IMG/VR virus record: IMGVR_UViG_3300032829_000008
Span: 1 to 64,000 of that record
Length of the DNA: 64,000 nt
Direction: 5' to 3' (one strand)
Source of the DNA: a virus
Part shown: in pieces, positions 1 through 64,000 of the stretch
How the letters are laid out: each line of letters starts with the position of its first letter
Position numbering within the stretch: position 1 is the first letter of the stretch
The notes under the pieces: generated by a model
What the model was told of the DNA's origin: nothing
What the model saw: only the letters and a program-made list of their open reading frames with translations
Database searches by the model: none
Translations under genes and position numbers: made by a program

Positions 1-57
1 CATCCCACCGTTGACGCTGCGCACCCAGCGGCGCCAAGCTACAGAGGACTTCCATGA
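1..57 (+). CDS. C-terminal end of a gene cut by the window edge
   Basis: An open frame runs from base 1 to a TGA at 55-57 and ends ...PSYRGLP. Its stop overlaps the next start as ATGA, the junction used throughout this genome, which is the main reason to believe it. The fragment is too short to assign. In the circular order it would belong to the capsid region that follows the scaffold gene. Confidence 0.45.
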   Translation, partial: HPTVDAAHPAAPSYRGLP

Positions 58-455
58 TCGCTCAACTCGGTAACGGCAAGTTCATCACGCGCGCCGGCAC
101 CCCCACCGTGGATACCGGCGCCACCGGTGTTATCGACGCTGCCAACGACGTCATGGTCGTGGACGTCCAGGACCTGGTCAACATCTCGTTGTTCGTCAAC
201 CAGTTGGTGGACGCGGGTACCGTGACCCTCGTCATCGAAAAGACCATCGATGGCGTCAACTGGACCAGCGCCAACGCCAACCTCAGCGAGGCGAGCTTCG
301 CGGCGGGCAACAACCAGGCGAAGGAGATCACGCTCTCCGATGCCAGCGGTATGGCTCTGGCTGCCAAGCAGCTGCGTGTCACGGCCAGTGCGCTGGCCGG
401 TGGCGGCAGCTACAGCATCCTCGCGGCGGGTACCCAGCGCCTGGGGTACCGCTGA
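54..455 (+). CDS. Small head-region structural protein, unassigned
   Basis: 133 residues, acidic, rich in Ala, Thr, Val and Asn, with no charged clusters, signal or membrane segment. The predicted all-beta character and the position between the presumed capsid gene and the neck genes suggest a virion component such as a decoration or head-completion protein. The ATG is preceded by AGAGGA. The role is inferred from position; I recognise no family. Confidence 0.75.
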   Translation: MIAQLGNGKFITRAGTPTVDTGATGVIDAANDVMVVDVQDLVNISLFVNQLVDAGTVTLVIEKTIDGVNWTSANANLSEASFAAGNNQAKEITLSDASGMALAAKQLRVTASALAGGGSYSILAAGTQRLGYR

Positions 456-463
456 GGTAGACC

Positions 464-973
464 GTGCCCGAGAGCGACATCCCGGATGGCGTGGACGCAC
501 CCCTGGCCGACGCGCTGGTGGGGGTGGTCGACGACATTCGTCGCTCCGTGCACGGTGCCCTGGGCACGCGACCCTGGTCGGTGGCCGTGATAACCCGGAC
601 CTGGTCCGGGCGCACCCGCGGTGAGGGCAACTACATCGACGAAGAACTGCTGCTGGATCCCACGCCGCAGGTGCGTCGCGTGACGCACGATCGCATGGGA
701 CCCGCAGGCCGCGAGCAGTCTGGCCAGGTGACGCTCAGTCAAGTGAGCCTGCGCTACAGCGAGGCAGAACTGGCTCCGCGCCCCGCCAAGAATCAAGAGG
801 TCGCATACCGGGTGCGTGAACTCCATGGCCAGCGCCAACAGGACAAGTGGTACGTCCTGGCGGGTGGACCGATTCCCCGCCGCGGCGATAAGACGGGCGA
901 CCAGACGGACTGGTACCTGCTCCTGGAGCAGACCAGCGCGATGGGCAACCTGGATGGAGTGGACGCGCCGTGA
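464..973 (+). CDS. Head-tail connector region protein, unassigned
   Basis: 169 residues from GTG 464, nine bases after the previous stop, ending in a 4-base overlap (GTGA) with the next gene. The middle part (about 40-150) has the alternating polar/hydrophobic pattern of a beta-rich domain. It lies directly before a gp10-like protein, where contractile-tail phages place connector or head-completion proteins. The connector role is inferred from this order alone. Confidence 0.75.
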   Translation: MPESDIPDGVDAPLADALVGVVDDIRRSVHGALGTRPWSVAVITRTWSGRTRGEGNYIDEELLLDPTPQVRRVTHDRMGPAGREQSGQVTLSQVSLRYSEAELAPRPAKNQEVAYRVRELHGQRQQDKWYVLAGGPIPRRGDKTGDQTDWYLLLEQTSAMGNLDGVDAP

Positions 974-1674
974 CCGTCGTCAACATCAAGCCGAGTCAGC
1001 TCGGTCCCGCGCTCCTGCGCGAGGCCAAGCGCGGGCACATGGTGGTGATGCAGGGCGCGCTTGGCGCGGCGCGGCGCTATGCGGCGCTCATTGCTGACGT
1101 CCTGGACTCGGAGGGCATCACCTATCAGGGCATGATGAAGAATCGCCTGAAGGTGCGCCGCACGGCCACGGGTGCCGTGGTCACCGACGATGCGCCGCAC
1201 GCGGGCATCATCGAATTAGGCGCGCGTCCACATCCCGTCAGTCGCGAGGGTGTGGAGGCCATCGCCCGCTGGGTAAAGACCAAGCTGCACGCTGTATCAG
1301 GGCCGGTGAGGCAACGCGTGCATGGCCCCACGGGACGCGTGGAGAACATCGGGCCGCGCGACCTGCGGAAGAACATCCGCGTCCAGCGTAGTGGACCGGT
1401 GCTGCGCGTCCAAAAATTCGGTCCCGTGCGGGAGAGCGTCAGGTACACCAAGAGTGGGATGGAGCGCGTGACCAAGGGTCCCGGCGAGTACGTCCGCACG
1501 GCAGGCGCGCACAGCCTGGGCATCGACCAGCAGAGCCTGAGCATCGCGTACGCCATCGCAGAGCACATCAAGGTGCACGGTGCCAAGCCCCGCTACGTGT
1601 TCAAGCGCCATTTGCCTCTCGCCAAGGTATTCTTCGCCGAAGAAGTCGAGCGACTGCTGCGGAGGAAGGCATGA
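970..1674 (+). CDS. HK97 gp10-like neck/tail completion protein
   Basis: 234 residues. The segment around residues 70-100 (HAGIIELGARPHPVSREG, then an Ile-Ala-Arg-Trp-Val helix) is the signature of the HK97 gp10 / phage virion morphogenesis family, which sits at the head-tail joint. The protein is longer than typical gp10 (about 130-150) because of a basic middle region (about 105-165, rich in GP, R and V) before a helical C-terminus. It starts on GTG overlapping the previous stop and is followed by another 4-base overlap. Confidence 0.7.
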   Translation: MTVVNIKPSQLGPALLREAKRGHMVVMQGALGAARRYAALIADVLDSEGITYQGMMKNRLKVRRTATGAVVTDDAPHAGIIELGARPHPVSREGVEAIARWVKTKLHAVSGPVRQRVHGPTGRVENIGPRDLRKNIRVQRSGPVLRVQKFGPVRESVRYTKSGMERVTKGPGEYVRTAGAHSLGIDQQSLSIAYAIAEHIKVHGAKPRYVFKRHLPLAKVFFAEEVERLLRRKA

Positions 1675-2375
1675 TCGCGCGGACCGTCATCGCGCAGGCC
1701 GTGGCTGACGTGCTGCAAGCGCAGCTCGCACTAGCGCAGCCCCCAGAGGTCATCGCCGCGCCGCCCAGCACTGCGCCGGATTATCCGGCCATGGCCGTGT
1801 GGGTGGAGCACTGCGCGCACGACATCACGCAGAGCGACGAGATCCTCGAAGACGCGAATGGCAATCCGCTGGTTGGCGCTGCCATGGACTTGACACTACT
1901 GCCCACCGCGCGCGCCGCTCGCTTGGACAGCAGCACAACACTGGCGCGCGTCGGTACGGCGCGGTGCACCGGGCGCATCTGGTGCGGTGCACGCTTGCCC
2001 CTCAAGCGCGAGGAGCTGGAGAATCGCGCCAGTGCCATCTTCTACCAGGACGACATCGCCGTGGGTCGCCTCCTGGTGCAGGTCTCGCAACTCCGCGTGC
2101 TGGGATACGTGCTGCCGTGGCCGTGGTACTTCGCGCTGCACGTCATGGAGTCCGAGTGGACTGCCGAGTACGCCTTTGCCGAGCGCTTGTGGAGTTGGAT
2201 TCACTTTGATCTCGATGTGGACATGCTGGTGCCACGGTTCGCCCCAGTCATGCAGACCGCCGGTCTCCTTTTTACTACCGACATGTCTGCGGTCAACTCG
2301 CCCGCCGATATCGCCAACCTGCTCAACCTGGAGCGATACGCAGTCGCCCAGGATGGCACCCTCACCAGGGAGTAG
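1671..2375 (+). CDS. Neck or tail terminator-type protein
   Basis: 234 residues from ATG 1671, coupled to the gp10-like gene by ATGA. The N-terminus is a helix (MIARTVIAQAVADVLQAQL), followed by a mixed alpha/beta region rich in Trp. Immediately before a tail sheath gene, phages usually place the tail terminator, so that is the most likely role. There is no recognisable motif; the call is positional. Confidence 0.6.
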   Translation: MIARTVIAQAVADVLQAQLALAQPPEVIAAPPSTAPDYPAMAVWVEHCAHDITQSDEILEDANGNPLVGAAMDLTLLPTARAARLDSSTTLARVGTARCTGRIWCGARLPLKREELENRASAIFYQDDIAVGRLLVQVSQLRVLGYVLPWPWYFALHVMESEWTAEYAFAERLWSWIHFDLDVDMLVPRFAPVMQTAGLLFTTDMSAVNSPADIANLLNLERYAVAQDGTLTRE

Positions 2376-2378
2376 ACA

Positions 2379-3968
2379 ATGCCCGCACCGCGCTTTATCA
2401 CTTCGCTCAGCCAGGAGGGCGCTCCAGGCGTCTACGTCCAGGAGCTGGCGCCCCCAGTTCCCACGCAGGGCCAGCGCAATCGAATCACGGGCATCGCCGG
2501 GCAGTGCGTCCGCGGCCCGGTAGGTAAGGCGGTTTACTGCCCCAACTATGGTCGCTTTCGCGACGTGTTCGGCGAGCGCGATCGCAACAGCAACGGTGGC
2601 ACCATCCTGGGCCACGTGTGGAAGATGTTCCAGGGTAAGCGGTTCGGCGGAGTGTGGGTGGCACGCGTGGCGGCTGCCGCAGCGGTCAAGGCCAGCTTCA
2701 CCCTGGAGACCGCGGCGGGTGGTGCCGGCACGCAGGTGGTCCGCGTGGACGCGTACGGCCCGGGCGCAGCGGGCAACGATATTCAGTTCAAGGTACTGGC
2801 GGCCACCGACGGCCAGGCGACCCACTGGAACCTGAGCATCAAGCTCTATGGACGCGTGTACCTGTACGAGAACCTCTGCACCACCGGTGTGGACAACACC
2901 AACCAGGTCATCGGTTCGGATGACGCGGTCATCATCCGGTTGACCAAGCTGGCCGATGGACGTCCCGTCAACAACGCGCCGTCCACGGATGGCGCCGATA
3001 CCAACGGTTACACCAACCTGGGTCAGGTGGTGGCCAACTTCACCAGCGTGGCCGGCTCGGACGGCGCCATCGCGGATAGCGACTACACCGCTACCGGTGG
3101 TCCGATGGAGATCATCAGCAACACGCGCGGCATCAACATCTGCTTGGTGGCGGGGCGCAGCAACGCGACCATCAAGACGAAGATCCAGGCACTCGCCGCA
3201 GTGGCGAGCCAGCGGGTGTGGTTTGCCTGTCCCGACAACGAGACGGTGACCGATACCAGCGCCGAGACGGAGCGCGCGGCGTTCACGGTTACCGATCGTC
3301 TCTCGTACTGGTTCAACCACCCGTACATCATCGATTCGGTCACCAACGAGGAGATCGTCGACGAGCCGCACGGCCTGGTGGCCAGCATCCTCAGTCAGAC
3401 TGACCCGGACGTGCATCCCGGTGACCAGCGCAACGCCGCGTACACCAAGGGCGTCACCCGCGTGTACAACGAGCTGAGCGACGCGCAGCGCGACGCGTTG
3501 GACGCCGCGGGTGTCAGCTATCTCAACGCGGACCTGGATACCAGCGGCAACCGCATCATCATCCCAGGCAACGCGCTCACGTGCGACCTCAACAAGAACA
3601 ACCGCGACCTGGACCAGCGCTACATGAAGGATTTCATCCTCTACGCGCTGGCGCTGTTGATGACGGGGGACCTGTTCCGCGGCAACACGCCGAGTGCGCG
3701 CGCCGCGCGTGCCGGTGCTGCCACCAGTTTCCTCACGGGCCTGGCCAACGCCGAGCGCTACGTGCTCAAGGACGACCAGGGCAACCCGATGTTCAGCTAC
3801 AAGAACGACAACACCGTCAATAACCTGACGGACCAGGGCAACGGCGACCAGGTGGACCTGCTGCAGTGCCGGCTGATCGCCAAGAACAAGCGCATCCTGC
3901 TGAACGCGTTCATCGGACCAACCGTGGTAATCACGGAGACGCAGAACACCAGCACCGCGCAAGGCTAA
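2379..3968 (+). CDS. Tail sheath protein
   Basis: 529 residues, a normal sheath length. The N-terminus APGVYVQELAPP, then a segment on phage-wide themes (GIAGQCVRGPVGKA and a Tyr-Gly-Arg-Phe-Phe stretch), is the classic start of contractile tail sheath proteins. The C-terminal part (about 410-520) carries the RYMKDFILYALALL and ALTCDLNKNNRDL-type region of the domain that polymerises around the tube. The gene precedes the tube gene by 12 bases, the universal sheath-tube order. It makes this a contractile-tailed phage. Confidence 0.95.
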   Translation: MPAPRFITSLSQEGAPGVYVQELAPPVPTQGQRNRITGIAGQCVRGPVGKAVYCPNYGRFRDVFGERDRNSNGGTILGHVWKMFQGKRFGGVWVARVAAAAAVKASFTLETAAGGAGTQVVRVDAYGPGAAGNDIQFKVLAATDGQATHWNLSIKLYGRVYLYENLCTTGVDNTNQVIGSDDAVIIRLTKLADGRPVNNAPSTDGADTNGYTNLGQVVANFTSVAGSDGAIADSDYTATGGPMEIISNTRGINICLVAGRSNATIKTKIQALAAVASQRVWFACPDNETVTDTSAETERAAFTVTDRLSYWFNHPYIIDSVTNEEIVDEPHGLVASILSQTDPDVHPGDQRNAAYTKGVTRVYNELSDAQRDALDAAGVSYLNADLDTSGNRIIIPGNALTCDLNKNNRDLDQRYMKDFILYALALLMTGDLFRGNTPSARAARAGAATSFLTGLANAERYVLKDDQGNPMFSYKNDNTVNNLTDQGNGDQVDLLQCRLIAKNKRILLNAFIGPTVVITETQNTSTAQG

Positions 3969-3980
3969 CAGGAGCACACC

Positions 3981-4430
3981 ATGGCCGGAGAAATCAGAGC
4001 AAAAGAGTGCCGGGCCGAGGTCACGGTGGCGGGCCTGGGGCGCCTCGGCGGCAGCTTCAGCACCATCCACGACATCGACGTCAAGCCGGATTCCGAGATC
4101 AGCAAGAAGCGCTTCACGGGGCAGAAGCGCGCCCACGGCGACCTGGATGTCAAGGGGTGGGACGTCTCCTTTAAGACGGAGAAGACGGACCACATCTGGT
4201 CCCAGCTGTGGGATCTCATCCAGGCTGCCGAGCTGAACGGCAATCCACTGCCCGACATCACCCTCACGCTGACGTACAAGTACCGCGATGGCAGCGGCCT
4301 GCTGCGCACCGACAGCCTCTACGGCGACGCAGTACTCAAGATGGACAGCAACTCCATCCCCAGGGATGGCTACGAGTTGGTCAGCTGGAGCGGATTCTTC
4401 GCCTACAACACCGCCAGCCGCAGCGGCTAA
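3981..4430 (+). CDS. Tail tube protein
   Basis: 149 residues with a strong GGAG ahead of ATG 3981. Starts MAGEIRAKECRAEVTVAG and contains alternating beta strands ending in a C-terminal WSGFF strand, as in XkdM/FII-type tube proteins. Position right after the sheath gene and before the chaperone supports the call. It should form the hexameric rings of the inner tube. Confidence 0.88.
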   Translation: MAGEIRAKECRAEVTVAGLGRLGGSFSTIHDIDVKPDSEISKKRFTGQKRAHGDLDVKGWDVSFKTEKTDHIWSQLWDLIQAAELNGNPLPDITLTLTYKYRDGSGLLRTDSLYGDAVLKMDSNSIPRDGYELVSWSGFFAYNTASRSG

Positions 4431-4453
4431 GCAACAACGAAAGGGATGCCACG

Positions 4454-4843
4454 ATGATGGAGCGAACGAAGACACTGGACCTCAGCAAGTACCGGGACCT
4501 GGATATCAAGACTGTCACGGTGAAGGTGCTGCAGGGTCCCGATATCGTGCAGGCCGCCGAGCTGTGCGTCAAGCCCAACGGCGATCTCATGGAGGGTGGG
4601 CAGTTCGGGCTGAACCTGCGACTGCAGTGCATCAGCCGCAGCATCGTCAAGGTCAACGGGCAGCCGGTCATCGGTACGTCGTGCAGCCAGTTCTTCGACT
4701 GGTCCAAGCGCACCCAGGATTTCTGCGGTAAGGTGTACGACCACCTGAATAGTCTCTCCACGGAGGAGTCCGACGATTTTCAGGCCAGGCTGGACGCCGC
4801 CGCGTACGACGCCGCCCAGCCGACGAGTTCTACGCAGGGTTGA
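4454..4843 (+). CDS. Tail assembly chaperone, short (G-like) form
   Basis: 129 residues from ATG 4454 (preceded by AAGGGATG). It lies between tube and tape measure genes, where contractile and long-tailed phages encode the G/GT chaperone pair that coats the tape measure during assembly. The protein is a small mixed-fold domain with an acidic C-terminus (LDAAAYDAAQPTSSTQG). The stop at 4841-4843 is bypassed if the -1 extension described next is used. Confidence 0.82.
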   Translation: MMERTKTLDLSKYRDLDIKTVTVKVLQGPDIVQAAELCVKPNGDLMEGGQFGLNLRLQCISRSIVKVNGQPVIGTSCSQFFDWSKRTQDFCGKVYDHLNSLSTEESDDFQARLDAAAYDAAQPTSSTQG

Positions 4844-4989
4844 TCAAGGAGTGGGTCTGGGTCTGCTGGCACCTGGGGCAGCCTGACCTGCATACGTATC
4901 TAGCCTACGATAACTTCACGCGCGCCATCATCAGGCGCGAGCTGAATGCGCGTATCCGCGACCACAACGCGCCGCTGACACATGGGTGA
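4753..4989 (+). CDS. -1 frame extension of the tail chaperone (GT-like)
   Basis: The -1 frame relative to the chaperone is open from 4753 (just after a TAG) to TGA 4987-4989. From about 4819 it reads like real protein: ADEFYAGLIKEWVWVCW, then LGQPDLHTYLAYDNF and RRELNARIRDHNAPL. It overlaps the tape measure start by 8 bases. The slip site is uncertain: a run of four T at 4777-4780 (codons GAT TTT CAG) and GGT before the stop at 4838-4843 are candidates. A separate TTG start at 4840 is an alternative. The pattern matches known G/GT programmed frameshifts. Confidence 0.65.
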   Translation, partial: SLHGGVRRFSGQAGRRRVRRRPADEFYAGLIKEWVWVCWHLGQPDLHTYLAYDNFTRAIIRRELNARIRDHNAPLTHG

Positions 4990-6835
4990 CACCACCACAT
5001 ACCGCGTAGAGACCATCTACGATGTCACGGACAAGGCGAGCAAGCAGCTCCAGGAGATTGCTGCGCACGCCAAGCAGGCTGCCCACCACAGTGAGACACT
5101 GAAGACGGTGCTGCTTGGGATGGGTGGCGCCGTCATTAGCAGCAGCATCGTGCATCAGGCCAAGCATGCGTTCATCGACTTCAATAAGGAGGTCCAGAAT
5201 GCCAAGATCAGCTTGAGCACGATGATTCAGGGCAACTACAACGCCAGTTTCGAACAAGCCAGCGGTGCTGCCAATCGCCTGTACAGCGAGTTCCAGAAGT
5301 TCAGCCAGCAGACGCCTGTCACCACGCAGGAGATGCTGGAGTTCAGCCGCGGCGTCGCAGTGGCCACGGCCCAGGCTGGTGGCAGCGTGCGCGATATCGC
5401 CACCATGACTGAGCGCGGCGTGGTGGCGGCCAAGGCCATGGGCCAGGAGAGCGGGTATGCGGCCAACGAGCTGGCGCACATGCTGGCGGGCGTGGTCAAT
5501 CGGCGCATGATCTTCGCACAGCAGATCCTCGGCATGGCGCACATGTCCGAGGAGGAGTTCAAGACCAAGAACGCCAGCCAGCGACTCAAGATCGTCGAGG
5601 GCGTGCTGGGCAGTGACGCCATGAAAGAGGCTGCCAAGCAATTCGGCGAGTCGTTCGCTGGTGTGACCAGCACCCTGGAGGACAAGCTCCAGATCCTCGG
5701 CGGTAAGGTTGGACTACCCCTGTTCAAGGCCATCACCGAAGAGGTGAAGAACTGGAATACGTGGCTGGACCGCAACGAGGCGCAGGTGGAGTATTGGGCG
5801 CACAAGGTCGGCGAGGCGCTGGTCAAGGGATTCGGCTACGCCAAGGACGCCGTGATGTTCATGGTGGACCATGCGTCCACCCTCATCAAAATTGCGGAGG
5901 CGTGGGCGGCAGTGAAGGTGGCCAGCATGGTGGGCGGTGGCATTGCCGGGACCCTGCAGGGATTCGGTGCGTACGGTGGCAAGGTGAGCGCGGGCAGCGT
6001 CATGGGGAATGCTGGTTCGCTGGCAGGCGCCGCGGCGGGTGGCTACCTCCTGGGCAGGGAGCTATTCGCCAGTCTGAATCATGATATCCACAATGCACTG
6101 CAGCCCCAGGAGGCTGCTCTGGAGAGGGCCACTGCTCGTCTGGACGAATTCGAGCTGGCGCTTGCCAAGGCCAAGGACAAGCTCCGCGAGACCTACGGAG
6201 AGAATGACGCGCGGTCGGGCGCGCGGTACTCCGCGTTTACTGTGGAGCGTACCCGCATGGCGGATAAAGCCGACGCCCTCGCTGCACTCGCCGCGGCGGC
6301 CAATGCGGGTGGCAGCGGGTTGATCGACGCCACCGGCAACCTCAAGCTGCGCGCCGCGGGCTTCAATGATGCCGACGCCAACCGGTACATGGACATGTAC
6401 CAGCGTGCCAGAGAGGGCCACGGGACCACCGACATCAACTTCGAGGCAGCCAACGCCAGTGCCCAGCTGAAGGAGGTAAGTCAGAACTACGCCAATGGCG
6501 TCGCCTTCAGCAACCTGATGGTGAACTCGGCGCTGGCCACCATGACCGAGGAGCAGCGGCAACACTTGGAGGTGAGCAAGGTGACCAACGCCTTGCTGGA
6601 AGAGTACCTCAAGGGCAACTACATGACCGTGGGCAAGGTCGTGCAGGAATTGCTTGGCACTGACCCCGACAGCAAGCTGAAGAGCACTGCCAAGGTCAAT
6701 CAAAATGTCACCATCAACATCCAGCAGGTCAGCGCCAAGGATCCCGACCGCTGGCTCGCCGAGATGGACGACATGGTCGCGCGCCGGGTGCGTGCTCCGA
6801 CCCGGGCCCGTAACGGATTGGCTAGAGGATTCTAA
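4982..6835 (+). CDS. Tail tape measure protein
   Basis: 617 residues. The N-terminal third is helical and Ala/Gln-rich (SKQLQEIAAHAKQAAHHSET), with a tail-tape domain around 100-230 (GVAVATAQAGG, KAMGQESGYAANELAHM). Hydrophobic Gly/Ala stretches at about 330-360 (AAVKVASMVGGGIAGTLQG, GSLAGAAAGGYLLG) may insert into the host membrane. The C-terminus carries NQNVTINIQQVS. The modest length predicts a short to medium tail. It sets tail length and leaves with the DNA. Confidence 0.88.
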   Translation: MGDTTTYRVETIYDVTDKASKQLQEIAAHAKQAAHHSETLKTVLLGMGGAVISSSIVHQAKHAFIDFNKEVQNAKISLSTMIQGNYNASFEQASGAANRLYSEFQKFSQQTPVTTQEMLEFSRGVAVATAQAGGSVRDIATMTERGVVAAKAMGQESGYAANELAHMLAGVVNRRMIFAQQILGMAHMSEEEFKTKNASQRLKIVEGVLGSDAMKEAAKQFGESFAGVTSTLEDKLQILGGKVGLPLFKAITEEVKNWNTWLDRNEAQVEYWAHKVGEALVKGFGYAKDAVMFMVDHASTLIKIAEAWAAVKVASMVGGGIAGTLQGFGAYGGKVSAGSVMGNAGSLAGAAAGGYLLGRELFASLNHDIHNALQPQEAALERATARLDEFELALAKAKDKLRETYGENDARSGARYSAFTVERTRMADKADALAALAAAANAGGSGLIDATGNLKLRAAGFNDADANRYMDMYQRAREGHGTTDINFEAANASAQLKEVSQNYANGVAFSNLMVNSALATMTEEQRQHLEVSKVTNALLEEYLKGNYMTVGKVVQELLGTDPDSKLKSTAKVNQNVTINIQQVSAKDPDRWLAEMDDMVARRVRAPTRARNGLARGF

Positions 6836-7896
6836 TGCGCACGGCAACTAGGACCATTATCACGGAGTTGCGACGTACCGGCGCAGCCGGTGTCGTTACT
6901 CCCGTGGTGTTCGATTGGTCTGCGGCCAGCCACGCCTCCATTCTGGACGACCTGGAATTCGAGCTGCGCGTCAAGACCAATCGGCGCGAGGTTCCCGGTG
7001 GCGACAACGTCGTGGAGCAGGTGATGGCCGCCACCTGGCAGCCATTCGAGTTTACCGGCGAGTGGGTGGACATGTGGGCTGGCGTGGGGTTCGCGTGGAA
7101 CACGTACCTGGCGTTCTCGCAATTGGTGGGGCGCACCAACTTGGTGCGGCTCCAGCTGGACCAGCACAGCTTCGTGGGGCTGCTCACCAACCTGAAGATC
7201 AAGTACCGCACTGTCGATCGCATCAAGTACACCTGCACCATCAGTCCTCACCAGAACGAGGCCGTGGGGTCGTTCCGCGGCACGGTGCCAGTGCCGGTGG
7301 AGACCCGCAGCCCGGATCAATGGCAGCAGGACGTGGCGGAGCAAGCGCAGGATCTGAGCGACCAGCTGGAAAGCGCGCTGAACATTCCGGTGGGCACCGA
7401 GGACGTGCTGGACGCCCGGGCCACGCAACTGCAGATGGATCGCGAATTGACGGGTGTGGCTGCGCTCACCACCAACGCGAGTCTGCAGAGCAATGCCACG
7501 CAGCAACTGCTGCAGGCCGCCGGGGCGTTCCGGCGGGTGAGCGGCCAGGCGCTGACCATCGCGGCCAATGCCGGGCAGCTGCGCTCCGACTTGGCCGTGG
7601 CCTTCGCGGATGTGCTGCAGACGCTCAAGTATGACGCCTGGCGCTGCACGACGTACGTCTCTGCACTGCAGACGGCCGGTCTGGCGCGCAAGGCGGAGCT
7701 GGACATGCGCGCCCGAGCCGCCAAGCACCCCAAGGCGATCTACAGGCCGCAGGCAGGCGAGCCCTGGGAGCGCATCGCACTCAAGTTCTACGGCACCGCG
7801 GATGCCTGGCGCACCATCTACGACGCCAATCCCACCGTAGCCAGCCTGGTACTGGACGGCACCGAAGTGCTCACCATCCCGGAGCGGCAGTCGTGA
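6835..7896 (+). CDS. Baseplate protein with C-terminal LysM-like domain
   Basis: 353 residues, start overlapping the previous stop by one base (TAATG). The N-terminal half is a beta-rich tail-attachment domain; about 150-300 is helical. The end (about 300-350: PQAGEPWERIALKFYGTADA, then WRTIYDANPT) is a LysM-like fold typical of XkdP/gp53-type baseplate proteins that sit between tape measure and hub genes. It likely joins tube and hub and may contact peptidoglycan. Confidence 0.78.
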   Translation: MRTATRTIITELRRTGAAGVVTPVVFDWSAASHASILDDLEFELRVKTNRREVPGGDNVVEQVMAATWQPFEFTGEWVDMWAGVGFAWNTYLAFSQLVGRTNLVRLQLDQHSFVGLLTNLKIKYRTVDRIKYTCTISPHQNEAVGSFRGTVPVPVETRSPDQWQQDVAEQAQDLSDQLESALNIPVGTEDVLDARATQLQMDRELTGVAALTTNASLQSNATQQLLQAAGAFRRVSGQALTIAANAGQLRSDLAVAFADVLQTLKYDAWRCTTYVSALQTAGLARKAELDMRARAAKHPKAIYRPQAGEPWERIALKFYGTADAWRTIYDANPTVASLVLDGTEVLTIPERQS

Positions 7897-9293
7897 CCAC
7901 CAGCGTGTTTCGCCCGCGATGCAAGGCGCAGCTCAGCATCACGCTGGATGACCGCCGCGTGGACAACACCGATAAGGACGCCGCGCAGCGCAAGGCTCGC
8001 CGCAGCGTGCTAGTGGAGGTGACACCCAAGAGCGCCAACGTCTCCCTCAACGGATACCACGAGGGGGCGACCTGGAACATGGAGTTCGACGCGCGCAGCC
8101 TGCCCTTCGATCCGGACCAAGTCACCAGCGTGGCCGCGTGGATCTACATGTGGGACAGCGGTGGGGACGATACCGTGGAGTGGGCCACCCCAGATAAGCT
8201 CATGCTGGAGGGCATCACGGACGACGCAGATGGCGTGCTGATCGGTGACAGCAACATGGTCAAGCTGGTGGGCCGTGACTACACCAGCGTGCTGGACTTG
8301 GAGTGGAATCCCAAGGACAACGTCGAGGTTGGCGACGCTCTGGACGTAGTGGTGCAGCGTATCGCTGATAAGGCTGCGCCGGTGGGTACCCGCGCACGAT
8401 TCACCGTGAAGTGGGAGGCCGACGAGGATCCACCGCGCAGTGGTGGCCTGCACCGCAGCACCAAGAAGAAGGGACTGTGGATCAAGCAAGGCAAGACGTA
8501 CTGGGAAGTCATCTACGACCTGGTCACGCAGCACGGATTCATCGTGTATGTGCGCGGCAGAGACATCGTGGTGACCGACCCCAAGACCCAGACCGCGCAG
8601 AGCTTGGCCACGGCGCCCCGGCTCGCATACGGCGTGCACCTCACGCGGCTGCGGGTCAAGCGTAAGTTTGCTCGCGAGCGCGTGCCCCAGGTGGTGCTGG
8701 TGGCGTGGGACCCCGACACGGGGCAAGAGATTCAGGTGGAGTATCCGGAAAAGCGCAACGTCATCGTGGATGGACTCGCCGTCAAGAAGGACGAGCGGAT
8801 GTATTTCCCTGCACCCAAGGGGATCATCGACCGCGACACGCTCAAGCGATACGCGCGCATGCGGTTTTACCACCTGGGTCGTGGCGAGAGCACCTACGAT
8901 ATCGAGACCGCTATGCTCAGCGTGGAAGCGGGCGCACCCAGTAACGATCAGCTGGCAACCGCGAGCGCCACGGTAGATCTTTTGCGACTGCGCACTGGCG
9001 ATCCTATCGGTATCAAGTTTGATCCGTTCAATCGCGAGCACCTGCGCAAGCTGACCACGGAGATGCGCGTGGCGCACTTGGAGGCCTTGGGCTACGCGCC
9101 CAGCATCGCCGAGTTCGTGGCGGCCAACGTGGAGCAGTTGACCCAGTACACGCAACCGTACTACAGCAATAAGTTGAAATTCGATTACGACGAGGACGAA
9201 GGCATCACCATCGCCGTGACGGCGGTCAACTTCGCCAGCCAGCTGCGCGAGATCCACTATGCAGACGCCTCCGACGCGGGGAGGCCACAATGA
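7893..9293 (+). CDS. Baseplate hub protein (gpD/XkdQ type)
   Basis: 466 residues from GTG 7893 (GTGA overlap). Features typical of hub proteins: an early strand-rich domain with SFNGYHEGATWNMEF-like spacing, a central part with KQGKTYWEVIYDLVTQHGF, and a long beta-rich C-terminus with LRLRTGDPIGIKFDPFN. Gene order (LysM protein, hub, spike) is the same as in P2- and PBSX-like baseplates. It forms the trimeric ring on which the spike sits. Confidence 0.75.
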   Translation: MTTSVFRPRCKAQLSITLDDRRVDNTDKDAAQRKARRSVLVEVTPKSANVSLNGYHEGATWNMEFDARSLPFDPDQVTSVAAWIYMWDSGGDDTVEWATPDKLMLEGITDDADGVLIGDSNMVKLVGRDYTSVLDLEWNPKDNVEVGDALDVVVQRIADKAAPVGTRARFTVKWEADEDPPRSGGLHRSTKKKGLWIKQGKTYWEVIYDLVTQHGFIVYVRGRDIVVTDPKTQTAQSLATAPRLAYGVHLTRLRVKRKFARERVPQVVLVAWDPDTGQEIQVEYPEKRNVIVDGLAVKKDERMYFPAPKGIIDRDTLKRYARMRFYHLGRGESTYDIETAMLSVEAGAPSNDQLATASATVDLLRLRTGDPIGIKFDPFNREHLRKLTTEMRVAHLEALGYAPSIAEFVAANVEQLTQYTQPYYSNKLKFDYDEDEGITIAVTAVNFASQLREIHYADASDAGRPQ

Positions 9294-9850
9294 CGCTGCA
9301 GAGCCTGCGCGACCTGGTGAAAGACGACCAGGTGTTCACCTTTGCCGCGCGCGTGACGGTGGACCCCAAATCAGGCACACACTACCAGGTGAACGAGGAA
9401 GGCTACGTCATCATCAGCTGCACCACGCAGAGCGGGCACCGGTTGTGGGCCAACCTGAGCCTGGACGTCGACGAGAGTGGGCGCGGCGTGTGGAAACTAC
9501 CGGCGGTCGGCACCGAAGTGCTGATTGGCACACACGAGGGTGATTTCGAGGGTGAGTGTTACTTGATCGGCAAGCACGCGCGTATCGCCTTGCCATCCGA
9601 CGTGGACCCAAGTACAGTGGTGCTGCAGGGTGATCAAGTGGTGGCGCGCAGCGTAGGCGGCACTGCCAGCGCCCTGGCGACATTGGCCGATTTGCAAGCG
9701 CAGGTGGCCTACCTGCGCAAGCAGTTCGACAGCATCACCGGGCATACCCACGCCGGTCCCGGCTCACCACCCACGGAATCAGCGGTGCCGCCTGCCGGTA
9801 CCAGCAGCGTGCCTACGCCAGCAGGCACCACGGTACTACAAGGAGAGTGA
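9290..9850 (+). CDS. Baseplate spike protein (gpV-like)
   Basis: 186 residues. The N-terminal OB-like domain (residues about 20-110, VWKLPAVGTEVLIG then GEGECYLIG-like strands) and the C-terminal HTHAGPGSPPT motif near 148 are the marks of gpV/gp45-type membrane-piercing spikes, where histidines of such motifs bind metal. The Pro/Thr-rich tail (PPAGTSSVPTPAGTT) would form the tip region. ATG 9290 overlaps the hub stop by 4 bases. Confidence 0.8.
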   Translation: MTLQSLRDLVKDDQVFTFAARVTVDPKSGTHYQVNEEGYVIISCTTQSGHRLWANLSLDVDESGRGVWKLPAVGTEVLIGTHEGDFEGECYLIGKHARIALPSDVDPSTVVLQGDQVVARSVGGTASALATLADLQAQVAYLRKQFDSITGHTHAGPGSPPTESAVPPAGTSSVPTPAGTTVLQGE

Positions 9851-9853
9851 GCG

Positions 9854-10831
9854 ATGTCCCTACCCACCGTCGCCAAAAACTGGATCATCAGCCCCTGCAA
9901 CCGCATCACCTTTGTGTCGCTCAACGACACGATGGCCGCGTACCTGTTCGGCGCCAAGGCGTTCCTCAAAACCAACCACTGGGCCATCAAGGGCAGCTGC
10001 GATGGCACCACCGGAGCCATGGACGCTGTGGATCGGTGGGCCTCCAAGGCCAACGCCACCACGCGCGGAGCGGCAGCAGCCAACGCACAATCGTGGGTGG
10101 TGTTCACAGATGCCAACGGGTGCGACATCCTGTTCACGTATCAGGGTGCTAGCGACGACATCGCGCGCATCTCGTTCTCCCCCGGCGGCCTATTCGTGGC
10201 TGCAGGCACCCCCAACCAGCAGCCCACGGCTACGGACGAGCAGGTCATCTGCAGCGCCACCAGCCTCATCAATGCGACTGCCAGTGCAGATCGCCTGTGG
10301 ACCGGGTGGGCCACGGACGACCACAAGATGTTCAGGTTTGCCATCGCGCGCGGTGGCGTGTGGGTCGGTCTGGTATTCGGTGTGGAGGCGGTGTCCAGTA
10401 CGGTGGTCACCGCGACATTCAGCCCCGCGGTGTGGGGGTTTTGCTGCACGCCCGCCAACCTCAACACCAACAGTTTTATTGGAACGTTCTCGGCCAACGC
10501 TCGCGGAGGCCTGGCGCGCACGGTAGTGAGCAGCGTGCCGTTCAGCTGCCAGGTCCTATTCGGCTTGGAGCTGTACAACGCCAGCGTGTTGACCTGGGGT
10601 AACGTCAAGACAGAATTGCAGGGTGCCGTGGGCTACCCGATATTCCCGGTGGGCATCGGCACCACCACCGCCGGCAGTCAGGGCAAGCTCGGCAACCTCA
10701 TCGACTGGTGGTTGGCTCGCACCACTGCCACTGATGGCGACACCTACGGAGCACTGCAGTTCATCGTCGTGGGCACGAGCGGCGGTGTCATCTTCCCCTG
10801 GGATGGGGTCACTACCCCGGTGATGACGTAA
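9854..10831 (+). CDS. Virion structural protein, baseplate region
   Basis: 325 residues, rich in Ala, Thr, Gly and Trp, with a closing segment VGTSGGVIFPWDGVTTPVMT that resembles phage particle proteins of unknown role. No signal peptide or membrane segment. It sits three bases after the spike gene, in the baseplate operon, so a baseplate or tail-tip part is likely. The function is inferred from location and composition. Confidence 0.7.
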   Translation: MSLPTVAKNWIISPCNRITFVSLNDTMAAYLFGAKAFLKTNHWAIKGSCDGTTGAMDAVDRWASKANATTRGAAAANAQSWVVFTDANGCDILFTYQGASDDIARISFSPGGLFVAAGTPNQQPTATDEQVICSATSLINATASADRLWTGWATDDHKMFRFAIARGGVWVGLVFGVEAVSSTVVTATFSPAVWGFCCTPANLNTNSFIGTFSANARGGLARTVVSSVPFSCQVLFGLELYNASVLTWGNVKTELQGAVGYPIFPVGIGTTTAGSQGKLGNLIDWWLARTTATDGDTYGALQFIVVGTSGGVIFPWDGVTTPVMT

Positions 10832-10832
10832 C

Positions 10833-11300
10833 ATGACGGTCCAGACTGGATACGCGTTCAACCCGCAGCCGATGTTCAACTCATCGTCGCCTGTGGAGCC
10901 TGGCGCATTCTTTCTGCCGGTCGGCAGCTTCGCCTCGTTCAGTCTCACGTTTACCAGCGTGACGGCGCAGGGTGATCTGGCAGCTACTCCGGACCTGGCT
11001 CGATGGACGCCCGTGGTGGCATCGTTCGCATGCCCCGCCGGCTACAAGGTGTCGGTGGTCGCGCAGATTGGCACCGACAGTGCGCTGTGGATGGTGGCCT
11101 ACGACGAGTTGTTGGGTGGTGCCGTCCCGGGTCATCCGGAGTACGGCCTGTCTCCGCTGTTCGAGGATAAGTCCACCGTGACGGTGGCCGGTAGCGAGCT
11201 GGAGGGCCGCACGTTCACTTTTAGCATCCTACCCAACGGCGGATGGCAACGCCCCAACGTCAAGTTGGTGGTGTACTGCGCCCTGGAGGTCACGCCCTGA
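10833..11300 (+). CDS. Structural protein, unassigned
   Basis: 155 residues with a predicted all-beta pattern and few charges (start MTVQTGYAFNPQPMFNSSSP). Starts one base after the preceding stop; its TGA overlaps the next ATG by one base (TGATG). Placed between spike and gp25-like genes, so probably a baseplate or adhesin accessory. Confidence 0.68.
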   Translation: MTVQTGYAFNPQPMFNSSSPVEPGAFFLPVGSFASFSLTFTSVTAQGDLAATPDLARWTPVVASFACPAGYKVSVVAQIGTDSALWMVAYDELLGGAVPGHPEYGLSPLFEDKSTVTVAGSELEGRTFTFSILPNGGWQRPNVKLVVYCALEVTP

Positions 11301-11743
11301 TGCCGCTGGAATGGACCGTTCCGCAGGCCGCCGTGGTGCCACCCACGCTGACCACGCAGCAGGTGGCGGGCGAGGATATCCGCTTGCGCAACGGTAGCGC
11401 GGACGTCGGGCCACACGGGGATCTGGCCACAGTGCGGGGCACGGATGCCGCGTCCCAATCCGTTGTGCGTGAGGCGGGTGCCAATCCCGGCAGCCTGGTG
11501 CGCCGTCCGGAGTGGGGTTGCGGCTTGCCCGGGCAAGTGCTGCAGGGCAACACTCCAAGCACGCGCGCCGCAGCAGTGGCCGCCGTTCGCGCGCGCCTGG
11601 CCGCCAATCCGAGGATCGCTGGTATCCAAGAGGTGAGTGCCGCGGATGGCGATGACGGCTACGTGCTGACGGTGCGCGCTTCCACGGCGGAGGGCAACCC
11701 GCTTGCCATGGACGTGCAGGTCACCCCCAGAGGAGTGAAGTAG
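11300..11743 (+). CDS. gp25/gpW-like baseplate wedge protein
   Basis: 147 residues from ATG 11300. The pattern GHGDLATVRGTDAASQSVV-like around 45-60, then WGCGLPG, a helix AAAVAAVRARLAANPRI (about 95) and VTVRAST-like strands, is the gp25 lysozyme-fold wedge family. It directly precedes a gpJ-like gene, as in P2, Mu and T4-type baseplates. It should trigger sheath contraction by linking baseplate and sheath. The family usually lacks lysozyme activity. Confidence 0.8.
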   Translation: MPLEWTVPQAAVVPPTLTTQQVAGEDIRLRNGSADVGPHGDLATVRGTDAASQSVVREAGANPGSLVRRPEWGCGLPGQVLQGNTPSTRAAAVAAVRARLAANPRIAGIQEVSAADGDDGYVLTVRASTAEGNPLAMDVQVTPRGVK

Positions 11744-11744
11744 C

Positions 11745-12848
11745 ATGGCTACTCCCAGCCCCCAAGACATGTACGACCTGGGCGTGTACACGCTGCAGGC
11801 CCGACGCCCGAGCCTCATCGTGAATCCTGGCGATGTGACGGATGCGGTGGTCAACGGCTGCGTGAGCATGGCCACGGCAGTGATCGGTTACGGCGCCAAT
11901 CGGTTCGCAGCGGCCACACTGGACGGTGCCGAAGGCGACGACCTCTCGCAGACCACGCACGATCGTGGCGTGGACCGCGACGAGGGCGAGGAAGCTAAGG
12001 CCACGCTGACGCTGGCGCGCCCCACGGCGCTGGCCGGTGCAGGCACCATCCCCACGGGATTCCGCGTGGGGACGCAGCCAGACGATACCGGCGCATTCGT
12101 CACGTTCACCATCGATAACGACGTGCCGTTTGCCATCGGGCAGCTGACCGCTACCGTCACGGCCACGTGTGCCGTGCAGGGCAAGGTGGGCAACGTGGTG
12201 GAGAACACCATCACCCGCCTCCTGGACACGCCGTTCGATACGACCCTAACGGCCACCAACGCCGCTCGCGCCGCTGGTGGCGACGAGGAGGAGAGCGATC
12301 CTGACCTCCGCGACCGCACGCGCGGCAACTTCTTGCAGCAGCGCCGCGGCACCGAGGACGCCCTGGTGCTCGCTGCCAAGACCCCCGGCACTGGCGTCAA
12401 GCGAGCATCCACGCTGGTGGACCCCACCACCGGCATCATCACGCTCTTCGTGAGCGACGCAGATGGTAACGCCAATGCCGCCATGGTGGCCGCGGTGCAA
12501 AAGATCATCGATGGCTCGCCGAGCGAGGGGATTCCGGCGTGGCGTGCAGCGGGTGACGTAGTCAACGTGGTGGGCGCGGTATTGTTGACGCAGGACATCA
12601 CCGTGCAGCTGGTGGTGCGCGCAGGCGTGGACATCAACACGCTGGTCACTCGCGTCATTGCAGCGGTGACCACGGAGGTGGCGCGCCTTCAACCGGGCGA
12701 CGTGCTCTACACGGAGAACATCAGCCGAGCGGCGCGCGGCGTGGATCAGTACAGTATCCTGCGGGCCGCATGCGTGATACCCGCGGTCAGCATCGCCCCG
12801 GGTACCAATCAAGTCATCCGGGCAGGCGTGGTCAGCGTCACGGGTTAA
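11745..12848 (+). CDS. Baseplate J-like protein
   Basis: 367 residues. The central region (about 60-270) has the gpJ pattern: a polar segment with GTIPTGFRVGT, VQGKVGNVVENTI, then DRTRGNFLQQRRGTEDALVL and PTTGIITLFVSDADGN. These match baseplate assembly protein J, which forms the wedge arms. It follows the gp25-like gene by one base and precedes a gpI-like gene, the standard order. Confidence 0.86.
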   Translation: MATPSPQDMYDLGVYTLQARRPSLIVNPGDVTDAVVNGCVSMATAVIGYGANRFAAATLDGAEGDDLSQTTHDRGVDRDEGEEAKATLTLARPTALAGAGTIPTGFRVGTQPDDTGAFVTFTIDNDVPFAIGQLTATVTATCAVQGKVGNVVENTITRLLDTPFDTTLTATNAARAAGGDEEESDPDLRDRTRGNFLQQRRGTEDALVLAAKTPGTGVKRASTLVDPTTGIITLFVSDADGNANAAMVAAVQKIIDGSPSEGIPAWRAAGDVVNVVGAVLLTQDITVQLVVRAGVDINTLVTRVIAAVTTEVARLQPGDVLYTENISRAARGVDQYSILRAACVIPAVSIAPGTNQVIRAGVVSVTG

Positions 12849-12849
12849 C

Positions 12850-13401
12850 ATGCCTCTACTCTACACAGGATCGCCAGACATCGTGGACGAGCTGCAGCGC
12901 GTCTATCAAGGCGCCGTGCCGCAGGACGTCGCACAGATGGACGAGCGCGTGGCGCTGGCGGAGGTCATGGCGCTGGCGGAGGGCGCCGTTGCCGGATGGG
13001 CGCGCGAGGTGCGTCCCAGCACCGCGCACGGCGCGTACCTGGAGTTCCTCGCCCTGGGCGAGGGTCTATTCCGTCAAGGTGACGAGGCCGATATCAGTTT
13101 GCGCACGCGCATGGCCACTCCACCGTTGGCCATCACCCCCACCGACATCCTGACCGCGCTGCAGCAGATTGTCGATGCCAACGGCGGAGGCACCGTGTAC
13201 CTGCAGGAGCTGCCGCGCGACAGCCTCTATCTTAACCGGCAGCGTTGCCTCAACCGCGGTTGGCGGGTGGGCAGCGCGGGGCACGCGCACATGGTAATCG
13301 CCCTAATTCCGGCCAGCGCCGACTGCCGCACGGCGTGTCTGGACGCGCTGCGGACCAAGCGAGCCGCCGGTAAGAACTACTCGGTGGAGGAGTACGCATG
13401 A
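12850..13401 (+). CDS. gpI-like baseplate/tail fibre attachment protein
   Basis: 183 residues; helical N-terminus (DIVDELQRVYQ, then VALAEVMALAEGAV) and beta-rich C-terminus. In this slot after gpJ, phages encode the gpI or DUF2313-type protein that joins fibres to the baseplate. The next gene overlaps by 4 bases. The assignment rests mostly on order. Confidence 0.62.
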   Translation: MPLLYTGSPDIVDELQRVYQGAVPQDVAQMDERVALAEVMALAEGAVAGWAREVRPSTAHGAYLEFLALGEGLFRQGDEADISLRTRMATPPLAITPTDILTALQQIVDANGGGTVYLQELPRDSLYLNRQRCLNRGWRVGSAGHAHMVIALIPASADCRTACLDALRTKRAAGKNYSVEEYA

Positions 13402-14621
13402 CGACCGACATCTATCCGCGCGTGCTGTTCAACGATGGCGAGGAGGCCACACTACAGGACCTCAATGCGATCTCTGCGCGCACACTGGCCGATATCTACG
13501 ACCGCATCGAGCGGGCCTGCATCCCAGTGACGACCGATGGCTCCCTGAGCGCGCAAAATCCGGCGTACTCCAATGCGTACGACGCCACCATCAGTCCGTA
13601 CGCGTTTGCTCTGACGCCCTCGGCCGCGCGTCCCATTCAAGGTAGCGCCAACAACAAAGTCAAGATCAGCAAGGGCACGCTGCTGCAGGCGCTCGCCGCA
13701 GAGAGCGGAGCCGAGGCTCAGCTGGTACCATTCACCTTCACTGGGACGGACGAGGTCAGCATCGCCAACGGCGACCCAGCCAACCCTCGAATCGACATCG
13801 TGCAGATGGCGCTCTCCTATGTGGAGGACACACCCACCTCGGTCGCGTTCCAGGCGGTCGTGGGTGGTGTCGTCACGGCCACCAATTATAACAAGCGGCG
13901 TCGCATCCAGTGCACGCTCTCAGTCAAGCAGGGCACTCCAGCCGCCTCGCCCACGTATCCTCTGCCCGACGCAAGCAACGTGATGATTTGCGGCGTGTTG
14001 GTGGGCACCAACTACGCCGCTGCCGCAGGCTTCAAGACCGAGGACACTGCCGGTGCGGTGGCCGTACTGCACGACCAGCGCGTGCCGGTGGGGTTCCTCG
14101 CACCGGTGGTGCAACCGCCCGACTTTGCCAGCACACTAGTCAACTGGACGGCCTTCACGGATCGCATCACTGCCACTGGCGCGGGTGCGGACATCTTCGT
14201 CAAGTACCCCTCGTTGGACATCGCGCGGCTGCTTGGTGTATCCGTGCTCATCAAGGACCCGGCGGCCCTGACCACGCGCATGGTCAAGTACAGCATTGGT
14301 GATAACGGTGCGGGCGCGGTACTGGTCGCGAGCACCGTACTCAACAACGCCAACGTGGGTGGCTCGGGTGCAGCCCAACACGCCAATCGATTCAGTCCCA
14401 TGAACGCCATGACCCACGTGCCAGCCGCGGGGCCCACGGTGACCACCAACGCCAAGGGAGTGACTGCGCCCATGTGGAGCAGTGGGCGCCGCGTGCCATT
14501 CGATATCATCGCCAATGGCGTATTCCCCCAGGCATTCGAGTCCCTCGCGTTCTTGTTGACCGGCGCGCCCAACAACACGGCCATCGGCCCGGTTACCTTC
14601 TACATGGCGGGTGGTCTGTGA
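13398..14621 (+). CDS. Tail fibre/adhesin-like protein
   Basis: 407 residues. N-terminus TTDIYPRVLFNDGEEATLQD resembles the baseplate-binding end of phage fibres; the middle has repeated beta-rich Thr/Ala/Gly segments (PARIDIVQMALSYVEDTP-like) and the C-terminus ends in a lectin-like AIGPVTFYMAGGL strand. No catalytic motif seen. Host recognition or fibre scaffold is the likely role. Confidence 0.65.
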   Translation: MTTDIYPRVLFNDGEEATLQDLNAISARTLADIYDRIERACIPVTTDGSLSAQNPAYSNAYDATISPYAFALTPSAARPIQGSANNKVKISKGTLLQALAAESGAEAQLVPFTFTGTDEVSIANGDPANPRIDIVQMALSYVEDTPTSVAFQAVVGGVVTATNYNKRRRIQCTLSVKQGTPAASPTYPLPDASNVMICGVLVGTNYAAAAGFKTEDTAGAVAVLHDQRVPVGFLAPVVQPPDFASTLVNWTAFTDRITATGAGADIFVKYPSLDIARLLGVSVLIKDPAALTTRMVKYSIGDNGAGAVLVASTVLNNANVGGSGAAQHANRFSPMNAMTHVPAAGPTVTTNAKGVTAPMWSSGRRVPFDIIANGVFPQAFESLAFLLTGAPNNTAIGPVTFYMAGGL

Positions 14622-14890
14622 GCCTCGTCGGCGGTCTTCTTGGCGGGGAAGTCGGCGGCCTACTGGGAGGCCTGAGCACACCCACGCCTCCACCGACATA
14701 TCCGACGTATGTCGCTCCGCTGTACTGCACCGTGCAACGCGGGGGCCTGCAGGCCACCGTGGTGGCTCCCCAGATTGCACCGCCGTACCGCAGCCAGGTG
14801 CAGGTCGTTCCACAGATGCGCGGTCTGGTGGTGGACATCCAGTACGGTGGGTACAGCGCCATTGTCGAAGTTCAGGAGGCAGGTCAATGA
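14618..14890 (+). CDS. Small Pro-rich tail protein
   Basis: 90 residues from GTG 14618 (GTGA overlap). Starts with Gly-rich MSLVGGLLGGEVGGLLGG, a possible membrane-interacting or flexible segment, then PTPPPTYPTYV and a small beta domain. Its length and position inside the fibre block suggest a linker or fibre-chaperone role, but I recognise no family. Confidence 0.65.
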   Translation: MSLVGGLLGGEVGGLLGGLSTPTPPPTYPTYVAPLYCTVQRGGLQATVVAPQIAPPYRSQVQVVPQMRGLVVDIQYGGYSAIVEVQEAGQ

Positions 14891-15252
14891 TCACCACGAT
14901 GGCACTAACGTGCGTGCGCGGGCAGACGCTACCACTGGTGGCGACCGTGCGCGACTACAAGAACCAGCTGGTGGATCTCACGGGCGCCACGTGCTACCTC
15001 ACGGTGCGCACGGATGAGAAGGCGGCCGCAGCGCTCATTGCACTGCAGACGGGCAGTGGCATCGTGTTGGCCGACCAGACCGGCGCGCTCAAGGGCCAGT
15101 TCACCGCGACCATTTTACCCACGCAGACCCTGAGTCTCGAGGTAGGCGACTACGTGTGGGACATGTGGGTGGTAGATGCCACCGGAAACAAGTATCCAGT
15201 GATCGCCACCAGCAGATTCACGCTGCTGCACCAGGTGACCACCCCGGCGTAA
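14887..15252 (+). CDS. BppU-like beta-sandwich tail protein
   Basis: 121 residues from ATG 14887, overlapping the previous stop. The pattern (GQTLPLVATVRDYKNQLVDL, TGATCYLTVRT, LEVGDYVWDMWVVDATGN) is that of the N-terminal domain of phage baseplate upper proteins and related Ig-like tail modules. It probably serves as an adapter between baseplate and adhesins. Confidence 0.6.
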   Translation: MITTMALTCVRGQTLPLVATVRDYKNQLVDLTGATCYLTVRTDEKAAAALIALQTGSGIVLADQTGALKGQFTATILPTQTLSLEVGDYVWDMWVVDATGNKYPVIATSRFTLLHQVTTPA

Positions 15253-15262
15253 GGAGAAGAAT

Positions 15263-15655
15263 ATGAGGCAAGCACCTGGAACACAACTCACGCTGCCGGT
15301 GATCAACGTGCAGCCCGACATCAACACCGTTGGCCTGGACATGACCATGTTCTTAGCCGCCATGAAGGTGTGGAAATACGCGCTATACGCGCAGCTCACT
15401 GGGGGCACCAGCTGCGAGCTGTGGCTGTATGTGCGCCGCGCCAACGACGACAAGTGGCACCTAGTGTGCGATGTCAACAACGTTGGCAAGCTGGGCGGTG
15501 GTGTGTTGCCCACCGGTGAGAACTACGTCTTCGTGGTGGAGGAGCTGGGCATCTTCGACTCGGTCGTCGTGCGACGCGCCAACGATACTGGCGGGGTCAC
15601 CGTGAACTGCCAGCTGCAGGAGTTTGTCGAGAACAACTTCGTCAAGGGGGACTGA
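15263..15655 (+). CDS. Structural protein, unassigned
   Basis: 130 residues with a clear GGAG before ATG 15263. All-beta pattern with aromatic strands (VWKYALYAQLTGGTSCELWLYVRR). Similar in size and composition to the first complete gene of the window (54-455), but I cannot show homology by eye. Located in the adhesin block. Confidence 0.65.
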   Translation: MRQAPGTQLTLPVINVQPDINTVGLDMTMFLAAMKVWKYALYAQLTGGTSCELWLYVRRANDDKWHLVCDVNNVGKLGGGVLPTGENYVFVVEELGIFDSVVVRRANDTGGVTVNCQLQEFVENNFVKGD

Positions 15656-15657
15656 GC

Positions 15658-16665
15658 ATGTTCACCAAGAAGCAATGGATGCTCGCACTGCTGATGGCCA
15701 CGGTCGCCGCGGCGTGGGCGATCCTGATCGCTAGGTGGCTGACACCAGAGCCTTCCATGCGCGGTGGTTTTCTTGGTGGGGGCGCGGTCATCGGCACGGG
15801 TGGAGGGGGTGGTGCCAGCATCACCCCCAACACGTGCACCAATGGTCAGGTACTGGGCGCCATCGCGGGCAACGGCACCAGCACATGCGTGACGCAGAAC
15901 GATAACAACTACGGCGGTACTCACTTCGAGTGGGTGGACGACTGGCTGATGAACTCCTGCAGCCTGGGCACCAACGGCACGTGCGGCAGTGCCTACAACG
16001 CGGTGTTCGCCGGTACGGGTGCCACGGTGCTGAGCACCGGCACCACTGGGCGCCCCGGTATCCTGCAATTGCAGGTTGGCACCACGACCACTGGCGCAGC
16101 CGGATTCCAGACCTCGCCAACCGCGATCGATTTCGGCTCTGGGAGTTGGACGTTCGAGATCGTTATCGGCGCGGAGGCACTCAGCAACGTTACCGACGAA
16201 TACAGCCTCATCGCTGGATTTGGCGACACTGCTGGCGTCAACCAGGTGGATGGCTGCTACTTCCTTTATGACCGCGGCAACGTCGCCACCAGCGGACCAA
16301 ACACCGGTAACGCGGACGTCTGGGAATGCTGGTGCGCGGCCAACAGCGCGCGCACCACGTTCCGGATGAACGGCAGCGATGTCAGCAACGAGAGTTTCAC
16401 CACGGTCAACCAGCCGGTGGCCGCGGTATCGCTGCCCAACACCAACATCTTTCATCTCAAGTTGGTGATGACCGGCACCACGCGCGCCGAGTTCTTCGTC
16501 AACGGCACCAAGAGCTGCGATATCAACACCAACATCCCCAGCGGCGCGTCCCGCTTGACGGGCGTGCAGGTGCGCGCCACTAAGAGTGCTGGCACCACCA
16601 GTCGCAACGTGGATATCGATTGGAGTAGGCTGGCAGTGGACCTGACGGGGGCCCGCTCGCCGTGA
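15658..16665 (+). CDS. Membrane-anchored lectin-like adhesin
   Basis: 335 residues. Residues about 7-28 (WMLALLMATVAAAWAILIA) form a signal-anchor segment behind a basic MFTKK start. Gly-rich linkers (about 36-55) follow, then a beta-rich concanavalin/LamG-like domain (about 110-330: GSWTFEIVIGAE, DGCYFLYDRG, HLKLVMTGTTRAEFFVNG). Such domains bind glycans. A hydrophobic N-terminus is odd for a virion protein and suggests export or membrane display in the infected cell. It overlaps the esterase gene by 4 bases. Confidence 0.65.
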   Translation: MFTKKQWMLALLMATVAAAWAILIARWLTPEPSMRGGFLGGGAVIGTGGGGGASITPNTCTNGQVLGAIAGNGTSTCVTQNDNNYGGTHFEWVDDWLMNSCSLGTNGTCGSAYNAVFAGTGATVLSTGTTGRPGILQLQVGTTTTGAAGFQTSPTAIDFGSGSWTFEIVIGAEALSNVTDEYSLIAGFGDTAGVNQVDGCYFLYDRGNVATSGPNTGNADVWECWCAANSARTTFRMNGSDVSNESFTTVNQPVAAVSLPNTNIFHLKLVMTGTTRAEFFVNGTKSCDINTNIPSGASRLTGVQVRATKSAGTTSRNVDIDWSRLAVDLTGARSP

Positions 16666-18116
16666 ACATCCTGACGCCAGACGAGCGCCGCACCAAGCTG
16701 GCCATCTACGGGCCCAGCCAGTCCAACGGCGTGGGTTTGCTGACCGCCGCCAATCAGGTGGTGTACCCGGCAAATCTCACACAGGCGTTCCCAGCGGTGT
16801 TGTGGCAAGACCACGTCGCCTACGCCATCGGGGATCCCCCGGTGTACCACGACGAGGGTCCCCGCTCGCTGAGTCCCCGGAGCAGCGGCAGTGGCAGCTA
16901 CACCGCGGGCATGGGAACCAGCGCGCTCACGGCGCTGCGCGAGTTGACGTTCCGCACGCGGTGGCGGTGGCGCGGCGGTCAGTTTGCGGTGGACGGCAGC
17001 GGCCTGGAGGATAACTGGCTGGCCAACTGGCCCAGCAACGGTCCGCCCTACGCCATGGCGCAGTTCATCGCGTACGTGCAGGGTCTCATGGCCACGTACG
17101 GCATCGCGCACTCGTCGGACGTGGTCTTCCTCATCCACAACGGCGAGCATGACAGCGGCCAGAGCCCCGACGCCGCGGACATGCTCAATAACATGCTGAG
17201 CCTGGCATCAATCCTCACGGCAGCCTTCCCGGGGTGCTACTTCGTGGTGGGGCGCCTGCACTCGGGTTTCAGCAACAACGCCACGGTGCGCGCTGCGCAC
17301 GAGGCCTTCGTCGCGCTGACACCGCGCGCCGGCATCCTCTACATCGATCACCTACCCCTGCGCGACGGCACGCACCTCACCGATGACGGATTTGCCTCGC
17401 GCGGCGTGCTGGAGGCCAACACCGTCATCAAATTGATGACCAACGTGCCACCCACCAATCCGTGGTACGTGGCGGCCAGTGCGCCGGTGGTGGGCACCAG
17501 CGCCCAGGGCGTGACCATCCTGATGCCTCCGCATCAGACCAACGACGTCATCGTCAGTGTGCTGAGCGCCCTGGGCAACGTCAATTACCCGTTCAATCCG
17601 GCCAACAACTTCGTCGAGGTCAGCGGCAGCCCCCAGCACGACAGCAGCAGTACGCTCAACGCGCGGTTGCACGTGGGCCAGGTGCGCGCCACATCCAACA
17701 ACATGCCCGCGATGACGTTCCAGGATGTCAGCGGAGACGACGCCAAGATCGGATTGGGCATCTGCTTCCGCGGCTGCCGCACCACCGGCAATCCCATCGA
17801 AGCCAGCGCGGGTGCCGTGGCCGCCAGCAGCACCAACGTCACGTTTCCCGCCGTGACCACGCTGACCGATAACGCCCTAGTGGTCAACATCCTGGCTGCG
17901 CGCATCGATAGCAATAGTCGCCAGGCCAGCGGATTCGTCAATCCCGACCTGACCGATCTCACGGAGCACGTCAACCAGTACACCAACGCCAGTTTAGGCT
18001 ACGGCATCACCGTGTGCGTCGGCCGCAAAAAGACGCACGGCGCCGTGCGCGGCACCACCTGCACGCTGGCCACTGCCGGCACGCAGGCCATGTTGACGCT
18101 GGTGTTGGCCCCGTAG
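16662..18116 (+). CDS. SGNH-type carbohydrate esterase tail protein
   Basis: 484 residues from GTG 16662. Block I is YGPSQSNGVG (residues 16-25, probable nucleophile Ser21), a block III-like NGEHD lies at 160-164, and block V DGTHLTDDGF has Asp235 and His238. This is the SGNH/SASA fold of deacetylases acting on acetylated sugars. The C-terminal 200 residues are beta-rich and probably carry trimerisation or binding. In the adhesin block, it most likely deacetylates host surface polysaccharide during adsorption. Confidence 0.75.
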   Translation: MNILTPDERRTKLAIYGPSQSNGVGLLTAANQVVYPANLTQAFPAVLWQDHVAYAIGDPPVYHDEGPRSLSPRSSGSGSYTAGMGTSALTALRELTFRTRWRWRGGQFAVDGSGLEDNWLANWPSNGPPYAMAQFIAYVQGLMATYGIAHSSDVVFLIHNGEHDSGQSPDAADMLNNMLSLASILTAAFPGCYFVVGRLHSGFSNNATVRAAHEAFVALTPRAGILYIDHLPLRDGTHLTDDGFASRGVLEANTVIKLMTNVPPTNPWYVAASAPVVGTSAQGVTILMPPHQTNDVIVSVLSALGNVNYPFNPANNFVEVSGSPQHDSSSTLNARLHVGQVRATSNNMPAMTFQDVSGDDAKIGLGICFRGCRTTGNPIEASAGAVAASSTNVTFPAVTTLTDNALVVNILAARIDSNSRQASGFVNPDLTDLTEHVNQYTNASLGYGITVCVGRKKTHGAVRGTTCTLATAGTQAMLTLVLAP

Positions 18117-18125
18117 GAGAAGATC

Positions 18126-18704
18126 ATGCAAACCATCAAGCAGGGTGAGAACGTAGCAGGTCGCAAGCTGGTGTGGTTCACGCTGGTCGACACCGGCCTG
18201 GAGAATCGGCTGGATGCCAGCGGCTACACATTCACCGTGCGCGTCGTCAAGTCGGACGGAACCTCGGGCGCGGGTGGCGGCAGCGGAGGCATCGGCAACA
18301 GCGGCGTGTTCCAACCCGACGTGACCAACGCGCAGGGTCTGTGCTACTACGTACCGAGCGTCGGCGACCTCGACACCATCGGCGCCATGGCCATTCGCAT
18401 CAGCGCGGCGGGCGCGGCCACGGTGGAGGTCCGCGAGATCCCTCTGGAGGTCGTCCCATGGGATCCGTACGATCCTCAGCTGGGGGTGCTGAGCGCTATC
18501 ATCGGAAAGAACCCCGTGGACACCGTCACCGACGTCACTCTATTGCAAGCGCTGCGCGTGCTGGTGGCAGCCATCACCTCCAAGGGTGTGCTGCCCCAGA
18601 GCGGCAACTTCAACGTGCGCGACGGCGCGGATACCAAGAATCGCCTGGCGGGCAGTATCGACGGTGCCGGCAACCGGACCATCACCACGTTCGACGGAGG
18701 GTGA
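18126..18704 (+). CDS. Tail-associated protein, unassigned
   Basis: 192 residues with GGAGA ahead of ATG 18126. N-terminal half is beta-rich with a Gly-rich loop (GAGGGSGGIGNSG, about 48-60); C-terminal part has a helix (LLQALRVLVAAITS) and ends in strands. No known motif. It follows the esterase and may be its accessory or a fibre component. Confidence 0.62.
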   Translation: MQTIKQGENVAGRKLVWFTLVDTGLENRLDASGYTFTVRVVKSDGTSGAGGGSGGIGNSGVFQPDVTNAQGLCYYVPSVGDLDTIGAMAIRISAAGAATVEVREIPLEVVPWDPYDPQLGVLSAIIGKNPVDTVTDVTLLQALRVLVAAITSKGVLPQSGNFNVRDGADTKNRLAGSIDGAGNRTITTFDGG

Positions 18705-18705
18705 C

Positions 18706-19245
18706 ATGCCGCAAGACGACGATAAGAAGGTTTGGATGACCCAGGAGGAGCGTGACCTGCAGGCCCTGCAGCGCCAGCGAGACGCGCGCGTGCCACCGGA
18801 GCATGGTGACGAGATCACCATGCCCACCAACGTCCACGCGTTGGAGCGCTATCACAACGACCCGGCCTACCGCGAACTGTGGGACTACGCCCACGCCTGG
18901 AAACATGCCGCGCAGCACGGGCTGCACGTCATCGGTGACGCCGCGCTGGCCGCGCACGCTGCGCCGGCTGCCGAGCTGGAGGAGCGGGTGCGCAAGCTGG
19001 AGGACCAGGGCCACCACGACGCAGCCACACTCAGGCTGGTCAAGTGGGTGGGCAGCACGGTCGCCGTGATCTGCCTCACCAGTGCCCTGGTCGTGGCCGG
19101 CAAGATCTTCAGCTGGGGCGTGAGCACCGGAGAGACCGAGGTCCGCCTGAATCGGCTGGAGCACGATGTGCAGCAGCTTTTCGATCGCCAGCAGAGCCAT
19201 CCGATGTGGCCTGCGGCGCAACCACCAAAGGGAGCGACGCCATGA
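18706..19245 (+). CDS. Single-span membrane protein with coiled coil
   Basis: 179 residues from ATG 18706. One strong membrane segment at about 118-138 (STVAVICLTSALVVAGKIF), a charged heptad-like helix before it (LEERVRKLEDQGHHD) and another after it (VRLNRLEHDVQQLFDRQQ). The layout resembles XhlA-like lysis accessories or inner-membrane spanins, but no family is certain. It runs into the polytopic membrane gene with a 4-base overlap. Confidence 0.62.
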   Translation: MPQDDDKKVWMTQEERDLQALQRQRDARVPPEHGDEITMPTNVHALERYHNDPAYRELWDYAHAWKHAAQHGLHVIGDAALAAHAAPAAELEERVRKLEDQGHHDAATLRLVKWVGSTVAVICLTSALVVAGKIFSWGVSTGETEVRLNRLEHDVQQLFDRQQSHPMWPAAQPPKGATP

Positions 19246-20093
19246 CTCAGAAGACCAAGAAGATGTTCATCCACGCCGGACTGCTCGCGCTGGCGAGCGC
19301 AGCATTCGCACTACTGCTGTGGCTCATCGGCTACGTGGGACGCGCGCACGCTGCCACGGGGCTCAATCCCGACGATCCGGTGGGTGCGCTGACCGCGCTG
19401 TACACGTTCATCCGCACGGGCGCGGGCACCGCTGCCGTGGGCTGCGGGATGGTGGCGCTGGTGTGGGCACTGCGCAACCTGCCCTTCGACGCGTGGAAGA
19501 AGTGGTCCACAACGCCGCTGGGCGGATACGTGTTGGCCTACGGCACGGCACTGCTGACGTATGTGGGCACGGCGCTGGGCAGTGGCAATCCGTTCACCGC
19601 CTCCATGCTGCTCAACGCCCTGGGCGCCGCGCTACTCGCTGCCGGCGGGTGGGAGCATCTGCGCGACATTCTCACCGCCGTCAAGAAGACGCCCCCACCG
19701 ATGGCGGGTGCTGCGATCGTTCTACTGCTGTTCTCCTGCAGCGGCTGCCCGGGCGTCACGGACAGCAAACCGGCAGCGGACGTCATCGACTGCACCAAGG
19801 CGGACGAGGCCAAGCTGGAGCAGCTGGCCCTGCAGCTGGGCTGCACGTGGGTGGGCGGCAGCATCAGCGCATGCGATAGCTTCAAGGCGGACTGGGGCAC
19901 CGTGGAAGCCGCCGCGGAGGCCGCTGGTGTGGAAATTGGTGGCTGCGTGTTGGCGTCCATTGTCCAGCAGTATCTCGCCAAGCCCCAGGCCAAGCCCGTA
20001 GATCAGACGTGGCTGGCGCACGACGCACTGGAACACTTCCGCACCGTCAAGGCCAAGGGAGCAACGTTCCACACCGCGCAGGGCGACCTGTGA
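19242..20093 (+). CDS. Polytopic membrane protein with embedded lipobox
   Basis: 283 residues from ATG 19242. Hydrophobic segments at about 12-34, 53-75, 88-108 and 115-133 suggest a holin-like or integral membrane part. A second signal-like stretch follows Met154 (ATG 19701): MAGAAIVLLLFSCSGC, a lipobox with Cys166. The C-terminal domain (170-283) is soluble, with several Cys. Translation from Met154 would give a lipoprotein. The pairing with the upstream coiled-coil protein and the downstream protease suggests lysis or envelope passage; this is inference. Confidence 0.6.
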   Translation: MTQKTKKMFIHAGLLALASAAFALLLWLIGYVGRAHAATGLNPDDPVGALTALYTFIRTGAGTAAVGCGMVALVWALRNLPFDAWKKWSTTPLGGYVLAYGTALLTYVGTALGSGNPFTASMLLNALGAALLAAGGWEHLRDILTAVKKTPPPMAGAAIVLLLFSCSGCPGVTDSKPAADVIDCTKADEAKLEQLALQLGCTWVGGSISACDSFKADWGTVEAAAEAAGVEIGGCVLASIVQQYLAKPQAKPVDQTWLAHDALEHFRTVKAKGATFHTAQGDL

Positions 20094-20830
20094 GGCTGGG
20101 CCGGCTACCCAGCAAGCCAGATGCGCGCACCGCGCGCATGGTGGACTTCGTCGCGCTCTCGACGCTGCCCGCCAGCCCACCCGCGCGCGACTGGACCAAT
20201 CGACTGCCTGCCGACCTGGGCATGATGCGCAATGATCAGGTAGGTGACTGCGCCTATGCCAGTGCTGCGCACATGGTGCAGGTGTGGTCAAGTCAGCGCG
20301 GACAGACGGTCACCATCCCCGATGACGATGTGGTGGCTGCCTACAGCGCCGGCACCGGATACGACCCGCGCGACCCTAGCACGGATAAGGGTGCCTCCAT
20401 GCTGGACGTGTGCAAGCAGTGGCGCACCGCGGGCATCGGTGGACACCGCATCGGTGCGTTCGTCAAGGTGGACCCCCGGGACCAGGAGCACGTGCGCGCG
20501 GCGGTCAGCCTATTCGGCGCGGTGTACGTGGGATGCAACCTGCCCCTGCGTGCACAGGACCAGCGCGGGGCGCTGTGGGAGCCCCTAGGCACCGGTGGCT
20601 TCGATGCTGCCGGCAGCTGGGGTGGCCACGCCGTGGCCTGCGCTGCGTACGACCACCGAGGCCCGCAGCTGCTGACGTGGGGCGCTCGACAGGCCGCCAC
20701 CTGGGATTGGTGGGCCGCCTACGTCGACGAGGCCTACGCGTGTCTGAGCGCCGAGTGGGTGACCGGTGCCGCACCCGCGCCCAGTGGCGTGGACGTGGCG
20801 GGGCTCCAGGATTACCTGGCTCGGCTGTAG
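20090..20830 (+). CDS. Papain-like cysteine protease
   Basis: 246 residues from GTG 20090 (GTGA overlap). NDQVGDCAYASAAHMVQ carries the presumed catalytic Cys54, and GSWGGHAVACAAYD carries His180, the spacing and context of C1-type papain-fold peptidases. There is no signal peptide or pro-region. It ends the late transcription unit, directly before the large non-coding region. It may act in lysis, virion processing or on a host target; the sequence does not tell which. Confidence 0.68.
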   Translation: MRLGRLPSKPDARTARMVDFVALSTLPASPPARDWTNRLPADLGMMRNDQVGDCAYASAAHMVQVWSSQRGQTVTIPDDDVVAAYSAGTGYDPRDPSTDKGASMLDVCKQWRTAGIGGHRIGAFVKVDPRDQEHVRAAVSLFGAVYVGCNLPLRAQDQRGALWEPLGTGGFDAAGSWGGHAVACAAYDHRGPQLLTWGARQAATWDWWAAYVDEAYACLSAEWVTGAAPAPSGVDVAGLQDYLARL

Positions 20831-21175
20831 CAACCCCCAGGCCATACTCTACCTCCTCCATGAGATGCGGAGGTAAAGCGGCCGAATTCGCCAACCGCGG
20901 CGCGGGGTTGCTCTACATGCACCACTTACTCCCCGCTTTGCGCAGTTGCGCAGGCCCGCGGAGGTAGCTCCACCGGCACCCCTAGTATCTATACCCCCTT
21001 ATTTAGTAAAGGGGGTAGAGTAAGTCAAGCAAGCTGACGCAATGCCTACGGAATTCGGTACTCCCCTTCTCCGTTGACATAGTGCGTCATTTGAGCAAGT
21101 AGTGCAAGGCTTGCGCCCCGACGCCCGGGCGTGGCACCTGTTAGTGCGGCACCCGCCTAGAAAGAGGAGGCACGC
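20831..21175 (+). promoter_or_regulatory. Control region, copy 1
   Basis: 345 bases without a convincing gene. From about 20871 to 21130 it is a diverged copy of 55085-55350. Shared blocks include GCCGAATTCGC, GCGCGGGGTTGCT, a CGCARTTGCG dyad (20941-20950), GGCCCGCGG, CGGCACCC, a 9-bp hairpin TACCCCCTT/AAGGGGGTA (about 20992-21016) and GTAAGTCAAGCAA. Inverted repeats TACCTCC (20850-20856) and GGAGGTA (20869-20875) lie at the left end. A TTGACA at 21074 has no good partner. It separates the late block from the replication block. Confidence 0.7.
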
Positions 21176-22834
21176 GTGAGGCACCCGCAGTACGAGCACC
21201 AGGCGCAGGATCTGGAGCGCAGCAGGGACGAGGCCGGCTGGGGATGGTGGTGGGAGATGGGATTGGGCAAGGCCAAGCAGTGCGTGGATACGGCCGAGTA
21301 CCTGTTCCTTAAGGGCCGCATCGATGCTGTGCTGGTGCTGGCGCCCAACGGCGTGCACGCCAACTGGTGCGGCGTGGAGGTGCCCGAGCACGCCAGCGTG
21401 GAATGGCGGGGGCTGACCTGGTACACGGAGCGCGCCGACACCAAGCGGCAGCGCGAGGCCAGCGCCGACATCCTCCTGCGCAAGGAGCGGACGCAGTTGC
21501 GATGGCTGGCCATGAGCTACGACGCCATCAACACCGCGCACGGCATCAAGTTGGCGACCACGCTGCTCAAGAGCAGCCGCTGTCTGATCGCCGCGGACGA
21601 GAGCACGGCGATCAAGACCCCCAAGGCGCGCCGCAGCATGCGCGCTCTGGCGCTGGCCAAGATGGCGCCGTATCGCCGCGCCATGGATGGTACCGCCTGG
21701 ACGGAGTCTCCGTTCGACATGTTCAACCAGGTGCGGTTCCTCTACAATGACTATTGGGACAGGATTGGCACCAGCACGTTCTTCGAGTTCAAGATGCGTT
21801 TCGGCGATCACGTGCTGGCCCGCGCCGGACAGGGCCACCAGTTCCAGAAGTTCATCCGGTACCGCGACCTGGACCGGCTGGGCGAGCATATCGCCAAGTG
21901 CAGCACGCGCTACTTGAAGAAGGATTGCCTGGACCTCCCCGAAAAGGTGTACAGCCGACTGGTGTTCGACATGACGCCGTACCAGCGCCGCCAGTACGAT
22001 AATCTCAGGGACGAGTACGTGGCGCAGTTCGATAGCGGCGAGCGTTGCGAGGCGATGGAAGCTATGGTGCGCGCCACGCGACTGCAGCAGATCACGTGCG
22101 GCTACGTCGGTGTGGCCGCGCCCCAGTCGGTGCGCCCCGGTGATGAGGTGCTTGCCCTGGTGCCCACGCAGGCCGAGGACGTGGAGGTGCTGGGCGTGCT
22201 GGAGCGCATGGAGGGCGACGTGGCCTACGTGCAGGGCACCAGCACTGAGAGTGAGACGTTCCCGGATGGGCGGCTGTGGCAGCTGCCCGCGGCGGAAGTG
22301 GAGGCGCGCTGCCGTCCCATCGGTAAGGCCCCCACGGTCATCAAGGAGATCGTCGAGCCCAAGGATAATCCGCGTCTGCAGCTGCTGCTGGCCACGCTGG
22401 AGAAAGCTGCAGCGGAGGGTGCCAAGACCATCGTGTGGTGCAGGTTCGTCCGCGACGTGGACATCATATGCGCCGCGTTGCCCGGGAAGCACGTGCGGTA
22501 CGACGGCAGCGTGGGTACCCGCGAGCGCGCCGCGGCGCTGGTGGCGTTCCGCGAGTCGCCCGAATGCCCCGTGCTGGTGGCCAACGCGGCGGCCATCGCG
22601 CGCGGTGTCACGCTGGTGCAGGCCACGGTGGTGATTTACTACAGCAACAGCTTCAATATCATCCACAGGCTGCAGAGTGAGGACCGCGCACATCGCATCG
22701 GCCAGAAGAACGTGGTCCGCTATTACGATATCGTCGCGGCAGACAGCATCGACGAGCACATCAGCAAGGTACTGGCGCGCAAGCAGGACGTGGCAGGTCA
22801 GCTGGATGCTGCCACGCTCAGGGAGTGGCTATGA
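21176..22834 (+). CDS. SNF2-family DNA helicase/translocase
   Basis: 552 residues from GTG 21176 behind AAAGAGGAGG. Motif I is EMGLGKAKQ (residues 27-35), motif II AADES (about 139-143), and the C-terminal helicase lobe ends with SEDRAHRIGQKNVVRYYD (about 500-515), the SNF2 motif VI. The usual Thr/Ser after the Walker lysine is Ala33. Phage SNF2 proteins usually act in replication or recombination. First gene of the early block, directly after the control region. Confidence 0.88.
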   Translation: MRHPQYEHQAQDLERSRDEAGWGWWWEMGLGKAKQCVDTAEYLFLKGRIDAVLVLAPNGVHANWCGVEVPEHASVEWRGLTWYTERADTKRQREASADILLRKERTQLRWLAMSYDAINTAHGIKLATTLLKSSRCLIAADESTAIKTPKARRSMRALALAKMAPYRRAMDGTAWTESPFDMFNQVRFLYNDYWDRIGTSTFFEFKMRFGDHVLARAGQGHQFQKFIRYRDLDRLGEHIAKCSTRYLKKDCLDLPEKVYSRLVFDMTPYQRRQYDNLRDEYVAQFDSGERCEAMEAMVRATRLQQITCGYVGVAAPQSVRPGDEVLALVPTQAEDVEVLGVLERMEGDVAYVQGTSTESETFPDGRLWQLPAAEVEARCRPIGKAPTVIKEIVEPKDNPRLQLLLATLEKAAAEGAKTIVWCRFVRDVDIICAALPGKHVRYDGSVGTRERAAALVAFRESPECPVLVANAAAIARGVTLVQATVVIYYSNSFNIIHRLQSEDRAHRIGQKNVVRYYDIVAADSIDEHISKVLARKQDVAGQLDAATLREWL

Positions 22835-23046
22835 TTAAGCGACTGTGGTATCGCGTGCGGTGGTGGCGGCACGTCATCGCGCATTCCGTGAGGTGCGGAC
22901 CGCACTTGGTCCGAGGGCACTGCAGCTGCGGGGGCACCGCACTGATAGAGCACTATCGGGGTCGTTACGCAGAGATCGTCGACGCCACGTGCCCCGCGGC
23001 GCTGGACTATGCGGCGAAGTTTGGCAGGAGATTGGCGCGGCCATGA
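22831..23046 (+). CDS. Small Cys/His protein
   Basis: 71 residues from ATG 22831 (ATGA). A basic, Trp-rich N-terminus (IKRLWYRVRWWRHVI) and CGPHLVRGHCSCGG with Cys and His spaced as in a metal site. Coupled at both ends by 4-base overlaps to its neighbours. Function unknown. Confidence 0.62.
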   Translation: MIKRLWYRVRWWRHVIAHSVRCGPHLVRGHCSCGGTALIEHYRGRYAEIVDATCPAALDYAAKFGRRLARP

Positions 23047-23384
23047 GCGTGGTGTACGCCGTGCAGCGCAAGATCCGCTCCGACGGTAGCGACGAGTTCG
23101 ACATGCGTCCGGCCCTGCGCTGGGGCGAGCTGCGCTACCTGCTGGGCCCCACCGCCAAACCGTGGGACCCAAGTGTCCTGGGCGAGCTGCGGTACAAGCT
23201 GGTCTCGTTTCGCTCGTTCGAGGATCACTTGTTGCTCGTCGGCAATCCGGTGCTCATCGGTCTGACGTGCGTGGTGGCCGCGCAGCGGGGCACGCGCCTG
23301 AGCATGCTACAATGGGATGGTGCGCGCCGCGAGTACCGGCAGGCGGTGTTCGGGAATAACGATTGGAGCAGCGCGTGGCGGTAG
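23043..23384 (+). CDS. Small early protein, unassigned
   Basis: 113 residues from ATG 23043. Mixed alpha/beta pattern with GELRYLLGPTAKPWDPS and a repeated GELRY motif (about 29 and 48). No known domain. It is overlapped by the start of the next gene (GTG 23375). Confidence 0.62.
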   Translation: MSVVYAVQRKIRSDGSDEFDMRPALRWGELRYLLGPTAKPWDPSVLGELRYKLVSFRSFEDHLLLVGNPVLIGLTCVVAAQRGTRLSMLQWDGARREYRQAVFGNNDWSSAWR

Positions 23385-23629
23385 ATGTCGGTAGTCGAGT
23401 CGCGTGGACCGGGTGGGAGCACTTCGGTACGCGAGCGGTGCGCTGCACCGGCGTGGTCGAGGTCGTCGGCTTGGGCGTGCCCCGCGCGTACCATTACAGC
23501 GCGGACGACGGCGAATTCCACGAGGTGCTTCCACGCAGGCGCGCGGCGCAGGTGAAGCGCGACAACTACGAGCTGCACCCGTGCGAGAAACCCCTGGTCA
23601 TTTCACTGGAAGACCTGGAAGAGTTGTAA
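23375..23629 (+). CDS. Small early protein, SH3-like
   Basis: 84 residues. GTG 23375 is preferred because GGAG lies 6-7 bases upstream; a TTG at 23363 is the alternative. The pattern VDVGSRVAWTGWEHFGTRA, CTGVVEVVGLG and a strand-rich remainder suggests a small beta barrel (KOW/SH3-like). No function assigned. Ends before a 69-base gap. Confidence 0.55.
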   Translation: MAVDVGSRVAWTGWEHFGTRAVRCTGVVEVVGLGVPRAYHYSADDGEFHEVLPRRRAAQVKRDNYELHPCEKPLVISLEDLEEL

Positions 23630-23698
23630 GTCGCGCGGGGCCGTGCAATGGTTGCCACGTGGGTCAGCATTGTGCTGGCACCACAAAGGAGCGTGCGA

Positions 23699-24256
23699 AT
23701 GAGCGACTACGAGGAAGAGAAACCGAGCGAGCAGAAGCTGGTGCAGCTTCGCAACTTGGTGGCCCAACTGGCGCAGGCGGATGCCGAGGTGGAGTTCCTG
23801 GAGGAGCAGCTCAAGGCGGCTGCCGCCCGGGCGCGTCGCCTCCGTGAGAACGACGTCCCCGAGTTGATGGAGTCCGTGGGGCTCAAGGAGCTGAGCACCA
23901 CGGATGACCTCCACGTGACGCTGCGCAAGGAGGTACGCGCCACGTGGCCCAAGGCGGGCACCTCCGCCCGGGCGGAGGCCGTCAAGTGGCTGGAGGCGCA
24001 CAAGCACGGCGACTTGATCAAGCACATGGCCACCGTGCGGTTCGGGAAGACGCCCGAGGATCAAGAGCTGCATCAGAAATACCTGGCGGTGCTGCGCAAG
24101 CACCTGCCCCGGGTGCACGCCCGTTTGGCGGAGGACGAGGTGGTGCATCCGCAGACGCTGTGCGCGTTCCTGCGCGAGCAGCTCGCGGAGGGCACCGCCA
24201 CGGAGTTGATGGACATCGTCGGGGCGTTCGAGCAGAAGTACGCCCACATCAAGTGA
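23699..24256 (+). CDS. Conserved phage early protein, coiled-coil N-terminus
   Basis: 185 residues from ATG 23699 behind AAAGGA. A coiled coil spans about 10-60 (LVQLRNLVAQLAQADAEVEF, LEEQLKAAAARAR), then the domain ENDVPELMESVGLKEL and WLEAHKHGDLIKHMATVRFG, ending VHPQTLCAFLREQL. I recognise this as a widespread family next to single-strand binding-type genes in phages. The role is not established; replication or recombination support is likely from its neighbours. Confidence 0.75.
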   Translation: MSDYEEEKPSEQKLVQLRNLVAQLAQADAEVEFLEEQLKAAAARARRLRENDVPELMESVGLKELSTTDDLHVTLRKEVRATWPKAGTSARAEAVKWLEAHKHGDLIKHMATVRFGKTPEDQELHQKYLAVLRKHLPRVHARLAEDEVVHPQTLCAFLREQLAEGTATELMDIVGAFEQKYAHIK

Positions 24257-24368
24257 CGGGGCCGGAGGCATCGCAGCCTGGCTGCGCACTAGCGCAGTCT
24301 CGGGGTCGCGCCCCGACTGGTCCACTGCCGCTGGCGAATCGCGTCAGCGAATAACAAGGAGCACGCGT
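24257..24368 (+). other. Intergenic hairpins before the DNA-binding-type gene
   Basis: Two perfect hairpins: CTGCGC/GCGCAG with ACTA loop (24282-24297) and TCGGGG/CCCCGA with TCGCG loop (24300-24316). Neither has a T tract, so these look like RNA processing or stability elements rather than a classic terminator. A ribosome site AAGGAG follows for the next gene. Confidence 0.5.
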
Positions 24369-25181
24369 ATGGCAAAGCACGAGAAAGAGACTGCGATGAC
24401 CAAGGCACCACCCGCTGCGGTGCAGACCTACGACTACGGTGATGATGCCGTGGAGCTGGGCAAGGGCCCCGCCAAGGGGTTCGAGAACCAGACCAACGCC
24501 GATGCGGCGATGCCGTTCCTCAAGATCGCGGAGTTCCTTACTCCGGAGGTCAAGGAGGGCAAGGCCAAGGCGGGGCAGATCATCAACACCGTGACCGGCG
24601 AGGTATTGGACGAGGTGTTCCTCGTTATCGGCACCACGCGCCACAGCATCGCGCTGTTCACCCCGCGCGATAAGGGTGGTGGGTTCCAGGGCCAGCTGGA
24701 GATCGACGACCCCGCCTGGGCCAAGGCGCAGAAGGAGCAGAAGTTCGGCGAGTACGTGGACGCCAACGGTAGCGAGATGGTGGAGACGTTCTACACGTTC
24801 GGTGTGGAGGTCGATGGCGAGACTCTGGCGGTCAAGTCGCCCGTGATGCGCGCGCACAACAGCACGCATATCAAGGTCTATAAGAACTGGATCAGCCAGA
24901 TCCGCAGCTACACCCAGGACGTGGGTGGTCGCAAGGTGTGCCCGCCGCTGTACGCGCACCTGGTGAAGATGACCACCAAGCTGGTGGAGAAGAAGGGCAA
25001 CAGCTGGCACATCCCGGTGTACACCCCAGCCAACGGCACGATTCCCAACAGCATGATCCCGCAGACCTCGGAGGCGTATCGCGCTGCCAAGGTGTGCGGC
25101 ATGCTGGTGGATAGCGGCCAAGCCAAGGTGGACTACGGGCAGCAGGAGCGAACTGCCGCTCCGACGACCGACGTGTTCTAG
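24369..25181 (+). CDS. Phage ssDNA-binding-like protein
   Basis: 270 residues. The segment MPFLKIAEFLTPEVKEGK, then AGQIINTVTGEVLDEVFLV and a final acidic tail region, matches a conserved phage family found beside helicases and the coiled-coil protein just upstream. The KGGGFQGQLEIDD-type loop and basic patches are compatible with DNA binding. A single-strand binding role is inferred from the neighbourhood. A strong hairpin follows the stop. Confidence 0.6.
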   Translation: MAKHEKETAMTKAPPAAVQTYDYGDDAVELGKGPAKGFENQTNADAAMPFLKIAEFLTPEVKEGKAKAGQIINTVTGEVLDEVFLVIGTTRHSIALFTPRDKGGGFQGQLEIDDPAWAKAQKEQKFGEYVDANGSEMVETFYTFGVEVDGETLAVKSPVMRAHNSTHIKVYKNWISQIRSYTQDVGGRKVCPPLYAHLVKMTTKLVEKKGNSWHIPVYTPANGTIPNSMIPQTSEAYRAAKVCGMLVDSGQAKVDYGQQERTAAPTTDVF

Positions 25182-25183
25182 TA

Positions 25184-25212
25184 ACAGCCCTCGAGGCAAA
25201 CTCGAGGGCTGT
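25184..25212 (+). terminator. Terminator-like hairpin
   Basis: Perfect 12-bp stem ACAGCCCTCGAG/CTCGAGGGCTGT with loop GCAAA, three bases after the preceding stop. It has no T run, so it may end transcripts with help from a factor or protect RNA 3' ends. The next gene starts 10 bases later. Confidence 0.65.
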
Positions 25213-25221
25213 GCCGAGGAC

Positions 25222-25614
25222 ATGTTCAAGACCGCGTATCACAACAGTCACCCGCTGTGGCGGGGAATCGAACTGCGCCTGCACGGTGAGTACGATGGCG
25301 CCGAACTGCGCGAGCGGTTCCTATACTTGGCTTCAATGCTGATGCAGGGCGCCGTGCTGGTGCCGCACATCGAAGTGGATGTCGATGTGGTACGTGTGCC
25401 CGGGGCGCCTGGAATGATAAATGTGGAGCGCGGCCAGGTGAGCTGCTGGCGCGTCATCATGGTGATGCCGTCAGAGATCAAGACGTACGTGCCAGGTGCC
25501 CAGGATCTGCAGGACAAGTACGAGACTGCGGAGCGCCTGGCGGTATACTGGATGGAGCAGGCGCAGGCGTACAAGCAGCAGATCGAAGGGCAGGCCAGAA
25601 AGGCGGGAATATGA
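25222..25614 (+). CDS. Early protein, unassigned
   Basis: 130 residues from ATG 25222. N-terminal alpha/beta domain with VDVDVVRVPGAPGMI strands and a helical C-terminus (YETAERLAVYWMEQAQAYKQ) that may be a coiled coil. No motif seen. The next gene overlaps as ATGA. Confidence 0.62.
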   Translation: MFKTAYHNSHPLWRGIELRLHGEYDGAELRERFLYLASMLMQGAVLVPHIEVDVDVVRVPGAPGMINVERGQVSCWRVIMVMPSEIKTYVPGAQDLQDKYETAERLAVYWMEQAQAYKQQIEGQARKAGI

Positions 25615-25991
25615 CGAGCCAATTCGAAGCGCTGGACCAGGTGATGACTGAATACGAGCGCAGTTCGGGCAGGGACCCGCGCGCTGGTCACACGCTGGTG
25701 GTGCATCCGTGGCGCGCTATCGCCATGCTGGCGGAGCTGACCATGGCACCGCCCGATTACTTGGTGGCCGCCGTCACCCGGGGTTCAGGGGACGATGCCA
25801 TCCTCAACTGGCGCGGGGTGCCGGTGCGCATGCGCGAGGCCGTGGATCCAAACGCATGCTCCGTGTTCGAGGACGCCAATCTCCCGCGCCGCACCTGCTG
25901 CGATAAGTTCTCTGAGGGCATGATCACGGCATGGCTGCACGCGCAGACACAGCTGCGACGTGAACTTCGCGCGGCCGAGGGGAGCAACTGA
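25611..25991 (+). CDS. Early protein, unassigned
   Basis: 126 residues, start coupled to the previous stop. Mostly helical, with four Cys late in the chain (ACSVFEDANLPRRTCC) that may bind a metal. Directly followed by the RecD-like helicase (TGATG). Confidence 0.6.
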   Translation: MTSQFEALDQVMTEYERSSGRDPRAGHTLVVHPWRAIAMLAELTMAPPDYLVAAVTRGSGDDAILNWRGVPVRMREAVDPNACSVFEDANLPRRTCCDKFSEGMITAWLHAQTQLRRELRAAEGSN

Positions 25992-27217
25992 TGGAGTGGA
26001 GCGCAACGCAGGCACGGGTGCTGAAGGAAGTCGACGATTGGCTGCACGGTCATGGGGAGCAGGTCAAGCGTCTATTCGGCTTTGCCGGCACTGGCAAGAC
26101 CACGCTGGCCAAGCACCTGGCGGCAAACGTCAAGGGCGAGGTCCTATACGGCGCGTTCACCGGGAAGGCCGCCTATGTCATGCGGCAAAAAGGCTGCATC
26201 GGGGCGCGCACGCTGCATAGCATGGTGTATCGCCCCGCCGGCGACGGCAAGAGCGCCGAGCTGGCGCTGGAGGAGCAGATTGACAAGCTGGAGGCCGAGC
26301 CAGACGCGCACGAGCGTCTGGCGACGCTGCGTCGCCAGTTGCAGGAGCTGCGCGAGCAAAACCGCCGTCCGCGGTTCGCGCTGTGGGCGGAGAGCCCATT
26401 GCGCAATGCCGCGCTGCTGGTGGTGGACGAGTGCTCCATGGTGGACGGCGACCTGGGCCGGGACCTGGAGTCGTTCGGCGTGAAAATTCTCGTGCTGGGT
26501 GATCCGGCGCAGCTGCCACCGGTGGCGGCGGGCGGTTATTTCACCAGCCGCGAGCCGGACTGGATGCTGACCGAGGTGCACCGCCAGGCGCGCGAGAGTG
26601 GCATCCTGCGCCTGGCCACGGACGTGCGCGAGACGGGCGGCTACAGCCGACAGCCCGGGGCCTACGGCGCGGACTGCGAAGTGCTGACCAGGGCAGCACT
26701 CGGTGACGCCCTCCAGCGCCGCGTCCTCGACGCCGACCAGGTGCTGGTCGGTCGCAACGCCACGCGCCATGGCGCCAACGCCCGCCACCGCGCGCTGCGC
26801 GGCATCACCAGCCCATTCCCCGTCCCGGGCGATAAGGTCGTGTGCCTGCGCAACAACCGCGAGCTGGGCCTACTCAACGGTGGGCTGTGGCGCGTACACG
26901 AATCCGTCGCCGACGAGCAGGCGCTGGTGGTGGACATGACCGTGAGCAGCGAGGAGGATGGCGCCAGCGGCGTGAGCGTGGTGTGCCACGCGCATCACTT
27001 CCTGGGTAAGGAAGAGGAGCTGCGGAAGATGGGATGGCGTCGCCGCGACGCCGAGGAGTTCGATTACGGCTGCGCACTGACGGTACACAAGGCCCAGGGC
27101 AGCCAGTGGGACGACGTGGTGCTGTTCGACGAGTCGGGCGCGTTTCGCGCAGACGCCCGACGGTGGCTGTACACTGGCGTGACGCGCGCGGCGCAGCGCC
27201 TGCTGGTGGTGCCGTGA
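25991..27217 (+). CDS. Dda/RecD-like SF1 helicase
   Basis: 408 residues. Walker A GFAGTGKTTLAKH at about 31-43, Walker B VVDECSM (about 143), motif III-like LGDPAQLPPV, and the C-terminal UvrD_C_2 motifs LTVHKAQGSQWDDVVL (about 366) and LYTGVTRA (about 393). Its size is close to T4 Dda. It should move 5' to 3' on single strands, in replication start or recombination. Confidence 0.88.
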   Translation: MEWSATQARVLKEVDDWLHGHGEQVKRLFGFAGTGKTTLAKHLAANVKGEVLYGAFTGKAAYVMRQKGCIGARTLHSMVYRPAGDGKSAELALEEQIDKLEAEPDAHERLATLRRQLQELREQNRRPRFALWAESPLRNAALLVVDECSMVDGDLGRDLESFGVKILVLGDPAQLPPVAAGGYFTSREPDWMLTEVHRQARESGILRLATDVRETGGYSRQPGAYGADCEVLTRAALGDALQRRVLDADQVLVGRNATRHGANARHRALRGITSPFPVPGDKVVCLRNNRELGLLNGGLWRVHESVADEQALVVDMTVSSEEDGASGVSVVCHAHHFLGKEEELRKMGWRRRDAEEFDYGCALTVHKAQGSQWDDVVLFDESGAFRADARRWLYTGVTRAAQRLLVVP

Positions 27218-27396
27218 AGACCATACGCATTACTAAGAAGATGTTCGAACTGGGTTGGTTCCAGTACCAACCCGGTAAGGTTCCCAACCTTGTTAGGCGT
27301 GATTACGTGTTGGTGCGCACCGAGGGTGAATACTACGTAGTGGAATGGCCGCCGGAGACGCAGGGACCATCGCTTCCACTACCTGAGGTCAAATGA
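27214..27396 (+). CDS. Small basic protein, unassigned
   Basis: 60 residues from GTG 27214 (GTGA). Short beta-rich chain (MKTIRITKKMFELGWFQYQ) of the kind common in phage early operons. Next start overlaps its stop by 4 bases. Confidence 0.5.
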   Translation: MKTIRITKKMFELGWFQYQPGKVPNLVRRDYVLVRTEGEYYVVEWPPETQGPSLPLPEVK

Positions 27397-27671
27397 CCGA
27401 CGAGCGCCACCTGGACCCGCACCTCGCCGAGTGCGAGTGCGAGGAGGAACACAGCGTGACCAAGCTCGGCCACAGCCGGGACTGCCCGCACCACGGCAAG
27501 CACCCGCCGCAGATGCCCGTATGCCCGCTGAAGCCGGGTTGCCCGCCGGAGCACCTGGACGGCACGCCGCACGACTTCGAGTGGGCCACGTACGTCAGTG
27601 GCACGATCAGCACCGGCGTGTGCCGCTGCGGTCTGGAGCAGTGGAGCTACGACATGTGGAGGATGCCATGA
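27393..27671 (+). CDS. Cys/His-rich zinc-binding small protein
   Basis: 92 residues. Cysteines and histidines are spread in pairs (ECECEEEH, DCPHHGKHPP, VCPLKPGCPP, GVCRCG), giving at least two possible zinc sites. Similar small phage zinc proteins often bind nucleic acid or host factors; no specific role can be given. Confidence 0.62.
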   Translation: MTDERHLDPHLAECECEEEHSVTKLGHSRDCPHHGKHPPQMPVCPLKPGCPPEHLDGTPHDFEWATYVSGTISTGVCRCGLEQWSYDMWRMP

Positions 27672-27826
27672 GGGTGCACGAGCTGATACGCAGGCTGCAG
27701 GAGCTGGTCGACGAGGGGTACGACAATGCCAAGATCCAATTGGCCGATGGGCTCAACTACGCGGCGCTCTCTAAGAAGGTGCGCGTGGAGGGCAAGTACG
27801 TGGTGCTGGAAAGGAGCTACCGATGA
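27668..27826 (+). CDS. Small early protein, unassigned
   Basis: 52 residues from ATG 27668 overlapping the previous stop. Helix (HELIRRLQELVDEGY) followed by strands ending VVLERSYR. The helix-plus-strand layout recalls small phage regulators. Its own start overlaps as ATGA, and so does its stop. Confidence 0.55.
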   Translation: MRVHELIRRLQELVDEGYDNAKIQLADGLNYAALSKKVRVEGKYVVLERSYR

Positions 27827-28020
27827 AGTTGACACCTAGTCTATTGGAAGCGGTGTGGGCCGCGACATACGTGCGCGTGCTTAGTGCGATACCGTGCTCG
27901 TCAACTGGGTTGATTCACGAGCTGGCCGAAGTACTCGGTGATCCAACGCAGGCCCGCGTGCACCACGCGCAGCGCGCCGCCAACCGAGCAGTGGACGCAC
28001 TGCAGGAGATGTTCGAGTGA
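27823..28020 (+). CDS. Small helical protein, unassigned
   Basis: 65 residues, mostly helical (LLEAVWAATYVRVLSAI, ARVHHAQRAANRAVDALQE). No motif. It overlaps the hypermodification gene by 4 bases, so the two are probably co-translated. Confidence 0.55.
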   Translation: MKLTPSLLEAVWAATYVRVLSAIPCSSTGLIHELAEVLGDPTQARVHHAQRAANRAVDALQEMFE

Positions 28021-28946
28021 AGCTCGCAATCAAGTTCTGGGAGTTCATCCGCGAGCGCGAGGCCATCCGCCTGCGCCGCGCCGCCGGTCAGCCCGCGCCG
28101 TGGACGGAGGATAAGATCCTCCGCGCGTACAAGTTCACCAACGTCAAGCGCGAGCATGATCGCACCAGCGTTGCGCTCAAGGCGATATACGATCAGCACG
28201 TGTTGCGGGCCAGCGACAGAGTGGTGTGGCTCAACTGCGCGCTGTATAGGCTGTTCGGCACCGCGGAAATGGCTGCAGCTCTGGGCTGGGTCAGGGCGTG
28301 GGGTGACGAGTCACACCGCAGGTCGCAAGTGCTCAGGTTGGCAGCCACACGCCTGGCCACGGGGCAGCGAGTGTTCACTGGCGCGTACATTGTTCCTAAC
28401 TGCGGTCGCACACGCCCCAAGCATGAGGTGGTGTGTAGTATTGTGGATGGAGTATGGAAGGCAGCACCAGAGCTGTGTGACCGTGCCATGGACCGTTGGG
28501 AACTGGCGGTAGGCGTGCTCACGCAGCTGTGGGGCATCGGCAGCTTCATCGCCAAAGAGATCGTCCTGGATTACGTCATGGCCACCGGCTGGCGTCCCAG
28601 CGACTGGCAGACCTGGACGCCCATTGGTCCCGGAGCGCGGCGCGGTGCCATGCGGGTGCTGGACGGTAAGCTGATCCATCCACACGGTTTGAGCGAGCAC
28701 TACGCGCTGAAGGTGTGCCGCGAGTTGTACACGCAGCGTCGTGATCAGTGGGAGGACTGGTGGTCCACTGCGAATCACGCCGCGGTGTTCAGCGACGAGG
28801 TGCGACGTAGTCGGAACTACAACCAACTGCCACCCCACAGCCACCTGGACCTGACCGACATCCAATTCCAGCTGTGCGAGTTCGACAAGTACCAGCGCGC
28901 CCTGCGCGGCGAGGGCCGACCTCGCAGCCGGTTTACACCGACGTAA
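28017..28946 (+). CDS. Thymine hypermodification protein (HMUDK_hel / aGPT-Pplase type)
   Basis: 309 residues. The N-terminus KFWEFIREREAIRLRRAAG, then PAPWTEDKILRAYKFTNVKR and EHDR, is the signature of the all-helical, glycosylase-related family linked to 5-hydroxymethyl-dU DNA kinases and alpha-glutamyl/putrescinyl thymine pyrophosphorylases of phages. The central region (about 165-190, LTQLWGIGSFIAKEIVLDYV) has a helix-hairpin-helix look. It should act on 5-hmU in DNA to make a bulky thymine derivative that resists restriction. Which of the two activities is not visible. Confidence 0.75.
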   Translation: MKLAIKFWEFIREREAIRLRRAAGQPAPWTEDKILRAYKFTNVKREHDRTSVALKAIYDQHVLRASDRVVWLNCALYRLFGTAEMAAALGWVRAWGDESHRRSQVLRLAATRLATGQRVFTGAYIVPNCGRTRPKHEVVCSIVDGVWKAAPELCDRAMDRWELAVGVLTQLWGIGSFIAKEIVLDYVMATGWRPSDWQTWTPIGPGARRGAMRVLDGKLIHPHGLSEHYALKVCRELYTQRRDQWEDWWSTANHAAVFSDEVRRSRNYNQLPPHSHLDLTDIQFQLCEFDKYQRALRGEGRPRSRFTPT

Positions 28947-29014
28947 ACGAGCGTGCACACCCGCTCGCCAAGTGACCGGAAGGACATTTCCCTTGCGTTG
29001 GCCCGCGGGGTGCA
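28931..29014 (+). promoter_or_regulatory. sigma-54-like promoter A with upstream dyad
   Basis: Upstream sites GTTTAC (28931-28936) and GTAAAC (28943-28948) form a perfect inverted repeat with a 6-base spacer; the second overlaps the upstream stop codon. The core TGGCCCGCGGGGTGCA (28999-29014) has GG-N10-GC. Site centres lie 67 and 55 bp before the GG. The predicted start is 29025, three bases before ATG 29028. Confidence 0.7.
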
Positions 29015-29027
29015 CTACGTTTGGGGC

Positions 29028-30128
29028 ATGACGAAGCAGCCTCCCGCCCTCCCCGTTATCGCGCCGGACGAGTATCTGTTCCCGACCGTGCAGCAGCGCG
29101 CCGACCTGCTGGACTGGATGCAGTACCGCCGCACGGTGTACCTGTGGCCCGACAGCAGCATGGGGCACGTGGCCATCAGCGAGCGCCTGAACAACTACAC
29201 GGTGGAGCATGCCACCAAGCGCCCGAGCGCCGAATTCGCGCAGAAGGTGCTGCACCCTCAGACGTACCCCGCGGGGAGCGGGTGCCGTGGGAGGCGCTAC
29301 TACTGGGTGTACGATACGGACTACCCGTGCAACGGTTGCCCGGACTGCCACAATTGGTGCGCGGGGTTCCACATCGGCGCATTCGTGTGGGCTGCCGCCG
29401 TTGGCGGCGAGCATCGCGAGATTGCCGGTGCCGTTGCCGCCTACCAGTGCCTGGCCGCGGTGGGCGCCGTGTTTGCCCGCCTGCAGGAGTGTCTGGCTCG
29501 CATTGGGCGGTTCTTCGAGCGCGCGGAGCAGCGCTGGGAGGAGCTGCGCAAGGGCTGCCTCTACCGCGTGCAGGGACGCCGCGGCAATGCCAAAAACCAC
29601 AACGGCGCGGTGGGCGAGTGCTGCTGGATTGGGCAGGACGATTGGGGGCGGCCCCGCGCGGGGCTGCGCTTCCCGGGCCAGGAGAAGCTGGCGTACTTCG
29701 GTACCGGCAGCCTTGTCCGCGTTCCGACTCCGCCGCACGTGCTGGCGCAGCAGGAGCTGGATGCTCGCGAGCGCGCCGCTGCCAAGTTGGCGCAGCAGGC
29801 GGCCAAGGAGAAACTCGCAGCAGCGCCCCGCTACTCCGGTGGGCGCGATGGCACCGCGTACGTACTGCGCGGCGAGCACCGCGGTCAGTTCGGGAAGGTG
29901 TTCTGGATTGGTGAGGACAAGCGCCGCGGTGGCGTGCGGCTGGGCATTCGCCCGGGCGTGGTGAAGGGTACCAGAGGTGCCGGCAAGCGTCAGTCCAACG
30001 TGGAGCCCATTTGGGCCAACGCGGCCGATTGCTGCGACCAGAATGATGAGGTGGGCATGGTGGCGTGGGACGCCCTGCAGCGCGGCGATGAGGCCGCGCT
30101 GAACGAGGTGCTGGAGGCCAGAGTCTAA
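29028..30128 (+). CDS. KOW-repeat and Cys-cluster protein, unassigned
   Basis: 366 residues from ATG 29028, 14 bases after promoter core A; an in-frame GTG at 28953 is disfavoured. A Cys cluster CNGCPDCHNWC lies at about 100-110. Two KOW/SH3-like repeats follow (GCLYRVQGRRGNAK, about 183; GTAYVLRGEHRGQFGKV, about 283) linked by a charged Ala/Lys helix. The layout suggests nucleic-acid or ribosome contact, but no known family fits. Confidence 0.68.
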   Translation: MTKQPPALPVIAPDEYLFPTVQQRADLLDWMQYRRTVYLWPDSSMGHVAISERLNNYTVEHATKRPSAEFAQKVLHPQTYPAGSGCRGRRYYWVYDTDYPCNGCPDCHNWCAGFHIGAFVWAAAVGGEHREIAGAVAAYQCLAAVGAVFARLQECLARIGRFFERAEQRWEELRKGCLYRVQGRRGNAKNHNGAVGECCWIGQDDWGRPRAGLRFPGQEKLAYFGTGSLVRVPTPPHVLAQQELDARERAAAKLAQQAAKEKLAAAPRYSGGRDGTAYVLRGEHRGQFGKVFWIGEDKRRGGVRLGIRPGVVKGTRGAGKRQSNVEPIWANAADCCDQNDEVGMVAWDALQRGDEAALNEVLEARV

Positions 30129-30168
30129 CGCGCTCGGGTCGGGTGGCCCGGCGCATGAAAGGAGCAGT

Positions 30169-30687
30169 ATGGTGATGACAGCACAGCAGAACTACAGTCG
30201 GCGCGAGGGCATCAAGGCCCAGGCGGCAGCTCGCCGCGCCAAGAAGGAGGGCCCCGTGGCCAAGGAGCTGATGGCCGCTGCTTGGGCGGCCCTGGTGAAG
30301 ATGGTGGCCGACGATGGCTTGGACGATCAGCCAGCGCACGAGTTGTGGGACGTGGTGCCCTGGTGCGGCAAGCTACTGGCCCTGCCCCGTGACCCGGCCA
30401 TGGCCGACGACTGCCACATGGAGTGGTCCGCGGAGGGCTGGCTGCTGGTGGAGGGGGCCGCACCCGTGCGCTGCCACGACGAGCAGTGGTGCCTGTGGTG
30501 GGAGCGGGTGTGCCGCACCGCGGCCCGCTACGGCGTGGACGTGCGCGACAAGGTGCCGCCCGAGGGTGCCCTACTGGCCTGGGAAAAGGGCCGCAGCGGC
30601 CTGTGGTACGCGCTCAACCAGCTGGAGGACCAGCTGGGGCTGCCGCACAAGGTGCGGCAGTGGTCCGACATCAAGTGGGACGACTGA
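30169..30687 (+). CDS. Early protein, unassigned
   Basis: 172 residues with a good AAAGGAG before ATG 30169. Helical N-terminus, then a Trp/Cys-rich middle (WVVPWCGKLL-like, DEQWCLWWERVC). No motif. Its stop codon lies inside a long perfect hairpin (30686-30722). Confidence 0.62.
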   Translation: MVMTAQQNYSRREGIKAQAAARRAKKEGPVAKELMAAAWAALVKMVADDGLDDQPAHELWDVVPWCGKLLALPRDPAMADDCHMEWSAEGWLLVEGAAPVRCHDEQWCLWWERVCRTAARYGVDVRDKVPPEGALLAWEKGRSGLWYALNQLEDQLGLPHKVRQWSDIKWDD

Positions 30688-30722
30688 TAACGGGCGGCCA
30701 CACGGTGTGGCCGCCCGTTATC
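30686..30722 (+). terminator. Long perfect terminator-like hairpin
   Basis: A 17-bp perfect stem, GATAACGGGCGGCCACA pairing with TGTGGCCGCCCGTTATC, with loop CGG. It overlaps the stop of the upstream gene. Its outer bases GATAAC and GTTATC resemble the upstream promoter sites, and GTTATC (30717-30722) is 44 bp from promoter core H, so the region may both end one transcript and control the next. Confidence 0.68.
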
Positions 30723-30777
30723 ACTCCGGAAGCAAGTCGGCCAAATCATGTGGACTGAAGTCGGCACGCCGGTAGCA
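30717..30777 (+). promoter_or_regulatory. sigma-54-like promoter H
   Basis: Core CGGCACGCCGGTAGCA (30762-30777) with GG-N10-GC; the GTTATC site centres 44 bp upstream, as in promoters C and K. The predicted start, 30788, is one base before a 5'-end hairpin. It lies between a terminator-like hairpin and the gene at 30850, exactly where a promoter is needed. Confidence 0.65.
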
Positions 30778-30788
30778 ATAAACCCCTT

Positions 30789-30810
30789 GCACGAGTCAGG
30801 TGGCTCGTGC
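30789..30810 (+). other. 5'-end stem-loop of the predicted mRNA
   Basis: Perfect 7-bp stem GCACGAG/CTCGTGC with loop TCAGGTGG. It begins one base after the start predicted for promoter H, the place where 5'-stem-loops protect mRNA. Confidence 0.6.
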
Positions 30811-30849
30811 TAACAACCCTAGACGATACCCAATGGAAGGAAGCAGACC

Positions 30850-31371
30850 ATGGCAGTAGTCAGCAAGCGCACGTTCGGGCTGCACGGCCCACTCACCTAC
30901 GACCAGCTCAACCAGCTGAGCACCCTGGAGCTCATCCAGCTGCACAACGCCAAGAGCGAGAAGCAGATCAAGGTGTTCCACACCAAGGCCAAGGGCATGA
31001 ACAAGGTGTGGGAGCTGTATGCCGCCGAAGAGGTGGTCGAGAACAATCCCCCCGCCGAGACCGCCGATGGTGGCGCGAACGGCATCGAAACGACAACGGA
31101 GGCAAGTGACATGGCGAAGAAGACGAAGGCACCCAAGGCACCCAAGGCGAAGAAGGCTGGCGGTGGCACCCGCATCCCGGCGGACGCGACCATCAAGGTC
31201 CTGGCCAAGGAGAACCCTTACAAGAAGGGCACCAAGGCGTACGCCACGTTCGAGCTGTTCGGCAAGAGCAAGACGGTGGCCGAGTTCCGCGAGAAGGCGA
31301 GCGACAAGGATCGCTTCGACCCGGGGTACATCAAGTACTCCAGCCGCGACGGCTATATCAAGATCGGGTAA
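30850..31371 (+). CDS. Lys-rich-linker DNA-binding-like protein
   Basis: 173 residues. N-terminal helical domain (LTYDQLNQLSTLELIQLHN), a Lys/Pro/Ala linker (MAKKTKAPKAPKAKKAGGG, about 90-108) and a C-terminal domain (IKVLAKENPYKKGTKAYATF, VAEFREKASDK) like one in many bacterial and phage small proteins. The basic linker suggests DNA binding. Own transcript predicted from promoter H; its stop sits in a hairpin. Confidence 0.65.
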   Translation: MAVVSKRTFGLHGPLTYDQLNQLSTLELIQLHNAKSEKQIKVFHTKAKGMNKVWELYAAEEVVENNPPAETADGGANGIETTTEASDMAKKTKAPKAPKAKKAGGGTRIPADATIKVLAKENPYKKGTKAYATFELFGKSKTVAEFREKASDKDRFDPGYIKYSSRDGYIKIG

Positions 31372-31460
31372 CTGGGTCGCCAGGCGACCCAGTAGGGCAG
31401 GCCGACCTCGGCCGACCTTAGGCGCCTCCGCGGGTGGAGCGGGGCGCCTGCCCTGCGAGT
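31371..31460 (+). other. Structured intergenic region with terminator-like hairpin
   Basis: An 11-bp stem ACTGGGTCGCC/GGCGACCCAGT (31371-31393, nearly no loop) overlaps the stop codon. A second long-range stem pairs GGGCAGGC (31395-31402) with GCCTGCCC (31446-31453), with direct repeat GGCCGACCT inside. Likely terminator followed by folded RNA. A weak GG-N10-GC element (31537-31550) lies further on, without upstream GTTAAC sites. Confidence 0.5.
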
Positions 31461-31561
31461 AGGCACGCAGCACACGGCCACGAGCACCTTCAGTGGTGAA
31501 CCGCGCAGCGAACCCTGGGGCGCGGGGTGGTGTCTTGGCTGCGTGCCTGCTCGGAGGGCAC

Positions 31562-32386
31562 GTGCAAACCATCTTCGAGTTCGGCGACGCTAAGCTGGCC
31601 GCCGTGGACCTGGACCCGTTGTACGTGGCCGCGGTGCGCATGCCGTGGGGTCACGTGGAGCGCTGCAGGTTCACGCTGGCCGAGGTCGCGTTCGACCTGG
31701 CCGGCAAGGCAGCGGAGGTGGTGGAACGGTGTGCCTCCGGTATGCCGTTCTGGGACTCCATGCGCGCCGCCGCGGCGGACACCAAGCGCGGCGCACCGCG
31801 CCGCTACTTCCGTGGGCCCAAGTGCATGGACGCGTTGGAGGTCATGCGCGAGCTGTACCCCGATGCGCCCGAGGCCCTGGCCGCGCTGGCCGGCACGTTC
31901 GCGCACGCCGAGGAGGTGGTATGCGGCAGCTGGCCGCTGTGGGGCCCCACCGCCGCGTTCAAGATCGCCGACATGGCCGAGCGGGTGTGCCAAGTGCCCG
32001 TGGACTTCGGCGCCGTCGGCGAGACGGAGATCTGCAGCAACGCGCAGGTGCGCAAGGGTTGGGACAAGGCCCGGGACGTGTTGGCAGCCGCAGGCGACGC
32101 CCGCGCGCAGGACCTGGCGGCCAGTCTGCGCCAGCACATCTGGTGCACCAAGGCACCACCGCGGTGGGACCGCGAGTTGGGGCCACAGGAGTGGGAGACG
32201 CTCCTATGCTACTACAGCCACGACGACGAGCACAATCATCACTTGCCCGGCATGGACCGACTCGGCATCGCCGAGGAGCTGTACGATCATGGCGACGTGG
32301 CCGCGGAGCTGCTGGGACACTTGCCCTGGGCGACCGAGGCGGAGATGTACGAATGGCTGGACGCCAAGCATAGGAGAACCAAATGA
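31562..32386 (+). CDS. Helical protein, candidate base-modification partner
   Basis: 274 residues from GTG 31562, chosen because GGAGGG lies just upstream; GTG 31493 is in frame but has no ribosome site. All-helical, with PWGPTAAFKIADMAERV-like core (SWPLWGPTAAFKIADM, about 142) and VPVDFG, reminiscent of phage amino-acid:DNA transferase-type families. Near the P-loop kinase and thymidylate synthase homologue. The transferase idea is a guess from pattern and context. Confidence 0.5.
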   Translation: MQTIFEFGDAKLAAVDLDPLYVAAVRMPWGHVERCRFTLAEVAFDLAGKAAEVVERCASGMPFWDSMRAAAADTKRGAPRRYFRGPKCMDALEVMRELYPDAPEALAALAGTFAHAEEVVCGSWPLWGPTAAFKIADMAERVCQVPVDFGAVGETEICSNAQVRKGWDKARDVLAAAGDARAQDLAASLRQHIWCTKAPPRWDRELGPQEWETLLCYYSHDDEHNHHLPGMDRLGIAEELYDHGDVAAELLGHLPWATEAEMYEWLDAKHRRTK

Positions 32387-32589
32387 AGAGCAGGCACGAG
32401 TTTGTAGTAGTCAACCAGGATGGTAAGCGTGTGCAGTGGCTGCTGGAGTTCGAAAAGGACGGCGTCAACTTCACGTTGAGCCACCAGGGAGGTCAAGCAG
32501 TCAGCGCTTGGCTGCCGCCCGCCACCGCCGAGGACCTGCGCGAGCTGTTGGCGATGTACCAGAATAGTCGCAAGCGGAGCGGCGCGTGA
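32383..32589 (+). CDS. Small protein, unassigned
   Basis: 68 residues from ATG 32383 (ATGA). Beta strands then a helix (AEDLRELLAMYQNS). Coupled to the P-loop kinase gene by a 4-base overlap. Confidence 0.55.
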   Translation: MKSRHEFVVVNQDGKRVQWLLEFEKDGVNFTLSHQGGQAVSAWLPPATAEDLRELLAMYQNSRKRSGA

Positions 32590-33188
32590 GCACGCTGCTG
32601 CACATCATCGGGGCCGGTGCCACCGGCAAGTCCACCCTCACGCGCGGTCTGCTGGGGGAAGGTGCCGTGGACGGCAACGCCTCCATCAGCGAGGCAGTAC
32701 CACGCGCCAAGTACGGCGCCTCGCGGGACTTGTGTAGGTACGTCGTCGGCAATCTGAAGAACGGCACGGATAGCGTGAGTGAAATGGTGACTGCGGCGGC
32801 GATCGCCAACTGGCTGTTGGGATTGCACAGGACCAGTCTGGTGATCGTGGATGGCGTCCGCAGCAGCGCCAAGTGGTGCGTGGACTGGGCGCACTCCCCG
32901 GAGTGCAGAGCGACGCACCTGGCGTACGCGTACCTGGACCTGTCTCTCGACGAGACGCTGGAGCGCCTGCGCGCGCGTCGCCGCGGCAACGGCGAGAGCG
33001 ACGAGCTGAGCGAGAAGACTGTGGCCAACGTCCGCGCGTTTCAGCGCCGCGCCCACGGCGTGTGGCGGAAGGTGGTGCAGCGTGCCGACCACCCGGGCAA
33101 GCCCACGGCACTGCTGGTGCTGCGCGAGGGCACCGCCGCGGATTGGTTGGAGCGGGCCGAGCAGTTCTTAACGCACCGCGTTGCGTAG
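32586..33188 (+). CDS. P-loop nucleotide/DNA kinase
   Basis: 200 residues from GTG 32586. Walker A is GAGATGKST (residues 9-17). SLVIVDGVRSSAKW (about 85) holds a Walker B-like strand, and LDETLERLRARRRGNGESDE is a lid-like basic helix. In this neighbourhood it could phosphorylate 5-hydroxymethyl-dUMP or 5-hmU in DNA, as in known phage thymine hypermodification. A general dNMP kinase is the alternative. Confidence 0.72.
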   Translation: MSTLLHIIGAGATGKSTLTRGLLGEGAVDGNASISEAVPRAKYGASRDLCRYVVGNLKNGTDSVSEMVTAAAIANWLLGLHRTSLVIVDGVRSSAKWCVDWAHSPECRATHLAYAYLDLSLDETLERLRARRRGNGESDELSEKTVANVRAFQRRAHGVWRKVVQRADHPGKPTALLVLREGTAADWLERAEQFLTHRVA

Positions 33189-33253
33189 AAAGCTTGCTTC
33201 ACTTGGCCGCGTAGTTGTAAGGTGGCCGGCACATTTAATGAAGGGTGGCAGCC

Positions 33254-33475
33254 ATGTACAAGCCTGTGCCGTGGGAAGGGTTGCGCAAGCTCTTGCGTTA
33301 CTCCTTTGCCGACCTGGGGAGTTACGATGATCTAACGGTGGAGGAGCAGGCTGCGCTGACCCGCGAGGAGTTCGAGGTGCTGGCGGCTTGGGCCAAGCGG
33401 GATGAACCGATGGCCGCCGAGTTCCGATGTGAACACTGCGGCACCAACCACGTGGCCGAGCTGAGGGTCGCGTGA
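33254..33475 (+). CDS. Small zinc-ribbon-tailed protein
   Basis: 73 residues from ATG 33254. Acidic helical body and a C-terminal FRCEHCGTNHVAELR, a single CxxC with a nearby His. A 65-base gap precedes it with a near-match to the promoter core (TTGGCCGCGTAGTTGT) that has no upstream sites. Confidence 0.55.
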   Translation: MYKPVPWEGLRKLLRYSFADLGSYDDLTVEEQAALTREEFEVLAAWAKRDEPMAAEFRCEHCGTNHVAELRVA

Positions 33476-34470
33476 GGGTCCTGCATGTCCGCAACGTGCA
33501 CCGCGCGATACCCGCAGCGCTGGCTCACTTAGTGGAGCACGGCGAGCGGCGCGAGAGTCGCAATGGCCCGGTGCTGCAGCCTCCGCATCCCGTCACCACC
33601 GTGTACAGCCACCCATTGGAGCGGGTGGAGGCGTGGGTCGCGCGCAACAGCAACCCGTACCTGCACCTGTTCGAGAGCGCGTGGATGCTGGCGGGGCGCA
33701 ACGACGTGGCGAGCCTGGTCCGCTACGCCAAGCGGTTCGCCGAATTTAGCGACGACGGTGAGACGTTCAACGCGCCGTACGGTTACCGCTGGCGTCACGC
33801 GACCACGCAAAATGTCGATCAACTCGCAGTGATCGCAGATCAGCTGCGCGCCAATCCCAACACGCGCCAGGCGGTGCTGCAGATTTGGACCGTCAAGCAC
33901 GACCTGCTGGCGGTCACCAAGGACCACGCCTGCAACCTGACGGCGACGTTCCAGGTGGGCAGCGACGGTCGGCTGCACATGTGCGTGTTCTGCCGGTCCA
34001 ACGACATCGTCTGGGGCTGCTACGGCGCCAACGCGGTGCATTTCAGCTATCTGCTGGAGTATGTGGCCGCCCGGGCGGGTATCCCGGTGGGGACGTACAC
34101 GCAGATCAGTGTCAACTGGCACGGATACCTGTCCACGGTGCAGCCCCTGGTGGCAGCTGGGCTGCACCAGCACGGCGAGCACCCCAGTTCGTACGAGACT
34201 GGCGCCTGGACGCCGTATCCCATCACCAGGGGCGGATTCGACGCCCACTGGTTCGACGTGGACCTTGCGGTCGCCACCAGTGACCAAGGTCGCGCGGTGG
34301 AGGCCAGCTATCACCACGCCTGGTTTCGCGAGGTGCTGCTGCCGGTCATGCGCAGCCACGACGCCTACAAGGCGGGTGATCGATTCGGCGCGCTGCACCA
34401 CATATCAGACTGCGCTGCCACGGACTGGCAGCAGGCGTGCCGGTGGTGGCTCGCCAGAAAGGCAAAGTGA
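33472..34470 (+). CDS. Thymidylate synthase homologue, likely dUMP hydroxymethyltransferase
   Basis: 332 residues from GTG 33472. Thymidylate synthase fold: NAPYGYRWRH-type substrate loop (about 100-109), KDHACNLTATFQ with catalytic Cys154, then CRSNDIVWGCYGANAVHFSY with Arg175, Asp178 and Asn187, and VNWHGY (His217, Tyr219). Asn187 fits a uracil rather than cytosine substrate. Phage homologues that make 5-hmdUMP feed thymine hypermodification. The neighbouring genes support that, but plain dTMP synthesis cannot be excluded. Confidence 0.8.
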   Translation: MRVLHVRNVHRAIPAALAHLVEHGERRESRNGPVLQPPHPVTTVYSHPLERVEAWVARNSNPYLHLFESAWMLAGRNDVASLVRYAKRFAEFSDDGETFNAPYGYRWRHATTQNVDQLAVIADQLRANPNTRQAVLQIWTVKHDLLAVTKDHACNLTATFQVGSDGRLHMCVFCRSNDIVWGCYGANAVHFSYLLEYVAARAGIPVGTYTQISVNWHGYLSTVQPLVAAGLHQHGEHPSSYETGAWTPYPITRGGFDAHWFDVDLAVATSDQGRAVEASYHHAWFREVLLPVMRSHDAYKAGDRFGALHHISDCAATDWQQACRWWLARKAK

Positions 34471-34784
34471 ACGAGACTCCGGAGCAGTGGCGCGAGCGCC
34501 ACAAGGACAACCCGCGCCTGCAATACTACCTGCGCATGGATCCCAACTACGGCGCGCACAGGCATCAGCGCGAGTTCGTGGATCGCCAGTGGTGGCTGCA
34601 GGCCAACTTCCCCTGTCCGGTGAACCACGAGGTGCACCCCGGCGCGCCGTGCGCCGGCAACAGGGACCACGCAACGGACGATGCCAAGCGCCACCCCGGA
34701 GGGCTGCACGCGCCGTGTTGCTACAGCGGCGCAGCGCTGCAGGCAGCGTACGAGTGGCAGCTCGCCTCCAGGGGGCGACCATGA
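34467..34784 (+). CDS. Small Cys/His protein, unassigned
   Basis: 105 residues from GTG 34467, overlapping the TS-like stop as GTGA. Rich in Trp, His and Cys (CPVNHEVHPGAPCAGNRDHA, HAPCCYSG) in a pattern that may bind a metal. Follows the synthase and precedes the nucleotidase; role unknown. Confidence 0.58.
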   Translation: MNETPEQWRERHKDNPRLQYYLRMDPNYGAHRHQREFVDRQWWLQANFPCPVNHEVHPGAPCAGNRDHATDDAKRHPGGLHAPCCYSGAALQAAYEWQLASRGRP

Positions 34785-35380
34785 TCCGCGCCGGCAGGCC
34801 GCCCAAGCCTCGCGTCGGCCTGGACGCGGACGGCGTCCTGAGGGACTTCCAATCGGCCATGGTGGAGGTGATCAACGCCGCGCTGGCGCGCGCCCACACC
34901 GTGGAAGAGTGGACCGAGTACGAGTTCGAGCACGCGTTCGCCCTGAGTCCCAGTGAGCGCAAGCTGGTGGTGAACGCCATGCTGGCGGAGCGAGATTTCG
35001 TCCGCAACATGCCGGCGCTGCCTCACCTGGACGTGGAGATGTTGCGCAACACCGCCACGGTGTATTGCGTGACCGCTCCGTGGCCGCACCACCCCACCTG
35101 GGTGGCGGATACATACTGGTGGCTACGCGAGCACTTCGATTTCCACCACGACAACGTCCTGCCGGTCCACGACAAATGGCTGATCAACCTTGATTGGCTG
35201 GTGGACGACAAGGTCAAGAATCTGGAGCTGTGGCAGCAAGAGCACCCCAAGGGCCACGCCGTGCTGTGGGAGACCCGATGGAACGCGCACGAGCGCTGGT
35301 CGGGTCGGCGCACCAACAGCACCATGGTACTGCAGGCATGGGTGGAGGAGCACGCCCTGGAACTGGCAGGTGCACGATGA
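34781..35380 (+). CDS. HAD-family 5'(3')-deoxyribonucleotidase
   Basis: 199 residues from ATG 34781. HAD motif I is VGLDADGVLRDF (Asp15, Asp17), motif II VYCVTAPW, motif IV HDKWLINLDWLVDDKVKNL with the paired Asp. This is the cytosolic deoxynucleotidase (NT5C) type. It could remove dTMP or dUMP pools that compete with a modified precursor. Confidence 0.78.
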   Translation: MIRAGRPPKPRVGLDADGVLRDFQSAMVEVINAALARAHTVEEWTEYEFEHAFALSPSERKLVVNAMLAERDFVRNMPALPHLDVEMLRNTATVYCVTAPWPHHPTWVADTYWWLREHFDFHHDNVLPVHDKWLINLDWLVDDKVKNLELWQQEHPKGHAVLWETRWNAHERWSGRRTNSTMVLQAWVEEHALELAGAR

Positions 35381-36099
35381 TGGTCGACTACATCGCGCAG
35401 CTGGACGCCGTGGCGGCCAGTTTCCAGGAGCAGGATCCGGCCGTGGCGCTGCAGGCGTGCTGGATGGAGTACGAGGGTGCGGCGCGCGCCGTCCACTGGG
35501 ACGTGCTGGGTGAGAAGGCGAGACTCGGTAGCTGCCGCACCCTGGGCCGCGAGCTGATGTCGCTGCTGTACCGTGCGTGTCCCAACACCTCCGCCAAAGC
35601 AGATGCCGACCTCATCAAGCTCAAGGACCGCGACTATGGCGGCAGCTGGTGCAAGCGCGGCGGAGCCAACGCGTTCTTCATGCTGTGCCGAAAGTGGGAT
35701 CGCCTGGAGCAGTTCCTGGCGCAGCACGGCGGCAACTGGTGGACCATGCTCCGGAAGGAGGCCGGTGGTATCGAGCCGATACTGGATACGGCCATGGACC
35801 TGCGCTGCTACCTGATGCTGGTGGAGGCGTGGCACTGCGCCGCGGAAGTGCGCGCGCCACACTGCAACACCTGCGGCCAGAAGATGGCGCGCACCGTGGA
35901 CGATACCGGTTGGTATTGCCCGAACACACACTCGGCGCGCACTGTCGTCGCAGGTGTTGACATTCCCTCTGGGGCCACGCACTACGGCGCGCCACCTCTC
36001 GGTACTGCGGTCCAGCTGTGTGGTGACCTGCACGGTGGGAATTGCTCCTACCAACGCGGCCACCAGGGCAAGTGCTCCGATGACCAGGCGCATCCATAA
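35377..36099 (+). CDS. DUF1599 (nucleotide modification-associated) protein with zinc ribbon
   Basis: 240 residues from ATG 35377. The core LIKLKDRDYGGSWCKRGGAN and CRKWDRLEQFLAQHG matches DUF1599, a phage family tied to nucleotide modification genes. The C-terminal third has CNTCGQKMARTVDDTGWYCPN, a zinc ribbon, and CGDLHGGNCSYQRGHQGKCS. It belongs with the neighbouring nucleotide genes; the reaction is unknown. Confidence 0.65.
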   Translation: MMVDYIAQLDAVAASFQEQDPAVALQACWMEYEGAARAVHWDVLGEKARLGSCRTLGRELMSLLYRACPNTSAKADADLIKLKDRDYGGSWCKRGGANAFFMLCRKWDRLEQFLAQHGGNWWTMLRKEAGGIEPILDTAMDLRCYLMLVEAWHCAAEVRAPHCNTCGQKMARTVDDTGWYCPNTHSARTVVAGVDIPSGATHYGAPPLGTAVQLCGDLHGGNCSYQRGHQGKCSDDQAHP

Positions 36100-36253
36100 A
36101 ATGGAGGCCAAAGATTTCTACGAGACGTGGCGCCGCGCTGCCCGTAAGCATGGTGTGGAAGTGGATGAGAGGTGGGAGGACCTCACAGAGTGGGAACAAG
36201 CCGCCTGGGAGGCGGTGGTGAGCCGTGCCCTAGACCTCGCGTGGTCAAGGTAG
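36080..36253 (+). CDS. Small helical protein, unassigned
   Basis: 57 residues from ATG 36080, or 50 from ATG 36101; neither has a clear ribosome site. Helical (ETWRRAARKHGVEVDERWED, LTEWEQAAWEAVVSRAL). It precedes the polymerase by three bases. The start is uncertain. Confidence 0.5.
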   Translation: MTRRIHKMEAKDFYETWRRAARKHGVEVDERWEDLTEWEQAAWEAVVSRALDLAWSR

Positions 36254-36256
36254 AAA

Positions 36257-38188
36257 ATGCAGCTGCCCCTCACATTCGTGCTGCCTCAGGCACCGTGGCG
36301 CCCAGTGCCGGTGAACCAGCTGCCAAGCTGGGAGGGCGCCAAGCGCGTGGCCGTGGACGTGGAGTGCCGGGACCCAGACCTCAAGGAGTTGGGTCCCGGC
36401 ACGTACCGCCCGGGCTGCCGCGTGGTCGGCATGTCCTTCGCTATCGAGGACGGCCCCGCGCACTACGTGCCGTGGGGCCACGAGGGCGGGGATAACGTCG
36501 ACGAGGTGCACGCCAAGGCATATTTCCGGGATAACCTCGGCGCATTCGACGGCATCATCACCGGAGCGAACCTGGGGTACGACCTGGGGTGGATTTGGAA
36601 GGACGTGTGCCGCACCCCCAAGGTGAGGGACTACCGCGACACCCAGGTGGCGGACGTCATGTGCTGCGAGCTGCACGACCGCTACGGGTTGGATGCCATG
36701 GCCGCGCGCTGGGCACTGCCAGGCAAGAACCAGGAGCTGCTCAAGGCTGCCGCCGCCGCGCACAAGATTCATCCCAAGCGCGACCTGTGGCGGCTACCCG
36801 CCCGCTACGTGGGCCCCTATGGTGAGTGGGACGCGGCCCTGTGCCTCCAGCTGCTGCGCCGTCAAGAGAAGAAGATCGAGGAGGAAGAGGTCCAGATCAT
36901 CTATACTCTGGAGTGCGCCGTGACGCCGATCTTGGTGGAGATGCGCGAGCGCGGCGTGCGGGTGAACATCCAAAAGGTGCTGGAGATCAAGCGGTGGGCC
37001 CTGGCGGAGGGTGCCCAGCGTCTGCACTTCGTCGCGCAGCGCACCGGTGTGCAGCTGGCCATGGAGAACGTGTGGAGCGCCGAGGCTATGGCCAAGCCAC
37101 TGCAAGCGCTCGGTCTCAAGATTCCGCAGATGGCCAAGCCCACCAAGGCCGACCCCGGGCGCACGCTGCCCAGTATCACTGGTGCTTTCCTGGACAGCTG
37201 CGGCGAGGTGGGCCAGGCCCTGGGTCGCGCACGAGACATGTCCAAGCTGACGCAGTTCGCCGATCGCGTGTTGCGCTACCAGGTGAATGGTCGCGTGCAC
37301 TGCACGTTCAATCAATTGCGCACCACCAAGGGCGAGGACGAGAACGAGGATAAGGGTGCACGCTTTGGTCGTCTGAGCAGCGATCACTACAACCTCCAAC
37401 AGGAGCCGGGACGCGACGACGAGTTTGGCGAGCGGTGGCGCGACGTATACGAGCCAGAGGACGACGAGGAGTGGGTGAGCTGCGACTGGTCGCAGCAGGA
37501 GCCGCGCTGGGGCGTGCACTACGCCGAGCTGCTTGGGCTGCCCGGGGCCAAGGAGTTCGCCGACAAGTACCGCGCCAACCCGGAACTCGACATCCACCAG
37601 GCACTGGCCGACATCAGCGGCATGCCCCGCAAGATCGTCAAGAATTTCGTCAACGGACGCCTGTACAACATGGGTGACGTCAAGCTGTGCCGCAGCATCG
37701 GTTGCCCGGTGGTGTGGAAGATGGGACGCGATGGCGTGCAGCGCGAGGCCCCAGGACCAGAGGGCCAAGCGAAGATCGACACGTTCAATCAATTCGCTCC
37801 CTGGCTGCGCGGCATCAACCGCGAAGCGCAGCGCCAAGCCGAGCGCAAGGGACACGTGTGGACCGTGCTCCGGCGCAAGTGCCGCTTCCCACGGGACGCG
37901 CAGGGTAACGTGGATTGGGGACAAAAGGCGTGGTCGCGCATCGGCCAAGGCAGCGCAGCGGACCAGGGTAAGGCCACGCTGGTGGCCGCGCACAAGGCGG
38001 GCATCCCTCTGCGCAGCATGGTGCACGACGAGTACAACTTCAGCACGCGCAGTCGAGTGCAGGCCCGCACCATGCGCGAGCTGATGATGAACACTGTGAA
38101 AGCCAGTGTGCCCATGCACGTCACGGTGAAGATCGGCCCCAGCTGGGGCAAGGGTAAGAAGATGAAACCCGAGGAGCTGGAATCGTGA
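36257..38188 (+). CDS. Family A DNA polymerase with 3'-5' exonuclease
   Basis: 643 residues. Exonuclease motif I AVDVECRDP (Asp34, Glu36), then GANLGYDLGWIWKDV. Polymerase motif A is SCDWSQQEPRW (about 409), motif B RKIVKNFVNGRLYNMG (about 457-472, where the usual YG is YN) and motif C MVHDEYNF (about 590). No 5'-3' exonuclease domain. This is the replicative polymerase and must accept any modified dNTP. The exonuclease gene overlaps its end. Confidence 0.92.
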   Translation: MQLPLTFVLPQAPWRPVPVNQLPSWEGAKRVAVDVECRDPDLKELGPGTYRPGCRVVGMSFAIEDGPAHYVPWGHEGGDNVDEVHAKAYFRDNLGAFDGIITGANLGYDLGWIWKDVCRTPKVRDYRDTQVADVMCCELHDRYGLDAMAARWALPGKNQELLKAAAAAHKIHPKRDLWRLPARYVGPYGEWDAALCLQLLRRQEKKIEEEEVQIIYTLECAVTPILVEMRERGVRVNIQKVLEIKRWALAEGAQRLHFVAQRTGVQLAMENVWSAEAMAKPLQALGLKIPQMAKPTKADPGRTLPSITGAFLDSCGEVGQALGRARDMSKLTQFADRVLRYQVNGRVHCTFNQLRTTKGEDENEDKGARFGRLSSDHYNLQQEPGRDDEFGERWRDVYEPEDDEEWVSCDWSQQEPRWGVHYAELLGLPGAKEFADKYRANPELDIHQALADISGMPRKIVKNFVNGRLYNMGDVKLCRSIGCPVVWKMGRDGVQREAPGPEGQAKIDTFNQFAPWLRGINREAQRQAERKGHVWTVLRRKCRFPRDAQGNVDWGQKAWSRIGQGSAADQGKATLVAAHKAGIPLRSMVHDEYNFSTRSRVQARTMRELMMNTVKASVPMHVTVKIGPSWGKGKKMKPEELES

Positions 38189-39015
38189 AGACCATCATCA
38201 CCGTGGACACCGAGACCACCGGCCTGGACGTGCAGCGGGACCGCGTGGTGGAGTTGGCCTACAGCCTCGACGGGGTCGAGGCTGTAGTCCACCGCTTCAA
38301 TCCTGGCATGCTCATGGAGCCGGAGGTGATTGCCAAGCATGGCATCACCAACGAGGAGCTGGCCAGCTGCCCACCCTTCAGCGCGTGGTGGCAGGACATG
38401 GTGGGTGACCTGGAGGGAGCGGGCGTGTGGGTGGGCTACAACCCGCAGTTCGACATCGAGATCCTCATGGCGGAGTTCGCGCGATGCGGCCACGTGTTCC
38501 GCCCACCGCGCATGGTGGTGGATCCCAAGCGACTGTGGGACATCAACGATCCGCGCCCGCCGCGCACCCTGGAGGCCGCGTACAAGACGTTCGTGGACCC
38601 GGCGGGGTTCGCCAACGCGCACTCCGCCAAAGCGGATATCTTAGCCACGCGCCGCGTGCTCGACGCCATGCTGGACAAGTGGCAGCTCCGCGGCAAGCCC
38701 TGGTCGGAATTGGACCCGGAGCGCGCCACCTGGTGGGGTCCCACCAAGCACATCGCCTGGCAGCCCTGGACCATCGGCCGAAGGGGTATCGGTAATGCAG
38801 ACCCCATGTACAGCTTGGTAGCCAACTTCGGCAAGTACGAGGGACGCTGCGTCGTGGAGCAGGTGCCGCGCGACTACTGGCGGTGGCTATTAAGCCAGGA
38901 CTTCCCCAGCCACGTCAAGCAGCTGGCCAGCGCGTTGCTGGATGACACCAAGCACCCCACCGCGGTGCTGCAGTGGGCGTGGAAACAGTGGCCGCCTATG
39001 AAGGGAGTAGTATGA
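38185..39015 (+). CDS. DEDDh 3'-5' exonuclease
   Basis: 276 residues from GTG 38185. Motifs: VDTETTGLD (Asp/Glu near residue 8), a HGITNEEL loop, GYNPQFDIEIL and AHSAKADILATRR (His and Asp), as in DnaQ/RNase T proteins. A second half of about 100 residues has no recognisable motif. Likely proofreading or recombination support. Confidence 0.85.
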   Translation: MKTIITVDTETTGLDVQRDRVVELAYSLDGVEAVVHRFNPGMLMEPEVIAKHGITNEELASCPPFSAWWQDMVGDLEGAGVWVGYNPQFDIEILMAEFARCGHVFRPPRMVVDPKRLWDINDPRPPRTLEAAYKTFVDPAGFANAHSAKADILATRRVLDAMLDKWQLRGKPWSELDPERATWWGPTKHIAWQPWTIGRRGIGNADPMYSLVANFGKYEGRCVVEQVPRDYWRWLLSQDFPSHVKQLASALLDDTKHPTAVLQWAWKQWPPMKGVV

Positions 39016-39617
39016 TCATCGAGCCGGTCGTCATGGAGTGTCCGGAATGCCACAAGCTGCACGTGGATGAGGGCGAATTCGCCAAACGTCCGCACCACAC
39101 GCACCGATGCGTGGACGATGCTGCCGGCACCGGCTGTGGCCACGAGTGGCGCTTGGAGCACTACGTGCGCGGCGTGGAGCGCGACGCCACGGCGTGGCAC
39201 CAGCGCTTCATGGACATGGCGCTGCTGGTGTCGCACTGGTCCAAGGACCCCAGCACCAAGGCGGGCGCTGTCGTCGTGGACGAGCAGCGTCGCGTGCTGA
39301 GCCTGGGGTACAACGGATTTCCACGCGGCGTGGTGGACCATCCGGATCGCTACGCCAACCGCGCCGTCAAGTACAAGCTGGTCGTTCACGCGGAGGCCAA
39401 CGCCATCCTCACCGCGTACGTCGGTGGTGCCACGCTGTACGCCACCAAGTGGCCATGCAGCGACTGCAGCAAGCTCATCGCCCAGGCGGGCATCGCCCGG
39501 GTGGTTGCCCGGCGGCAAGGCGCCAACGCCAGCGACGTCGATCCACATTGGGCCGACGACCATCGGTGGGCGGAACTCATCCTGCGCGAGGCGGGAGTGA
39601 AGGTGGTGGAGCTGTGA
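39012..39617 (+). CDS. dCMP deaminase with N-terminal zinc ribbon
   Basis: 201 residues from ATG 39012. N-terminal CPECHKLHVDEGEF and HRCVDDAAGTGCGHEW form a zinc ribbon. The deaminase signature HAEANAILTAYVGGATLY (about 130) and PCSDCSKLIAQAG are intact. It makes dUMP, substrate for the synthase homologue. Confidence 0.87.
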   Translation: MIIEPVVMECPECHKLHVDEGEFAKRPHHTHRCVDDAAGTGCGHEWRLEHYVRGVERDATAWHQRFMDMALLVSHWSKDPSTKAGAVVVDEQRRVLSLGYNGFPRGVVDHPDRYANRAVKYKLVVHAEANAILTAYVGGATLYATKWPCSDCSKLIAQAGIARVVARRQGANASDVDPHWADDHRWAELILREAGVKVVEL

Positions 39618-39955
39618 GGACCTGGCGCCACAACGGCGAGCGCTGGCACGAGAGCACGGAACCAACGTGGCGCCGCGTCTTGCGGTGGCTGGTGTGGCTG
39701 GGCGGGTGGGAGTCGACTCGACAGTTGCCGCTGCGGTTGCGCCTGAAGAACGTCACACCGGTATCCCTGCTGGGACACCGGGTCACTTGGTACGGCTGGG
39801 GCGGTCAAATTCGCACGCCGGAGGGCTGGCTGGTGTGGGAACGCCGTAGTGGCCAGGTGTTCGTCAGCAAGGATGGCACGCCCTCCGGCGCGCACCTGTG
39901 GCTGCGCAACCCGCCGCGCGAAGTGCTGGAGCAGAGCAGTCGGAGATACTCGTGA
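39614..39955 (+). CDS. Small basic protein, unassigned
   Basis: 113 residues from GTG 39614. Trp- and Arg-rich, beta-type pattern (LLGHRVTWYGWGGQIRTP). No motif. Overlapped at both ends by 4-base junctions. Confidence 0.6.
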   Translation: MRTWRHNGERWHESTEPTWRRVLRWLVWLGGWESTRQLPLRLRLKNVTPVSLLGHRVTWYGWGGQIRTPEGWLVWERRSGQVFVSKDGTPSGAHLWLRNPPREVLEQSSRRYS

Positions 39956-40260
39956 GCGAGACGACCGAGACGATCGGCGAGTGGGCGGAGGGCACCTTCG
40001 GCCCCGTGAATCCCGTGGACGCTGCCCACCGCATCATGAAGGAGGCGGTGGAGTGCGCGGAGGCCACCAGCCAGCTGGTGCTGCACGGACTGGACGCCGA
40101 GGAGAAGGTGCGGTTGGAGCTAGCCGATATCATCATCACGTGCCGACGCCTGGCCTACACCTTGGGCCTGGACGTGGACGATGCGGTGAACATCAAGATG
40201 GCCGTCAACCGTCAGCGCAAGTGGCGCCTGGATGGCCGCGGAGGAGGGCAACATGTCTAA
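39952..40260 (+). CDS. MazG-like nucleotide pyrophosphatase
   Basis: 102 residues from GTG 39952. Four-helix pattern with RIMKEAVECAEATSQLV and ELADIIITCRRLAYTLGLDVD and VNIKMAVNRQRKW, the EExxE-ExxD layout of all-alpha NTP pyrophosphatases. It may remove competing or harmful dNTPs such as dTTP or dUTP. Confidence 0.7.
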   Translation: MSETTETIGEWAEGTFGPVNPVDAAHRIMKEAVECAEATSQLVLHGLDAEEKVRLELADIIITCRRLAYTLGLDVDDAVNIKMAVNRQRKWRLDGRGGGQHV

Positions 40261-40450
40261 ACCGGGGCCCGTCGAGGAGGAAGTGTTGGAGGAGGTGAAG
40301 CACTGCATGACCGAGGTCGATATGAATGTGCTGAAGGTGCGCCCCCTGGCCCGCATCGTGGATCGATTGGACGCTCTCTACGATAACGACAACGATAACA
40401 CTCGCCGTCTGAAGGCCACGCTTCGCGAGATGCTGGGAAATCCCATATGA
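40253..40450 (+). CDS. Small acidic protein, unassigned
   Basis: 65 residues from ATG 40253 with GGAGGG ahead. Helical, acidic (VEEEVLEEVKHCMTEVDMN). Coupled to the nuclease gene by ATGA. Function unknown. Confidence 0.55.
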   Translation: MSKPGPVEEEVLEEVKHCMTEVDMNVLKVRPLARIVDRLDALYDNDNDNTRRLKATLREMLGNPI

Positions 40451-40875
40451 GCTTCGAGCACGGCATCCGCACCAAGGTGGTGGAGCTGCTGGCGGTGCTC
40501 CACGCGGTACCTGTGGAAAACAGCGTGCAGCAGGGCACGCCGGACGTCAACTGCAGCGTGGGGTGGATCGAGATCAAGTACGTGCCGCAGTGGCCAGCTC
40601 GCGGTGGACCCGTGCGTGTGGAGCACTTCACTACGCAGCAGCGCTGGTGGCTCAAGCAACGGCGGTTGGCCCGAGGCAGCTGTTGGTTGCTGCTGCGCGT
40701 GGCCAACGACTGGCTGCTGCTGCGCGGCTGCTGGGCTGCCGACCACCTGGGCACGGCCACCCGCGAGGAGCTGGAGACTGGGGCGCGGTGCGTGTGGCGC
40801 GGGACCGCACCGCGTAACACCGAGCTGGTGGGTGCGCTGTTGCAGGACCACGGCCAGCAGAGGCAGGGCGCATGA
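40447..40875 (+). CDS. VRR-Nuc-like PD-(D/E)XK nuclease
   Basis: 142 residues. The core GTPDVNCSVGWIEIKYV (about 30-46) has Asp and ExK of the PD-(D/E)XK fold, and TTQQRWWLKQRRLARGSCWL matches the VRR-Nuc helix and strand. Likely a Holliday-junction or repair nuclease linked to the primase-helicase group. Confidence 0.7.
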   Translation: MSFEHGIRTKVVELLAVLHAVPVENSVQQGTPDVNCSVGWIEIKYVPQWPARGGPVRVEHFTTQQRWWLKQRRLARGSCWLLLRVANDWLLLRGCWAADHLGTATREELETGARCVWRGTAPRNTELVGALLQDHGQQRQGA

Positions 40876-41204
40876 GCGAACGCGAGAAGTTCCGGCAGGG
40901 CGTGTGGGACATGGTGCTGCGCCTGCAGACGGCGGCCCGGGACGATCATGTGACTCACGCGCAAATCGAGGCGATGTGGCACGGAGGACGCCAGTACGCT
41001 GAGCTGGGAGTCGAGCGCGTGGTGATTACTCTCAGTCGACCGCTTGGTCAGATTCCGGTACCCGCCGAGTACCAGGACGATGGCTCCGTGGAGTTTGCGG
41101 AGAAGCGCGCCCTATTTTGGGCCAACGAGATGGATCAGCGGGAGAGGGAGCAGCAAGGGACTGAGCTGCAGCGCATCGAGAAGCAACTTAGGAGGACGCA
41201 GTGA
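40872..41204 (+). CDS. Helical early protein, unassigned
   Basis: 110 residues, mostly charged helix (HREREKFRQGV-type start; ANEMDQREREQQGTELQR coiled coil at the end). No motif seen. Overlapped on both sides. Confidence 0.6.
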   Translation: MSEREKFRQGVWDMVLRLQTAARDDHVTHAQIEAMWHGGRQYAELGVERVVITLSRPLGQIPVPAEYQDDGSVEFAEKRALFWANEMDQREREQQGTELQRIEKQLRRTQ

Positions 41205-41539
41205 AAAAGGAGGATCTGGGACTATTGCTGGGGGTCGCCGTGGGAGCAGCGCTCGAAGAGCTGCAGCGGCAGCTCGGCCCCATGGACAAGCAAATCCTAC
41301 TCGAGGCGCTTCACCACGGCGTGCAGACGGGACTTGGCCACGTGCGGGGTCTGCGCGGTGCTAAGACCCGCGAGGAGCGGCGGATGGTCCCTGCCAAGGT
41401 GGCCATTGCCGCAGCGGCGGCCAAGCGCGCAGACGCGCGACGGCGCGAGGCGCTGCGCCAAGAGGAAGCCATGGCCAACCCGTGCCGCCGCGAGGGCTGC
41501 ACTATCATGGGCCTGCATCCGGCCCACGTGGAGTTGTAG
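41201..41539 (+). CDS. Coiled protein with C-terminal Cys motif
   Basis: 112 residues. N-terminus may be a short hydrophobic helix (LGLLLGVAVGAALEELQRQL). Basic middle, then ANPCRREGCTIMGLHPAHVEL. The same kind of end occurs in the next protein (ANPCRDPKCHRTALHEAH), so both carry one small metal-like module. Confidence 0.6.
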   Translation: MKKEDLGLLLGVAVGAALEELQRQLGPMDKQILLEALHHGVQTGLGHVRGLRGAKTREERRMVPAKVAIAAAAAKRADARRREALRQEEAMANPCRREGCTIMGLHPAHVEL

Positions 41540-41540
41540 C

Positions 41541-41909
41541 GTGGGCGGCGATCGACGGTCCATCAGCGTCACAGGCGAGGCGCACCGCGCGCTGCAGGAG
41601 CTGGCGAAGCAGCGCAACAGGAGCATGTCCTCCATTGTCGAGGACTGGATCCGCGGCATGACAGGTCTTGCTCCTGCCGGTCACCGCGCGGTACCAGACT
41701 TGCGCGTCGAGGTGCGTGTTCTGGAGGACACCAAGCAAAGGATCGAAGAGCGCATTGAGCAGCGCCGCGCGGCCATCCGCGCGGCGCTGGACCAGCGCAC
41801 GGCCGAGATAAAGATCCGAAACAGGGAGGAGGCCGAGCGCCGTGCGGAGGCTAACCCATGTCGCGATCCGAAGTGCCATCGCACGGCGCTGCACGAGGCG
41901 CACAAGTGA
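41541..41909 (+). CDS. RHH-type regulator with coiled coil
   Basis: 122 residues from GTG 41541. SISVTGEAHRALQELAKQRN and SMSSIVEDWIRGM match a ribbon-helix-helix DNA-binding domain (about 7-42). Then a long charged coiled coil and the C-terminal NPCRDPKCHRTALHEAHK. Probably a phage regulator. Two bases separate it from the previous stop. Confidence 0.65.
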   Translation: MGGDRRSISVTGEAHRALQELAKQRNRSMSSIVEDWIRGMTGLAPAGHRAVPDLRVEVRVLEDTKQRIEERIEQRRAAIRAALDQRTAEIKIRNREEAERRAEANPCRDPKCHRTALHEAHK

Positions 41910-44278
41910 GCGGCGGCCCCATCATGGAGGTGGCGCTGGGGTTCTTACGCTGGCTGCGGCCCGCGGGGCCTTGGATGCTGGTGGCCATCGCTCAGGAGAA
42001 GACCGGCATCAGGGCCCAGCACTTTACGGAGCTGGGGCGGGACATTGAGGAGTGGCTGTTGCGCCACCAGCAACACAACATCTACTACCACGTCAATCCC
42101 ACGCTGCGCCCCATGACCAAGAAAGCCGATCGTACGGACATTGCCGCCGTGGAACTGCTGCACGTTGATAGCGACCCGCGCGCTGGCGAGAACCTGCAGG
42201 ACGAGCAGACGCGCATCCGCAAGTTGATGGACAACATGCCCCGCGGCGTACCCAAGCCCAGCGCCGTGGTCTTCAGCGGTGGCGGGTACAACGCGCTGTG
42301 GCGATTGCGCGAGCCCATTCCCCTGGGTGGTGACCTGGTCAAGGCGGAGGAGGCCAAGCGGTACAACCTGCAGTTGGAGATCCTGCTCGGCGGCGATAGT
42401 TGCCACAACGTGGACCGCATCCTGCGATTGCCCGGCACCGTCAATTGGCCCGACGAGAAGAAGCGCCGCAAGGGTCGGTTGCCGTGCACCGCGGACGTGG
42501 TGTGGCTGGAGGATACTACGTATCCCATCAGCGACTTCGTCGCCGCACCGCTGGTGCAGAGCCGCGCGGAGGGCGGCGGCCTGGCCCTGGGCGGCAGCAT
42601 CCACGTGCAGATCAGCGGCAACGTGCCGCGGCTGCGCAGCGTTGACGAGCTTGGTGAGAAGGTTTCGCAACGCACAAAGATGCTCATCGTGCAGGGCATG
42701 GACCCCGACGAGCCGGGCAAGTGGTCCAGCCGCAGCGAGTTGCTGTTCCACGTGTGTGCAGAGTTGGTGCGCGCCGGCTGCACCGACGAGCAGATCTTCA
42801 GCGTTATCACCGACCCAGACTTTCTCATCAGCGCCAGCGTGCTGGACAAGGGTAGCGCCACGCGACGCTACGCCGAGCGGCAGATTCAACGTGCGCGGGA
42901 GGACGTCATCAACCCGCACCTGCGGGCGCTCAACGAACGGCACTGGGTAGTGGGCAACATCGGTGGCCGGTGCCGCGTGGTGGAGGAGGTAGTGGACCAC
43001 GCGTTCGAGCGACCTCGCCTGACCATGCAGAGTTTCGAGGATATCCGCAACCGCTACATGAACGTGCGCGTGGAGATTGGCCGCGACGAGGACGGCCACG
43101 TGCGCACGGCACCGCTAGGCAAGTGGTGGCTGGAACACCCCAACCGACACCAGTATGAGAGGATCGTGTTTATGCCCAAGCGCGAGGCTCCGGGTTGCTA
43201 CAACATGTGGCAGGGCTTTGCCTACGAGGCCAAGCCAGGCGACAAGCATCGAAAGTTCCTGGACCACGTGCGCACCGTGGTGTGCGGGGGTGTGTTGGAG
43301 TATTACGAGTACCTGGTGCGGTGGATGGCCCGAGGGATCCAGCAGCCCGATACGCCCGGGGAAGTGGCCGTGGTGCTCCGTGGTGACCAGGGCACCGGCA
43401 AGAGCACTGTCGCTCGCGAGTACGGCAGCCTGTGGGGCCGACATTACCTGGCGGTTAGCGACCCCAAGCACCTCGTGGGCAGCTTCAACGCGCACCTGCG
43501 GGACGCCGTGTTCGTGTTTGCCGACGAGGCCTTCTATGCCGGGGACAAGAAGCACGAGTCCATCCTCAAGACCATGATCACCGAGGAACTGCTCACCATC
43601 GAGGCTAAGGGGCGCGATGTTGAGACGACCCGCAACTTCATCCACTTGATGATGGCTAGCAACGGTTCATGGGTGATCCCCGCCGGTCCCAACGAGCGGC
43701 GGTTCCTGGTACTGGACGTCAAGCGCCACCACATGGGCGATACCGCGTACTGGGAGGCGCTCAACGGCGACATGCGCAGCGGAGGCAGGGAGAATCTGCT
43801 CCACTACCTGCTGACGCTGGACCTGGCGGGGTTCGACGTGCGGCGCGTGCCCCGCACGGATGCGTTGCGCGACCAGAAGCTGCTGAGCTTCAGCAGCGAG
43901 CAGGAGTGGTGGTACCAAAAGCTGGAGGCGGGCCAGCTGCTGCGCAGCCACGTGGGATGGACCGCGCCAGTGTTCTGCGAAAGCCTGGTGGACGATTATC
44001 TCACGTACGCTCAACGGCTGGGCGGGACCAAGCGTGCCACGGCCACGGCCCTAGGTAGGTTCCTCCACGCCGCGCTGCCGGAGGGCTGGCCGCAGCGCAA
44101 GCAGATCAACCGCACATACGTGGACCCGCACACGCAAGCCCGCATGTCGGAGCGTGCGTACGCCTGGTTCATGCCACCGCTGGAGGAGTGCCGCGCCTGG
44201 TGGGACGCGCACTTTGGCGGACCGTACGCGTGGCCGCAGGACCACCACGAAGGACCAGAGACGCAGGAGGTGTTCTGA
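41906..44278 (+). CDS. Primase-helicase (AEP-like primase plus SF3-type helicase)
   Basis: 790 residues from GTG 41906. The primase half holds VELLHVDSDPRAG (about 85-97), SAVVFSGGGYNALWRL and HNVDRILRLPGTVNW, the pattern of phage/plasmid archaeo-eukaryotic primases. The helicase half has Walker A LRGDQGTGKSTVAREY (about 489-505), FVFADEAFYAG (about 532) and MASNGSWVIPAGPNERRFLV (about 588), as in DUF5906-type SF3 helicases. It probably starts and drives replication. Confidence 0.85.
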   Translation: MSGGPIMEVALGFLRWLRPAGPWMLVAIAQEKTGIRAQHFTELGRDIEEWLLRHQQHNIYYHVNPTLRPMTKKADRTDIAAVELLHVDSDPRAGENLQDEQTRIRKLMDNMPRGVPKPSAVVFSGGGYNALWRLREPIPLGGDLVKAEEAKRYNLQLEILLGGDSCHNVDRILRLPGTVNWPDEKKRRKGRLPCTADVVWLEDTTYPISDFVAAPLVQSRAEGGGLALGGSIHVQISGNVPRLRSVDELGEKVSQRTKMLIVQGMDPDEPGKWSSRSELLFHVCAELVRAGCTDEQIFSVITDPDFLISASVLDKGSATRRYAERQIQRAREDVINPHLRALNERHWVVGNIGGRCRVVEEVVDHAFERPRLTMQSFEDIRNRYMNVRVEIGRDEDGHVRTAPLGKWWLEHPNRHQYERIVFMPKREAPGCYNMWQGFAYEAKPGDKHRKFLDHVRTVVCGGVLEYYEYLVRWMARGIQQPDTPGEVAVVLRGDQGTGKSTVAREYGSLWGRHYLAVSDPKHLVGSFNAHLRDAVFVFADEAFYAGDKKHESILKTMITEELLTIEAKGRDVETTRNFIHLMMASNGSWVIPAGPNERRFLVLDVKRHHMGDTAYWEALNGDMRSGGRENLLHYLLTLDLAGFDVRRVPRTDALRDQKLLSFSSEQEWWYQKLEAGQLLRSHVGWTAPVFCESLVDDYLTYAQRLGGTKRATATALGRFLHAALPEGWPQRKQINRTYVDPHTQARMSERAYAWFMPPLEECRAWWDAHFGGPYAWPQDHHEGPETQEVF

Positions 44279-44469
44279 TGGAGACCAGACCGTTCGATAA
44301 CATGATTGGCCGCCTCGACCGCATACTCAGCGAGTTCCTGGTGGTTGCCGAGCAGCCCATGGACGAGGCCGATAGGCAGACCATCAAGCACCATGCCGAC
44401 GACTTGATCGGCGTGGGTAGTGCTGCCCTAAAGAGGATCGCCTCGGCGCGGCGAGAGGCGCAGAAATGA
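44278..44469 (+). CDS. Small helical protein, unassigned
   Basis: 63 residues, start overlapping the previous stop by one base (TGATG). Two helices (GRLDRILSEFLVVAEQ, LIGVGSAALKRIASARREA). No motif seen. Confidence 0.55.
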   Translation: METRPFDNMIGRLDRILSEFLVVAEQPMDEADRQTIKHHADDLIGVGSAALKRIASARREAQK

Positions 44470-44567
44470 ACGTGCCTAAGTGTGTCCACGGTGCGGAGTG
44501 GAACAAGTGCTGGTGTCATGCGCGCCGTGGGAGACGTGCGCCCACGGCGCATCGTCCTGAGCCTTGA
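44466..44567 (+). CDS. Mini Cys/His peptide
   Basis: 33 residues from ATG 44466, ATGA-coupled to the previous gene. CVHGAEWNKCWCHARRGRR has Cys and His spaced for a metal site. Too short for family assignment; kept because of the start overlap and motif. Confidence 0.4.
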   Translation: MNVPKCVHGAEWNKCWCHARRGRRAPTAHRPEP

Positions 44568-44901
44568 CCCCGGCGACGATGGCCGGGGCGCATGGATGCT
44601 GGTGCTGCTGTGTACTGGTGGCACCTTCGTGGTGCTCGCCAGCGGCAACGACCCCGGCGGTCTCAGTTGCCCCGTCGGGGCGCGGTGTGCCATGGTTAGG
44701 CCCATGGGTGCCCGGGCAGTACAACGCGGAGAGATTCCGCGGGGCCGAACTGCTACCGGTCATTTATCAGCCTGGGCACCCTACTTTCTCTTGAACGGCT
44801 GTGCGGCGCTGGACGAGGGCGCGTGCTGGCCAATCGTGGCGCTGCTGATGTTGGGCAGCGTCCTCTCGCTGCTGGCCGCCCATTGGGCTAGGAAGGATTG
44901 A
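44518..44901 (+). CDS. Small membrane protein, holin candidate
   Basis: 127 residues from ATG 44518. Two membrane segments: GAWMLVLLCTGGTFVVLASG and CWPIVALLMLGSVLSLLAAHW, just before the muramidase gene, as expected of a holin. The region 44700-44790 codes poorly in this frame and better in another (GQYNAERFRGAELLPVIYQ), so a frame shift or two small genes are possible. Confidence is limited. Confidence 0.45.
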   Translation: MRAVGDVRPRRIVLSLDPGDDGRGAWMLVLLCTGGTFVVLASGNDPGGLSCPVGARCAMVRPMGARAVQRGEIPRGRTATGHLSAWAPYFLLNGCAALDEGACWPIVALLMLGSVLSLLAAHWARKD

Positions 44902-44903
44902 CC

Positions 44904-45731
44904 ATGCCCGGATTCGACGCTGCCGCCGTGGACGAGAACGGAGTCATCGATTGGAAGCGCGCTCGCGCGCAGGGCTGTACCTTCGCGTACCTCAACGCGA
45001 CACCAGGCAACAGCGTGTGGAACCAAGCACCAGCAGCCAGGGCTGCCGGCATGCGCGTGGGGCCGTACTGGTTCCCGGTGATCATGCGCGACTACCTCTC
45101 GCTGCCCACGCAGTGGGAGCGCGCGTACCGCACGGCGCAGGTCATCGCCGGCGACTTGCCCTGGGTGATGGACGTGGAGCTGCCGCACCAGCTCTCCGGC
45201 ACCAAGATGAGCAGGGCAGAGGTGTGCGCCGCGTACCTGGCCGGCTACGACGCCATGGCGGGCGACCTGAAGTACGACCCCGGCCTGTACGTCAGTCGTC
45301 GCGTGATGGACACGGACGACTCGGACACGCTCGCCGGTGGCCTGAATGGCCTGGCCAAGCGCGCGTGGCTGTGGCTGGCGTACTACCAGACGGGCGCTCC
45401 GCCGACGCCGCAGGCGTGGGGCGCCGACAACTGGTGGATTCACCAGGACCACGGCGACACGCACGGGTTGTTCGGCATCCGCCAGGTGGACAGCGACCAG
45501 TGGCACTACCTGGTCACCGGCATGACCGGACCGCGCGTGGCACACCTGCAGTACAAACTGCAGGACATGGGGCTGGACGGGGCGCACTCGCCGGACATCG
45601 TGCAGGGCGTGTACGATGCAGCCACCAAGGCTGCCGTGTGCGCGGCCCAGCGACACGCCGGTCTGGTCGAGGATGGCGTGGTGGGGCCAGACACGTTCGC
45701 CGTGATCTTCACCGCGCAGAGGACGGTATGA
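44904..45731 (+). CDS. GH25 muramidase endolysin with peptidoglycan-binding domain
   Basis: 275 residues from ATG 44904 behind AGGAAGG. GFDAAAVDENGVIDWKRARA and the DxE pair LPWVMDVELP (Asp90, Glu92) match GH25 lysozymes. The C-terminal MTGPRVAHLQYKLQDMGLDG and VGPDTFAVIF is a peptidoglycan-binding domain. It cuts the host wall at lysis and has no signal peptide, so it needs a holin. Confidence 0.88.
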   Translation: MPGFDAAAVDENGVIDWKRARAQGCTFAYLNATPGNSVWNQAPAARAAGMRVGPYWFPVIMRDYLSLPTQWERAYRTAQVIAGDLPWVMDVELPHQLSGTKMSRAEVCAAYLAGYDAMAGDLKYDPGLYVSRRVMDTDDSDTLAGGLNGLAKRAWLWLAYYQTGAPPTPQAWGADNWWIHQDHGDTHGLFGIRQVDSDQWHYLVTGMTGPRVAHLQYKLQDMGLDGAHSPDIVQGVYDAATKAAVCAAQRHAGLVEDGVVGPDTFAVIFTAQRTV

Positions 45732-46048
45732 TCCTCGTGCTGGTGGCGCTTGGTTGGACGGCCGCCTGCGCGGTGTGGCCACTGGTGATGGCCTACACGC
45801 TGGCCTTTACGCTGTACCTGCTGGCCGTGGCAACATTGGGATTGCTGCCGTGGCTGCTGGTGGAAAGCGCGCTGGGGCTGCTAGAGAGCTGGTCCATGCG
45901 ACGATGGCAGCGCCGCATGGACAGGGAACCGCTCATTCCACCGGCAGTCGTGGTTGAAATCAAAGGTGGAAAACTCAAGCTGCTGGCGACCGCAACTGGC
46001 GACGCGGCAAGCGAGGCGACATGTCGGACACACTCGAACCTCAATTGA
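45728..46048 (+). CDS. Polytopic membrane protein, holin-like
   Basis: 106 residues from ATG 45728, ATGA-coupled to the endolysin. Three hydrophobic stretches within the first 55 residues (ILVLVALGWTAACAVWPLVM, TLAFTLYLLAVATLGLLPW, LLVESALGLL), then a charged tail. Size and position fit a holin or antiholin. The next gene starts inside its 3' end. Confidence 0.65.
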   Translation: MILVLVALGWTAACAVWPLVMAYTLAFTLYLLAVATLGLLPWLLVESALGLLESWSMRRWQRRMDREPLIPPAVVVEIKGGKLKLLATATGDAASEATCRTHSNLN

Positions 46049-46284
46049 TGGCCACGCTGCAGTGGCGCAAGCTGCGCAAGCTGCTGCTGGACGCCCTGCT
46101 GGATGTGGAGCTGCAGATCACCCACGAACTCGAGCTGGACGACGTCAACACGTTGCTGTCGTTTGTCGCCGAGCACTGGGGCCACGATGCACCCCGGCAG
46201 CTGGAGTACCACGATCTGGAGATGCGCATGCGCAAGCTGCAGGCCGAGCACGAGAAGCTCAAGGAGTACTGCCGTGACCGATAA
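46021..46284 (+). CDS. Small acidic helical protein, unassigned
   Basis: 87 residues from ATG 46021 (GAGG upstream), overlapping the membrane gene by 28 bases. Helices with RKLRKLLLDALLDVELQITH and a C-terminal coiled coil LEMRMRKLQAEHEKLKEY. Might be a spanin-like or lysis partner, but there is no signal sequence. Confidence 0.55.
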   Translation: MSDTLEPQLMATLQWRKLRKLLLDALLDVELQITHELELDDVNTLLSFVAEHWGHDAPRQLEYHDLEMRMRKLQAEHEKLKEYCRDR

Positions 46285-46813
46285 GCTGGTGAGGGAGGCC
46301 GCCGCTGGACGGGGCTTATGGATCGGCATCCCAGTACCGGTGGCGCAGTGGCGCGAGGAGAATCCGCTCCACCCACTGCTGCCGTGGCTGGGTGAGCGCG
46401 CGCACGTCACATTGCTACATATGGGCAAGCACCCGCAGACGGCTGCCATGCGCGTGGCGACGGCGCTGGCAGCAGCGCGCGCCGCGGCGGAGTGCTTGCC
46501 GGTGAAGTGCGCCGTCACCGGGCTGGGCTGGTTCAGCCGGCGCGCCGGACCGCCCACGCGCGTGGCCCTGGTCAACAGTCCATGGCTCACCAACCACCTG
46601 CGGCCCCGCGTATACCAGCGAGCCTCGCAGGAGTTGGCCCTGGACGACTGGTTCGGGTTTATCCCGCACGTGACGCTGACCGAACCAGCGAACACCTCGT
46701 GGGAGGATCTGGAAGACACCATGGGAGGGTTCCTCGGGTGGCGCGCGGAGATCATCCAGGTGCACTGCGGCGAGGTCACAGTGGACGTGGGCCTACCGGA
46801 GATGCCGTTTTGA
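46274..46813 (+). CDS. 2H phosphoesterase (LigT-like)
   Basis: 179 residues from GTG 46274, overlapping the previous gene by 11 bases. Two HxTL motifs, HVTLLHMG (His44) and HVTLTEPA (His132), are the paired catalytic motifs of 2H phosphoesterases. Phage members include Acb1, which cuts cyclic nucleotide signals of CBASS immunity. Others act on RNA ends. Which applies here cannot be read from sequence. Confidence 0.78.
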   Translation: MTDKLVREAAAGRGLWIGIPVPVAQWREENPLHPLLPWLGERAHVTLLHMGKHPQTAAMRVATALAAARAAAECLPVKCAVTGLGWFSRRAGPPTRVALVNSPWLTNHLRPRVYQRASQELALDDWFGFIPHVTLTEPANTSWEDLEDTMGGFLGWRAEIIQVHCGEVTVDVGLPEMPF

Positions 46814-47073
46814 GGCCCCGAAAACCCAGCTATGCTGTGATCGTGGCCAAGCTGCAGGCAGCAGAGAAGGAGATCCAGCAGCTGCGCCGCGCCGGAGGTG
46901 CCGATGTGCTGGCCGTGGCGCAAGCGCTGCTCCAGATCCTGGAGGCGGAGGAGGGTTACATGGCCCCGGAGCATCAGGCAACGGTGCGCACCGCGCGCGC
47001 CGTGCTGGACAACGTCACGCGACCTACGACGCCAAGAAGCGCGCCTCGCCGCACTGGGATTCGTACCCGCTAG
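46810..47073 (+). CDS. Helical protein, unassigned
   Basis: 87 residues from TTG 46810 overlapping the previous stop (TTGA); GTG 46837 is an alternative. Coiled-coil-like helix KLQAAEKEIQQLRRAGGADV, then a longer helix and an Arg/Thr-rich end. No known domain. Confidence 0.5.
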   Translation: MRPRKPSYAVIVAKLQAAEKEIQQLRRAGGADVLAVAQALLQILEAEEGYMAPEHQATVRTARAVLDNVTRPTTPRSAPRRTGIRTR

Positions 47074-47106
47074 GCAGTTTGTAACCCCCACTAAAGGAGC
47101 AATGTC

Positions 47107-47319
47107 ATGAAGAAGAAACTGTCTCTCCGTAAAGAGTCGATCCAGAAGCTTGGGAGCAGGGCGCTCTCTCAGGTGGTTGGTGGAGTCGACCAAACCGACA
47201 CCTGCCTCGGCACTCAGTGCCTGTGTTACCCGACGTACGGGCCGGACTGCCACACCGTCGGTTTCACGCAGTGCCTGTGCTCGGCTGGTCACACCAACTG
47301 CGGCTGCGTGGGCGGGTGA
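47107..47319 (+). CDS. Lanthipeptide-like RiPP precursor peptide
   Basis: 70 residues with a clear AAAGGAG before ATG 47107. Leader MKKKLSLRKESIQKLGSRAL, SQVVGG (Gly25-Gly26) fits class I lanthipeptide and GG-leader natural-product precursors. The core (27-70) has 8 Cys (33, 38, 40, 48, 56, 58, 65, 67) and 8 Thr/Ser, with TQCLC twice. No LanB/LanC-like enzyme is in the window, so host enzymes would be needed. A free toxin or signal peptide is the alternative. Confidence 0.75.
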   Translation: MKKKLSLRKESIQKLGSRALSQVVGGVDQTDTCLGTQCLCYPTYGPDCHTVGFTQCLCSAGHTNCGCVGG

Positions 47320-47483
47320 CGACAGTCCGCATCCAAGGTCCGGGCTGGGAGGTGGTGACCGAGGTCGCCTCGGTGTACGGCGATGCCGCTGGCGTGGCCC
47401 GCCGGCTGCGCGCCGAGGGCCTGGCAGCGCAGAAGCGCGGCGCGGAGGTGCTGGTCAATGCGAACGCCGAGCGCCGCGCGTGA
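47316..47483 (+). CDS. Small protein coupled to the RiPP precursor
   Basis: 55 residues from GTG 47316 (GTGA overlap with the precursor stop). Strand, then helices (GDAAGVARRLRAEGLAAQKRG). Coupled translation with the precursor hints at a linked role such as immunity or processing, but nothing in the sequence shows this. Confidence 0.5.
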   Translation: MTTVRIQGPGWEVVTEVASVYGDAAGVARRLRAEGLAAQKRGAEVLVNANAERRA

Positions 47484-47766
47484 TCCGCGGTGCCTGTGGC
47501 CGAACCTGCGCCCCGGCGACTGGGTGTGGTTCAACGGCACGCGCCGGCTGTTGGTGGACCTGGGGCGCCGCGTGGTCACCTTCTACAAGATCGGGCACAG
47601 CTGGACCGATCCCAACCCGCGCGCCACGTACGACGTGTACGCGGTGAAGCGGGCGGGTGGTCTGCGCCTGGCGCGCCACGGCGGGATCGCCAGCAGGGCG
47701 AGGGCGAGGTGGGCAATCGAATGGGTGAAGCCATCCGTTAACGGCGGCAGTGTAAACGGACGTTAA
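47458..47766 (+). CDS. Basic SH3-like protein, unassigned
   Basis: 102 residues from ATG 47458 (CGGAGG upstream), starting inside the previous gene. LRPGDWVWFNGTRRLLVDLG suggests a small barrel; basic end RARWAIEWVKPSVNGG. Its stop codon lies in a GTTAAC motif of promoter B. Confidence 0.55.
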   Translation: MRTPSAARDPRCLWPNLRPGDWVWFNGTRRLLVDLGRRVVTFYKIGHSWTDPNPRATYDVYAVKRAGGLRLARHGGIASRARARWAIEWVKPSVNGGSVNGR

Positions 47767-47832
47767 CGCACGCCCGACGCGTCTAGGAAGAACACGCTCT
47801 TAGATGCGCTTGTGTTTGGCCCCCGGGTTGCT
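47737..47832 (+). promoter_or_regulatory. sigma-54-like promoter B with upstream sites
   Basis: Core TGGCCCCCGGGTTGCT (47817-47832) is a near-ideal sigma-54 sequence. Upstream: GTTAAC (47737-47742, inside palindrome CCGTTAACGG), GTAAAC (47752-47757) and GTTAAC (47762-47767), centred 79, 64 and 54 bp before the GG. Predicted start 47843, two bases before ATG 47845. Confidence 0.75.
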
Positions 47833-47844
47833 TATCATTGGGGC

Positions 47845-48144
47845 ATGACGAACAGCAGCAAGAACCCCAAGTACCTCACACTGGTGGCCGACGGCGCGGA
47901 GATGGTCCTCGCGGAGGGCGCCGATGTCGAGAAGTTCCTCAATGCCCAGGCGCGCGGTCCCGCCGGCAGCTGCCCGGGGCCGGTGATGACCCGCAAGTTC
48001 CAGACCAACATGCCGCGCACGTACGGCGCGCTGCTGGAGCAGCTGGCCGGCGAGCTGGGCACCGAGAGCGAGGCGGCCACGCTGCGCGCGGTGGTGCAGG
48101 CGGGCCTGCGGGCGCTGGGCTGCGACCTTGACGACGAGGAGTAA
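47845..48144 (+). CDS. RHH-like regulator, leaderless start
   Basis: 99 residues from ATG 47845, 13 bases after promoter core B and without a ribosome site. C-terminal half KFQTNMPRTYGALLEQLAGE and ATLRAVVQAGLRALG looks like a ribbon-helix-helix domain. A phage transcription regulator is likely; it could control the promoter family it stands behind. Confidence 0.62.
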   Translation: MTNSSKNPKYLTLVADGAEMVLAEGADVEKFLNAQARGPAGSCPGPVMTRKFQTNMPRTYGALLEQLAGELGTESEAATLRAVVQAGLRALGCDLDDEE

Positions 48145-48181
48145 TGAGGACGGTGCTGGGGCGGAGGCGATGCAGAAGTAA

Positions 48182-48246
48182 GCCACCGGGCGGAGCTGGT
48201 GCCCGCCGGATGATAGCCCGCCGGGGTTCGATTCCCCGCGGTGGCA
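48182..48246 (+). tRNA. tRNA-like element, degenerate (anticodon GAT)
   Basis: Acceptor GCCACCG (48182-48188) pairs with CGGTGGC (48239-48245); T arm CGGGG-TTCGATT-CCCCG (48222-48238) is perfect. The D-type hairpin GGCGG/CCGCC has loop AGCTGGTGC. The anticodon arm GCCGG-ATGATAG-CCCGC has one mismatch and gives GAT (Ile). Total is 65 bases: no variable loop and about 8 short. It may be a shortened tRNA, a decayed one, or an RNA mimic. Confidence 0.5.
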
Positions 48247-48259
48247 CTGGAGGTTACCA

Positions 48260-48490
48260 ATGGACGACAAGCAGAAGGGCGTGCGCCGCCGCACCGAGAT
48301 GTTCTTGAAGAACGAGCGTGGGAAGCCACACGAGTTCGACCGCCTGCACGCGGTGCTGTGCCTCACCCACGGTTGGGCCAACAACGAAGAGGACCTGCAG
48401 GCGAGCATCGCGCTGCGCGACATCGTGGACACCGAGTTGATCGCCGAGCGGTGCGACGAGCTGCTGATGAAGGGGCGCTCTCATGGATAG
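48260..48490 (+). CDS. Small helical protein, unassigned
   Basis: 76 residues with GGAGG before ATG 48260, right after the tRNA-like element. Helical, charged (RRRTEMFLKNERGKPHEFDR). No motif seen. Confidence 0.55.
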   Translation: MDDKQKGVRRRTEMFLKNERGKPHEFDRLHAVLCLTHGWANNEEDLQASIALRDIVDTELIAERCDELLMKGRSHG

Positions 48491-48665
48491 CGCGCCCCGG
48501 TGCAAGCACTGCGGCGCTCTGCTCAAGCGCCACAAGTTTGCCGGCGATCTGCCTGGTGTGGGTGGCGACGGCAAGTCGCGCGAGTACGGCTACCTGGGTG
48601 ATAACACCTTTTGCAGCAAGGAGCACGGCTACCAGTACGGGCTGACCGAGGTGCGCCGTGGATAG
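48483..48665 (+). CDS. Small zinc-ribbon protein
   Basis: 60 residues. CKHCGALLKRHKFAGDLPG and NTFCSKEHGYQ give CxxC and CxxxH pairs of a small zinc finger. Overlapped at both ends by neighbours. Confidence 0.55.
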   Translation: MDSAPRCKHCGALLKRHKFAGDLPGVGGDGKSREYGYLGDNTFCSKEHGYQYGLTEVRRG

Positions 48666-48912
48666 CCACATCGTCGAGCTGACCGCCAGGGCCTTCGCGC
48701 CTGGCCTCGTGCGGGACCAGTGGGTGCGCCTGGCTCGATTCCACGACCTGTGCGTCGCCGCGCAGGATTGGCACGCGGTGCGCCTGGTGGGTGTTGCGCT
48801 GCGTCCCCACATGAACGGGTGGGTCCCCACGCTGGTGGAGGTGCAGGCGGCGATCAGGGCCATGGCGGTGCTGGCGGCGCGGGACGTGTACGAGCCGGAT
48901 AGGGCACCGTGA
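48658..48912 (+). CDS. Helical protein, unassigned
   Basis: 84 residues from GTG 48658. Helical throughout (FHDLCVAAQDWHAVRLVG, VEVQAAIRAMAVLAARDV). No recognisable domain. It is followed by promoter C. Confidence 0.52.
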   Translation: MDSHIVELTARAFAPGLVRDQWVRLARFHDLCVAAQDWHAVRLVGVALRPHMNGWVPTLVEVQAAIRAMAVLAARDVYEPDRAP

Positions 48913-48925
48913 GGTACCATCACCG

Positions 48926-49010
48926 GTTTACACCCGACCGCGTACGGGTGTTAACACCGCGAGGCGAAGTACCCGGAACCAGGCAGAAGAGGGGTGGCAC
49001 CGGGGGTGCA
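48926..49010 (+). promoter_or_regulatory. sigma-54-like promoter C with upstream sites
   Basis: Core TGGCACCGGGGGTGCA (48995-49010). Upstream GTTTAC (48926-48931) and GTTAAC (48950-48955, inside the palindrome GGTGTTAACACC) are centred 68 and 44 bp before the GG. The two form a near-perfect hairpin-like inverted repeat. Predicted start 49021, two bases before ATG 49023. Confidence 0.7.
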
Positions 49011-49022
49011 GTACCTCCAGAC

Positions 49023-49331
49023 ATGACGAACAACATCAAGGTCACGGTGACGCGCATCATCGGCACCAAGGTCACGGTGTACACGGCGTGGGAGCCGTAC
49101 GCAGGCCACAGCACGTTCACGCACATCGACGGTGTCAGGTATGGCCAGGTCGGTACGGCGCCGCTCCCGGCGCAGCTGAACAAGCTGCCCGCCATGAGCG
49201 AGGAGCGCTACGTGCAGGTCAAGGCGTGGATCAATGCACAGTATCAGCGCGCCTACGCCATCATCAAGGTCGCGCATCCGGAGGCAGTGGACGGTCGGCC
49301 CGACATGGGACAGCTGGAGGTGGTGTCGTGA
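49023..49331 (+). CDS. Small protein with leaderless start, unassigned
   Basis: 102 residues from ATG 49023, 13 bases after promoter core C. Beta-rich start (IKVTVTRIIGTKVTVYTAWE), helical end. GTG 48909 is in frame but would read through the promoter. It is coupled to the receiver-domain gene. Confidence 0.6.
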   Translation: MTNNIKVTVTRIIGTKVTVYTAWEPYAGHSTFTHIDGVRYGQVGTAPLPAQLNKLPAMSEERYVQVKAWINAQYQRAYAIIKVAHPEAVDGRPDMGQLEVVS

Positions 49332-49669
49332 GGCTCTGCTACGTGGAGGACGATGCGGGTGTGGCGCGCAGCGTGATGCGCGCGCTGGCGCGCCTGCGCC
49401 CCGGGTGGGACGTGCGGCACTGCACCACGGTGCAGCAGGCCATCGAGGAGATGGCGACCTGCCCGGGCTGGTACCACGTGCTGTGCGACGTGGACCTCAA
49501 GGCGGGCGGCTGGGGTCTCGACCTGCTGGCGTGGGCCAGGGAGTACGAGCCGACCCTGGCGGCGCGGTTCGTGTTCCTCAGCAGCCAGGGGGCGGGGTAC
49601 GGCGTGCCCTACCTGGAGAAGCCCTGCAGCGCCGCGCAGGTGGTGGCCGCGCTGGAGGCGTTGCCGTGA
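49328..49669 (+). CDS. Stand-alone receiver (CheY-like) domain
   Basis: 113 residues from GTG 49328. Acid pocket VEDD (Glu7-Asp8-Asp9), phosphate acceptor in LCDVDLKAGGWGLDLL (Asp54), switch residue in FVFLSSQG (Ser85) and YLEKP (Lys98, Pro99). All receiver landmarks are present and there is no output domain. It could tap a host two-component system. It shares a transcript with the gene behind promoter C. Confidence 0.78.
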   Translation: MRLCYVEDDAGVARSVMRALARLRPGWDVRHCTTVQQAIEEMATCPGWYHVLCDVDLKAGGWGLDLLAWAREYEPTLAARFVFLSSQGAGYGVPYLEKPCSAAQVVAALEALP

Positions 49670-50088
49670 GGACCATCGAGGTGGTGTGCACGGGCGTGTG
49701 TCCCGTCAAGGGCAAGAAGTCGGCTATGCCGATCATGGTGGGCATCAGCGACGGCAAGCTCACCGAGGAGCGCTGGGTGTGGCCGGTGCAGGCGCACGTG
49801 GGCAGCGTGTACAGCGCCGCCGTGAACGACGAGGGCGCGGTGGGCAACGTGACGCGCAACCGGCTGCCGTTCCTGCGCAAGTGGGAGGACGCGGCGCAGG
49901 TGCTGGCGTGGGAGGCCGAGAGCAAGGCCACCGAGGCGCTGATCAGGGCCCGCAACCTGGCGGCCACCCAGGATGCGGCCAGCCCGCTGGCGGGGCTCGT
50001 GGCGCAGCTGTGCGAGGTGTATCACCGCGTGCCATACAGCCATCGCGCGGCGTGGCTAGTATGGCTGAATAGGGAGCTGGAGCGATGA
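49666..50088 (+). CDS. Helical protein downstream of receiver domain
   Basis: 140 residues from GTG 49666. Strand-rich first half with VCTGVCPVKGKKSAMPIMVG, helical second half ending in a conserved-looking VYHRVPYSHRAAWLVWLNREL. No domain recognised. Coupled to the receiver gene by 4 bases. Confidence 0.58.
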   Translation: MRTIEVVCTGVCPVKGKKSAMPIMVGISDGKLTEERWVWPVQAHVGSVYSAAVNDEGAVGNVTRNRLPFLRKWEDAAQVLAWEAESKATEALIRARNLAATQDAASPLAGLVAQLCEVYHRVPYSHRAAWLVWLNRELER

Positions 50089-50261
50089 GGAAGACCTTGA
50101 TCCTGCTAGTGTTGGGTGCCTGCGCACCGTCCTATTACCCCGTGCTGCCCAACCCCAACGGACCGGTGGTGATCCCGCCGCCCCCGCACTGCACGCGGAA
50201 CGATAAGCTGCAGGGCTGCGTGCCAACGCCCGCCGTTAACACCGATGTGCACCACGGTTAA
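50085..50261 (+). CDS. Small phage lipoprotein
   Basis: 58 residues from ATG 50085 (ATGA). MRKTLILLVLGAC is a lipoprotein signal with lipobox LGAC (Cys13). The mature part is Pro-rich (NPNGPVVIPPPPHC) with two more Cys. Might be an outer-membrane spanin or a superinfection-exclusion lipoprotein. Its stop lies in a GTTAAC site of promoter K. Confidence 0.65.
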   Translation: MRKTLILLVLGACAPSYYPVLPNPNGPVVIPPPPHCTRNDKLQGCVPTPAVNTDVHHG

Positions 50262-50319
50262 CACTACGAGGAGAACTGTGCGGAAGATCATCGACGTCCT
50301 GCTCGGCACGCTCCAAGCA
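50235..50319 (+). promoter_or_regulatory. sigma-54-like promoter K with upstream sites
   Basis: Core CGGCACGCTCCAAGCA (50304-50319). Upstream GTTAAC at 50235-50240 and 50257-50262 are centred 68 and 46 bp before the GG, close to promoter C. Predicted start 50330, two bases before ATG 50332. A ribosome site (GAGGAG at 50268) for GTG 50278 offers a competing reading. Confidence 0.5.
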
Positions 50320-50331
50320 TTGCTCGGGAGC

Positions 50332-50571
50332 ATGAAGCGCAGCCAACCCCGGGACAGCAAGGGTCGTTTCACCAAGGTCGCCACCACCGCGGCGCCCAGC
50401 TACATCTGCTGGGCGGTCGGCATGGACCGGGTGGTGGGCCTGGAGACGCCAGTGGCGGTGCACGCCACCCCGGTCGTCGCGAAGACGCGGCGCCCGCTGC
50501 CCTCGGGGGCGTGGAGCAGCTTCTTCATTTGGCTCGCGGTCATGGTGGCCGCATGCTACAAGGCTTTCTAG
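50332..50571 (+). CDS. Small membrane-anchored protein, unassigned
   Basis: 79 residues from ATG 50332, 13 bases after promoter core K; a longer form from GTG 50278 adds 18 residues behind a GAGGAG. Starts MKRSQPRDSKGRFTK and ends in a membrane segment (SSFFIWLAVMVAACYKAF). Function unknown. Confidence 0.5.
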   Translation: MKRSQPRDSKGRFTKVATTAAPSYICWAVGMDRVVGLETPVAVHATPVVAKTRRPLPSGAWSSFFIWLAVMVAACYKAF

Positions 50572-50582
50572 GGAGGCGAACG

Positions 50583-50726
50583 GTGACCAAGTCACGGCGC
50601 GACCCCGTGCCCAACCCCATCCTCGGCCTGCACTGCGCTGGTTGCCACGAATTTGTGGACTCGCTGCAGCAGGTGGCACCGGGCCGATGGCGCTGCCCCA
50701 AATGCGCAGCCAAGGAGCGGACGTGA
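50583..50726 (+). CDS. Small zinc-ribbon protein
   Basis: 47 residues from GTG 50583 with GGAGG upstream. LHCAGCHEFVDSLQQVAPG and RWRCPKCAAKERT form a CxxC-CxxC zinc ribbon. Coupled to the GIY-YIG gene by GTGA. Confidence 0.58.
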   Translation: MTKSRRDPVPNPILGLHCAGCHEFVDSLQQVAPGRWRCPKCAAKERT

Positions 50727-51103
50727 AAGAGGGCACCATCTACTTGCTGCACTTCAAGCAGCCCTTCGGCCACGCGCGGCACTATCTGGGCTGGACCACG
50801 GACCTGATGGGGCGCATGGCGGACCACTGGGAGGGTGCTGGGGCGCGGCTGCTGCACCACGTGCGCAACGCGGGCATCGAGTGGGTGCTGGTGGCCACCT
50901 GGCGCGGCCCCCGCAGGGAGGAGCGCCGCATGAAGAACCGGGGCAGCAGCGTGCGCCACTGCCCCATTTGCCGCGGTGAGTACCTGCGTAAACGGAAATT
51001 GGCGAGGGCGTTAACGGCCGTTATCACCGTACCGATAACCGAGCAGGAACACGTGGTGGTAGGCGTGGCACCGGGGATGCAGCCGACTACACCGAACTGC
51101 TGA
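50723..51103 (+). CDS. GIY-YIG-like nuclease domain protein
   Basis: 126 residues from GTG 50723. GTIYLLHFKQPFGHARHYLG then WTTDLMGRMADHWEG matches the GIY-YIG fold start, with Arg and Glu (about 33 and 70) as expected. Basic end after CPICRGEYLRKRKLARA. Could be a homing-type or resolving nuclease. The promoter F core lies in its last codons. Confidence 0.65.
   Translation: MKEGTIYLLHFKQPFGHARHYLGWTTDLMGRMADHWEGAGARLLHHVRNAGIEWVLVATWRGPRREERRMKNRGSSVRHCPICRGEYLRKRKLARALTAVITVPITEQEHVVVGVAPGMQPTTPNC
51010..51081 (+). promoter_or_regulatory. sigma-54-like promoter F with upstream sites
   Basis: Core TGGCACCGGGGATGCA (51066-51081). GTTAAC (51010-51015) is centred 55 bp upstream; ATTGGC (50998-51003) sits where a second half-site is expected. 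Predicted start 51092; the next ATG with a frame is 51111. It overlaps the 3' end of the GIY-YIG gene. Confidence 0.6.
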
Positions 51104-51110
51104 TGGCGCT

Positions 51111-51251
51111 ATGAAGATCCCACCGCCGAGCGATGGCCGCGATGTTGCCAAATGGCAGGCCGACATGGCCAGGCTGGATGCCGATCCGCGCACTGCCAAT
51201 GGCGCGAACCGGCCCCTGTGGTTGGTGCGCCGGGTGTTGGAGGGGAAGTAA
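51111..51251 (+). CDS. Small protein behind promoter F
   Basis: 46 residues, ATG 51111 to TAA 51251: MKIPPPSDGRDVAKWQADMA, then RLDADPRTANGANR and WLVRRVLEGK. Helical. No motif. Its position between promoter F and promoter D supports it. Confidence 0.5.
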   Translation: MKIPPPSDGRDVAKWQADMARLDADPRTANGANRPLWLVRRVLEGK

Positions 51252-51257
51252 CCCAGA

Positions 51258-51341
51258 GTTGGCGGCGGTGTTAACAGACGGCCACACTGTGATCACAACC
51301 GCGCGGAAGCACGGAGTGTGAGTGTTGGCACCGCGAGTGCA
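51258..51341 (+). promoter_or_regulatory. sigma-54-like promoter D with upstream sites
   Basis: Core TGGCACCGCGAGTGCA (51326-51341). GTTAAC (51270-51275) is centred 55 bp and the degenerate GTTGGC (51258-51263) 67 bp before the GG, as in promoters A and E. Predicted start 51352, two bases before ATG 51354. Confidence 0.7.
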
Positions 51342-51353
51342 ATACCCAAGAGC

Positions 51354-51533
51354 ATGACGAACATGGTGATCCAGTCGAGCGAAGTGGTTGTTGGCGATAC
51401 GCTGAACTACGGCAGCGAGCGATTGACGGTGGTGGCAATCACCAAGCGCACCGCCAAGCAGGTGGTGTGGACGATGTCGGACGGCAGCAGCTGGACGCGC
51501 CGCGCGGTGATGCTCACGCCGGTGACCCGGTAG
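51354..51533 (+). CDS. Small beta-rich protein, leaderless start
   Basis: 59 residues from ATG 51354, 13 bases after promoter core D. TNMVIQSSEVVVGDTLNYGS then VVWTMSDGSSWTRRAVML suggests a small beta barrel. No ribosome site. Function unknown. Confidence 0.58.
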   Translation: MTNMVIQSSEVVVGDTLNYGSERLTVVAITKRTAKQVVWTMSDGSSWTRRAVMLTPVTR

Positions 51534-51576
51534 CGGCGGGTTGGGTGGCGGTGTAGGCTTAGCAAAGGGAGCAGAG

Positions 51577-52152
51577 ATGAGTGACCGGAAGCAGCACCGC
51601 AGGAGCCGGCCAAGTGGCAGGCGCGACTACAAGCGCTGGAAGAGGGCAGCACCGGGCCGGTGGTTGCGCTGGCGCGAGCTGGCCAAGTGGTTGGCCCCCG
51701 GCACGCCCTACAAGCTCTCCAGTAATCCGCCTGTGCGCGACGCACGCGGCGAGCACGTGGACGTGTTGGCAATGATTAGGAGACGCGCCATGACGGTAGT
51801 GATCGTCTCCAGCATCGGCTGCGGCGGGTGGACCAAGCGCGATACCATCCTGGAGGCCGGCTGCCAGCTGGCCAACCTGGCCGACCAGCAGGAGACCTAC
51901 CGCATCGGGCGCGCGGGCCTGGAGGCGAATCCCCTGTTCGGGCAGCACGGCGAGCGATTTTGGGTGGTGGCGCCCACGGTGCTGCTTGGGCACACCGCGG
52001 TCTCTCTCGCGTTGCCGCCCAAGTGGCGAACGCGGTGGCAGGTGGCCACGCTGGGCGTGGAGGGCCTGGTGCTGGCGCGGAACGCCTCCATGGGGTGGTG
52101 GCCGCTGGTTAACGACCCCGTAAACGAGAGTGCACGGTCGACGCAGAAGTAG
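51577..52152 (+). CDS. Basic N-terminus plus membrane-type protein
   Basis: 191 residues from ATG 51577 (AAAGGGAG upstream). The first 60 residues are Arg/Lys-rich; from about 72 it has a signal-like stretch (MTVVIVSSIGCGG) and hydrophobic segments with RAGLEANPLFGQHGERFWVV, similar to small phage membrane proteins of the DUF5658 look. ATG 51791 with AGGAG upstream could give a shorter product, so two proteins are possible. Confidence 0.55.
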   Translation: MSDRKQHRRSRPSGRRDYKRWKRAAPGRWLRWRELAKWLAPGTPYKLSSNPPVRDARGEHVDVLAMIRRRAMTVVIVSSIGCGGWTKRDTILEAGCQLANLADQQETYRIGRAGLEANPLFGQHGERFWVVAPTVLLGHTAVSLALPPKWRTRWQVATLGVEGLVLARNASMGWWPLVNDPVNESARSTQK

Positions 52153-52191
52153 CCGAAATGGCTGTTCGAGCGGTTCGGCACGGGGATAGCA
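52108..52191 (+). promoter_or_regulatory. sigma-54-like promoter E with upstream sites
   Basis: Core CGGCACGGGGATAGCA (52176-52191). Upstream GTTAAC (52108-52113) and GTAAAC (52120-52125) are centred 67 and 55 bp before the GG, the same spacing as promoter A. Predicted start 52202, three bases before ATG 52205. Confidence 0.7.
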
Positions 52192-52204
52192 ATGGAGTAG
52201 TGGC

Positions 52205-52687
52205 ATGACGACATTCAAAATCAAGGTTGGCACCCACACCCTCACCGCAACGCGTGACGTGGAACTGCCCCAGCAGTTTGCCGCGTGGCACCAGACCGTT
52301 CGCGTGGAGCCTGACACGTACCCCGTGTACGCCTACGTGGAGTGGGGCGATGGTCGCCTACACGTGCGCCAACTGAGCGCCGAGTGCGAAGGCGTCACGG
52401 TGAGCAGCAACTACCGCAGCCACCTGGCCGGTCATTGGGGCAAGGATGACCGCAACGTGAATGGGCAGGTGGTTACTTGCCACATTCAGCTGCCCACCTA
52501 CGGCGTGCTGCGCGAGCAGCCGGCCGAGTACCAGGGTCTGCGAGTCGCCGTGTGGGACCCCAAGCAGTACTCCGCCAAGCCGCTGGTGGAGGGCACCATG
52601 TGGCGCTACGAGGTGGTCGAGGGACTGCGCGTGCGTGTGTTGCCAGAGAACGACTCTGGCTGCGCCAAGCGCGCGGAGCTGCACTGA
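52205..52687 (+). CDS. Beta-rich protein behind promoter E
   Basis: 160 residues from ATG 52205, 14 bases after the promoter core. Strand-rich (TTFKIKVGTHTLTATRDVEL, VYAYVEWGDGRLHVRQL), with few helices. No domain known to me. First of a run of small genes up to the control region. Confidence 0.6.
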   Translation: MTTFKIKVGTHTLTATRDVELPQQFAAWHQTVRVEPDTYPVYAYVEWGDGRLHVRQLSAECEGVTVSSNYRSHLAGHWGKDDRNVNGQVVTCHIQLPTYGVLREQPAEYQGLRVAVWDPKQYSAKPLVEGTMWRYEVVEGLRVRVLPENDSGCAKRAELH

Positions 52688-52688
52688 C

Positions 52689-52844
52689 ATGACCAAACGA
52701 GAGTTTCAGAAATGCCTGCGCGCCCTGCGCGCCCAGCTGTTGGAGCGGGCCCGCCGCCTGCGCGCCGCCGAGCGTGGCGAGCTGGAGGTGACGGAGGTGA
52801 CCGTGCAGGGCCACCGGGTACGCGCACACGAGGCATTGTGCTGA
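52689..52844 (+). CDS. Small helical protein, unassigned
   Basis: 51 residues from ATG 52689. Long basic helix (FQKCLRALRAQLLERARRLR) then strands. One base after the previous stop. No motif seen. Confidence 0.5.
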   Translation: MTKREFQKCLRALRAQLLERARRLRAAERGELEVTEVTVQGHRVRAHEALC

Positions 52845-52886
52845 AAGCGCCGCCGCGGTAAGCTCGGCGGAGAAAGAGGAGGCCAG

Positions 52887-53093
52887 ATGAGCTACGGAGC
52901 GAGCATGTGCACCTGCGGCCACGTGGGCGACGTGCCCAGCGATGCCACCGGCAAAGTGGTACTGCCCAACACCCACGCGGGTCTGCTGGGGCATGGCTAC
53001 TGCAAGATGCCGGGGTGCGACTGCGGGAAGTTCACGTGGGAGCGGCGGCTGACCAAGGCCGACACAAGGAGGAAGAAGGAGCTGGTGCGATGA
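52887..53093 (+). CDS. Small Cys-rich zinc protein
   Basis: 68 residues with AAAGAGGAGG before ATG 52887. MCTCGHVGDV and YCKMPGCDCGKF place six Cys/His for one or two metals. Basic end. Coupled to the next gene by ATGA. Confidence 0.58.
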   Translation: MSYGASMCTCGHVGDVPSDATGKVVLPNTHAGLLGHGYCKMPGCDCGKFTWERRLTKADTRRKKELVR

Positions 53094-53551
53094 GCTGGTT
53101 GGAGTGGCTGCGGCACCTGGCGCCCCTGCGCCCACCCGATAACAGGGTGCTGCGCTCCGTGTGGGAGCAGACGGTGCTGGTGCCGTTGGCGGAGGCACTG
53201 GAGCTGGCCGCGCCGCAGGGGCCCCGAGGATGCCCCATGCCGGAGGATCACGGCGCGGCGCGAGCTGCGGCTCGCCTGCTGGTGGACATGCTGCAGGCGG
53301 AACTGCGCAGCCTACGCGGGTCGGTACCACTGAAGATCGCGGAGATGACCGAGCACGGCGTGGAGCAGTTGCAGGCCGAGCTGGCCGCGCCGCTGGCGCT
53401 GGACCTGGCCGGGCAGCCGGTGCCCAGCTTGCTGGAGCTGCAGCAGCTGGCTCGGGTCAACACCGAGGTCAGTCCGCAGAGCGCCGGGGTCGCAGTGGCC
53501 CGGGCCCGCTACCCAAAGACGTGGGAGGTACTGGAATCATGGACGCGCTGA
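53090..53551 (+). CDS. Helical protein, unassigned
   Basis: 153 residues from ATG 53090. Mostly helical with Ala/Leu-rich segments (ARAAARLLVDMLQAELRSLR). No recognised motif. The next gene starts 12 bases before its end. Confidence 0.58.
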   Translation: MSWLEWLRHLAPLRPPDNRVLRSVWEQTVLVPLAEALELAAPQGPRGCPMPEDHGAARAAARLLVDMLQAELRSLRGSVPLKIAEMTEHGVEQLQAELAAPLALDLAGQPVPSLLELQQLARVNTEVSPQSAGVAVARARYPKTWEVLESWTR

Positions 53552-53910
53552 GAGAAGCGATACCGATGGTGATGTCAGCGATATCGGAGCCGTGCCCGGT
53601 GTGCCCTGCTCAACCAGGCTATCACTGCGTGTTTCAGTGCACCCCGAAGTGCTGCAGCGAGCAGCCGAGCTACCACGAGCGGCTCGACGACCATGGTAAC
53701 ATGACCGGCGAGATGCACTACGCGCGCATTGGGGAAGTGCGCGCGGAGCTGGCCGGCGCGCTGGCCGCATGGGACGAGCTGGTGGCAGAGATCGAGCCGA
53801 TCATCGGAGAAAAGGGCGAGATGGCGGCGCTCTACTGGCTGCTGGGTAGTCGGCACAACGCGCTGGAGACGTTGCTGCACCTGGTGCGCACGGCGAGGAG
53901 GGTGTTATGA
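53539..53910 (+). CDS. Cys-rich then helical protein, unassigned
   Basis: 123 residues from ATG 53539. EPCPVCPAQPGYHCVFQCTP and KCCSEQ hold six Cys of a possible zinc site; helices follow (ALAAWDELVAEIEPIIG). Overlapped by its neighbours. Confidence 0.56.
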   Translation: MDALREAIPMVMSAISEPCPVCPAQPGYHCVFQCTPKCCSEQPSYHERLDDHGNMTGEMHYARIGEVRAELAGALAAWDELVAEIEPIIGEKGEMAALYWLLGSRHNALETLLHLVRTARRVL

Positions 53911-54158
53911 AGGCACAAGTACGGTCAGAGACGCGCCTCGAGCTGCGCATCGTCAACCATTGCACGGTGTGCTGCCAGGGTGTGGACATGGTGTTCGAGG
54001 GCAGCAATGACGCTGGCGTGCTGGTGCTGGTGACCACGCTGGCTGGCAACCTGGTGAGCGAGCAGGTGGTGGCGGTCAGCACTGACGTCACTGCCTTCTT
54101 ACGCCTGACCAACTACGCGCGCCAGGACGGTGGCCTGACGCTGGGGAGGGATCTGTGA
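53907..54158 (+). CDS. Small beta-rich protein, unassigned
   Basis: 83 residues, ATGA-coupled to the previous gene. Strand-rich (RIVNHCTVCCQGVDMVFEG, VLVLVTTLAGNLVSEQVV). No motif. The next gene starts on an overlapping GTG. Confidence 0.55.
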   Translation: MKAQVRSETRLELRIVNHCTVCCQGVDMVFEGSNDAGVLVLVTTLAGNLVSEQVVAVSTDVTAFLRLTNYARQDGGLTLGRDL

Positions 54159-54784
54159 TCGGCGAGAACGTGCCGGTACCACTGCCCGGGCTGCTGCGCA
54201 GCGCTCGGGCGCTCAGCAGCGAGCACCTGGGCTGGGTGGCAGGGGAGGCGGCCAGGTTGCACGACGCTAGCGATGCAGATATGTTGTTTCCACGAGTACC
54301 ACCCCGCTTGGATAATGTGCACCCCGCGTGGCGCGGCGCGCTGCCGGCGCTGGTGTGCTACGGACTTGCGGCGGCCCGGGAACAGCTGCACCGCGAAGAG
54401 AGCAGCGGCGACTACGAACACGGTAGATTCTACAAGGTGTACGAGGCCCACGCCGAGTCAGCTGCCCGGATGTTGAGAGCGCTGCAGGGGCCGACGGACT
54501 GCCTGGTGACAGTGCAGCCCGGGCGGAAAAACCAGGCGGTGCCCGCGATACATGCCCGGTGGTGGGACCCCTCGTGGATGGGGATGCCGGAGGTGCACGC
54601 ACGTCACCGGGCCAAGCTGCTGGAGCTGGACCCGGTGTGGTACCGGGCGCAGGGGTGGCGCGAGCAGCTGACGTGGGTGCAATGGCCCGACTTGGAGCTG
54701 CCGGCGAACAAGGGCCGGGGGCCGCGCTGGGCGCTGAACACAGAGCTGGACTGGCGGGTGGGGCGAAGGCACCGCAGGAAGTGA
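54155..54784 (+). CDS. Phage protein, possible pyrimidine-dimer glycosylase relative
   Basis: 209 residues from GTG 54155. Helical N-terminal two-thirds; then HARWWDPSWMGMPEVHARHR and LLELDPVWYRAQGW, which recalls a phage region tied to pyrimidine dimer DNA glycosylase-type proteins. Match is weak and no catalytic residue can be named. Keep as hypothetical. Confidence 0.5.
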   Translation: MIGENVPVPLPGLLRSARALSSEHLGWVAGEAARLHDASDADMLFPRVPPRLDNVHPAWRGALPALVCYGLAAAREQLHREESSGDYEHGRFYKVYEAHAESAARMLRALQGPTDCLVTVQPGRKNQAVPAIHARWWDPSWMGMPEVHARHRAKLLELDPVWYRAQGWREQLTWVQWPDLELPANKGRGPRWALNTELDWRVGRRHRRK

Positions 54785-55062
54785 CGCTGCTGGAGCAGAT
54801 AGCGGCGCTGGGCGACCTGGCGTTCGTCAAGTGGGATCAAGCGCAGGTGGACTTAAACGCGTGCCGCATGTGGGATACGTGGCACACGCGCTGCGCATGT
54901 GTTCCCGGATTGTACGTGTGGGAGGGACTGCCCCACGTGATGCATCACGGTTGGTGGGTGGCCACGTGGACTGGTGCCGAGTGGCTTGTTCGCCACCATG
55001 CAAACGGTGTACCTGAGAACCAGCGCGGCTACCTAGCGAGAGTAAAGACAGCGGTACGATAG
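54781..55062 (+). CDS. Small Cys/Trp protein, unassigned
   Basis: 93 residues from GTG 54781 (GTGA). LEQIAALGDLAFVKWDQAQV and WDTWHTRCACVPGLYVWEG: helix, then a strand-rich Trp region. Last gene of the accessory island before the second control region. Confidence 0.55.
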   Translation: MTLLEQIAALGDLAFVKWDQAQVDLNACRMWDTWHTRCACVPGLYVWEGLPHVMHHGWWVATWTGAEWLVRHHANGVPENQRGYLARVKTAVR

Positions 55063-55428
55063 ATGCAAGTGCTTTACTTGCACCGGGTAAAGCACGTGGG
55101 GAGTAGCCGAATTCGCTAGGAGCAGCGCGGGGTTGCTTTACAAGTGCTACATACTCCCCCCTTGGCGCAATTGCGTAGGCCCGCGGGGTTTGCTCTACCC
55201 GGCACCCTTTAATTCATACCCCCCTTTTTAGTAAAGGGGGTGAAGTAAGTCAAGCAACCTGGTGCAACGCTTAGGGAATATCGCGCTTCACCTACATGTG
55301 GGTAGAATTGGGGAAGTGAGGAGGTAGTGCACCGCCCCGGGCCCGGACACCCGCCCGTCCATCTAAGGACATGTGGCCGATGGGTGGGCCTTGCGCGACC
55401 AGGGCACTGTGCCGTACGCCTGTAGTGG
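55063..55428 (+). promoter_or_regulatory. Control region, copy 2
   Basis: 366 bases without a convincing gene, homologous to 20871-21130. Left end has a 9-bp inverted repeat GTGCTTTAC (55069-55077) / GTAAAGCAC (55087-55095) and an overlapping hairpin GCAAGT/ACTTGC (55065-55081), so two exclusive folds are possible. It also has CGCAATTGCG (55167-55176), the CCCCCTTT/AAAGGGGG hairpin (about 55220-55240), and TGCTYTAC-type repeats. It precedes the terminase genes as copy 1 precedes the replication genes. Confidence 0.7.
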
Positions 55429-55953
55429 GTGTTCGGCACGCGGTTCCAGGCGATGCTCGAGAAGTGGACCGAGTACCTCGGCCACGCCGAGCACGCTTAC
55501 GCCACGTACCTGGATCGCGACCTGGCCATCCTGCACCTGCAGAACCACCACGGCCTGGATCAGAGTGACGCCGCGTACCTGGTGGACGAGATCCGACGCA
55601 GCTGGGCCCACCTGGGCAAGCTGGACACCGAGTCGCGCCGCGACCAGGCCCGCGGACGCCTGGAGCACCTGTACCGCATCGCGCTGGCCGGCAAGCCCCT
55701 GCGCGACAGCGAGCACAAGCAGGTGGTGGACGCCGTCACTGGCAAGGCGATCGTGGAAATCGACGTGGACGCCTTGCGCCGACTGGTGCACGATCTACGA
55801 GAGCTGGATGCGTTGGATCGCCCCATGACGGTGGCATTGGACGCGAACATCAACCTCACCACCACCAGCACCAGGGAGCGCATCATGCAGCTCCTGGACA
55901 AGGTCCGAGGCCGCCTGCCCGAGCCGAAGAAGAGCGACGAGGAACTCTCGTGA
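55429..55953 (+). CDS. Terminase small subunit
   Basis: 174 residues from GTG 55429, or 166 from ATG 55453; neither has a strong ribosome site. Helical N-terminal half with LAILHLQNHHGLDQSDAAYL, then RRDQARGRLEHLYRIALAG and an acidic C-terminus. Placed two genes before the terminase large subunit, where the DNA-recognition subunit belongs. The call rests on position and helical make-up. Confidence 0.65.
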   Translation: MFGTRFQAMLEKWTEYLGHAEHAYATYLDRDLAILHLQNHHGLDQSDAAYLVDEIRRSWAHLGKLDTESRRDQARGRLEHLYRIALAGKPLRDSEHKQVVDAVTGKAIVEIDVDALRRLVHDLRELDALDRPMTVALDANINLTTTSTRERIMQLLDKVRGRLPEPKKSDEELS

Positions 55954-56222
55954 GATTCCTGCTGGTCGTCATGTGCTTCGGCCACCCGTGGTCCACGGAC
56001 GTGGTGGGGCGTGGCGTGGCCACCGCGCGCACCATGGGCTACGCCCGCAGCCTCGCGCTGACGGAGGCCAATGACGATGGCGTGCGCCAGTGCCATGAGG
56101 CGGACGAGCAGAAGGCTTGCTGGCAGGGCGACTCCAACCTCAAGGATTTTTGCGTGGCGCTGCGCGGTGGCGATTGGGAGTGCCACCGCGAGGAGTGCGG
56201 TCACTGCAAGGCGTGCGAGTGA
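55950..56222 (+). CDS. Small Cys-rich protein between terminase genes
   Basis: 90 residues from GTG 55950 (GTGA). Eight Cys, many near the end (WECHREECGHCKACE). The N-terminus is hydrophobic (MRFLLVVMCFGHPW) and may be a weak signal. Function unknown. Confidence 0.52.
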   Translation: MRFLLVVMCFGHPWSTDVVGRGVATARTMGYARSLALTEANDDGVRQCHEADEQKACWQGDSNLKDFCVALRGGDWECHREECGHCKACE

Positions 56223-57700
56223 TCGACGCCGACCTGCTAGATCTGTTCGACATCGAGGCCGAGCAGCTGGAGCTGCTTACTGAGGACGAGCAGAGGGAGT
56301 TGCTGGAGGGCCTGCAGGCACTGGTGGGCGGGGAGACGCCAGATCAATTTATCCGGCGGTTGTGGTACTGGGAGCCGCCACCCGAACACGTGCGTCCGCT
56401 GCTGGACGTCATGCAGCAGGCCCGACTGCGCCAGCTGCGCATCTGCCTGTCCATGCCACCTGGACACGCCAAGACCACCATGCTGCTGCGTTGCCTGGTG
56501 TGGTGGCTGAGCCTGAGCCCCAGCGACCTGTGCGCGTATGTCAGCTACAACGAGCGCCAGGCGCTCAAGAAGAGTCGCGTGTGCCGCGCCATGGCGCTCA
56601 AGGCGGGGTTGATGGTCACGCGCGACAATAAGGCGATGAGTGAGTGGCACCTGCACCAGGGCGGTGGCCTGCTGGCGGGCGGCGCGCGCAGCGGTCTCAC
56701 CGGCAACCGCGTGCCCGGGCTGCTGGTGTACGACGATCCGTACAAGGATCACAAGGACGCCAACAGTCCCACCATCCGCGAGACGGTGCAAGAGAATTTC
56801 AAGACCGTGGCCTTCACGCGGTTGCAGGGTGGATCTATCATCGTGCTGCACACGCGCTGGCACGAGGACGATCTCATTGGCTGGCTGCTGAAGGAGCACA
56901 AGTGGGACCATATCAACGTCCCGGCCATCAGCCAGGAGGGTATCAAGGACGCGCTCGGCCGACGCCCGGGCGTTCCCGCGTGGCCCGACAAGTACCCGAT
57001 CGAGATCTGCACCAAGCCCTGCGGCCACGACGGCCACCTGGCCGAGATTCGCACCACCATCGGCGAGCACTGGTGGAATGGGATGTACGAGGGCGTGCCA
57101 CCGCGCATCGGCACCAGTGTCTTTCACGAGCCGGTCACCTATCGCAAAGCCACCGAGTTCCGGTGGGCCGGCAAGCGCGGGTGCATCTCCGTGGATCCCG
57201 CTGCCACGGCCAGCACCAAGGCCGATTGGAGCATCATCATGGTGCTGGCCATGGAGGGCTACGGCATCGATACCCGCATGTGGATCTACGAGTGTATCCG
57301 CCTGCAGGTGGAGATCCCGCAGCTGGTGCGGCAGATTCGCAGCGTGCAGCAGCGGTACAACCTGCTGGTGGTGTGCGAGGCGGTGGCGGGGTTCAAGTCC
57401 GTGCCGCAGATGCTTCGCGACCAGGATCCCGAGTTGCGCGTGGTGGAGTGCGATCACGGTGGTAAGGACAAGTTTACACGCAGCCAGCCGGTGGCCAGCG
57501 CGTGGAACGGAGGGCGCGTGTTGGTACCCAACGATCCGCAGTGCGCCGAGTGGGTCAATCCCATGGTGAGGGTGTTCCGCGCGTTCACTGGTCTCAACGA
57601 CCTGCACGACGACGACGTGGACGCCGCGGCACATGGGTGGAACAAGATGTATCGCGCCAAGCCACCCCTGACCCAGGGCAGCTACGAGGCGGTAATGTGA
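56219..57700 (+). CDS. Terminase large subunit
   Basis: 493 residues from GTG 56219. Walker A SMPPGHAKTTML (about 78-89), Walker B LLVYDDP (168-174), ATPase coupling HTRWHEDDLIGW, and the nuclease domain ISVDPAATASTKADWS (Asp326) plus a final DDDVDAAAHGWNK. This motor packs DNA into heads. Its stop overlaps the start of a lipoprotein gene. Confidence 0.93.
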   Translation: MIDADLLDLFDIEAEQLELLTEDEQRELLEGLQALVGGETPDQFIRRLWYWEPPPEHVRPLLDVMQQARLRQLRICLSMPPGHAKTTMLLRCLVWWLSLSPSDLCAYVSYNERQALKKSRVCRAMALKAGLMVTRDNKAMSEWHLHQGGGLLAGGARSGLTGNRVPGLLVYDDPYKDHKDANSPTIRETVQENFKTVAFTRLQGGSIIVLHTRWHEDDLIGWLLKEHKWDHINVPAISQEGIKDALGRRPGVPAWPDKYPIEICTKPCGHDGHLAEIRTTIGEHWWNGMYEGVPPRIGTSVFHEPVTYRKATEFRWAGKRGCISVDPAATASTKADWSIIMVLAMEGYGIDTRMWIYECIRLQVEIPQLVRQIRSVQQRYNLLVVCEAVAGFKSVPQMLRDQDPELRVVECDHGGKDKFTRSQPVASAWNGGRVLVPNDPQCAEWVNPMVRVFRAFTGLNDLHDDDVDAAAHGWNKMYRAKPPLTQGSYEAVM

Positions 57701-57828
57701 AATTTGTGATCCTACTTGCCCTTGTGCTAGGGTGCGGTCACCGCGGTGGTGGCACGTGCCCACAAGCGGTGGGTGTCAGCCACGGCCAATCGCCCTGCCA
57801 GGAGAATCCCAATGAGCGAAAACGGTAG
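57697..57828 (+). CDS. Mini lipoprotein
   Basis: 43 residues from GTG 57697. MKFVILLALVLGCG is a short lipoprotein signal with LVLGC (Cys13). The rest is polar with two further Cys. Such a gene between terminase and portal is unusual. Membrane-bound exclusion or spanin-like roles are possible. Confidence 0.55.
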   Translation: MKFVILLALVLGCGHRGGGTCPQAVGVSHGQSPCQENPNERKR

Positions 57829-57994
57829 CCCCCGCATCGAGCTGCACTTCGAGGAAGACACTACGGCGCAGCACGCGCTGAAGTGCGATCCCACCCGGGA
57901 CATGGCGACCTGCCTCAAGTGCGGGAAGGCGTACACCATGATGGCGGTGTACGCTCGAGTTCTTCCTCCGTGCCCCGGCAAGGTGGCCGCGTGA
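57812..57994 (+). CDS. Small zinc-type protein
   Basis: 60 residues from ATG 57812 with AGGAGA upstream. CDPTRDMATCLKCGKAYTMM and a Cys near the end may form one zinc site. Overlaps the lipoprotein gene by 17 bases. Confidence 0.53.
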   Translation: MSENGSPRIELHFEEDTTAQHALKCDPTRDMATCLKCGKAYTMMAVYARVLPPCPGKVAA

Positions 57995-58152
57995 GGCGCG
58001 CCAAGCCGTTCGGCGTCGAGTGCCCCGCGTGCGGGGCACGCAAGGACAAGTTCTGCGAATTCTTTTATTCCGGTGACATGCTCGTGGTGGACGAGCTGAG
58101 GCAGGCGTACCACCACCAGCAGCGCATCGACAAGGCGCAGAGGGAACTGTGA
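57991..58152 (+). CDS. Small zinc-type protein
   Basis: 53 residues from GTG 57991 (GTGA). ECPACGARKDKFCEFFY gives CxxC plus Cys, then a helix (LRQAYHHQQRIDKAQREL). It is coupled to the next gene. Confidence 0.52.
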   Translation: MRRAKPFGVECPACGARKDKFCEFFYSGDMLVVDELRQAYHHQQRIDKAQREL

Positions 58153-58598
58153 GCACGCCTGGCCTTCGCCCCGATGGCCGCCCGATGGATCGGGTGGACC
58201 GCGAGCAACTCACCGTGGAGAAGAAGCTGGAGCTGCTGGCCCACGAGGCGCAGCAGCAGTATGGCTACGATCCGCGCGGTGGTGCGTGTTGCTTCGTCGG
58301 TCGGCCGCGCGTGCTGCTGCAGCTGCTGGTGGACGCTCCGGACGGACTGATCCGGTTGGAGCGCCCAGTCATCATCGGTACCACGGACGCTGACGTGGTG
58401 GGACGCTGGCGCGAGGTCAGCTGCCGCATCCGCACTAGCACGGTCGGCAACAACCTGGTGTGCATTCCGCTGGCCCAGCTGCCTCCCAGTAACCACTGGG
58501 ATCGTCGCCTGGCCGGCGCGCTGCGGGTGGAGGCCTGGAAGGCCATCAACGCCAACCGCAAACTGACTGTGGACGACGCGACACTGGTTCTTCCCTAG
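58149..58598 (+). CDS. Beta-rich protein, unassigned
   Basis: 149 residues from GTG 58149. Helix, then strands (RLERPVIIGTTDADVVGRWR, SCRIRTSTVGNNLVCIP). No motif recognised. Between terminase and portal; may be non-virion. A 41-base gap with AAGGAGA leads to the next gene. Confidence 0.58.
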   Translation: MSTPGLRPDGRPMDRVDREQLTVEKKLELLAHEAQQQYGYDPRGGACCFVGRPRVLLQLLVDAPDGLIRLERPVIIGTTDADVVGRWREVSCRIRTSTVGNNLVCIPLAQLPPSNHWDRRLAGALRVEAWKAINANRKLTVDDATLVLP

Positions 58599-58639
58599 CC
58601 CCTGCTAGGGTGACACATCCACACAAGGAGACAGAGGCA

Positions 58640-59389
58640 ATGAGGAAGAAGATCGCATTTTTGATGACACTGGCACTCGTGACGACCGCATGCGGACACG
58701 CCGAGCAGACCCGCGGAGCGGGCATCAACCTGGGGAAGCAGGCTGCCACCATCACGCTGACGTCAGGCAACAACAACGACGTCAAGGTGGCCAACAACCA
58801 AGGCATGACGGGCATCGTCCGCATGGTGGCCAACGCCAGTGGCTCCACGCTCACCGGCCTGGACGCTTCCACAGCTGCGGATGGTGATCTGCTGTGGATC
58901 CGCAACGACGCTTCCAGCGGCAACATCACGCTCACTAGCGGCGACAGCAACAGCCTGGCGGCCAACCGGTTCACTACTCCCGGCAGCGTCAGCCAAGTGG
59001 TCGTGCCACACCAGAGCATCATGCTGGAGTACGATGCCACTGCCGGCTGGGTGACTGGTGGTAAGGGCACCGATACCTTCAACGGCAACCTGGTCGTCGC
59101 GAGCACCGGACACATGCTGGCCACCGGCAGCGCGCCCGCCCTCAGCAGCTGCGGAAGCACGCCGTCGCCGACCATCGTAGGCAGCGACGTCGCTGGCACC
59201 GTGACCACGGGTGGTACCGCCACCACGTGCACCATCACGTTTGCCACGACGTACGGCACGGCGCCGAGCTGCATCCTGCGCCCGCAGGGCACCGCGACTC
59301 AGCCGGTGTACACCACCAGTGCCACGGCAATCACCGTGACCACCGACATCGCGCAGACGGTGTACGACTACATCTGCGTGGGGCACTGA
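58640..59389 (+). CDS. Secreted/lipoprotein-signal virion-like protein
   Basis: 249 residues from ATG 58640. MRKKIAFLMTLALVTTACGH is a signal with lipobox-like TTAC (Cys18). The mature part is Thr/Gly/Ser/Asn-rich all-beta (ITLTSGNNNDVKVANN, TLTSGDSNSLAANRF), like phage or surface beta-solenoid domains. An exported protein inside the portal-terminase region is odd. It may be displayed on the host envelope to block or mask adsorption. Confidence 0.62.
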   Translation: MRKKIAFLMTLALVTTACGHAEQTRGAGINLGKQAATITLTSGNNNDVKVANNQGMTGIVRMVANASGSTLTGLDASTAADGDLLWIRNDASSGNITLTSGDSNSLAANRFTTPGSVSQVVVPHQSIMLEYDATAGWVTGGKGTDTFNGNLVVASTGHMLATGSAPALSSCGSTPSPTIVGSDVAGTVTTGGTATTCTITFATTYGTAPSCILRPQGTATQPVYTTSATAITVTTDIAQTVYDYICVGH

Positions 59390-59393
59390 TCTC

Positions 59394-60995
59394 ATGACCG
59401 ACGCGCCCGTCTTTCAGTACAAGCGGCTCAAGCAGTGCCACCCGCGCGTGGATCTGGGGAGCCTGCGCTGCTTGCACGCGCTGTACAGGGGCGGGCGCCA
59501 TCTACTAAAGGACGACGTCGTGATGACGGAGGTGTTCCCACGGCACCTCCACGAGAAGCCGTCCACCTACGACGAGCGGCGTCGGCGCGCGTTCTACGAG
59601 AACCTATTCGCTCTGGTGATCAACCAGATCAGCGCGGGTCTGGCGCAGGACCCCATCCGCTTGGCCGCGCTCAACGAAGATGAGGCCGGTACGCGGGACG
59701 CCTACTGGACGGCACTGCTGGAGAATGCTGCGCCCCCAGGTCCGGAGAGCGAGCAGCGGCCACTGGATCAGGTGGTGCGCGCCTGGGCCGTGGAGGCGCT
59801 GGTGTGCGGCTGGGCGTGGCTGCAATGCGACATGCCCCCACCCGACACGGTCAGCAAGAGTCTGGGTGAGCAGGAGGCAGCTGGCAGCCTGCGGGCATAT
59901 CCGTGCTTGTGGCCCACCGACTGCGTGGTGGACTGGTCCGAGCAGAACGGTCACCTTCAGTGGGTGCGCACCTACGAGTGCAAGATCCCGGACGACGACC
60001 CCACCAAGCCCCGCACCACGGAGGTGCGCTGCTGGACGCTGTGGACTGCGGACAAGTGGTACCGCTACGAGGTCACCATCGACACCAGTCCGCAGAGCCA
60101 GCGCCGCGAGCCGCAGCCAGACGATTTCATCCCACCGGTGGATCAGGGCGACCACAGCTTCGGCGTCGTACCGTGGCTGAAGTTCGATCTGTGCCGCAAC
60201 GGCGACACCTACCTGCACGTGGGCGACATGCTGGAGTCGCTGTGCAAGAACTACTTCAATCGCAGCAACGGCGAGTCGTTCCAGTGGATCGCCACGTACT
60301 ACCAGCAACTGTATGAGTTCCTGGGGCAGGAGATGCCTGGCATCGACACGCCGGTGCCGGAGAATCAGACCAACCCCAATCGCGCCCACGCAGTGCGAGG
60401 GCCCAACATCGTCCAAGTGCGCGGCAAGGACGACGACGCGCGGTACGTGGCACCCGACATGACTGGTGCCGAGGTCGGCCACAAGAGCCTGCAGCAGCAG
60501 CGCGACGCTATCATGCGCAGCACCGGCCACATGGCGCTCAGCCAAGACACCAGCGGCGCCATGCTCCGTCGCAGCGCTGATAGCAAGAAACAGGACAGCA
60601 TCGCACAGGAGATCCTGCTCGGCGCCATCGGCAAGCGGTTGCTGGCCGCCGCGCAGCACGTCATGGTGATGCTGGCTGCTGGTCGCCGCAAGAGCGAGGA
60701 GGCCCCGCAGCTGCAGGGGTACGAACACTTCAGTATCCAAGACGTGGACAACATGATCCAACAGGTGGTGGAGCTGGAGCCGGTTGGCATCAAGTCCGCC
60801 ACCGCGCTGGTGGAAATGCAGTGGCGCCTGCTGCGCACCCTACTTGGTGACGACACGCCGGAGGAGGTCATGACCAGGGTCCGCAAGGAACTGGAGATGG
60901 CCATCACCCAGGAGCAGCTCATGGCACCGCCGCCACCCGCACCACCGAAGTACGGCGAGGAGCCTCCTCCACCACCAGAGAAGGAGCCAGCATGA
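59394..60995 (+). CDS. Portal protein
   Basis: 533 residues. Mostly helical with a DUF-type portal pattern: RRAFYENLFALVINQISAGL, then YFNRSNGESFQWIATYYQQL (about 280-300), SQDTSGAMLRRSADSKKQ (about 380) and a helical C-terminus ending in Pro-rich PPPPAPPKYG. Its length and place between terminase and MuF-like genes fit the portal. It forms the ring for DNA entry. Confidence 0.85.
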   Translation: MTDAPVFQYKRLKQCHPRVDLGSLRCLHALYRGGRHLLKDDVVMTEVFPRHLHEKPSTYDERRRRAFYENLFALVINQISAGLAQDPIRLAALNEDEAGTRDAYWTALLENAAPPGPESEQRPLDQVVRAWAVEALVCGWAWLQCDMPPPDTVSKSLGEQEAAGSLRAYPCLWPTDCVVDWSEQNGHLQWVRTYECKIPDDDPTKPRTTEVRCWTLWTADKWYRYEVTIDTSPQSQRREPQPDDFIPPVDQGDHSFGVVPWLKFDLCRNGDTYLHVGDMLESLCKNYFNRSNGESFQWIATYYQQLYEFLGQEMPGIDTPVPENQTNPNRAHAVRGPNIVQVRGKDDDARYVAPDMTGAEVGHKSLQQQRDAIMRSTGHMALSQDTSGAMLRRSADSKKQDSIAQEILLGAIGKRLLAAAQHVMVMLAAGRRKSEEAPQLQGYEHFSIQDVDNMIQQVVELEPVGIKSATALVEMQWRLLRTLLGDDTPEEVMTRVRKELEMAITQEQLMAPPPPAPPKYGEEPPPPPEKEPA

Positions 60996-61303
60996 GCTGC
61001 CCCCACGGTGCCAACAGTACGCCCGCCACGTGCAGCCAGTGTCTGGGTGTGATCCCACGCAAGGTCGCCATTCAGGAGACACCCGATGGGGCCATCCTGA
61101 CCATCGATGGTCAGCCCACCGGGCTGATGGCCGCCGTGTACAATCGCATGCCTCGCACTTCGCTCAGCGCGGCGTATCGCGGCAACGCGCCGCAGCCGCC
61201 GGACGAGCGCAATGCTCGCCATGATCGGCGTCCCGCCAAGTGCAGCCAGTGCGGCAGCACCAAGCACATGCGCCCCAAGTGCCCAGGAGCGATGTACAAC
61301 TGA
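60992..61303 (+). CDS. Zinc-knuckle protein
   Basis: 103 residues from ATG 60992. CPHGANSTPATCSQCLGVI and KCSQCGSTKHMRPKCPG are two Cys/His sites, the second a zinc knuckle. Within the head block, so a virion or packaging link is possible. Confidence 0.58.
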   Translation: MSCPHGANSTPATCSQCLGVIPRKVAIQETPDGAILTIDGQPTGLMAAVYNRMPRTSLSAAYRGNAPQPPDERNARHDRRPAKCSQCGSTKHMRPKCPGAMYN

Positions 61304-61515
61304 TGCGCGATGTGTGGTGCAGCGTGGATGACCTGGAGGATGGCGACATCGTCCTGGGGTACAGCCGCGACGGCGTCTACGCCGCGTGGCAGGGTCCACT
61401 GCACGTGCGCTACACGATGCTCGGCAAGCGATGGATGGACGATCAGGGACGCGACCAGGGGCGCATCCAAAGAACGCTGCTCATCGGATGCAGCATGCGG
61501 GTATTGCGGCCATGA
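61303..61515 (+). CDS. Small beta-rich protein, unassigned
   Basis: 70 residues from ATG 61303 (TGATG). W-rich strands (DGDIVLGYSRDGVYAAWQG). No motif; coupled to neighbours. Confidence 0.52.
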   Translation: MRDVWCSVDDLEDGDIVLGYSRDGVYAAWQGPLHVRYTMLGKRWMDDQGRDQGRIQRTLLIGCSMRVLRP

Positions 61516-61793
61516 AGCGTCGGGTGACAGTGGAGGTGGTAAATCTGGAGGACACCGTCGCAGGTGTGGCCGCGGTGCTGCGCTACTACGCCAAGCATCC
61601 GGAGCGCTACACCGGTGTCATGGTGATTGCGACGATGCCTGGCGGTGCGTACGAAGTCAAGTACACCGGCACCAGCAATGTGGCCGAACGCCTAGGACAA
61701 CTGGAGCTGCTCAAGGATCAGATGCTGGACGATGCAGAGGAGCACCCTCAGGAGGGCGCGGAATGGTACGCGTACCTACGGAGGCATCACTGA
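61512..61793 (+). CDS. Small alpha/beta protein, unassigned
   Basis: 93 residues from ATG 61512. Strands (MKRRVTVEVVNLEDTV, VMVIATMPGGAYEVKYTG) and helices. No motif recognised. ATG overlaps. Confidence 0.53.
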   Translation: MKRRVTVEVVNLEDTVAGVAAVLRYYAKHPERYTGVMVIATMPGGAYEVKYTGTSNVAERLGQLELLKDQMLDDAEEHPQEGAEWYAYLRRHH

Positions 61794-61957
61794 TGCATCG
61801 GTTCCCGTGGATCTGCCGGTGGCTGGCTGACGCGCACCGCATGGGGAAAGAACTACTCGATTCTAGGCGCGAGCTGATGCCCAGCGTGCGCGAATTTTTC
61901 TCGATCGACAAGGAGAACAGCGATGAGCAGTGCGACCAAGACCCTGCAGGTGGGTGA
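61793..61957 (+). CDS. Small helical protein, unassigned
   Basis: 54 residues from ATG 61793 (TGATG). Helix MHRFPWICRWLADAHRMGKE and a charged end. The next gene starts inside it. Confidence 0.48.
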   Translation: MHRFPWICRWLADAHRMGKELLDSRRELMPSVREFFSIDKENSDEQCDQDPAGG

Positions 61958-62243
61958 TACGATCCAGCAGCGCGTGAAGGTGTACGGCCAGGATCCCAAC
62001 AACAACCCCAGCCAGGTGGAGGACATTTCCTCTCCACTGGTGCTGAGCGTGGGGAACTCGGCCGTGGTCAGCGCCAGCGTGGACCCTGGTGACAATCGCC
62101 TGGTGGTGCTGCATGGCGTGGGAGCCGGCACCACGGTGGTGGGCGTCGACACCAGCCCACCCATGCCGGCGGGCGGCAAGCTGACCATCAGCGTGTCGGT
62201 GACCGCACCCATGCCTGACGATCGGCACATCGAGCCGCTCTGA
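61923..62243 (+). CDS. Ig-like head decoration-type protein
   Basis: 106 residues from ATG 61923. Ig/Big-like beta pattern (VLSVGNSAVVSASVDPGDN, RLVVLHGVGAGTTVVGVDTS) typical of phage decoration or surface domains. Sits just before the MuF-like gene. A head or tail surface role is likely. Confidence 0.6.
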   Translation: MSSATKTLQVGDTIQQRVKVYGQDPNNNPSQVEDISSPLVLSVGNSAVVSASVDPGDNRLVVLHGVGAGTTVVGVDTSPPMPAGGKLTISVSVTAPMPDDRHIEPL

Positions 62244-63154
62244 TGTCAGAACTGGGCGACGCAATTCGGGCAAATGCGCTGGCCGTGCAACGGCTGAGCG
62301 AACCCGATTTGCGCGCCATCCTTCCCGTGCTGAGGAGGGCCCGCGACGAGACTGCCGCGGGGCTGGTGGAGTTCTTACAGCAGCGCGATGGTGGCGACAC
62401 GTATACCGTGCACACCCACCGCGCGCTGCTGGCGCAGCTGGAGCCAGCAATCAGGACGATCGAGCACGAGCTGGCACCAGCGGCGCGGCGCGACGTGACC
62501 CGGGACGCGCAGCAGGCCAGCGGGTGGGCCGTCAAACACCTGCGCGCTGTGGCCGAGGCGGGCGAGAAGCATTTCGCGATGGCGACACCGCCGCTGCGGT
62601 TCGATAGTGCCCTGGTAATCCGCGATGCCAATCATGTGCTGCACACGCGGTTCGCCAGCAGCGCGGCCCGCTACGCCGGTGCGGCCGGGGCGCGCATGCG
62701 CGACACATTGGCAGTCAGCCTGATCCGCGGGGAGACCATCGATCAGATGACTAGGCGGTTGTTGGCCGGGGGTGACGTGCGGCTGCGCACCCTGCAGCGC
62801 CGTGGTTCAGAGGCAGTGGCGGAGGGCGTGGCCGAGCGCCAGTTCTTTCGCAACTACGCCGATGCCGAGCGATTGGCGCGCACTGAGCTGGTCAACGCGT
62901 ATGGTGAAATCCAGGTGCAGGGTCTGGAGGCCGCCAACCGCGAGGACCCCGGATGGCTCAAGCGGTGGGACGCGGCCAATGATCGCAAGGTGTGCCCCTG
63001 GTGCTGGTCGCTCAACAACGTGACCGTCGCACCGGAGGAGCCGTTTCCGGAGGGCGTGGATCATCCACCCCTCCACCCCTGCTGCCGGTGCGCCGTGGTA
63101 CCATGGCGCGTGGAGTGGCCAGCGTGGGAGCAGTTCTTCAAGCGAGCCGCCTAG
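62243..63154 (+). CDS. MuF-like minor head protein
   Basis: 303 residues. The C-terminal RWDAANDRKVCPWCWSLNNV and HPPLHPCCRCAVVPW are the Cys-rich signature of phage Mu F / SPP1 gp7 minor head proteins. The N-terminal part is helical. It follows the portal group and precedes the scaffold, in canonical order. It helps assemble the head. Confidence 0.85.
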   Translation: MSELGDAIRANALAVQRLSEPDLRAILPVLRRARDETAAGLVEFLQQRDGGDTYTVHTHRALLAQLEPAIRTIEHELAPAARRDVTRDAQQASGWAVKHLRAVAEAGEKHFAMATPPLRFDSALVIRDANHVLHTRFASSAARYAGAAGARMRDTLAVSLIRGETIDQMTRRLLAGGDVRLRTLQRRGSEAVAEGVAERQFFRNYADAERLARTELVNAYGEIQVQGLEAANREDPGWLKRWDAANDRKVCPWCWSLNNVTVAPEEPFPEGVDHPPLHPCCRCAVVPWRVEWPAWEQFFKRAA

Positions 63155-63169
63155 ACCAACGGAGGATGT

Positions 63170-63847
63170 ATGGCAGACGAAGACGACCCGGAGATCGACG
63201 AGAAGTTCACCAAGGCGTTCAACAAGTTGTTCCACGCTGGCATGGCCGAGCGCGACAAGCGCACTGCCAAGCAGATGCAGAAACTGGTGGAGGATGGTGT
63301 CGGCAACGCCATCAAGGGATTGACCGAGCAGCTGCCCGAGCTGCTCAAATCCCACCTGCCACCGCCCCCGGAACAGCCGAAGCAGCAACCCGGGCAGCTC
63401 AGCCCGGAGCTGGAGGCGCGGTTCGCCAAGACCGACAAGGAGCTGAAGGAGGCCCGGGCCGCAGCCGAGAAGTGGAAGACTGCGGCCGAGGAGCAGCAGC
63501 GCGCTCGTGACCGCAGTGAGGAGCAGCAGTTGCTCCAGCAGCACCTGACGGGCAAGGTGAAGCCGGTGCTGCTGCCGGTGGCAGTGGCGCAGCTGCACGG
63601 CACCAACATCGTCCGCGACAAGGAAAGCGGCAAGGTCGTGTGGAGGGACGATGACGGCGAGTTCCTCCCCCTGGCGGATGGCGTGGAGAAGTGGGCCAAG
63701 AGCGAGCTGGGCAAGGAGTTCGCGCCTCCGGTCAGCGCGGGTGGCAGTGGTAGCCGCGGTGGCAGCGGCAACAACAACACCGGCAGAAGCGGCAAGATCG
63801 AGAACAGCGAGCAGCTGGCCGACATTCTGTTTCCGGGGAAGCTGTGA
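63170..63847 (+). CDS. Scaffolding protein
   Basis: 225 residues with GGAGG before ATG 63170. Acidic N-terminus (MADEDDPEIDEKFTKAFN), a Pro/Gln linker (PPPPEQPKQQPGQLS) and a long coiled coil (DKELKEARAAAEKWKTAAEE), then a Gly/Ser/Asn-rich linker and a hydrophobic end (QLADILFPGKL). This layout is typical of phage scaffolds, placed between MuF and capsid genes. Confidence 0.8.
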   Translation: MADEDDPEIDEKFTKAFNKLFHAGMAERDKRTAKQMQKLVEDGVGNAIKGLTEQLPELLKSHLPPPPEQPKQQPGQLSPELEARFAKTDKELKEARAAAEKWKTAAEEQQRARDRSEEQQLLQQHLTGKVKPVLLPVAVAQLHGTNIVRDKESGKVVWRDDDGEFLPLADGVEKWAKSELGKEFAPPVSAGGSGSRGGSGNNNTGRSGKIENSEQLADILFPGKL

Positions 63848-64000
63848 CGGCCCAGCGCGGTTGGCCGGTGGTGCGTGTCCACGTGGAGGCCAAGAACGAT
63901 GGCGTCCACGTGCTCATCGGTCGTGTCAACAGTGATGGCGAGCGCCACGAGACGAGCAGCGTCCACCCGCACATGCAGGCAGCGCTGCACTACGTGGACG
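63844..64000 (+). CDS. Gene cut by the right edge, unassigned
   Basis: 52 residues visible from GTG 63844 (GTGA overlap with the scaffold stop), open to the window end. TAQRGWPVVRVHVEAKNDG and VHVLIGRVNSDGERHETS look beta-rich. Gene order predicts a head protein, perhaps a decoration protein before the major capsid gene. Confidence 0.5.
   Translation, partial: MTAQRGWPVVRVHVEAKNDGVHVLIGRVNSDGERHETSSVHPHMQAALHYVD

Follow-up and report, generated by a model that had tools for sequence, protein, structure and literature searches.

A kinase and amino acid:DNA transferase gene set predicted to yield an amino-acyl thymine in phage DNA

The window analysed here, a stretch of 64,000 nucleotides of the IMG/VR virus record IMGVR_UViG_3300032829_000008, probably encodes a thymidine-hypermodification system of the kinase/amino acid:DNA transferase (ADDT) type, with glycine as the most likely amino acid and untailored N-alpha-glycinylthymidine as the simplest end product; we assign this reading a probability of about 0.6. 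In the proposed route, dCMP deaminase would provide dUMP, which the thymidylate synthase (TS) homologue would convert to 5-hmdUMP, the nucleotidase NT5C and the MazG-like enzyme probably lowering the share of thymidine nucleotides in the pool; hmdU would be built into DNA by the phage polymerase (PolA). Once the DNA is replicated, its hmdU would be phosphorylated by the P-loop kinase in concert with HMUDK_hel. The ADDT would then exchange the phosphate for an amino acid, most likely glycine, attached through its amino group, leaving 5-(N-glycinyl)methyl-dU (N-alpha-glycinylthymidine) without further tailoring. The modified base probably shields the DNA from restriction. An earlier note on this DNA had proposed the course from dUMP through 5-hmdUMP and incorporation to phosphorylation and conversion in DNA, which fits both the gene content and the synteny with phages M6 and PaMx11.

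Thymine decoration as such is an already known phage strategy, of which this is a variant. If the reading is correct, the final base of this phage DNA is an amino-acyl thymine that is only an intermediate in PaMx11 and M6, and its transferase is a divergent one whose candidate pocket is altered.

The early module and its genes

The core enzymes are all encoded by neighbouring genes on the same strand within a single early module (Table 1). Synteny and blastp comparisons showed that the early region matches that of M6 and PaMx11 (Mesyanzhinovviridae) gene for gene, with counterparts of the helicases, the Pam3_Gp34-family gene, HMUDK_hel, ADDT, predicted kinase, TS, PolA, dCMP deaminase and primase; only the HMUDK_hel gene is shifted in position. 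The record thus contains an early replication and modification module of the Mesyanzhinovviridae type. It was not itself placed in this family, because its tail genes (baseplate wedge phrog_6, 4.8e-27; tail sheath phrog_279, a weak match at 6e-4) suggest a tail that appears contractile and not of the siphovirus type. A search for near-identical phage DNA found none, and PolA used as bait in viral contigs gave no match in an exact-pattern scan, which is limited in reach, as relatives with 49% identity exist. A lanthipeptide-like precursor was also used to look for a host by way of its relatives, and none was found.

Table 1 Genes of the modification block, with positions in the window
Feature	Coordinates	Strand	Evidence
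HMUDK_hel (aGPT-Pplase2-type), 309 aa, predicted kinase partner handling hmdU in DNA	28017..28946	+	PF18723 E 1.8e-39, phrog_2396
Orphan 391-aa protein, Cys-rich over one stretch, possible tailoring enzyme	28953..30128	+	no database match
Orphan 172-aa protein	30169..30687	+	no database match
173-aa homologue of PaMx11 gp45 / M6 gp049	30850..31371	+	blastp 4.6e-5, leave-out profile 1.7e-12
ADDT, predicted 5-phosphomethyl-dU aminoacyl (glycinyl) transferase	31493..32386	+	phrog_6364 2.1e-29, PDB 8z2m 5.6e-18
68-aa ORF, slot of tailoring enzymes in relatives	32383..32589	+	no homologue
Divergent P-loop protein, predicted to be a 5-hmdU DNA kinase	32586..33188	+	phrog_800 8.9e-7, leave-out profile 6.2e-10, between ADDT and TS
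TS homologue, predicted dUMP 5-hydroxymethylase	33472..34470	+	phrog_5131 3.2e-104
HAD-type 5'-deoxynucleotidase (NT5C)	34781..35380	+	PF06941 3.3e-15
Conserved protein, first label DUF1599 rejected	35377..36099	+	homologues in L014, L017, L018, L051, L053, L075
Family A DNA polymerase, presumed hmdUTP acceptor	36257..38188	+	PF00476 2.4e-26; 44% to PaMx11 gp55
DnaQ-like exonuclease	38185..39015	+	PF00929 2.7e-11; phrog_192 2.4e-41
dCMP deaminase, predicted dUMP supplier	38973..39617	+	PF00383 7.5e-20; 49% to PaMx11 gp56
MazG-like / dATP-dGTP pyrophosphohydrolase-like, M6 gp074 homologue	39898..40260	+	PF12643 3e-6, PF04447 3.5e-5, blastp 1.4e-14

Profiles built from other phages only, leaving the window out, were run against the record and matched the TS homologue (E = 6.5e-117), HMUDK_hel (1.4e-61), the ADDT (6e-40) and the P-loop protein (6.2e-10), which rules out chance resemblance; the earlier note had suggested searches with the hypermodification, TS and kinase families. 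The gene set it had described is real: HMUDK_hel, the TS homologue, the P-loop protein, the 5'-deoxynucleotidase, the dCMP deaminase, the MazG-like protein and DNA polymerase A were all recovered. The ADDT had been overlooked, and the DUF1599 label had to be dropped. The corresponding profile (DUF1599/Nmad1, PF07659) had no match anywhere in the record at E ≤ 10, and was reached only by a distant homologue of the labelled protein (L051:14725-15204, E = 0.052).

The TS homologue is predicted to be a dUMP hydroxymethylase. Its C154 is conserved, and so is N187, which had been read as uracil-type: 42 of 43 relatives have Asn in this column. The best PDB match is the CMP 5-hydroxymethylase 5b6d (1.1e-14), and the TS profile match stops at residue 225. 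After the TS gene, NT5C occupies the place of the M6/PaMx11 HD protein, and an HD profile search of the record gave no match. NT5C is shared with the sister contig L075.

The amino acid:DNA transferase

Sequence and predicted fold identify the transferase of Table 1 as an ADDT homologous to PaMx11 gp46 and M6 gp051. It is 31% identical to gp46 (blastp), and Foldseek with the predicted fold returned PDB 8z2m as by far the best structural match (E = 6.3e-10, TM 0.71) and no unrelated structures at E ≤ 0.001. PDB 8z2m is the structure of PaMx11 gp46, a 5-phosphomethyl-dU glycinyltransferase. The score against PF18724 was 22.0 bits, or 20.8 bits in a second search, below the gathering cutoff of 26.2. 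ADDT-like proteins in four other records (L019, L040, L035 and L036) are likewise below this cutoff.

In the tree, the protein sits weakly on the Gly-type side with M6 and PaMx11, apart from the PhiW-14 and ViI enzymes (85/91), on a long branch of 3.67. All 20 invariant alignment columns are retained, including R99, R103, R104, K157, D160, E233, E235 and C239, and so are 25 of the 32 family-conserved positions; the FKDP-like loop is missing, and CYYSH stands where the family has CKWKS. The long branch, the sub-cutoff Pfam score, the lost loop and the altered motif make the substrate, and even the activity, uncertain. The 173-aa gp45-like gene lies directly upstream of the ADDT gene, as in PaMx11.

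The earlier note held that the final group could not be read from the window. It is in fact partly readable, as an amino-acid adduct, because a relative of the glycinyltransferase of PaMx11 is encoded and no known tailoring enzyme was found (see below); the amino acid attached is probably glycine. An acceptor pocket changed so as to transfer another amino acid, or an amine, would fit the missing loop, the CYYSH motif and the long branch, and the related ViI and PhiW-14 ADDTs are tied to serine and ornithine, respectively (as for M6 and PaMx11, the substrate assignments draw in part on PDB titles). Nevertheless, the weak grouping with the M6/PaMx11 glycine enzymes and the wide lead of 8z2m as structural match speak for glycine, and we regard such a change as rather unlikely.

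Tailoring genes, the kinase and the final base

Radical SAM, PLP (PALP), flavin (DAO) and GNAT enzymes were not found by family profiles and Pfam in six-frame searches, with positive controls, of the whole 66,578-bp record, a metagenomic contig that may be incomplete. Nor did the record hold counterparts of the M6/PaMx11 tailoring proteins, and no hidden tailoring gene was seen in its unannotated gaps. The usual tailoring slot, between the ADDT and kinase genes, is filled by the 68-aa ORF. Since the known tailoring enzymes are absent and the slot holds this ORF, untailored N-alpha-glycinylthymidine would be the simplest product, unless the orphan 391-aa or 172-aa protein acts. A tailoring enzyme is not required for the core reaction.

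That one or both of these orphans represent a new type of enzyme that tailors the amino-acid adduct further, to a new base, is unlikely. Their genes do lie inside the block, between HMUDK_hel and ADDT, a tailoring gene in this module is typical of most characterised relatives, and both proteins lack homologues in everything searched (Pfam, PHROGs and phages for both; NCBIfam and viral or genome contigs in addition for the 391-aa protein). However, neither has a recognisable catalytic fold or motif, the single-sequence structure model of the 391-aa protein being discarded at pLDDT 40; known tailoring enzymes are also missing from the ADDT loci of L019, L039, L040 and L045, and unrelated orphan genes are common in phage modules.

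The P-loop protein has an intact Walker A motif (GAGATGKST) and G..D motif and keeps the kinase invariants G9, G14, K15, G55, G60, D62 and R131. It is the most divergent member of its family, with 9 of 14 family-conserved positions kept. Its profile matches are weak (Table 1), and the second-type P-loops of contigs L074 and L075 score similarly weakly; it could be of this second type rather than the canonical kinase. The ADDT and P-loop genes are the most divergent two of the set, as would be expected if one or both were degenerate and the DNA held only hmdU, as in SPO1/SP8, or phospho-hmdU. We consider this quite improbable, as both reading frames are intact with a clear coding signal, and the ADDT invariant columns and the kinase motifs are preserved.

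HMUDK_hel partners and known systems

HMUDK_hel scores 136 bits against PF18723 (cutoff 25), is 29% identical to M6 gp055 (blastp) and has all 22 family-wide invariant residues, among them R45, D48, K135, D185, C287 and E288. Its nearest relatives mostly have a glycosyltransferase alongside and no kinase and ADDT, and a GT4-like or TAGT glycosyltransferase is present in 31 of the 37 loci with related HMUDK_hel; this company counts against the kinase/ADDT reading. A sugar-hmdU made with such a partner is nonetheless very improbable here, as family-specific and Pfam profiles, run in six frames with positive controls, detected no glycosyltransferase in the record, and a predicted kinase and an ADDT are there instead.

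On the HMUDK_hel tree, kinase and glycosyltransferase partners were swapped at least seven times, the 22 invariant residues being kept throughout. Because relatives with a glycosyltransferase keep the same residues, HMUDK_hel may be a general hmdU-handling module. Tentatively, and at somewhat below even odds, we propose that PF18723, named as the helical domain of the 5-hmdU kinase, would not be part of the kinase but would present or recognise 5-hmdU in DNA for interchangeable enzymes (kinase/ADDT, or GT4-like/TAGT enzymes glycosylating hmdU), and that the window lineage would have reverted from glycosylation to kinase/ADDT, with an untailored amino-acyl thymine as its base. Partner switching makes the function of HMUDK_hel directly testable, and a general module, if real, predicts families of sugar-hmdU phage DNAs.

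PaMx11 and Ab18 (Abidjanvirus) share with the window phage the ADDT (gp46), HMUDK_hel (gp50), TS (gp51, 44%), PolA (gp55), dCMP deaminase (gp56) and primase (gp59, 49%), as well as the gp45-like gene. PaMx11 differs by its flavin enzyme gp47 and GNAT gp48, by the place of HMUDK_hel (after the kinase, whereas it is upstream of the ADDT in the window phage) and by its siphovirus tail; the window phage has NT5C for the HD protein, two inserted orphan genes, a very divergent kinase and no RNR found beside the helicase gene. M6 (Yuavirus) has the same core cassette (ADDT gp051 29%, TS 44%, PolA 42%, MazG-like gp074 32%) and, unlike the window phage, a radical SAM and a PLP enzyme; its base is 5-(2-aminoethyl)dU (5-NedU) (PMC6449724). 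Rhizobium phage RHph_I65 is also similar (ADDT 30%, HMUDK_hel 27%, TS 39%, PolA 37%, primase 48%) but has a radical SAM-like protein, a polynucleotide kinase and an HD protein. Among the closest relatives in layout is L075 (IMG/VR contig 3300006854_000004, 68 kb), with SNF2, Dda, HMUDK_hel (45%), NT5C, PolA (49%), exonuclease (42%), TS (43%) and dCMP deaminase (45%); it differs in that its kinase is canonical and is accompanied by another, second P-loop protein, and no ADDT was found in its record. PhiW-14 (putrescinylthymine) and ViI (5-NeOmdU) encode PF18724 ADDTs, which in the tree group apart from the side that holds the window and Gly-type enzymes. Their chemistry proceeds through hmdU and a phosphorylated intermediate (PMC6449724, PMC5977210), and for PhiW-14 ornithine labelling has been described (PMC5977210).

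Gene set and phage type

The 66,578-bp IMG/VR virus record from which the window was taken (its bases 1-64000) encodes a baseplate wedge protein (phrog_6, E 4.8e-27), a weakly matching tail sheath, a terminase, a portal and a major head protein, which by sequence similarity indicate a probable contractile-tailed phage. No known phage matched the window DNA at megablast sensitivity, and every gene picked by a simple coding-potential caller lay on the + strand.

Table. Features of the window and of the related contig L074
Feature	Position	Strand	Profile match
HMUDK_hel protein	28017-28946		PF18723
Inverted repeat	30682-30726		
Amino acid:DNA transferase (ADDT)	31493-32386		phrog_6364, 2.1e-29
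P-loop protein, predicted 5-hmdU DNA kinase	32586-33188		
Thymidylate synthase (TS) homologue	33472-34470		
HAD-type 5'-deoxynucleotidase (NT5C)	34781-35380		
Protein earlier labelled DUF1599	35377-36099		
2H phosphoesterase, RNA 2',3'-cyclic phosphodiesterase-like	46259-46813	+	PF13563, E 3.8e-8
Lanthipeptide-like 70-aa ORF	47107-47319	+	NF038153, 26 bits (cutoff 22)
Weak response-regulator receiver domain	about 49345-49666	+	PF00072, E 0.0033
Phosphotyrosine phosphatase-like sequence (low molecular weight; by eye)	L074:12191-12649		
Methyltransferase	L074:13052-13969		PF13489, E 3e-5

The thymidine-hypermodification gene set is real. All genes named in the earlier note were present, except that the DUF1599 label is not supported: PF07659 does not match this protein, and one homologue, in the viral locus L051, reached E 0.052 with that model. 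Chance is ruled out for the set, since profiles made without the window still recovered TS (6.5e-117), HMUDK_hel (1.4e-61), ADDT (6.3e-40), MazG-like (4.2e-17), gp45-like (1.7e-12) and P-loop (6.2e-10) genes. The Asn187 noted in the TS homologue was borne out, as 42 of 43 relatives have Asn in this column, which adjoins a conserved Gly-Ala motif; the catalytic Cys154 is invariant in the alignment. The proposed hmdU route is supported. The final group, which had been considered unreadable, can partly be read as an amino-acid adduct from the ADDT gene that the first reading missed.

Elsewhere in the window, the 70-aa ORF (MKKKLSLRKESIQKL...LSQVVGG followed by a Cys-rich tail) matches the NCBIfam class I lanthipeptide leader and so looks like a phage-borne RiPP precursor; a pattern scan of genome contigs found no relatives. 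The 2H phosphoesterase directly upstream could have an RNA repair or anti-CBASS-like role.

Amino acid:DNA transferase and kinase

The ADDT scored 22 bits with Pfam, below the curated cutoff, and shares 31% identity with PaMx11 gp46 and 29% with M6 gp051, both from Pseudomonas phages. A Protein Data Bank search returned 8z2m ('Glycinyltransferase', 5.6e-18) and 25qc ('Amino acid:DNA transferase domain-containing protein', 7.6e-14). Its AlphaFold2 model (pLDDT 81.6, pTM 0.83) matched at E<=0.001 only 8z2m/8z2n, the PaMx11 5-phosphomethyl-dU glycinyltransferase (TM 0.71). All 20 invariant columns of a 12-sequence alignment are kept, and two regions diverge: the FKDP-like loop is absent, and CKWKS is replaced by CYYSH. 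On the tree, the protein has a long branch and is placed, moderately supported (85/91), on the side of M6, PaMx11 and RHph_I65, apart from PhiW-14 and ViI.

No other member of its family is as divergent as the P-loop protein, which retains the Walker A and G-x-D motifs. The sister contigs L074 and L075 each encode two P-loop proteins, one canonical and one divergent; the window protein may be of either type. Since the PhiW-14 pathway has a pyrophosphorylated intermediate (PMC5977210), two-kinase versions of the system are, by analogy, chemically plausible. The phosphatase-like and methyltransferase genes of L074, near its two P-loop proteins beside HMUDK_hel, represent possible further modification chemistry.

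Changing partners of HMUDK_hel

The window HMUDK_hel has its closest relatives in 37 viral loci (32-47% identity), 31 of which carry a glycosyltransferase, GT4-like (PF00534) in 17 and TAGT (PF20691) in 14, located between HMUDK_hel and TS in the loci that were clustered. When entire records were searched, no ADDT turned up in 19 that carry a glycosyltransferase (a search lacking a positive control, though the alignment members are clear ADDTs) and no P-loop kinase in nine such records of 61-66 kb; the kinase search was positive in the window, L075 and L097. On the HMUDK_hel tree, the window joins L074 and L075 (100/99) within a clade of 28 rows (100/100), 22 of them with a glycosyltransferase neighbour, and the partner label requires at least seven changes. 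The window protein has every one of the 22 residues that are invariant across the two partner groups. These findings suggest a single shared role for HMUDK_hel upstream of both chemistries, which might be to recognise hmdU in DNA or to flip it out. Partner switching is probably the most novel element of this system.

The viral contigs L076-L110, with a GT4-like or TAGT glycosyltransferase between HMUDK_hel and TS and without kinase or ADDT, are a candidate sugar-hmdU hypermodification type; some add radical SAM/SPASM, FkbM methyltransferase or epimerase genes.

End product and comparison with M6 and PaMx11

The tailoring proteins of M6 and PaMx11 were not found in the record by tblastn, nor were tailoring enzymes by profiles from 3-7 relatives. 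PF04055, PF00583, PF00291 and PF01266, run against all six frames of the record, gave no match, while controls matched in 14/14 control genomes, and the unannotated gaps held no obvious candidate. Because these enzymes were not found, the simplest prediction is that the end product is an amino-acyl thymine without tailoring, with N-alpha-glycinylthymidine as the most likely form. Other phages share this pattern, as the ADDT loci L019, L039, L040 and L045 likewise lack these enzymes. These four loci form a distinct ADDT clade; in L039 and L040 a methyltransferase-looking protein with no Pfam match lies near the kinase.

A 45-base inverted repeat (93% match to its own reverse complement) at the end of a 172-aa ORF within the cassette is possibly a terminator or regulatory hairpin.

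M6 and PaMx11 have counterparts of the SNF2 helicase, Pam3_Gp34-family protein, Dda-like helicase, cassette, PolA, dCMP deaminase, phrog_2165 protein and primase. In contrast to both, HMUDK_hel of the window sits upstream, together with two orphan genes that encode proteins of 391 and 172 aa. Between ADDT and kinase, where M6 has PLP and rSAM enzymes and PaMx11 an FAD enzyme and a GNAT protein, the window has only a 68-aa ORF, and its NT5C occupies the place of the HD protein of M6, PaMx11 and most TS loci.

Follow-up and report, generated by a model that had tools for sequence, protein, structure and literature searches.

In bacteria, −24/−12 promoters read by sigma-54 (RpoN) resemble the phage elements described here in their GG-N10-GC spacing, in their TYGGCAC..GCA sequence and in having dyad sites some 70 to 100 nt upstream of the expected start. 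They differ in that the phage elements keep a fixed distance of 27–28 nt between GG and ATG, with a near-leaderless mRNA predicted, that the base two before GC is rarely T in the phage, and that no enhancer-binding protein (bEBP) was found in it. We know of no sigma-54 promoters tied to a start codon, and leaderless sigma-54 promoters were not found as an established class in the literature searched.

Phage use of sigma-54 has been called rare (PMC5053324). The first-pass annotation of the DNA studied here had regarded such control as unusual, which holds only partly, since Pseudomonas phage YuA (Mesyanzhinovviridae), a relative whose primase is 48% identical, can be taken as a precedent, although one with a different anatomy. 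A passage in PMC5053324, citing Ceyssens 2008, reports YuA as strictly dependent on host sigma-54, and the YuA record annotates three −24/−12 promoters, located in the late structural region. Promoter-like repeats also occur in YuA, at early and accessory positions comparable to those here. However, the five early YuA repeats read CTTTACTTCTTCGG..CACTATA, and no core followed at a fixed distance by an ATG without a Shine-Dalgarno was found in YuA. In the window, i.e., the whole stretch of 64,000 nucleotides analyzed here (positions 1 to 64,000 of IMG/VR virus record IMGVR_UViG_3300032829_000008), CTTTACTTCTTCGG has chance-level matches only. The SAS/ESAS elements of cluster K mycobacteriophages likewise occur in many copies at the starts of small genes, about half of them with upstream inverted repeats (PMC3203893), but their consensus, GGGATAGGAGCCC, contains no −24/−12 core and has no match in the window at two or fewer mismatches. 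The "−10 next to ORF" leaderless promoters of Deinococcus-Thermus (PMC12340547) also have a promoter element at a constant, short spacing to the ATG; this element, however, is a sigma-70-type −10 region rather than GG-N10-GC.

All eight GG-N10-GC cores listed by the first-pass annotation are present, with the first G at 29000, 30763, 47818, 48996, 50305, 51067, 51327 and 52177, each one base higher than quoted there. A composite scan requiring GG-N10-GC, at least 10 of 13 matches to YTGGCACGN4TTGCW and at least one upstream site (GTTAAC, GTAAAC, GTTTAC, GTTATC or GATAAC) returned exactly these eight elements from the genome, all on the + strand, compared with a mean of 0.41 and a maximum of 2 in 100 Markov-shuffled genomes; when at least two upstream sites were required, seven were found in the genome and none in the shuffles. 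The shuffle check suggested earlier, run in this composite form, thus argues against chance. On its own, the sigma-54 consensus shows no genome-wide enrichment (7 sites vs. 6.2 expected at 11 of 13 matches, and 23 vs. 33.8 at 10 of 13), and the evidence for the elements is the conjunction of core and upstream sites. Against a plain sigma-54 consensus (TGGCACR-N4-TTGCW), used for scoring after initial matrix weights had been influenced by the sites, each element scores 10–11 of 13, the first T of TTGC being usually absent. An Rfam search gave no matches, and no DNA similarity to known phages was found for 47.0–54.5 kb.

The first element combines half-sites at 28931–28958 (GTTTAC 28931, GTAAAC 28943 and GTGCAC 28953, centered at −66.5, −54.5 and −44.5 from GG) with the −24/−12-like core TTGGCCCGCGGGGTGCA at 28998–29014, and its gene (29028–30128; 366 aa, no family) starts at an ATG 28 nt past GG without a Shine-Dalgarno. 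The second is the leadered case: its core TCGGCACGCCGGTAGCA (30761–30777) is followed by a gene at 30850 that has a Shine-Dalgarno, and it is preceded by 22-bp inverted arms (30682–30726; 95% complementary, 1-nt gap), a possible terminator or operator, enclosing GATAAC/GTTATC sites. These two elements lie among early genes, about 17 kb away from 47.8–52.7 kb, the part for which the earlier term "accessory block" is fair. There, the third element has half-sites at 47737–47767 (GTTAAC 47737, GTAAAC 47752, GTTAAC 47762) and the core TTGGCCCCCGGGTTGCT (47816–47832), and the fourth has half-sites at 48926–48955 (GTTTAC 48926, GTTAAC 48950) and the core GTGGCACCGGGGGTGCA (48994–49010); their genes (47845–48144 and 49023–49331, respectively) each have the ATG at +27 without a Shine-Dalgarno. 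The same holds for the fifth (half-sites at 50235–50262, with GTTAAC 50235, GTGCAC 50247 and GTTAAC 50257; core TCGGCACGCTCCAAGCA, 50303–50319; ATG 50332) and the seventh (a sole half-site, GTTAAC, at 51270–51275; core TTGGCACCGCGAGTGCA, 51325–51341; gene 51354–51533). A competing upstream start, GTG 50278 with GAGGAG, is present at the fifth. The sixth core, GTGGCACCGGGGATGCA (51065–51081; half-sites at 50988–51025, with GTAAAC 50988, GTTAAC 51010 and GTTATC 51020), lies within the 3′ end of gene 50723–51103 and has no fixed-distance ATG, and the eighth, TCGGCACGGGGATAGCA (52175–52191; half-sites at 52108–52135, with GTTAAC 52108, GTAAAC 52120 and GTGCAC 52130), precedes gene 52205–52687 with the ATG at +28 and a GGAG about 10 nt ahead of it.

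Half-sites of the GTNNAC type number 21 in the 8 × 70 bp upstream, where about 3 are expected from genome density, and 14 of the 20 genome copies of GTTAAC, GTAAAC and GTTTAC lie upstream of the eight cores. Their positions agree between elements (33 coincident pairs vs. a mean of 8.1, reached by none of 20,000 circular shifts), with a best period of about 11 bp. The helically phased layout is therefore borne out, more strongly than first described. The distances of 54–55 and 44–46 previously read as two classes do exist, but they belong to a single lattice of about 11 bp near −44, −55, −67 and −78 from GG; in the elements at 29000, 50305 and 52177, the sites at −44, −55 and −67 are all present once GTGCAC is included.

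The most distinctive features, overlooked in the first pass, are the core-to-ATG distance and the missing Shine-Dalgarno. GG and ATG are 27–28 nt apart in six of the eight elements, and five of these six starts lack a Shine-Dalgarno, compared with 11 of the remaining 93 genes (Fisher p 3e-4). Every one of the six uses ATG, while 33 of the 93 use GTG, and each has C at −1. Given this spacing and the Shine-Dalgarno missing from five, the six look, by their sequence, like leaderless promoters. Their start codon lies 14–15 nt past GC, and the expected transcript start would therefore fall at the ATG or within about 3 nt of it.

On balance, we consider it somewhat probable that the eight elements are host sigma-54 promoters that yield near-leaderless mRNAs and are tuned by a DNA-binding factor; recognition by sigma-54, the transcript starts and the regulator are what we infer. 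Host RNA polymerase carrying sigma-54 would read eight promoters of the −24/−12 class, transcription would begin at the ATG or no more than about 3 nt from it, making the mRNA leaderless or nearly so, and a dimeric or oligomeric regulator would bind the GTTWAC-type half-sites on one face of the DNA and control the eight elements as a regulon. No sigma-54 is encoded in the phage, nor is an AAA+ bEBP, PF00158 giving just a weak match to the primase P-loop; AAA+ activation, if required, would be supplied by a bEBP of the host. Alternatively, repression or recruitment may be the role of a phage protein such as the Arc/CopG-like ribbon-helix-helix protein encoded next to the primase (41541–41909, + strand; phrog_3431 Arc-like, E 1.2e-4; RHH_1 below cut-off at E 0.0019; fold matches predominantly RHH but short of significance), which is a candidate for binding the phased sites. 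The second gene behind the fourth element (49328–49669, + strand) encodes a stand-alone response-regulator receiver domain of 113 aa (Pfam Response_reg, E 5e-4); receiver domains, including that of PhoB, were retrieved by a fold search with its AlphaFold model (best E 3e-4), although no sequence match was found in the PDB.

The label "sigma-54-like" is supported, though not proven, by conservation of the asymmetric TYGGCAC-N6-GCA profile and by its recurrence elsewhere. The core with an ATG at 27 occurs in 22 unrelated IMG/VR contigs, compared with 3 when the ATG is displaced to 33, and the same contigs hold extra sites at 27/28. In one phage (G001; 100 kb, 60% GC), three cores have the ATG at +27, two of them not imposed by the first search, and GG and GC are 10 bp apart in all three, as in the eight elements selected for this spacing. 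Of 19 distinct viral elements, 18 have G at the unconstrained position +5 between C and G, matching the TGGCACG of sigma-54 promoters. A variant with a pyrimidine two before GC was found in 40 contigs; most were set apart as a different thing, i.e., palindromic TTGGCACGN4TTGCATTAGCAAG..ATGCCAA repeats, while about 14 of the remaining ones, judged by eye, look like the same class. The first pattern match (L006), inside a coding region of 44% GC, was rejected as chance. No close relatives of the phage were found in IMG/VR with the terminase, the DNA polymerase or the first element-driven gene as queries, and the primase query found two distant contigs, neither with a comparable site.

Among 284 Myxococcota genomes, the layout was counted 8 times vs. 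1 in the displaced-ATG control, a small contrast, and all six genomes with matches encode sigma-54. One of these sigma-54-encoding genomes, from Polyangia, has the layout twice, ahead of paralogous lipoprotein-like genes in tandem, and one of the two occurrences was not imposed by the search. The strict pattern ending in GCATGAC was found in no bacterial genome; a looser one matched 7, several in non-coding or coding contexts that look like chance, and a Lentisphaerae match is weakened because no sigma-54 was found in that MAG.

Several features count against sigma-54, besides the missing genome-wide enrichment of the consensus and the absence of RpoN and a bEBP from the phage. At the position two bases before GC, where the consensus has T, only a minority of the eight elements keep it, and most of the viral class have A, G or C there. 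Most elements also have a −10-like TA behind the core, close to the start, as a sigma-70-type leaderless promoter might. In addition, a start 12 nt after GC would leave out of the transcript the Shine-Dalgarno that some related phage elements (L025, L022 and L032) carry in the interval from core to ATG.

It is possible, but unlikely, that the elements are leaderless promoters of the sigma-70 family, in which the real −10 would be the TA-N4 hexamer 6–7 nt before the ATG, TYGGCAC..GCA would serve as an extended −10 or as a phage-cofactor site replacing the −35, and a class I activator would act from the phased sites. T occupies +16 in six of the eight elements and all three of G001, the site spacings of 11–12 and 22 bp also fit class I activators, and the five YuA repeats, at comparable positions, are annotated "putative sigma70 promoter requiring phage-encoded cofactor". 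However, few elements retain the last T of TANNNT, whereas GG and GC are invariant, a −35-like block at 17 bp is absent, and the YuA repeat does not occur in the window beyond chance.

We regard it as rather improbable that the core acts at the start codon as an operator or as an RNA element, rather than as a promoter, with the near-palindrome TTGGCACG-N3-CGTGCAA bound by a phage regulator or folding into a translation-controlling hairpin. Some related elements are near-perfect dyads followed by a Shine-Dalgarno (L025, TTGGCACGCGACGTGCAA), translational control would also fit the fixed ATG distance, and SAS elements are located at starts (PMC3203893). Within the window, however, the inner pairs 3:11, 4:10 and 5:9 are present in just 3, 3 and 4, respectively, of the eight elements, with no compensation, and thus it is the asymmetry that is conserved and not the dyad; moreover, at five of the six starts there is no Shine-Dalgarno that could be occluded.

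ECF-type promoters are very improbable: in six of the eight elements, a GGAA-type block (GGAA or CGAAA) that could act as −35 element at about −22 does start between −21 and −23, but neither G001 nor most other viral elements have it there, an ECF-like −10 at 16–17 bp is absent, and the conserved GCA and ATG spacing would be left unexplained. Equally remote is descent from recently duplicated promoter-start cassettes with no common regulator, for although a 44-nt stretch is alignable across three elements and MTN/MTK starts recur, the stretches separating the conserved blocks are unrelated in sequence, whereas the half-sites keep their 11-bp phase, and unrelated phages have the same core and spacing.

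Returning to the sigma-54 reading, we tentatively suggest, as a broader possibility that is far from assured, that a sigma-54-type class starting at the start codon is spread across unrelated phages and used by some Myxococcota, with core and translation start forming a portable cassette and the phased operator array, particular to each phage, being read by a phage-encoded non-AAA+ protein. TYGGCAC-N6-GCA with the ATG at +27/28 is a rule specific enough for searches, from which 5′ ends can be predicted with an error of a few bases, and it may help to find hosts for phages lacking a host assignment. If the sigma-54 reading is true, a family of phages would plug small accessory genes into the activator-dependent polymerase of the host and express them without a leader or ribosome-binding site.

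All eight GG-N10-GC cores reported in the first-pass annotation are present in the window, although each GG falls one base later than quoted (first G at 29000, 30763, 47818, 48996, 50305, 51067, 51327, and 52177). The sigma-54 consensus by itself is not enriched (seven sites with 11/13 matches vs. 6.2 expected). A scan for cores with at least 10 matches together with an upstream GTTAAC-type site returned exactly these eight, all on the + strand, and the pairing holds up against shuffled sequences, which average 0.41 such pairs and reach two at most; when two upstream sites were required, seven were observed vs. none in 100 shuffles. The phasing of the upstream sites is also borne out, but the two spacing classes proposed earlier give way to a single lattice of ~11 bp at −44, −55, −67, and −78 from GG, with 33 coincident pairs across elements vs. 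8.1, a number reached by none of 20,000 shifts. Three elements have −44, −55, and −67 all occupied, and six of the eight carry a GGAA-type block at about −22. Taken together, the elements are real, organized, and more distinctive than first described.

Overlooked in that description was a fixed distance from GG to the start codon: in six elements, GG is followed 27 or 28 nt downstream by an ATG (29028, 47845, 49023, 50332, 51354, and 52205). A Shine-Dalgarno sequence is absent from five of these six starts, whereas it is present at 82 of 93 other genes (Fisher p 3e-4), with starts called by a simple custom gene finder and several reading frames remaining open further upstream; the start at 50332 has a competitor GTG at 50278 that does have a Shine-Dalgarno. 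All six element genes begin with ATG, while GTG accounts for about a third of starts elsewhere, and all six have C immediately before the ATG (26 of 60 among other ATG starts). Two elements are off-pattern: the gene following 30763 starts at 30850 with a Shine-Dalgarno, and the element at 51067 is located in the terminal part of a gene, overlapping the 3′ end of 50723–51103, whose small product matches GIY-YIG weakly (E 0.047).

A search with an element-derived pattern recovered, besides one chance match, a 100 kb phage contig of 60% GC (G001). Each of its three cores (18760, 67361, and 99284) is followed by an ATG at exactly +27; imposing the ATG was not needed to recover the second and third. 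Two of the three cores have ~95 bp of upstream sequence in common, including a TTTAC..GTAAA-type dyad. The upstream sites are unlike those of the window. The third shares a GTGTGGCTACAC site with another matched locus, L027. In IMG/VR, TYGGCACSN4RTGCANTAN9ATG matched 22 contigs, compared with three, one already among the 22, when the ATG was shifted by 6 nt. Further, non-imposed sites at 27/28 bring the totals to four elements in L022 and three in L025, and ORFs opening at these ATGs have a median of 62 codons. Position +5, left free as C or G, is G in 18 of 19 distinct viral elements, in agreement with the sigma-54 consensus. One viral contig (G008) carries two divergent element pairs ~230 bp apart (23804−/24038+ and 33668−/33892+). 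Tandem palindromic repeats on different contigs (TTGGCAYN5TTGCATTAGCAAN4-5TGCCAA; L061, L077, L085–L088, and L094), with sigma-54-promoter-like arms in both directions, were set aside as a separate class.

The layout also occurs in bacteria, eight times in 284 Myxococcota genomes vs. once for a displaced ATG, although these counts are small and three of the eight come from a single genome. The genes behind it are mostly exported-, lipo-, or membrane-protein-like; in a Polyangia genome, which encodes sigma-54, it precedes each of two paralogous lipoprotein-like genes arranged in tandem, and its second occurrence was not imposed. Sigma-54 is encoded in all six Myxococcota genomes with matches.

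The source record is 66,578 bp, of which the window covers 64 kb (65% GC), and every called gene of the window is on the + strand. The primase shares 48–50% identity with its counterparts in Pseudomonas phages YuA, PaMx11, and Ab18, in Rhizobium phages, and in cyanophage Pam3, and further proteins match Pam3 families; searching IMG/VR with four proteins found no close relatives. Thymidylate synthase, DNA polymerase, and dCMP deaminase are encoded among the early genes. Judging from homologues of a 5-hmdU DNA kinase (HMUDK family; 28017–28946) and, below cut-off, an amino acid:DNA transferase (ADDT; 31562–32386), the phage probably carries hypermodified thymidine in its DNA. The second gene behind the element at 48996 encodes a stand-alone response-regulator receiver domain (49328–49669), unusual phage cargo; its acidic-pocket, phospho-Asp, and Lys motifs are present, and in a fold search it matches the receivers of PhoB, FrzS, and NtrC1. 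A tRNA-like sequence at 48181–48247 has a 7-bp acceptor (GCCACCG/CGGTGGC), a D-arm-like part, and a TTCGATT T-arm, but its anticodon arm is shrunken and neither ARAGORN nor Rfam called it. A long non-coding stretch ahead of the terminase genes (54785–55428), with an inverted repeat GTGCTTTACTTGCACCGGGTAAAGCAC, is a possible late control region. Arc dimers bind subsites ~11 bp apart, and therefore an Arc-like ribbon-helix-helix protein (41541–41909) is, by analogy, a candidate binder of the phased sites, a lead rather than a result.

Recognition of the elements by sigma-54 is plausible, and we consider it somewhat better than an even chance that the mechanism, the most likely one, is near-leaderless initiation by the host sigma-54 holoenzyme, which would read the core and begin the transcript almost at the ATG. 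Initiation ~12 nt past GC would land 2–3 nt ahead of the ATG. Counting against sigma-54, the base two ahead of GC is mostly other than T, some related phage elements have a Shine-Dalgarno between core and ATG, and neither RpoN nor its AAA+ activator (bEBP) was found among the phage proteins. The chief rival invokes a leaderless promoter of the sigma-70 type working with a phage cofactor, and it holds that rank because the YuA record annotates repeats as such promoters at comparable positions; the YuA repeat sequence is absent from the window, however, and we regard this reading as rather unlikely. Reading the core as a dyad or hairpin fails, since inner pairs are kept in only 3–4 of the eight elements.

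Likeness to the SAS/ESAS start-site elements of Cluster K mycobacteriophages (PMC3203893) is confined to placement. The YuA record marks three −24/−12 promoters, in late genes, and no core with the fixed-ATG layout was found in YuA. Leaderless sigma-54 promoters in phages were not found described in a literature search of partial coverage. Phage use of sigma-54 has precedent in YuA, whose development is reported (PMC5053324, citing Ceyssens et al. 2008) to be strictly host sigma-54 dependent, and the sigma-54 reading of the elements is now open to testing.
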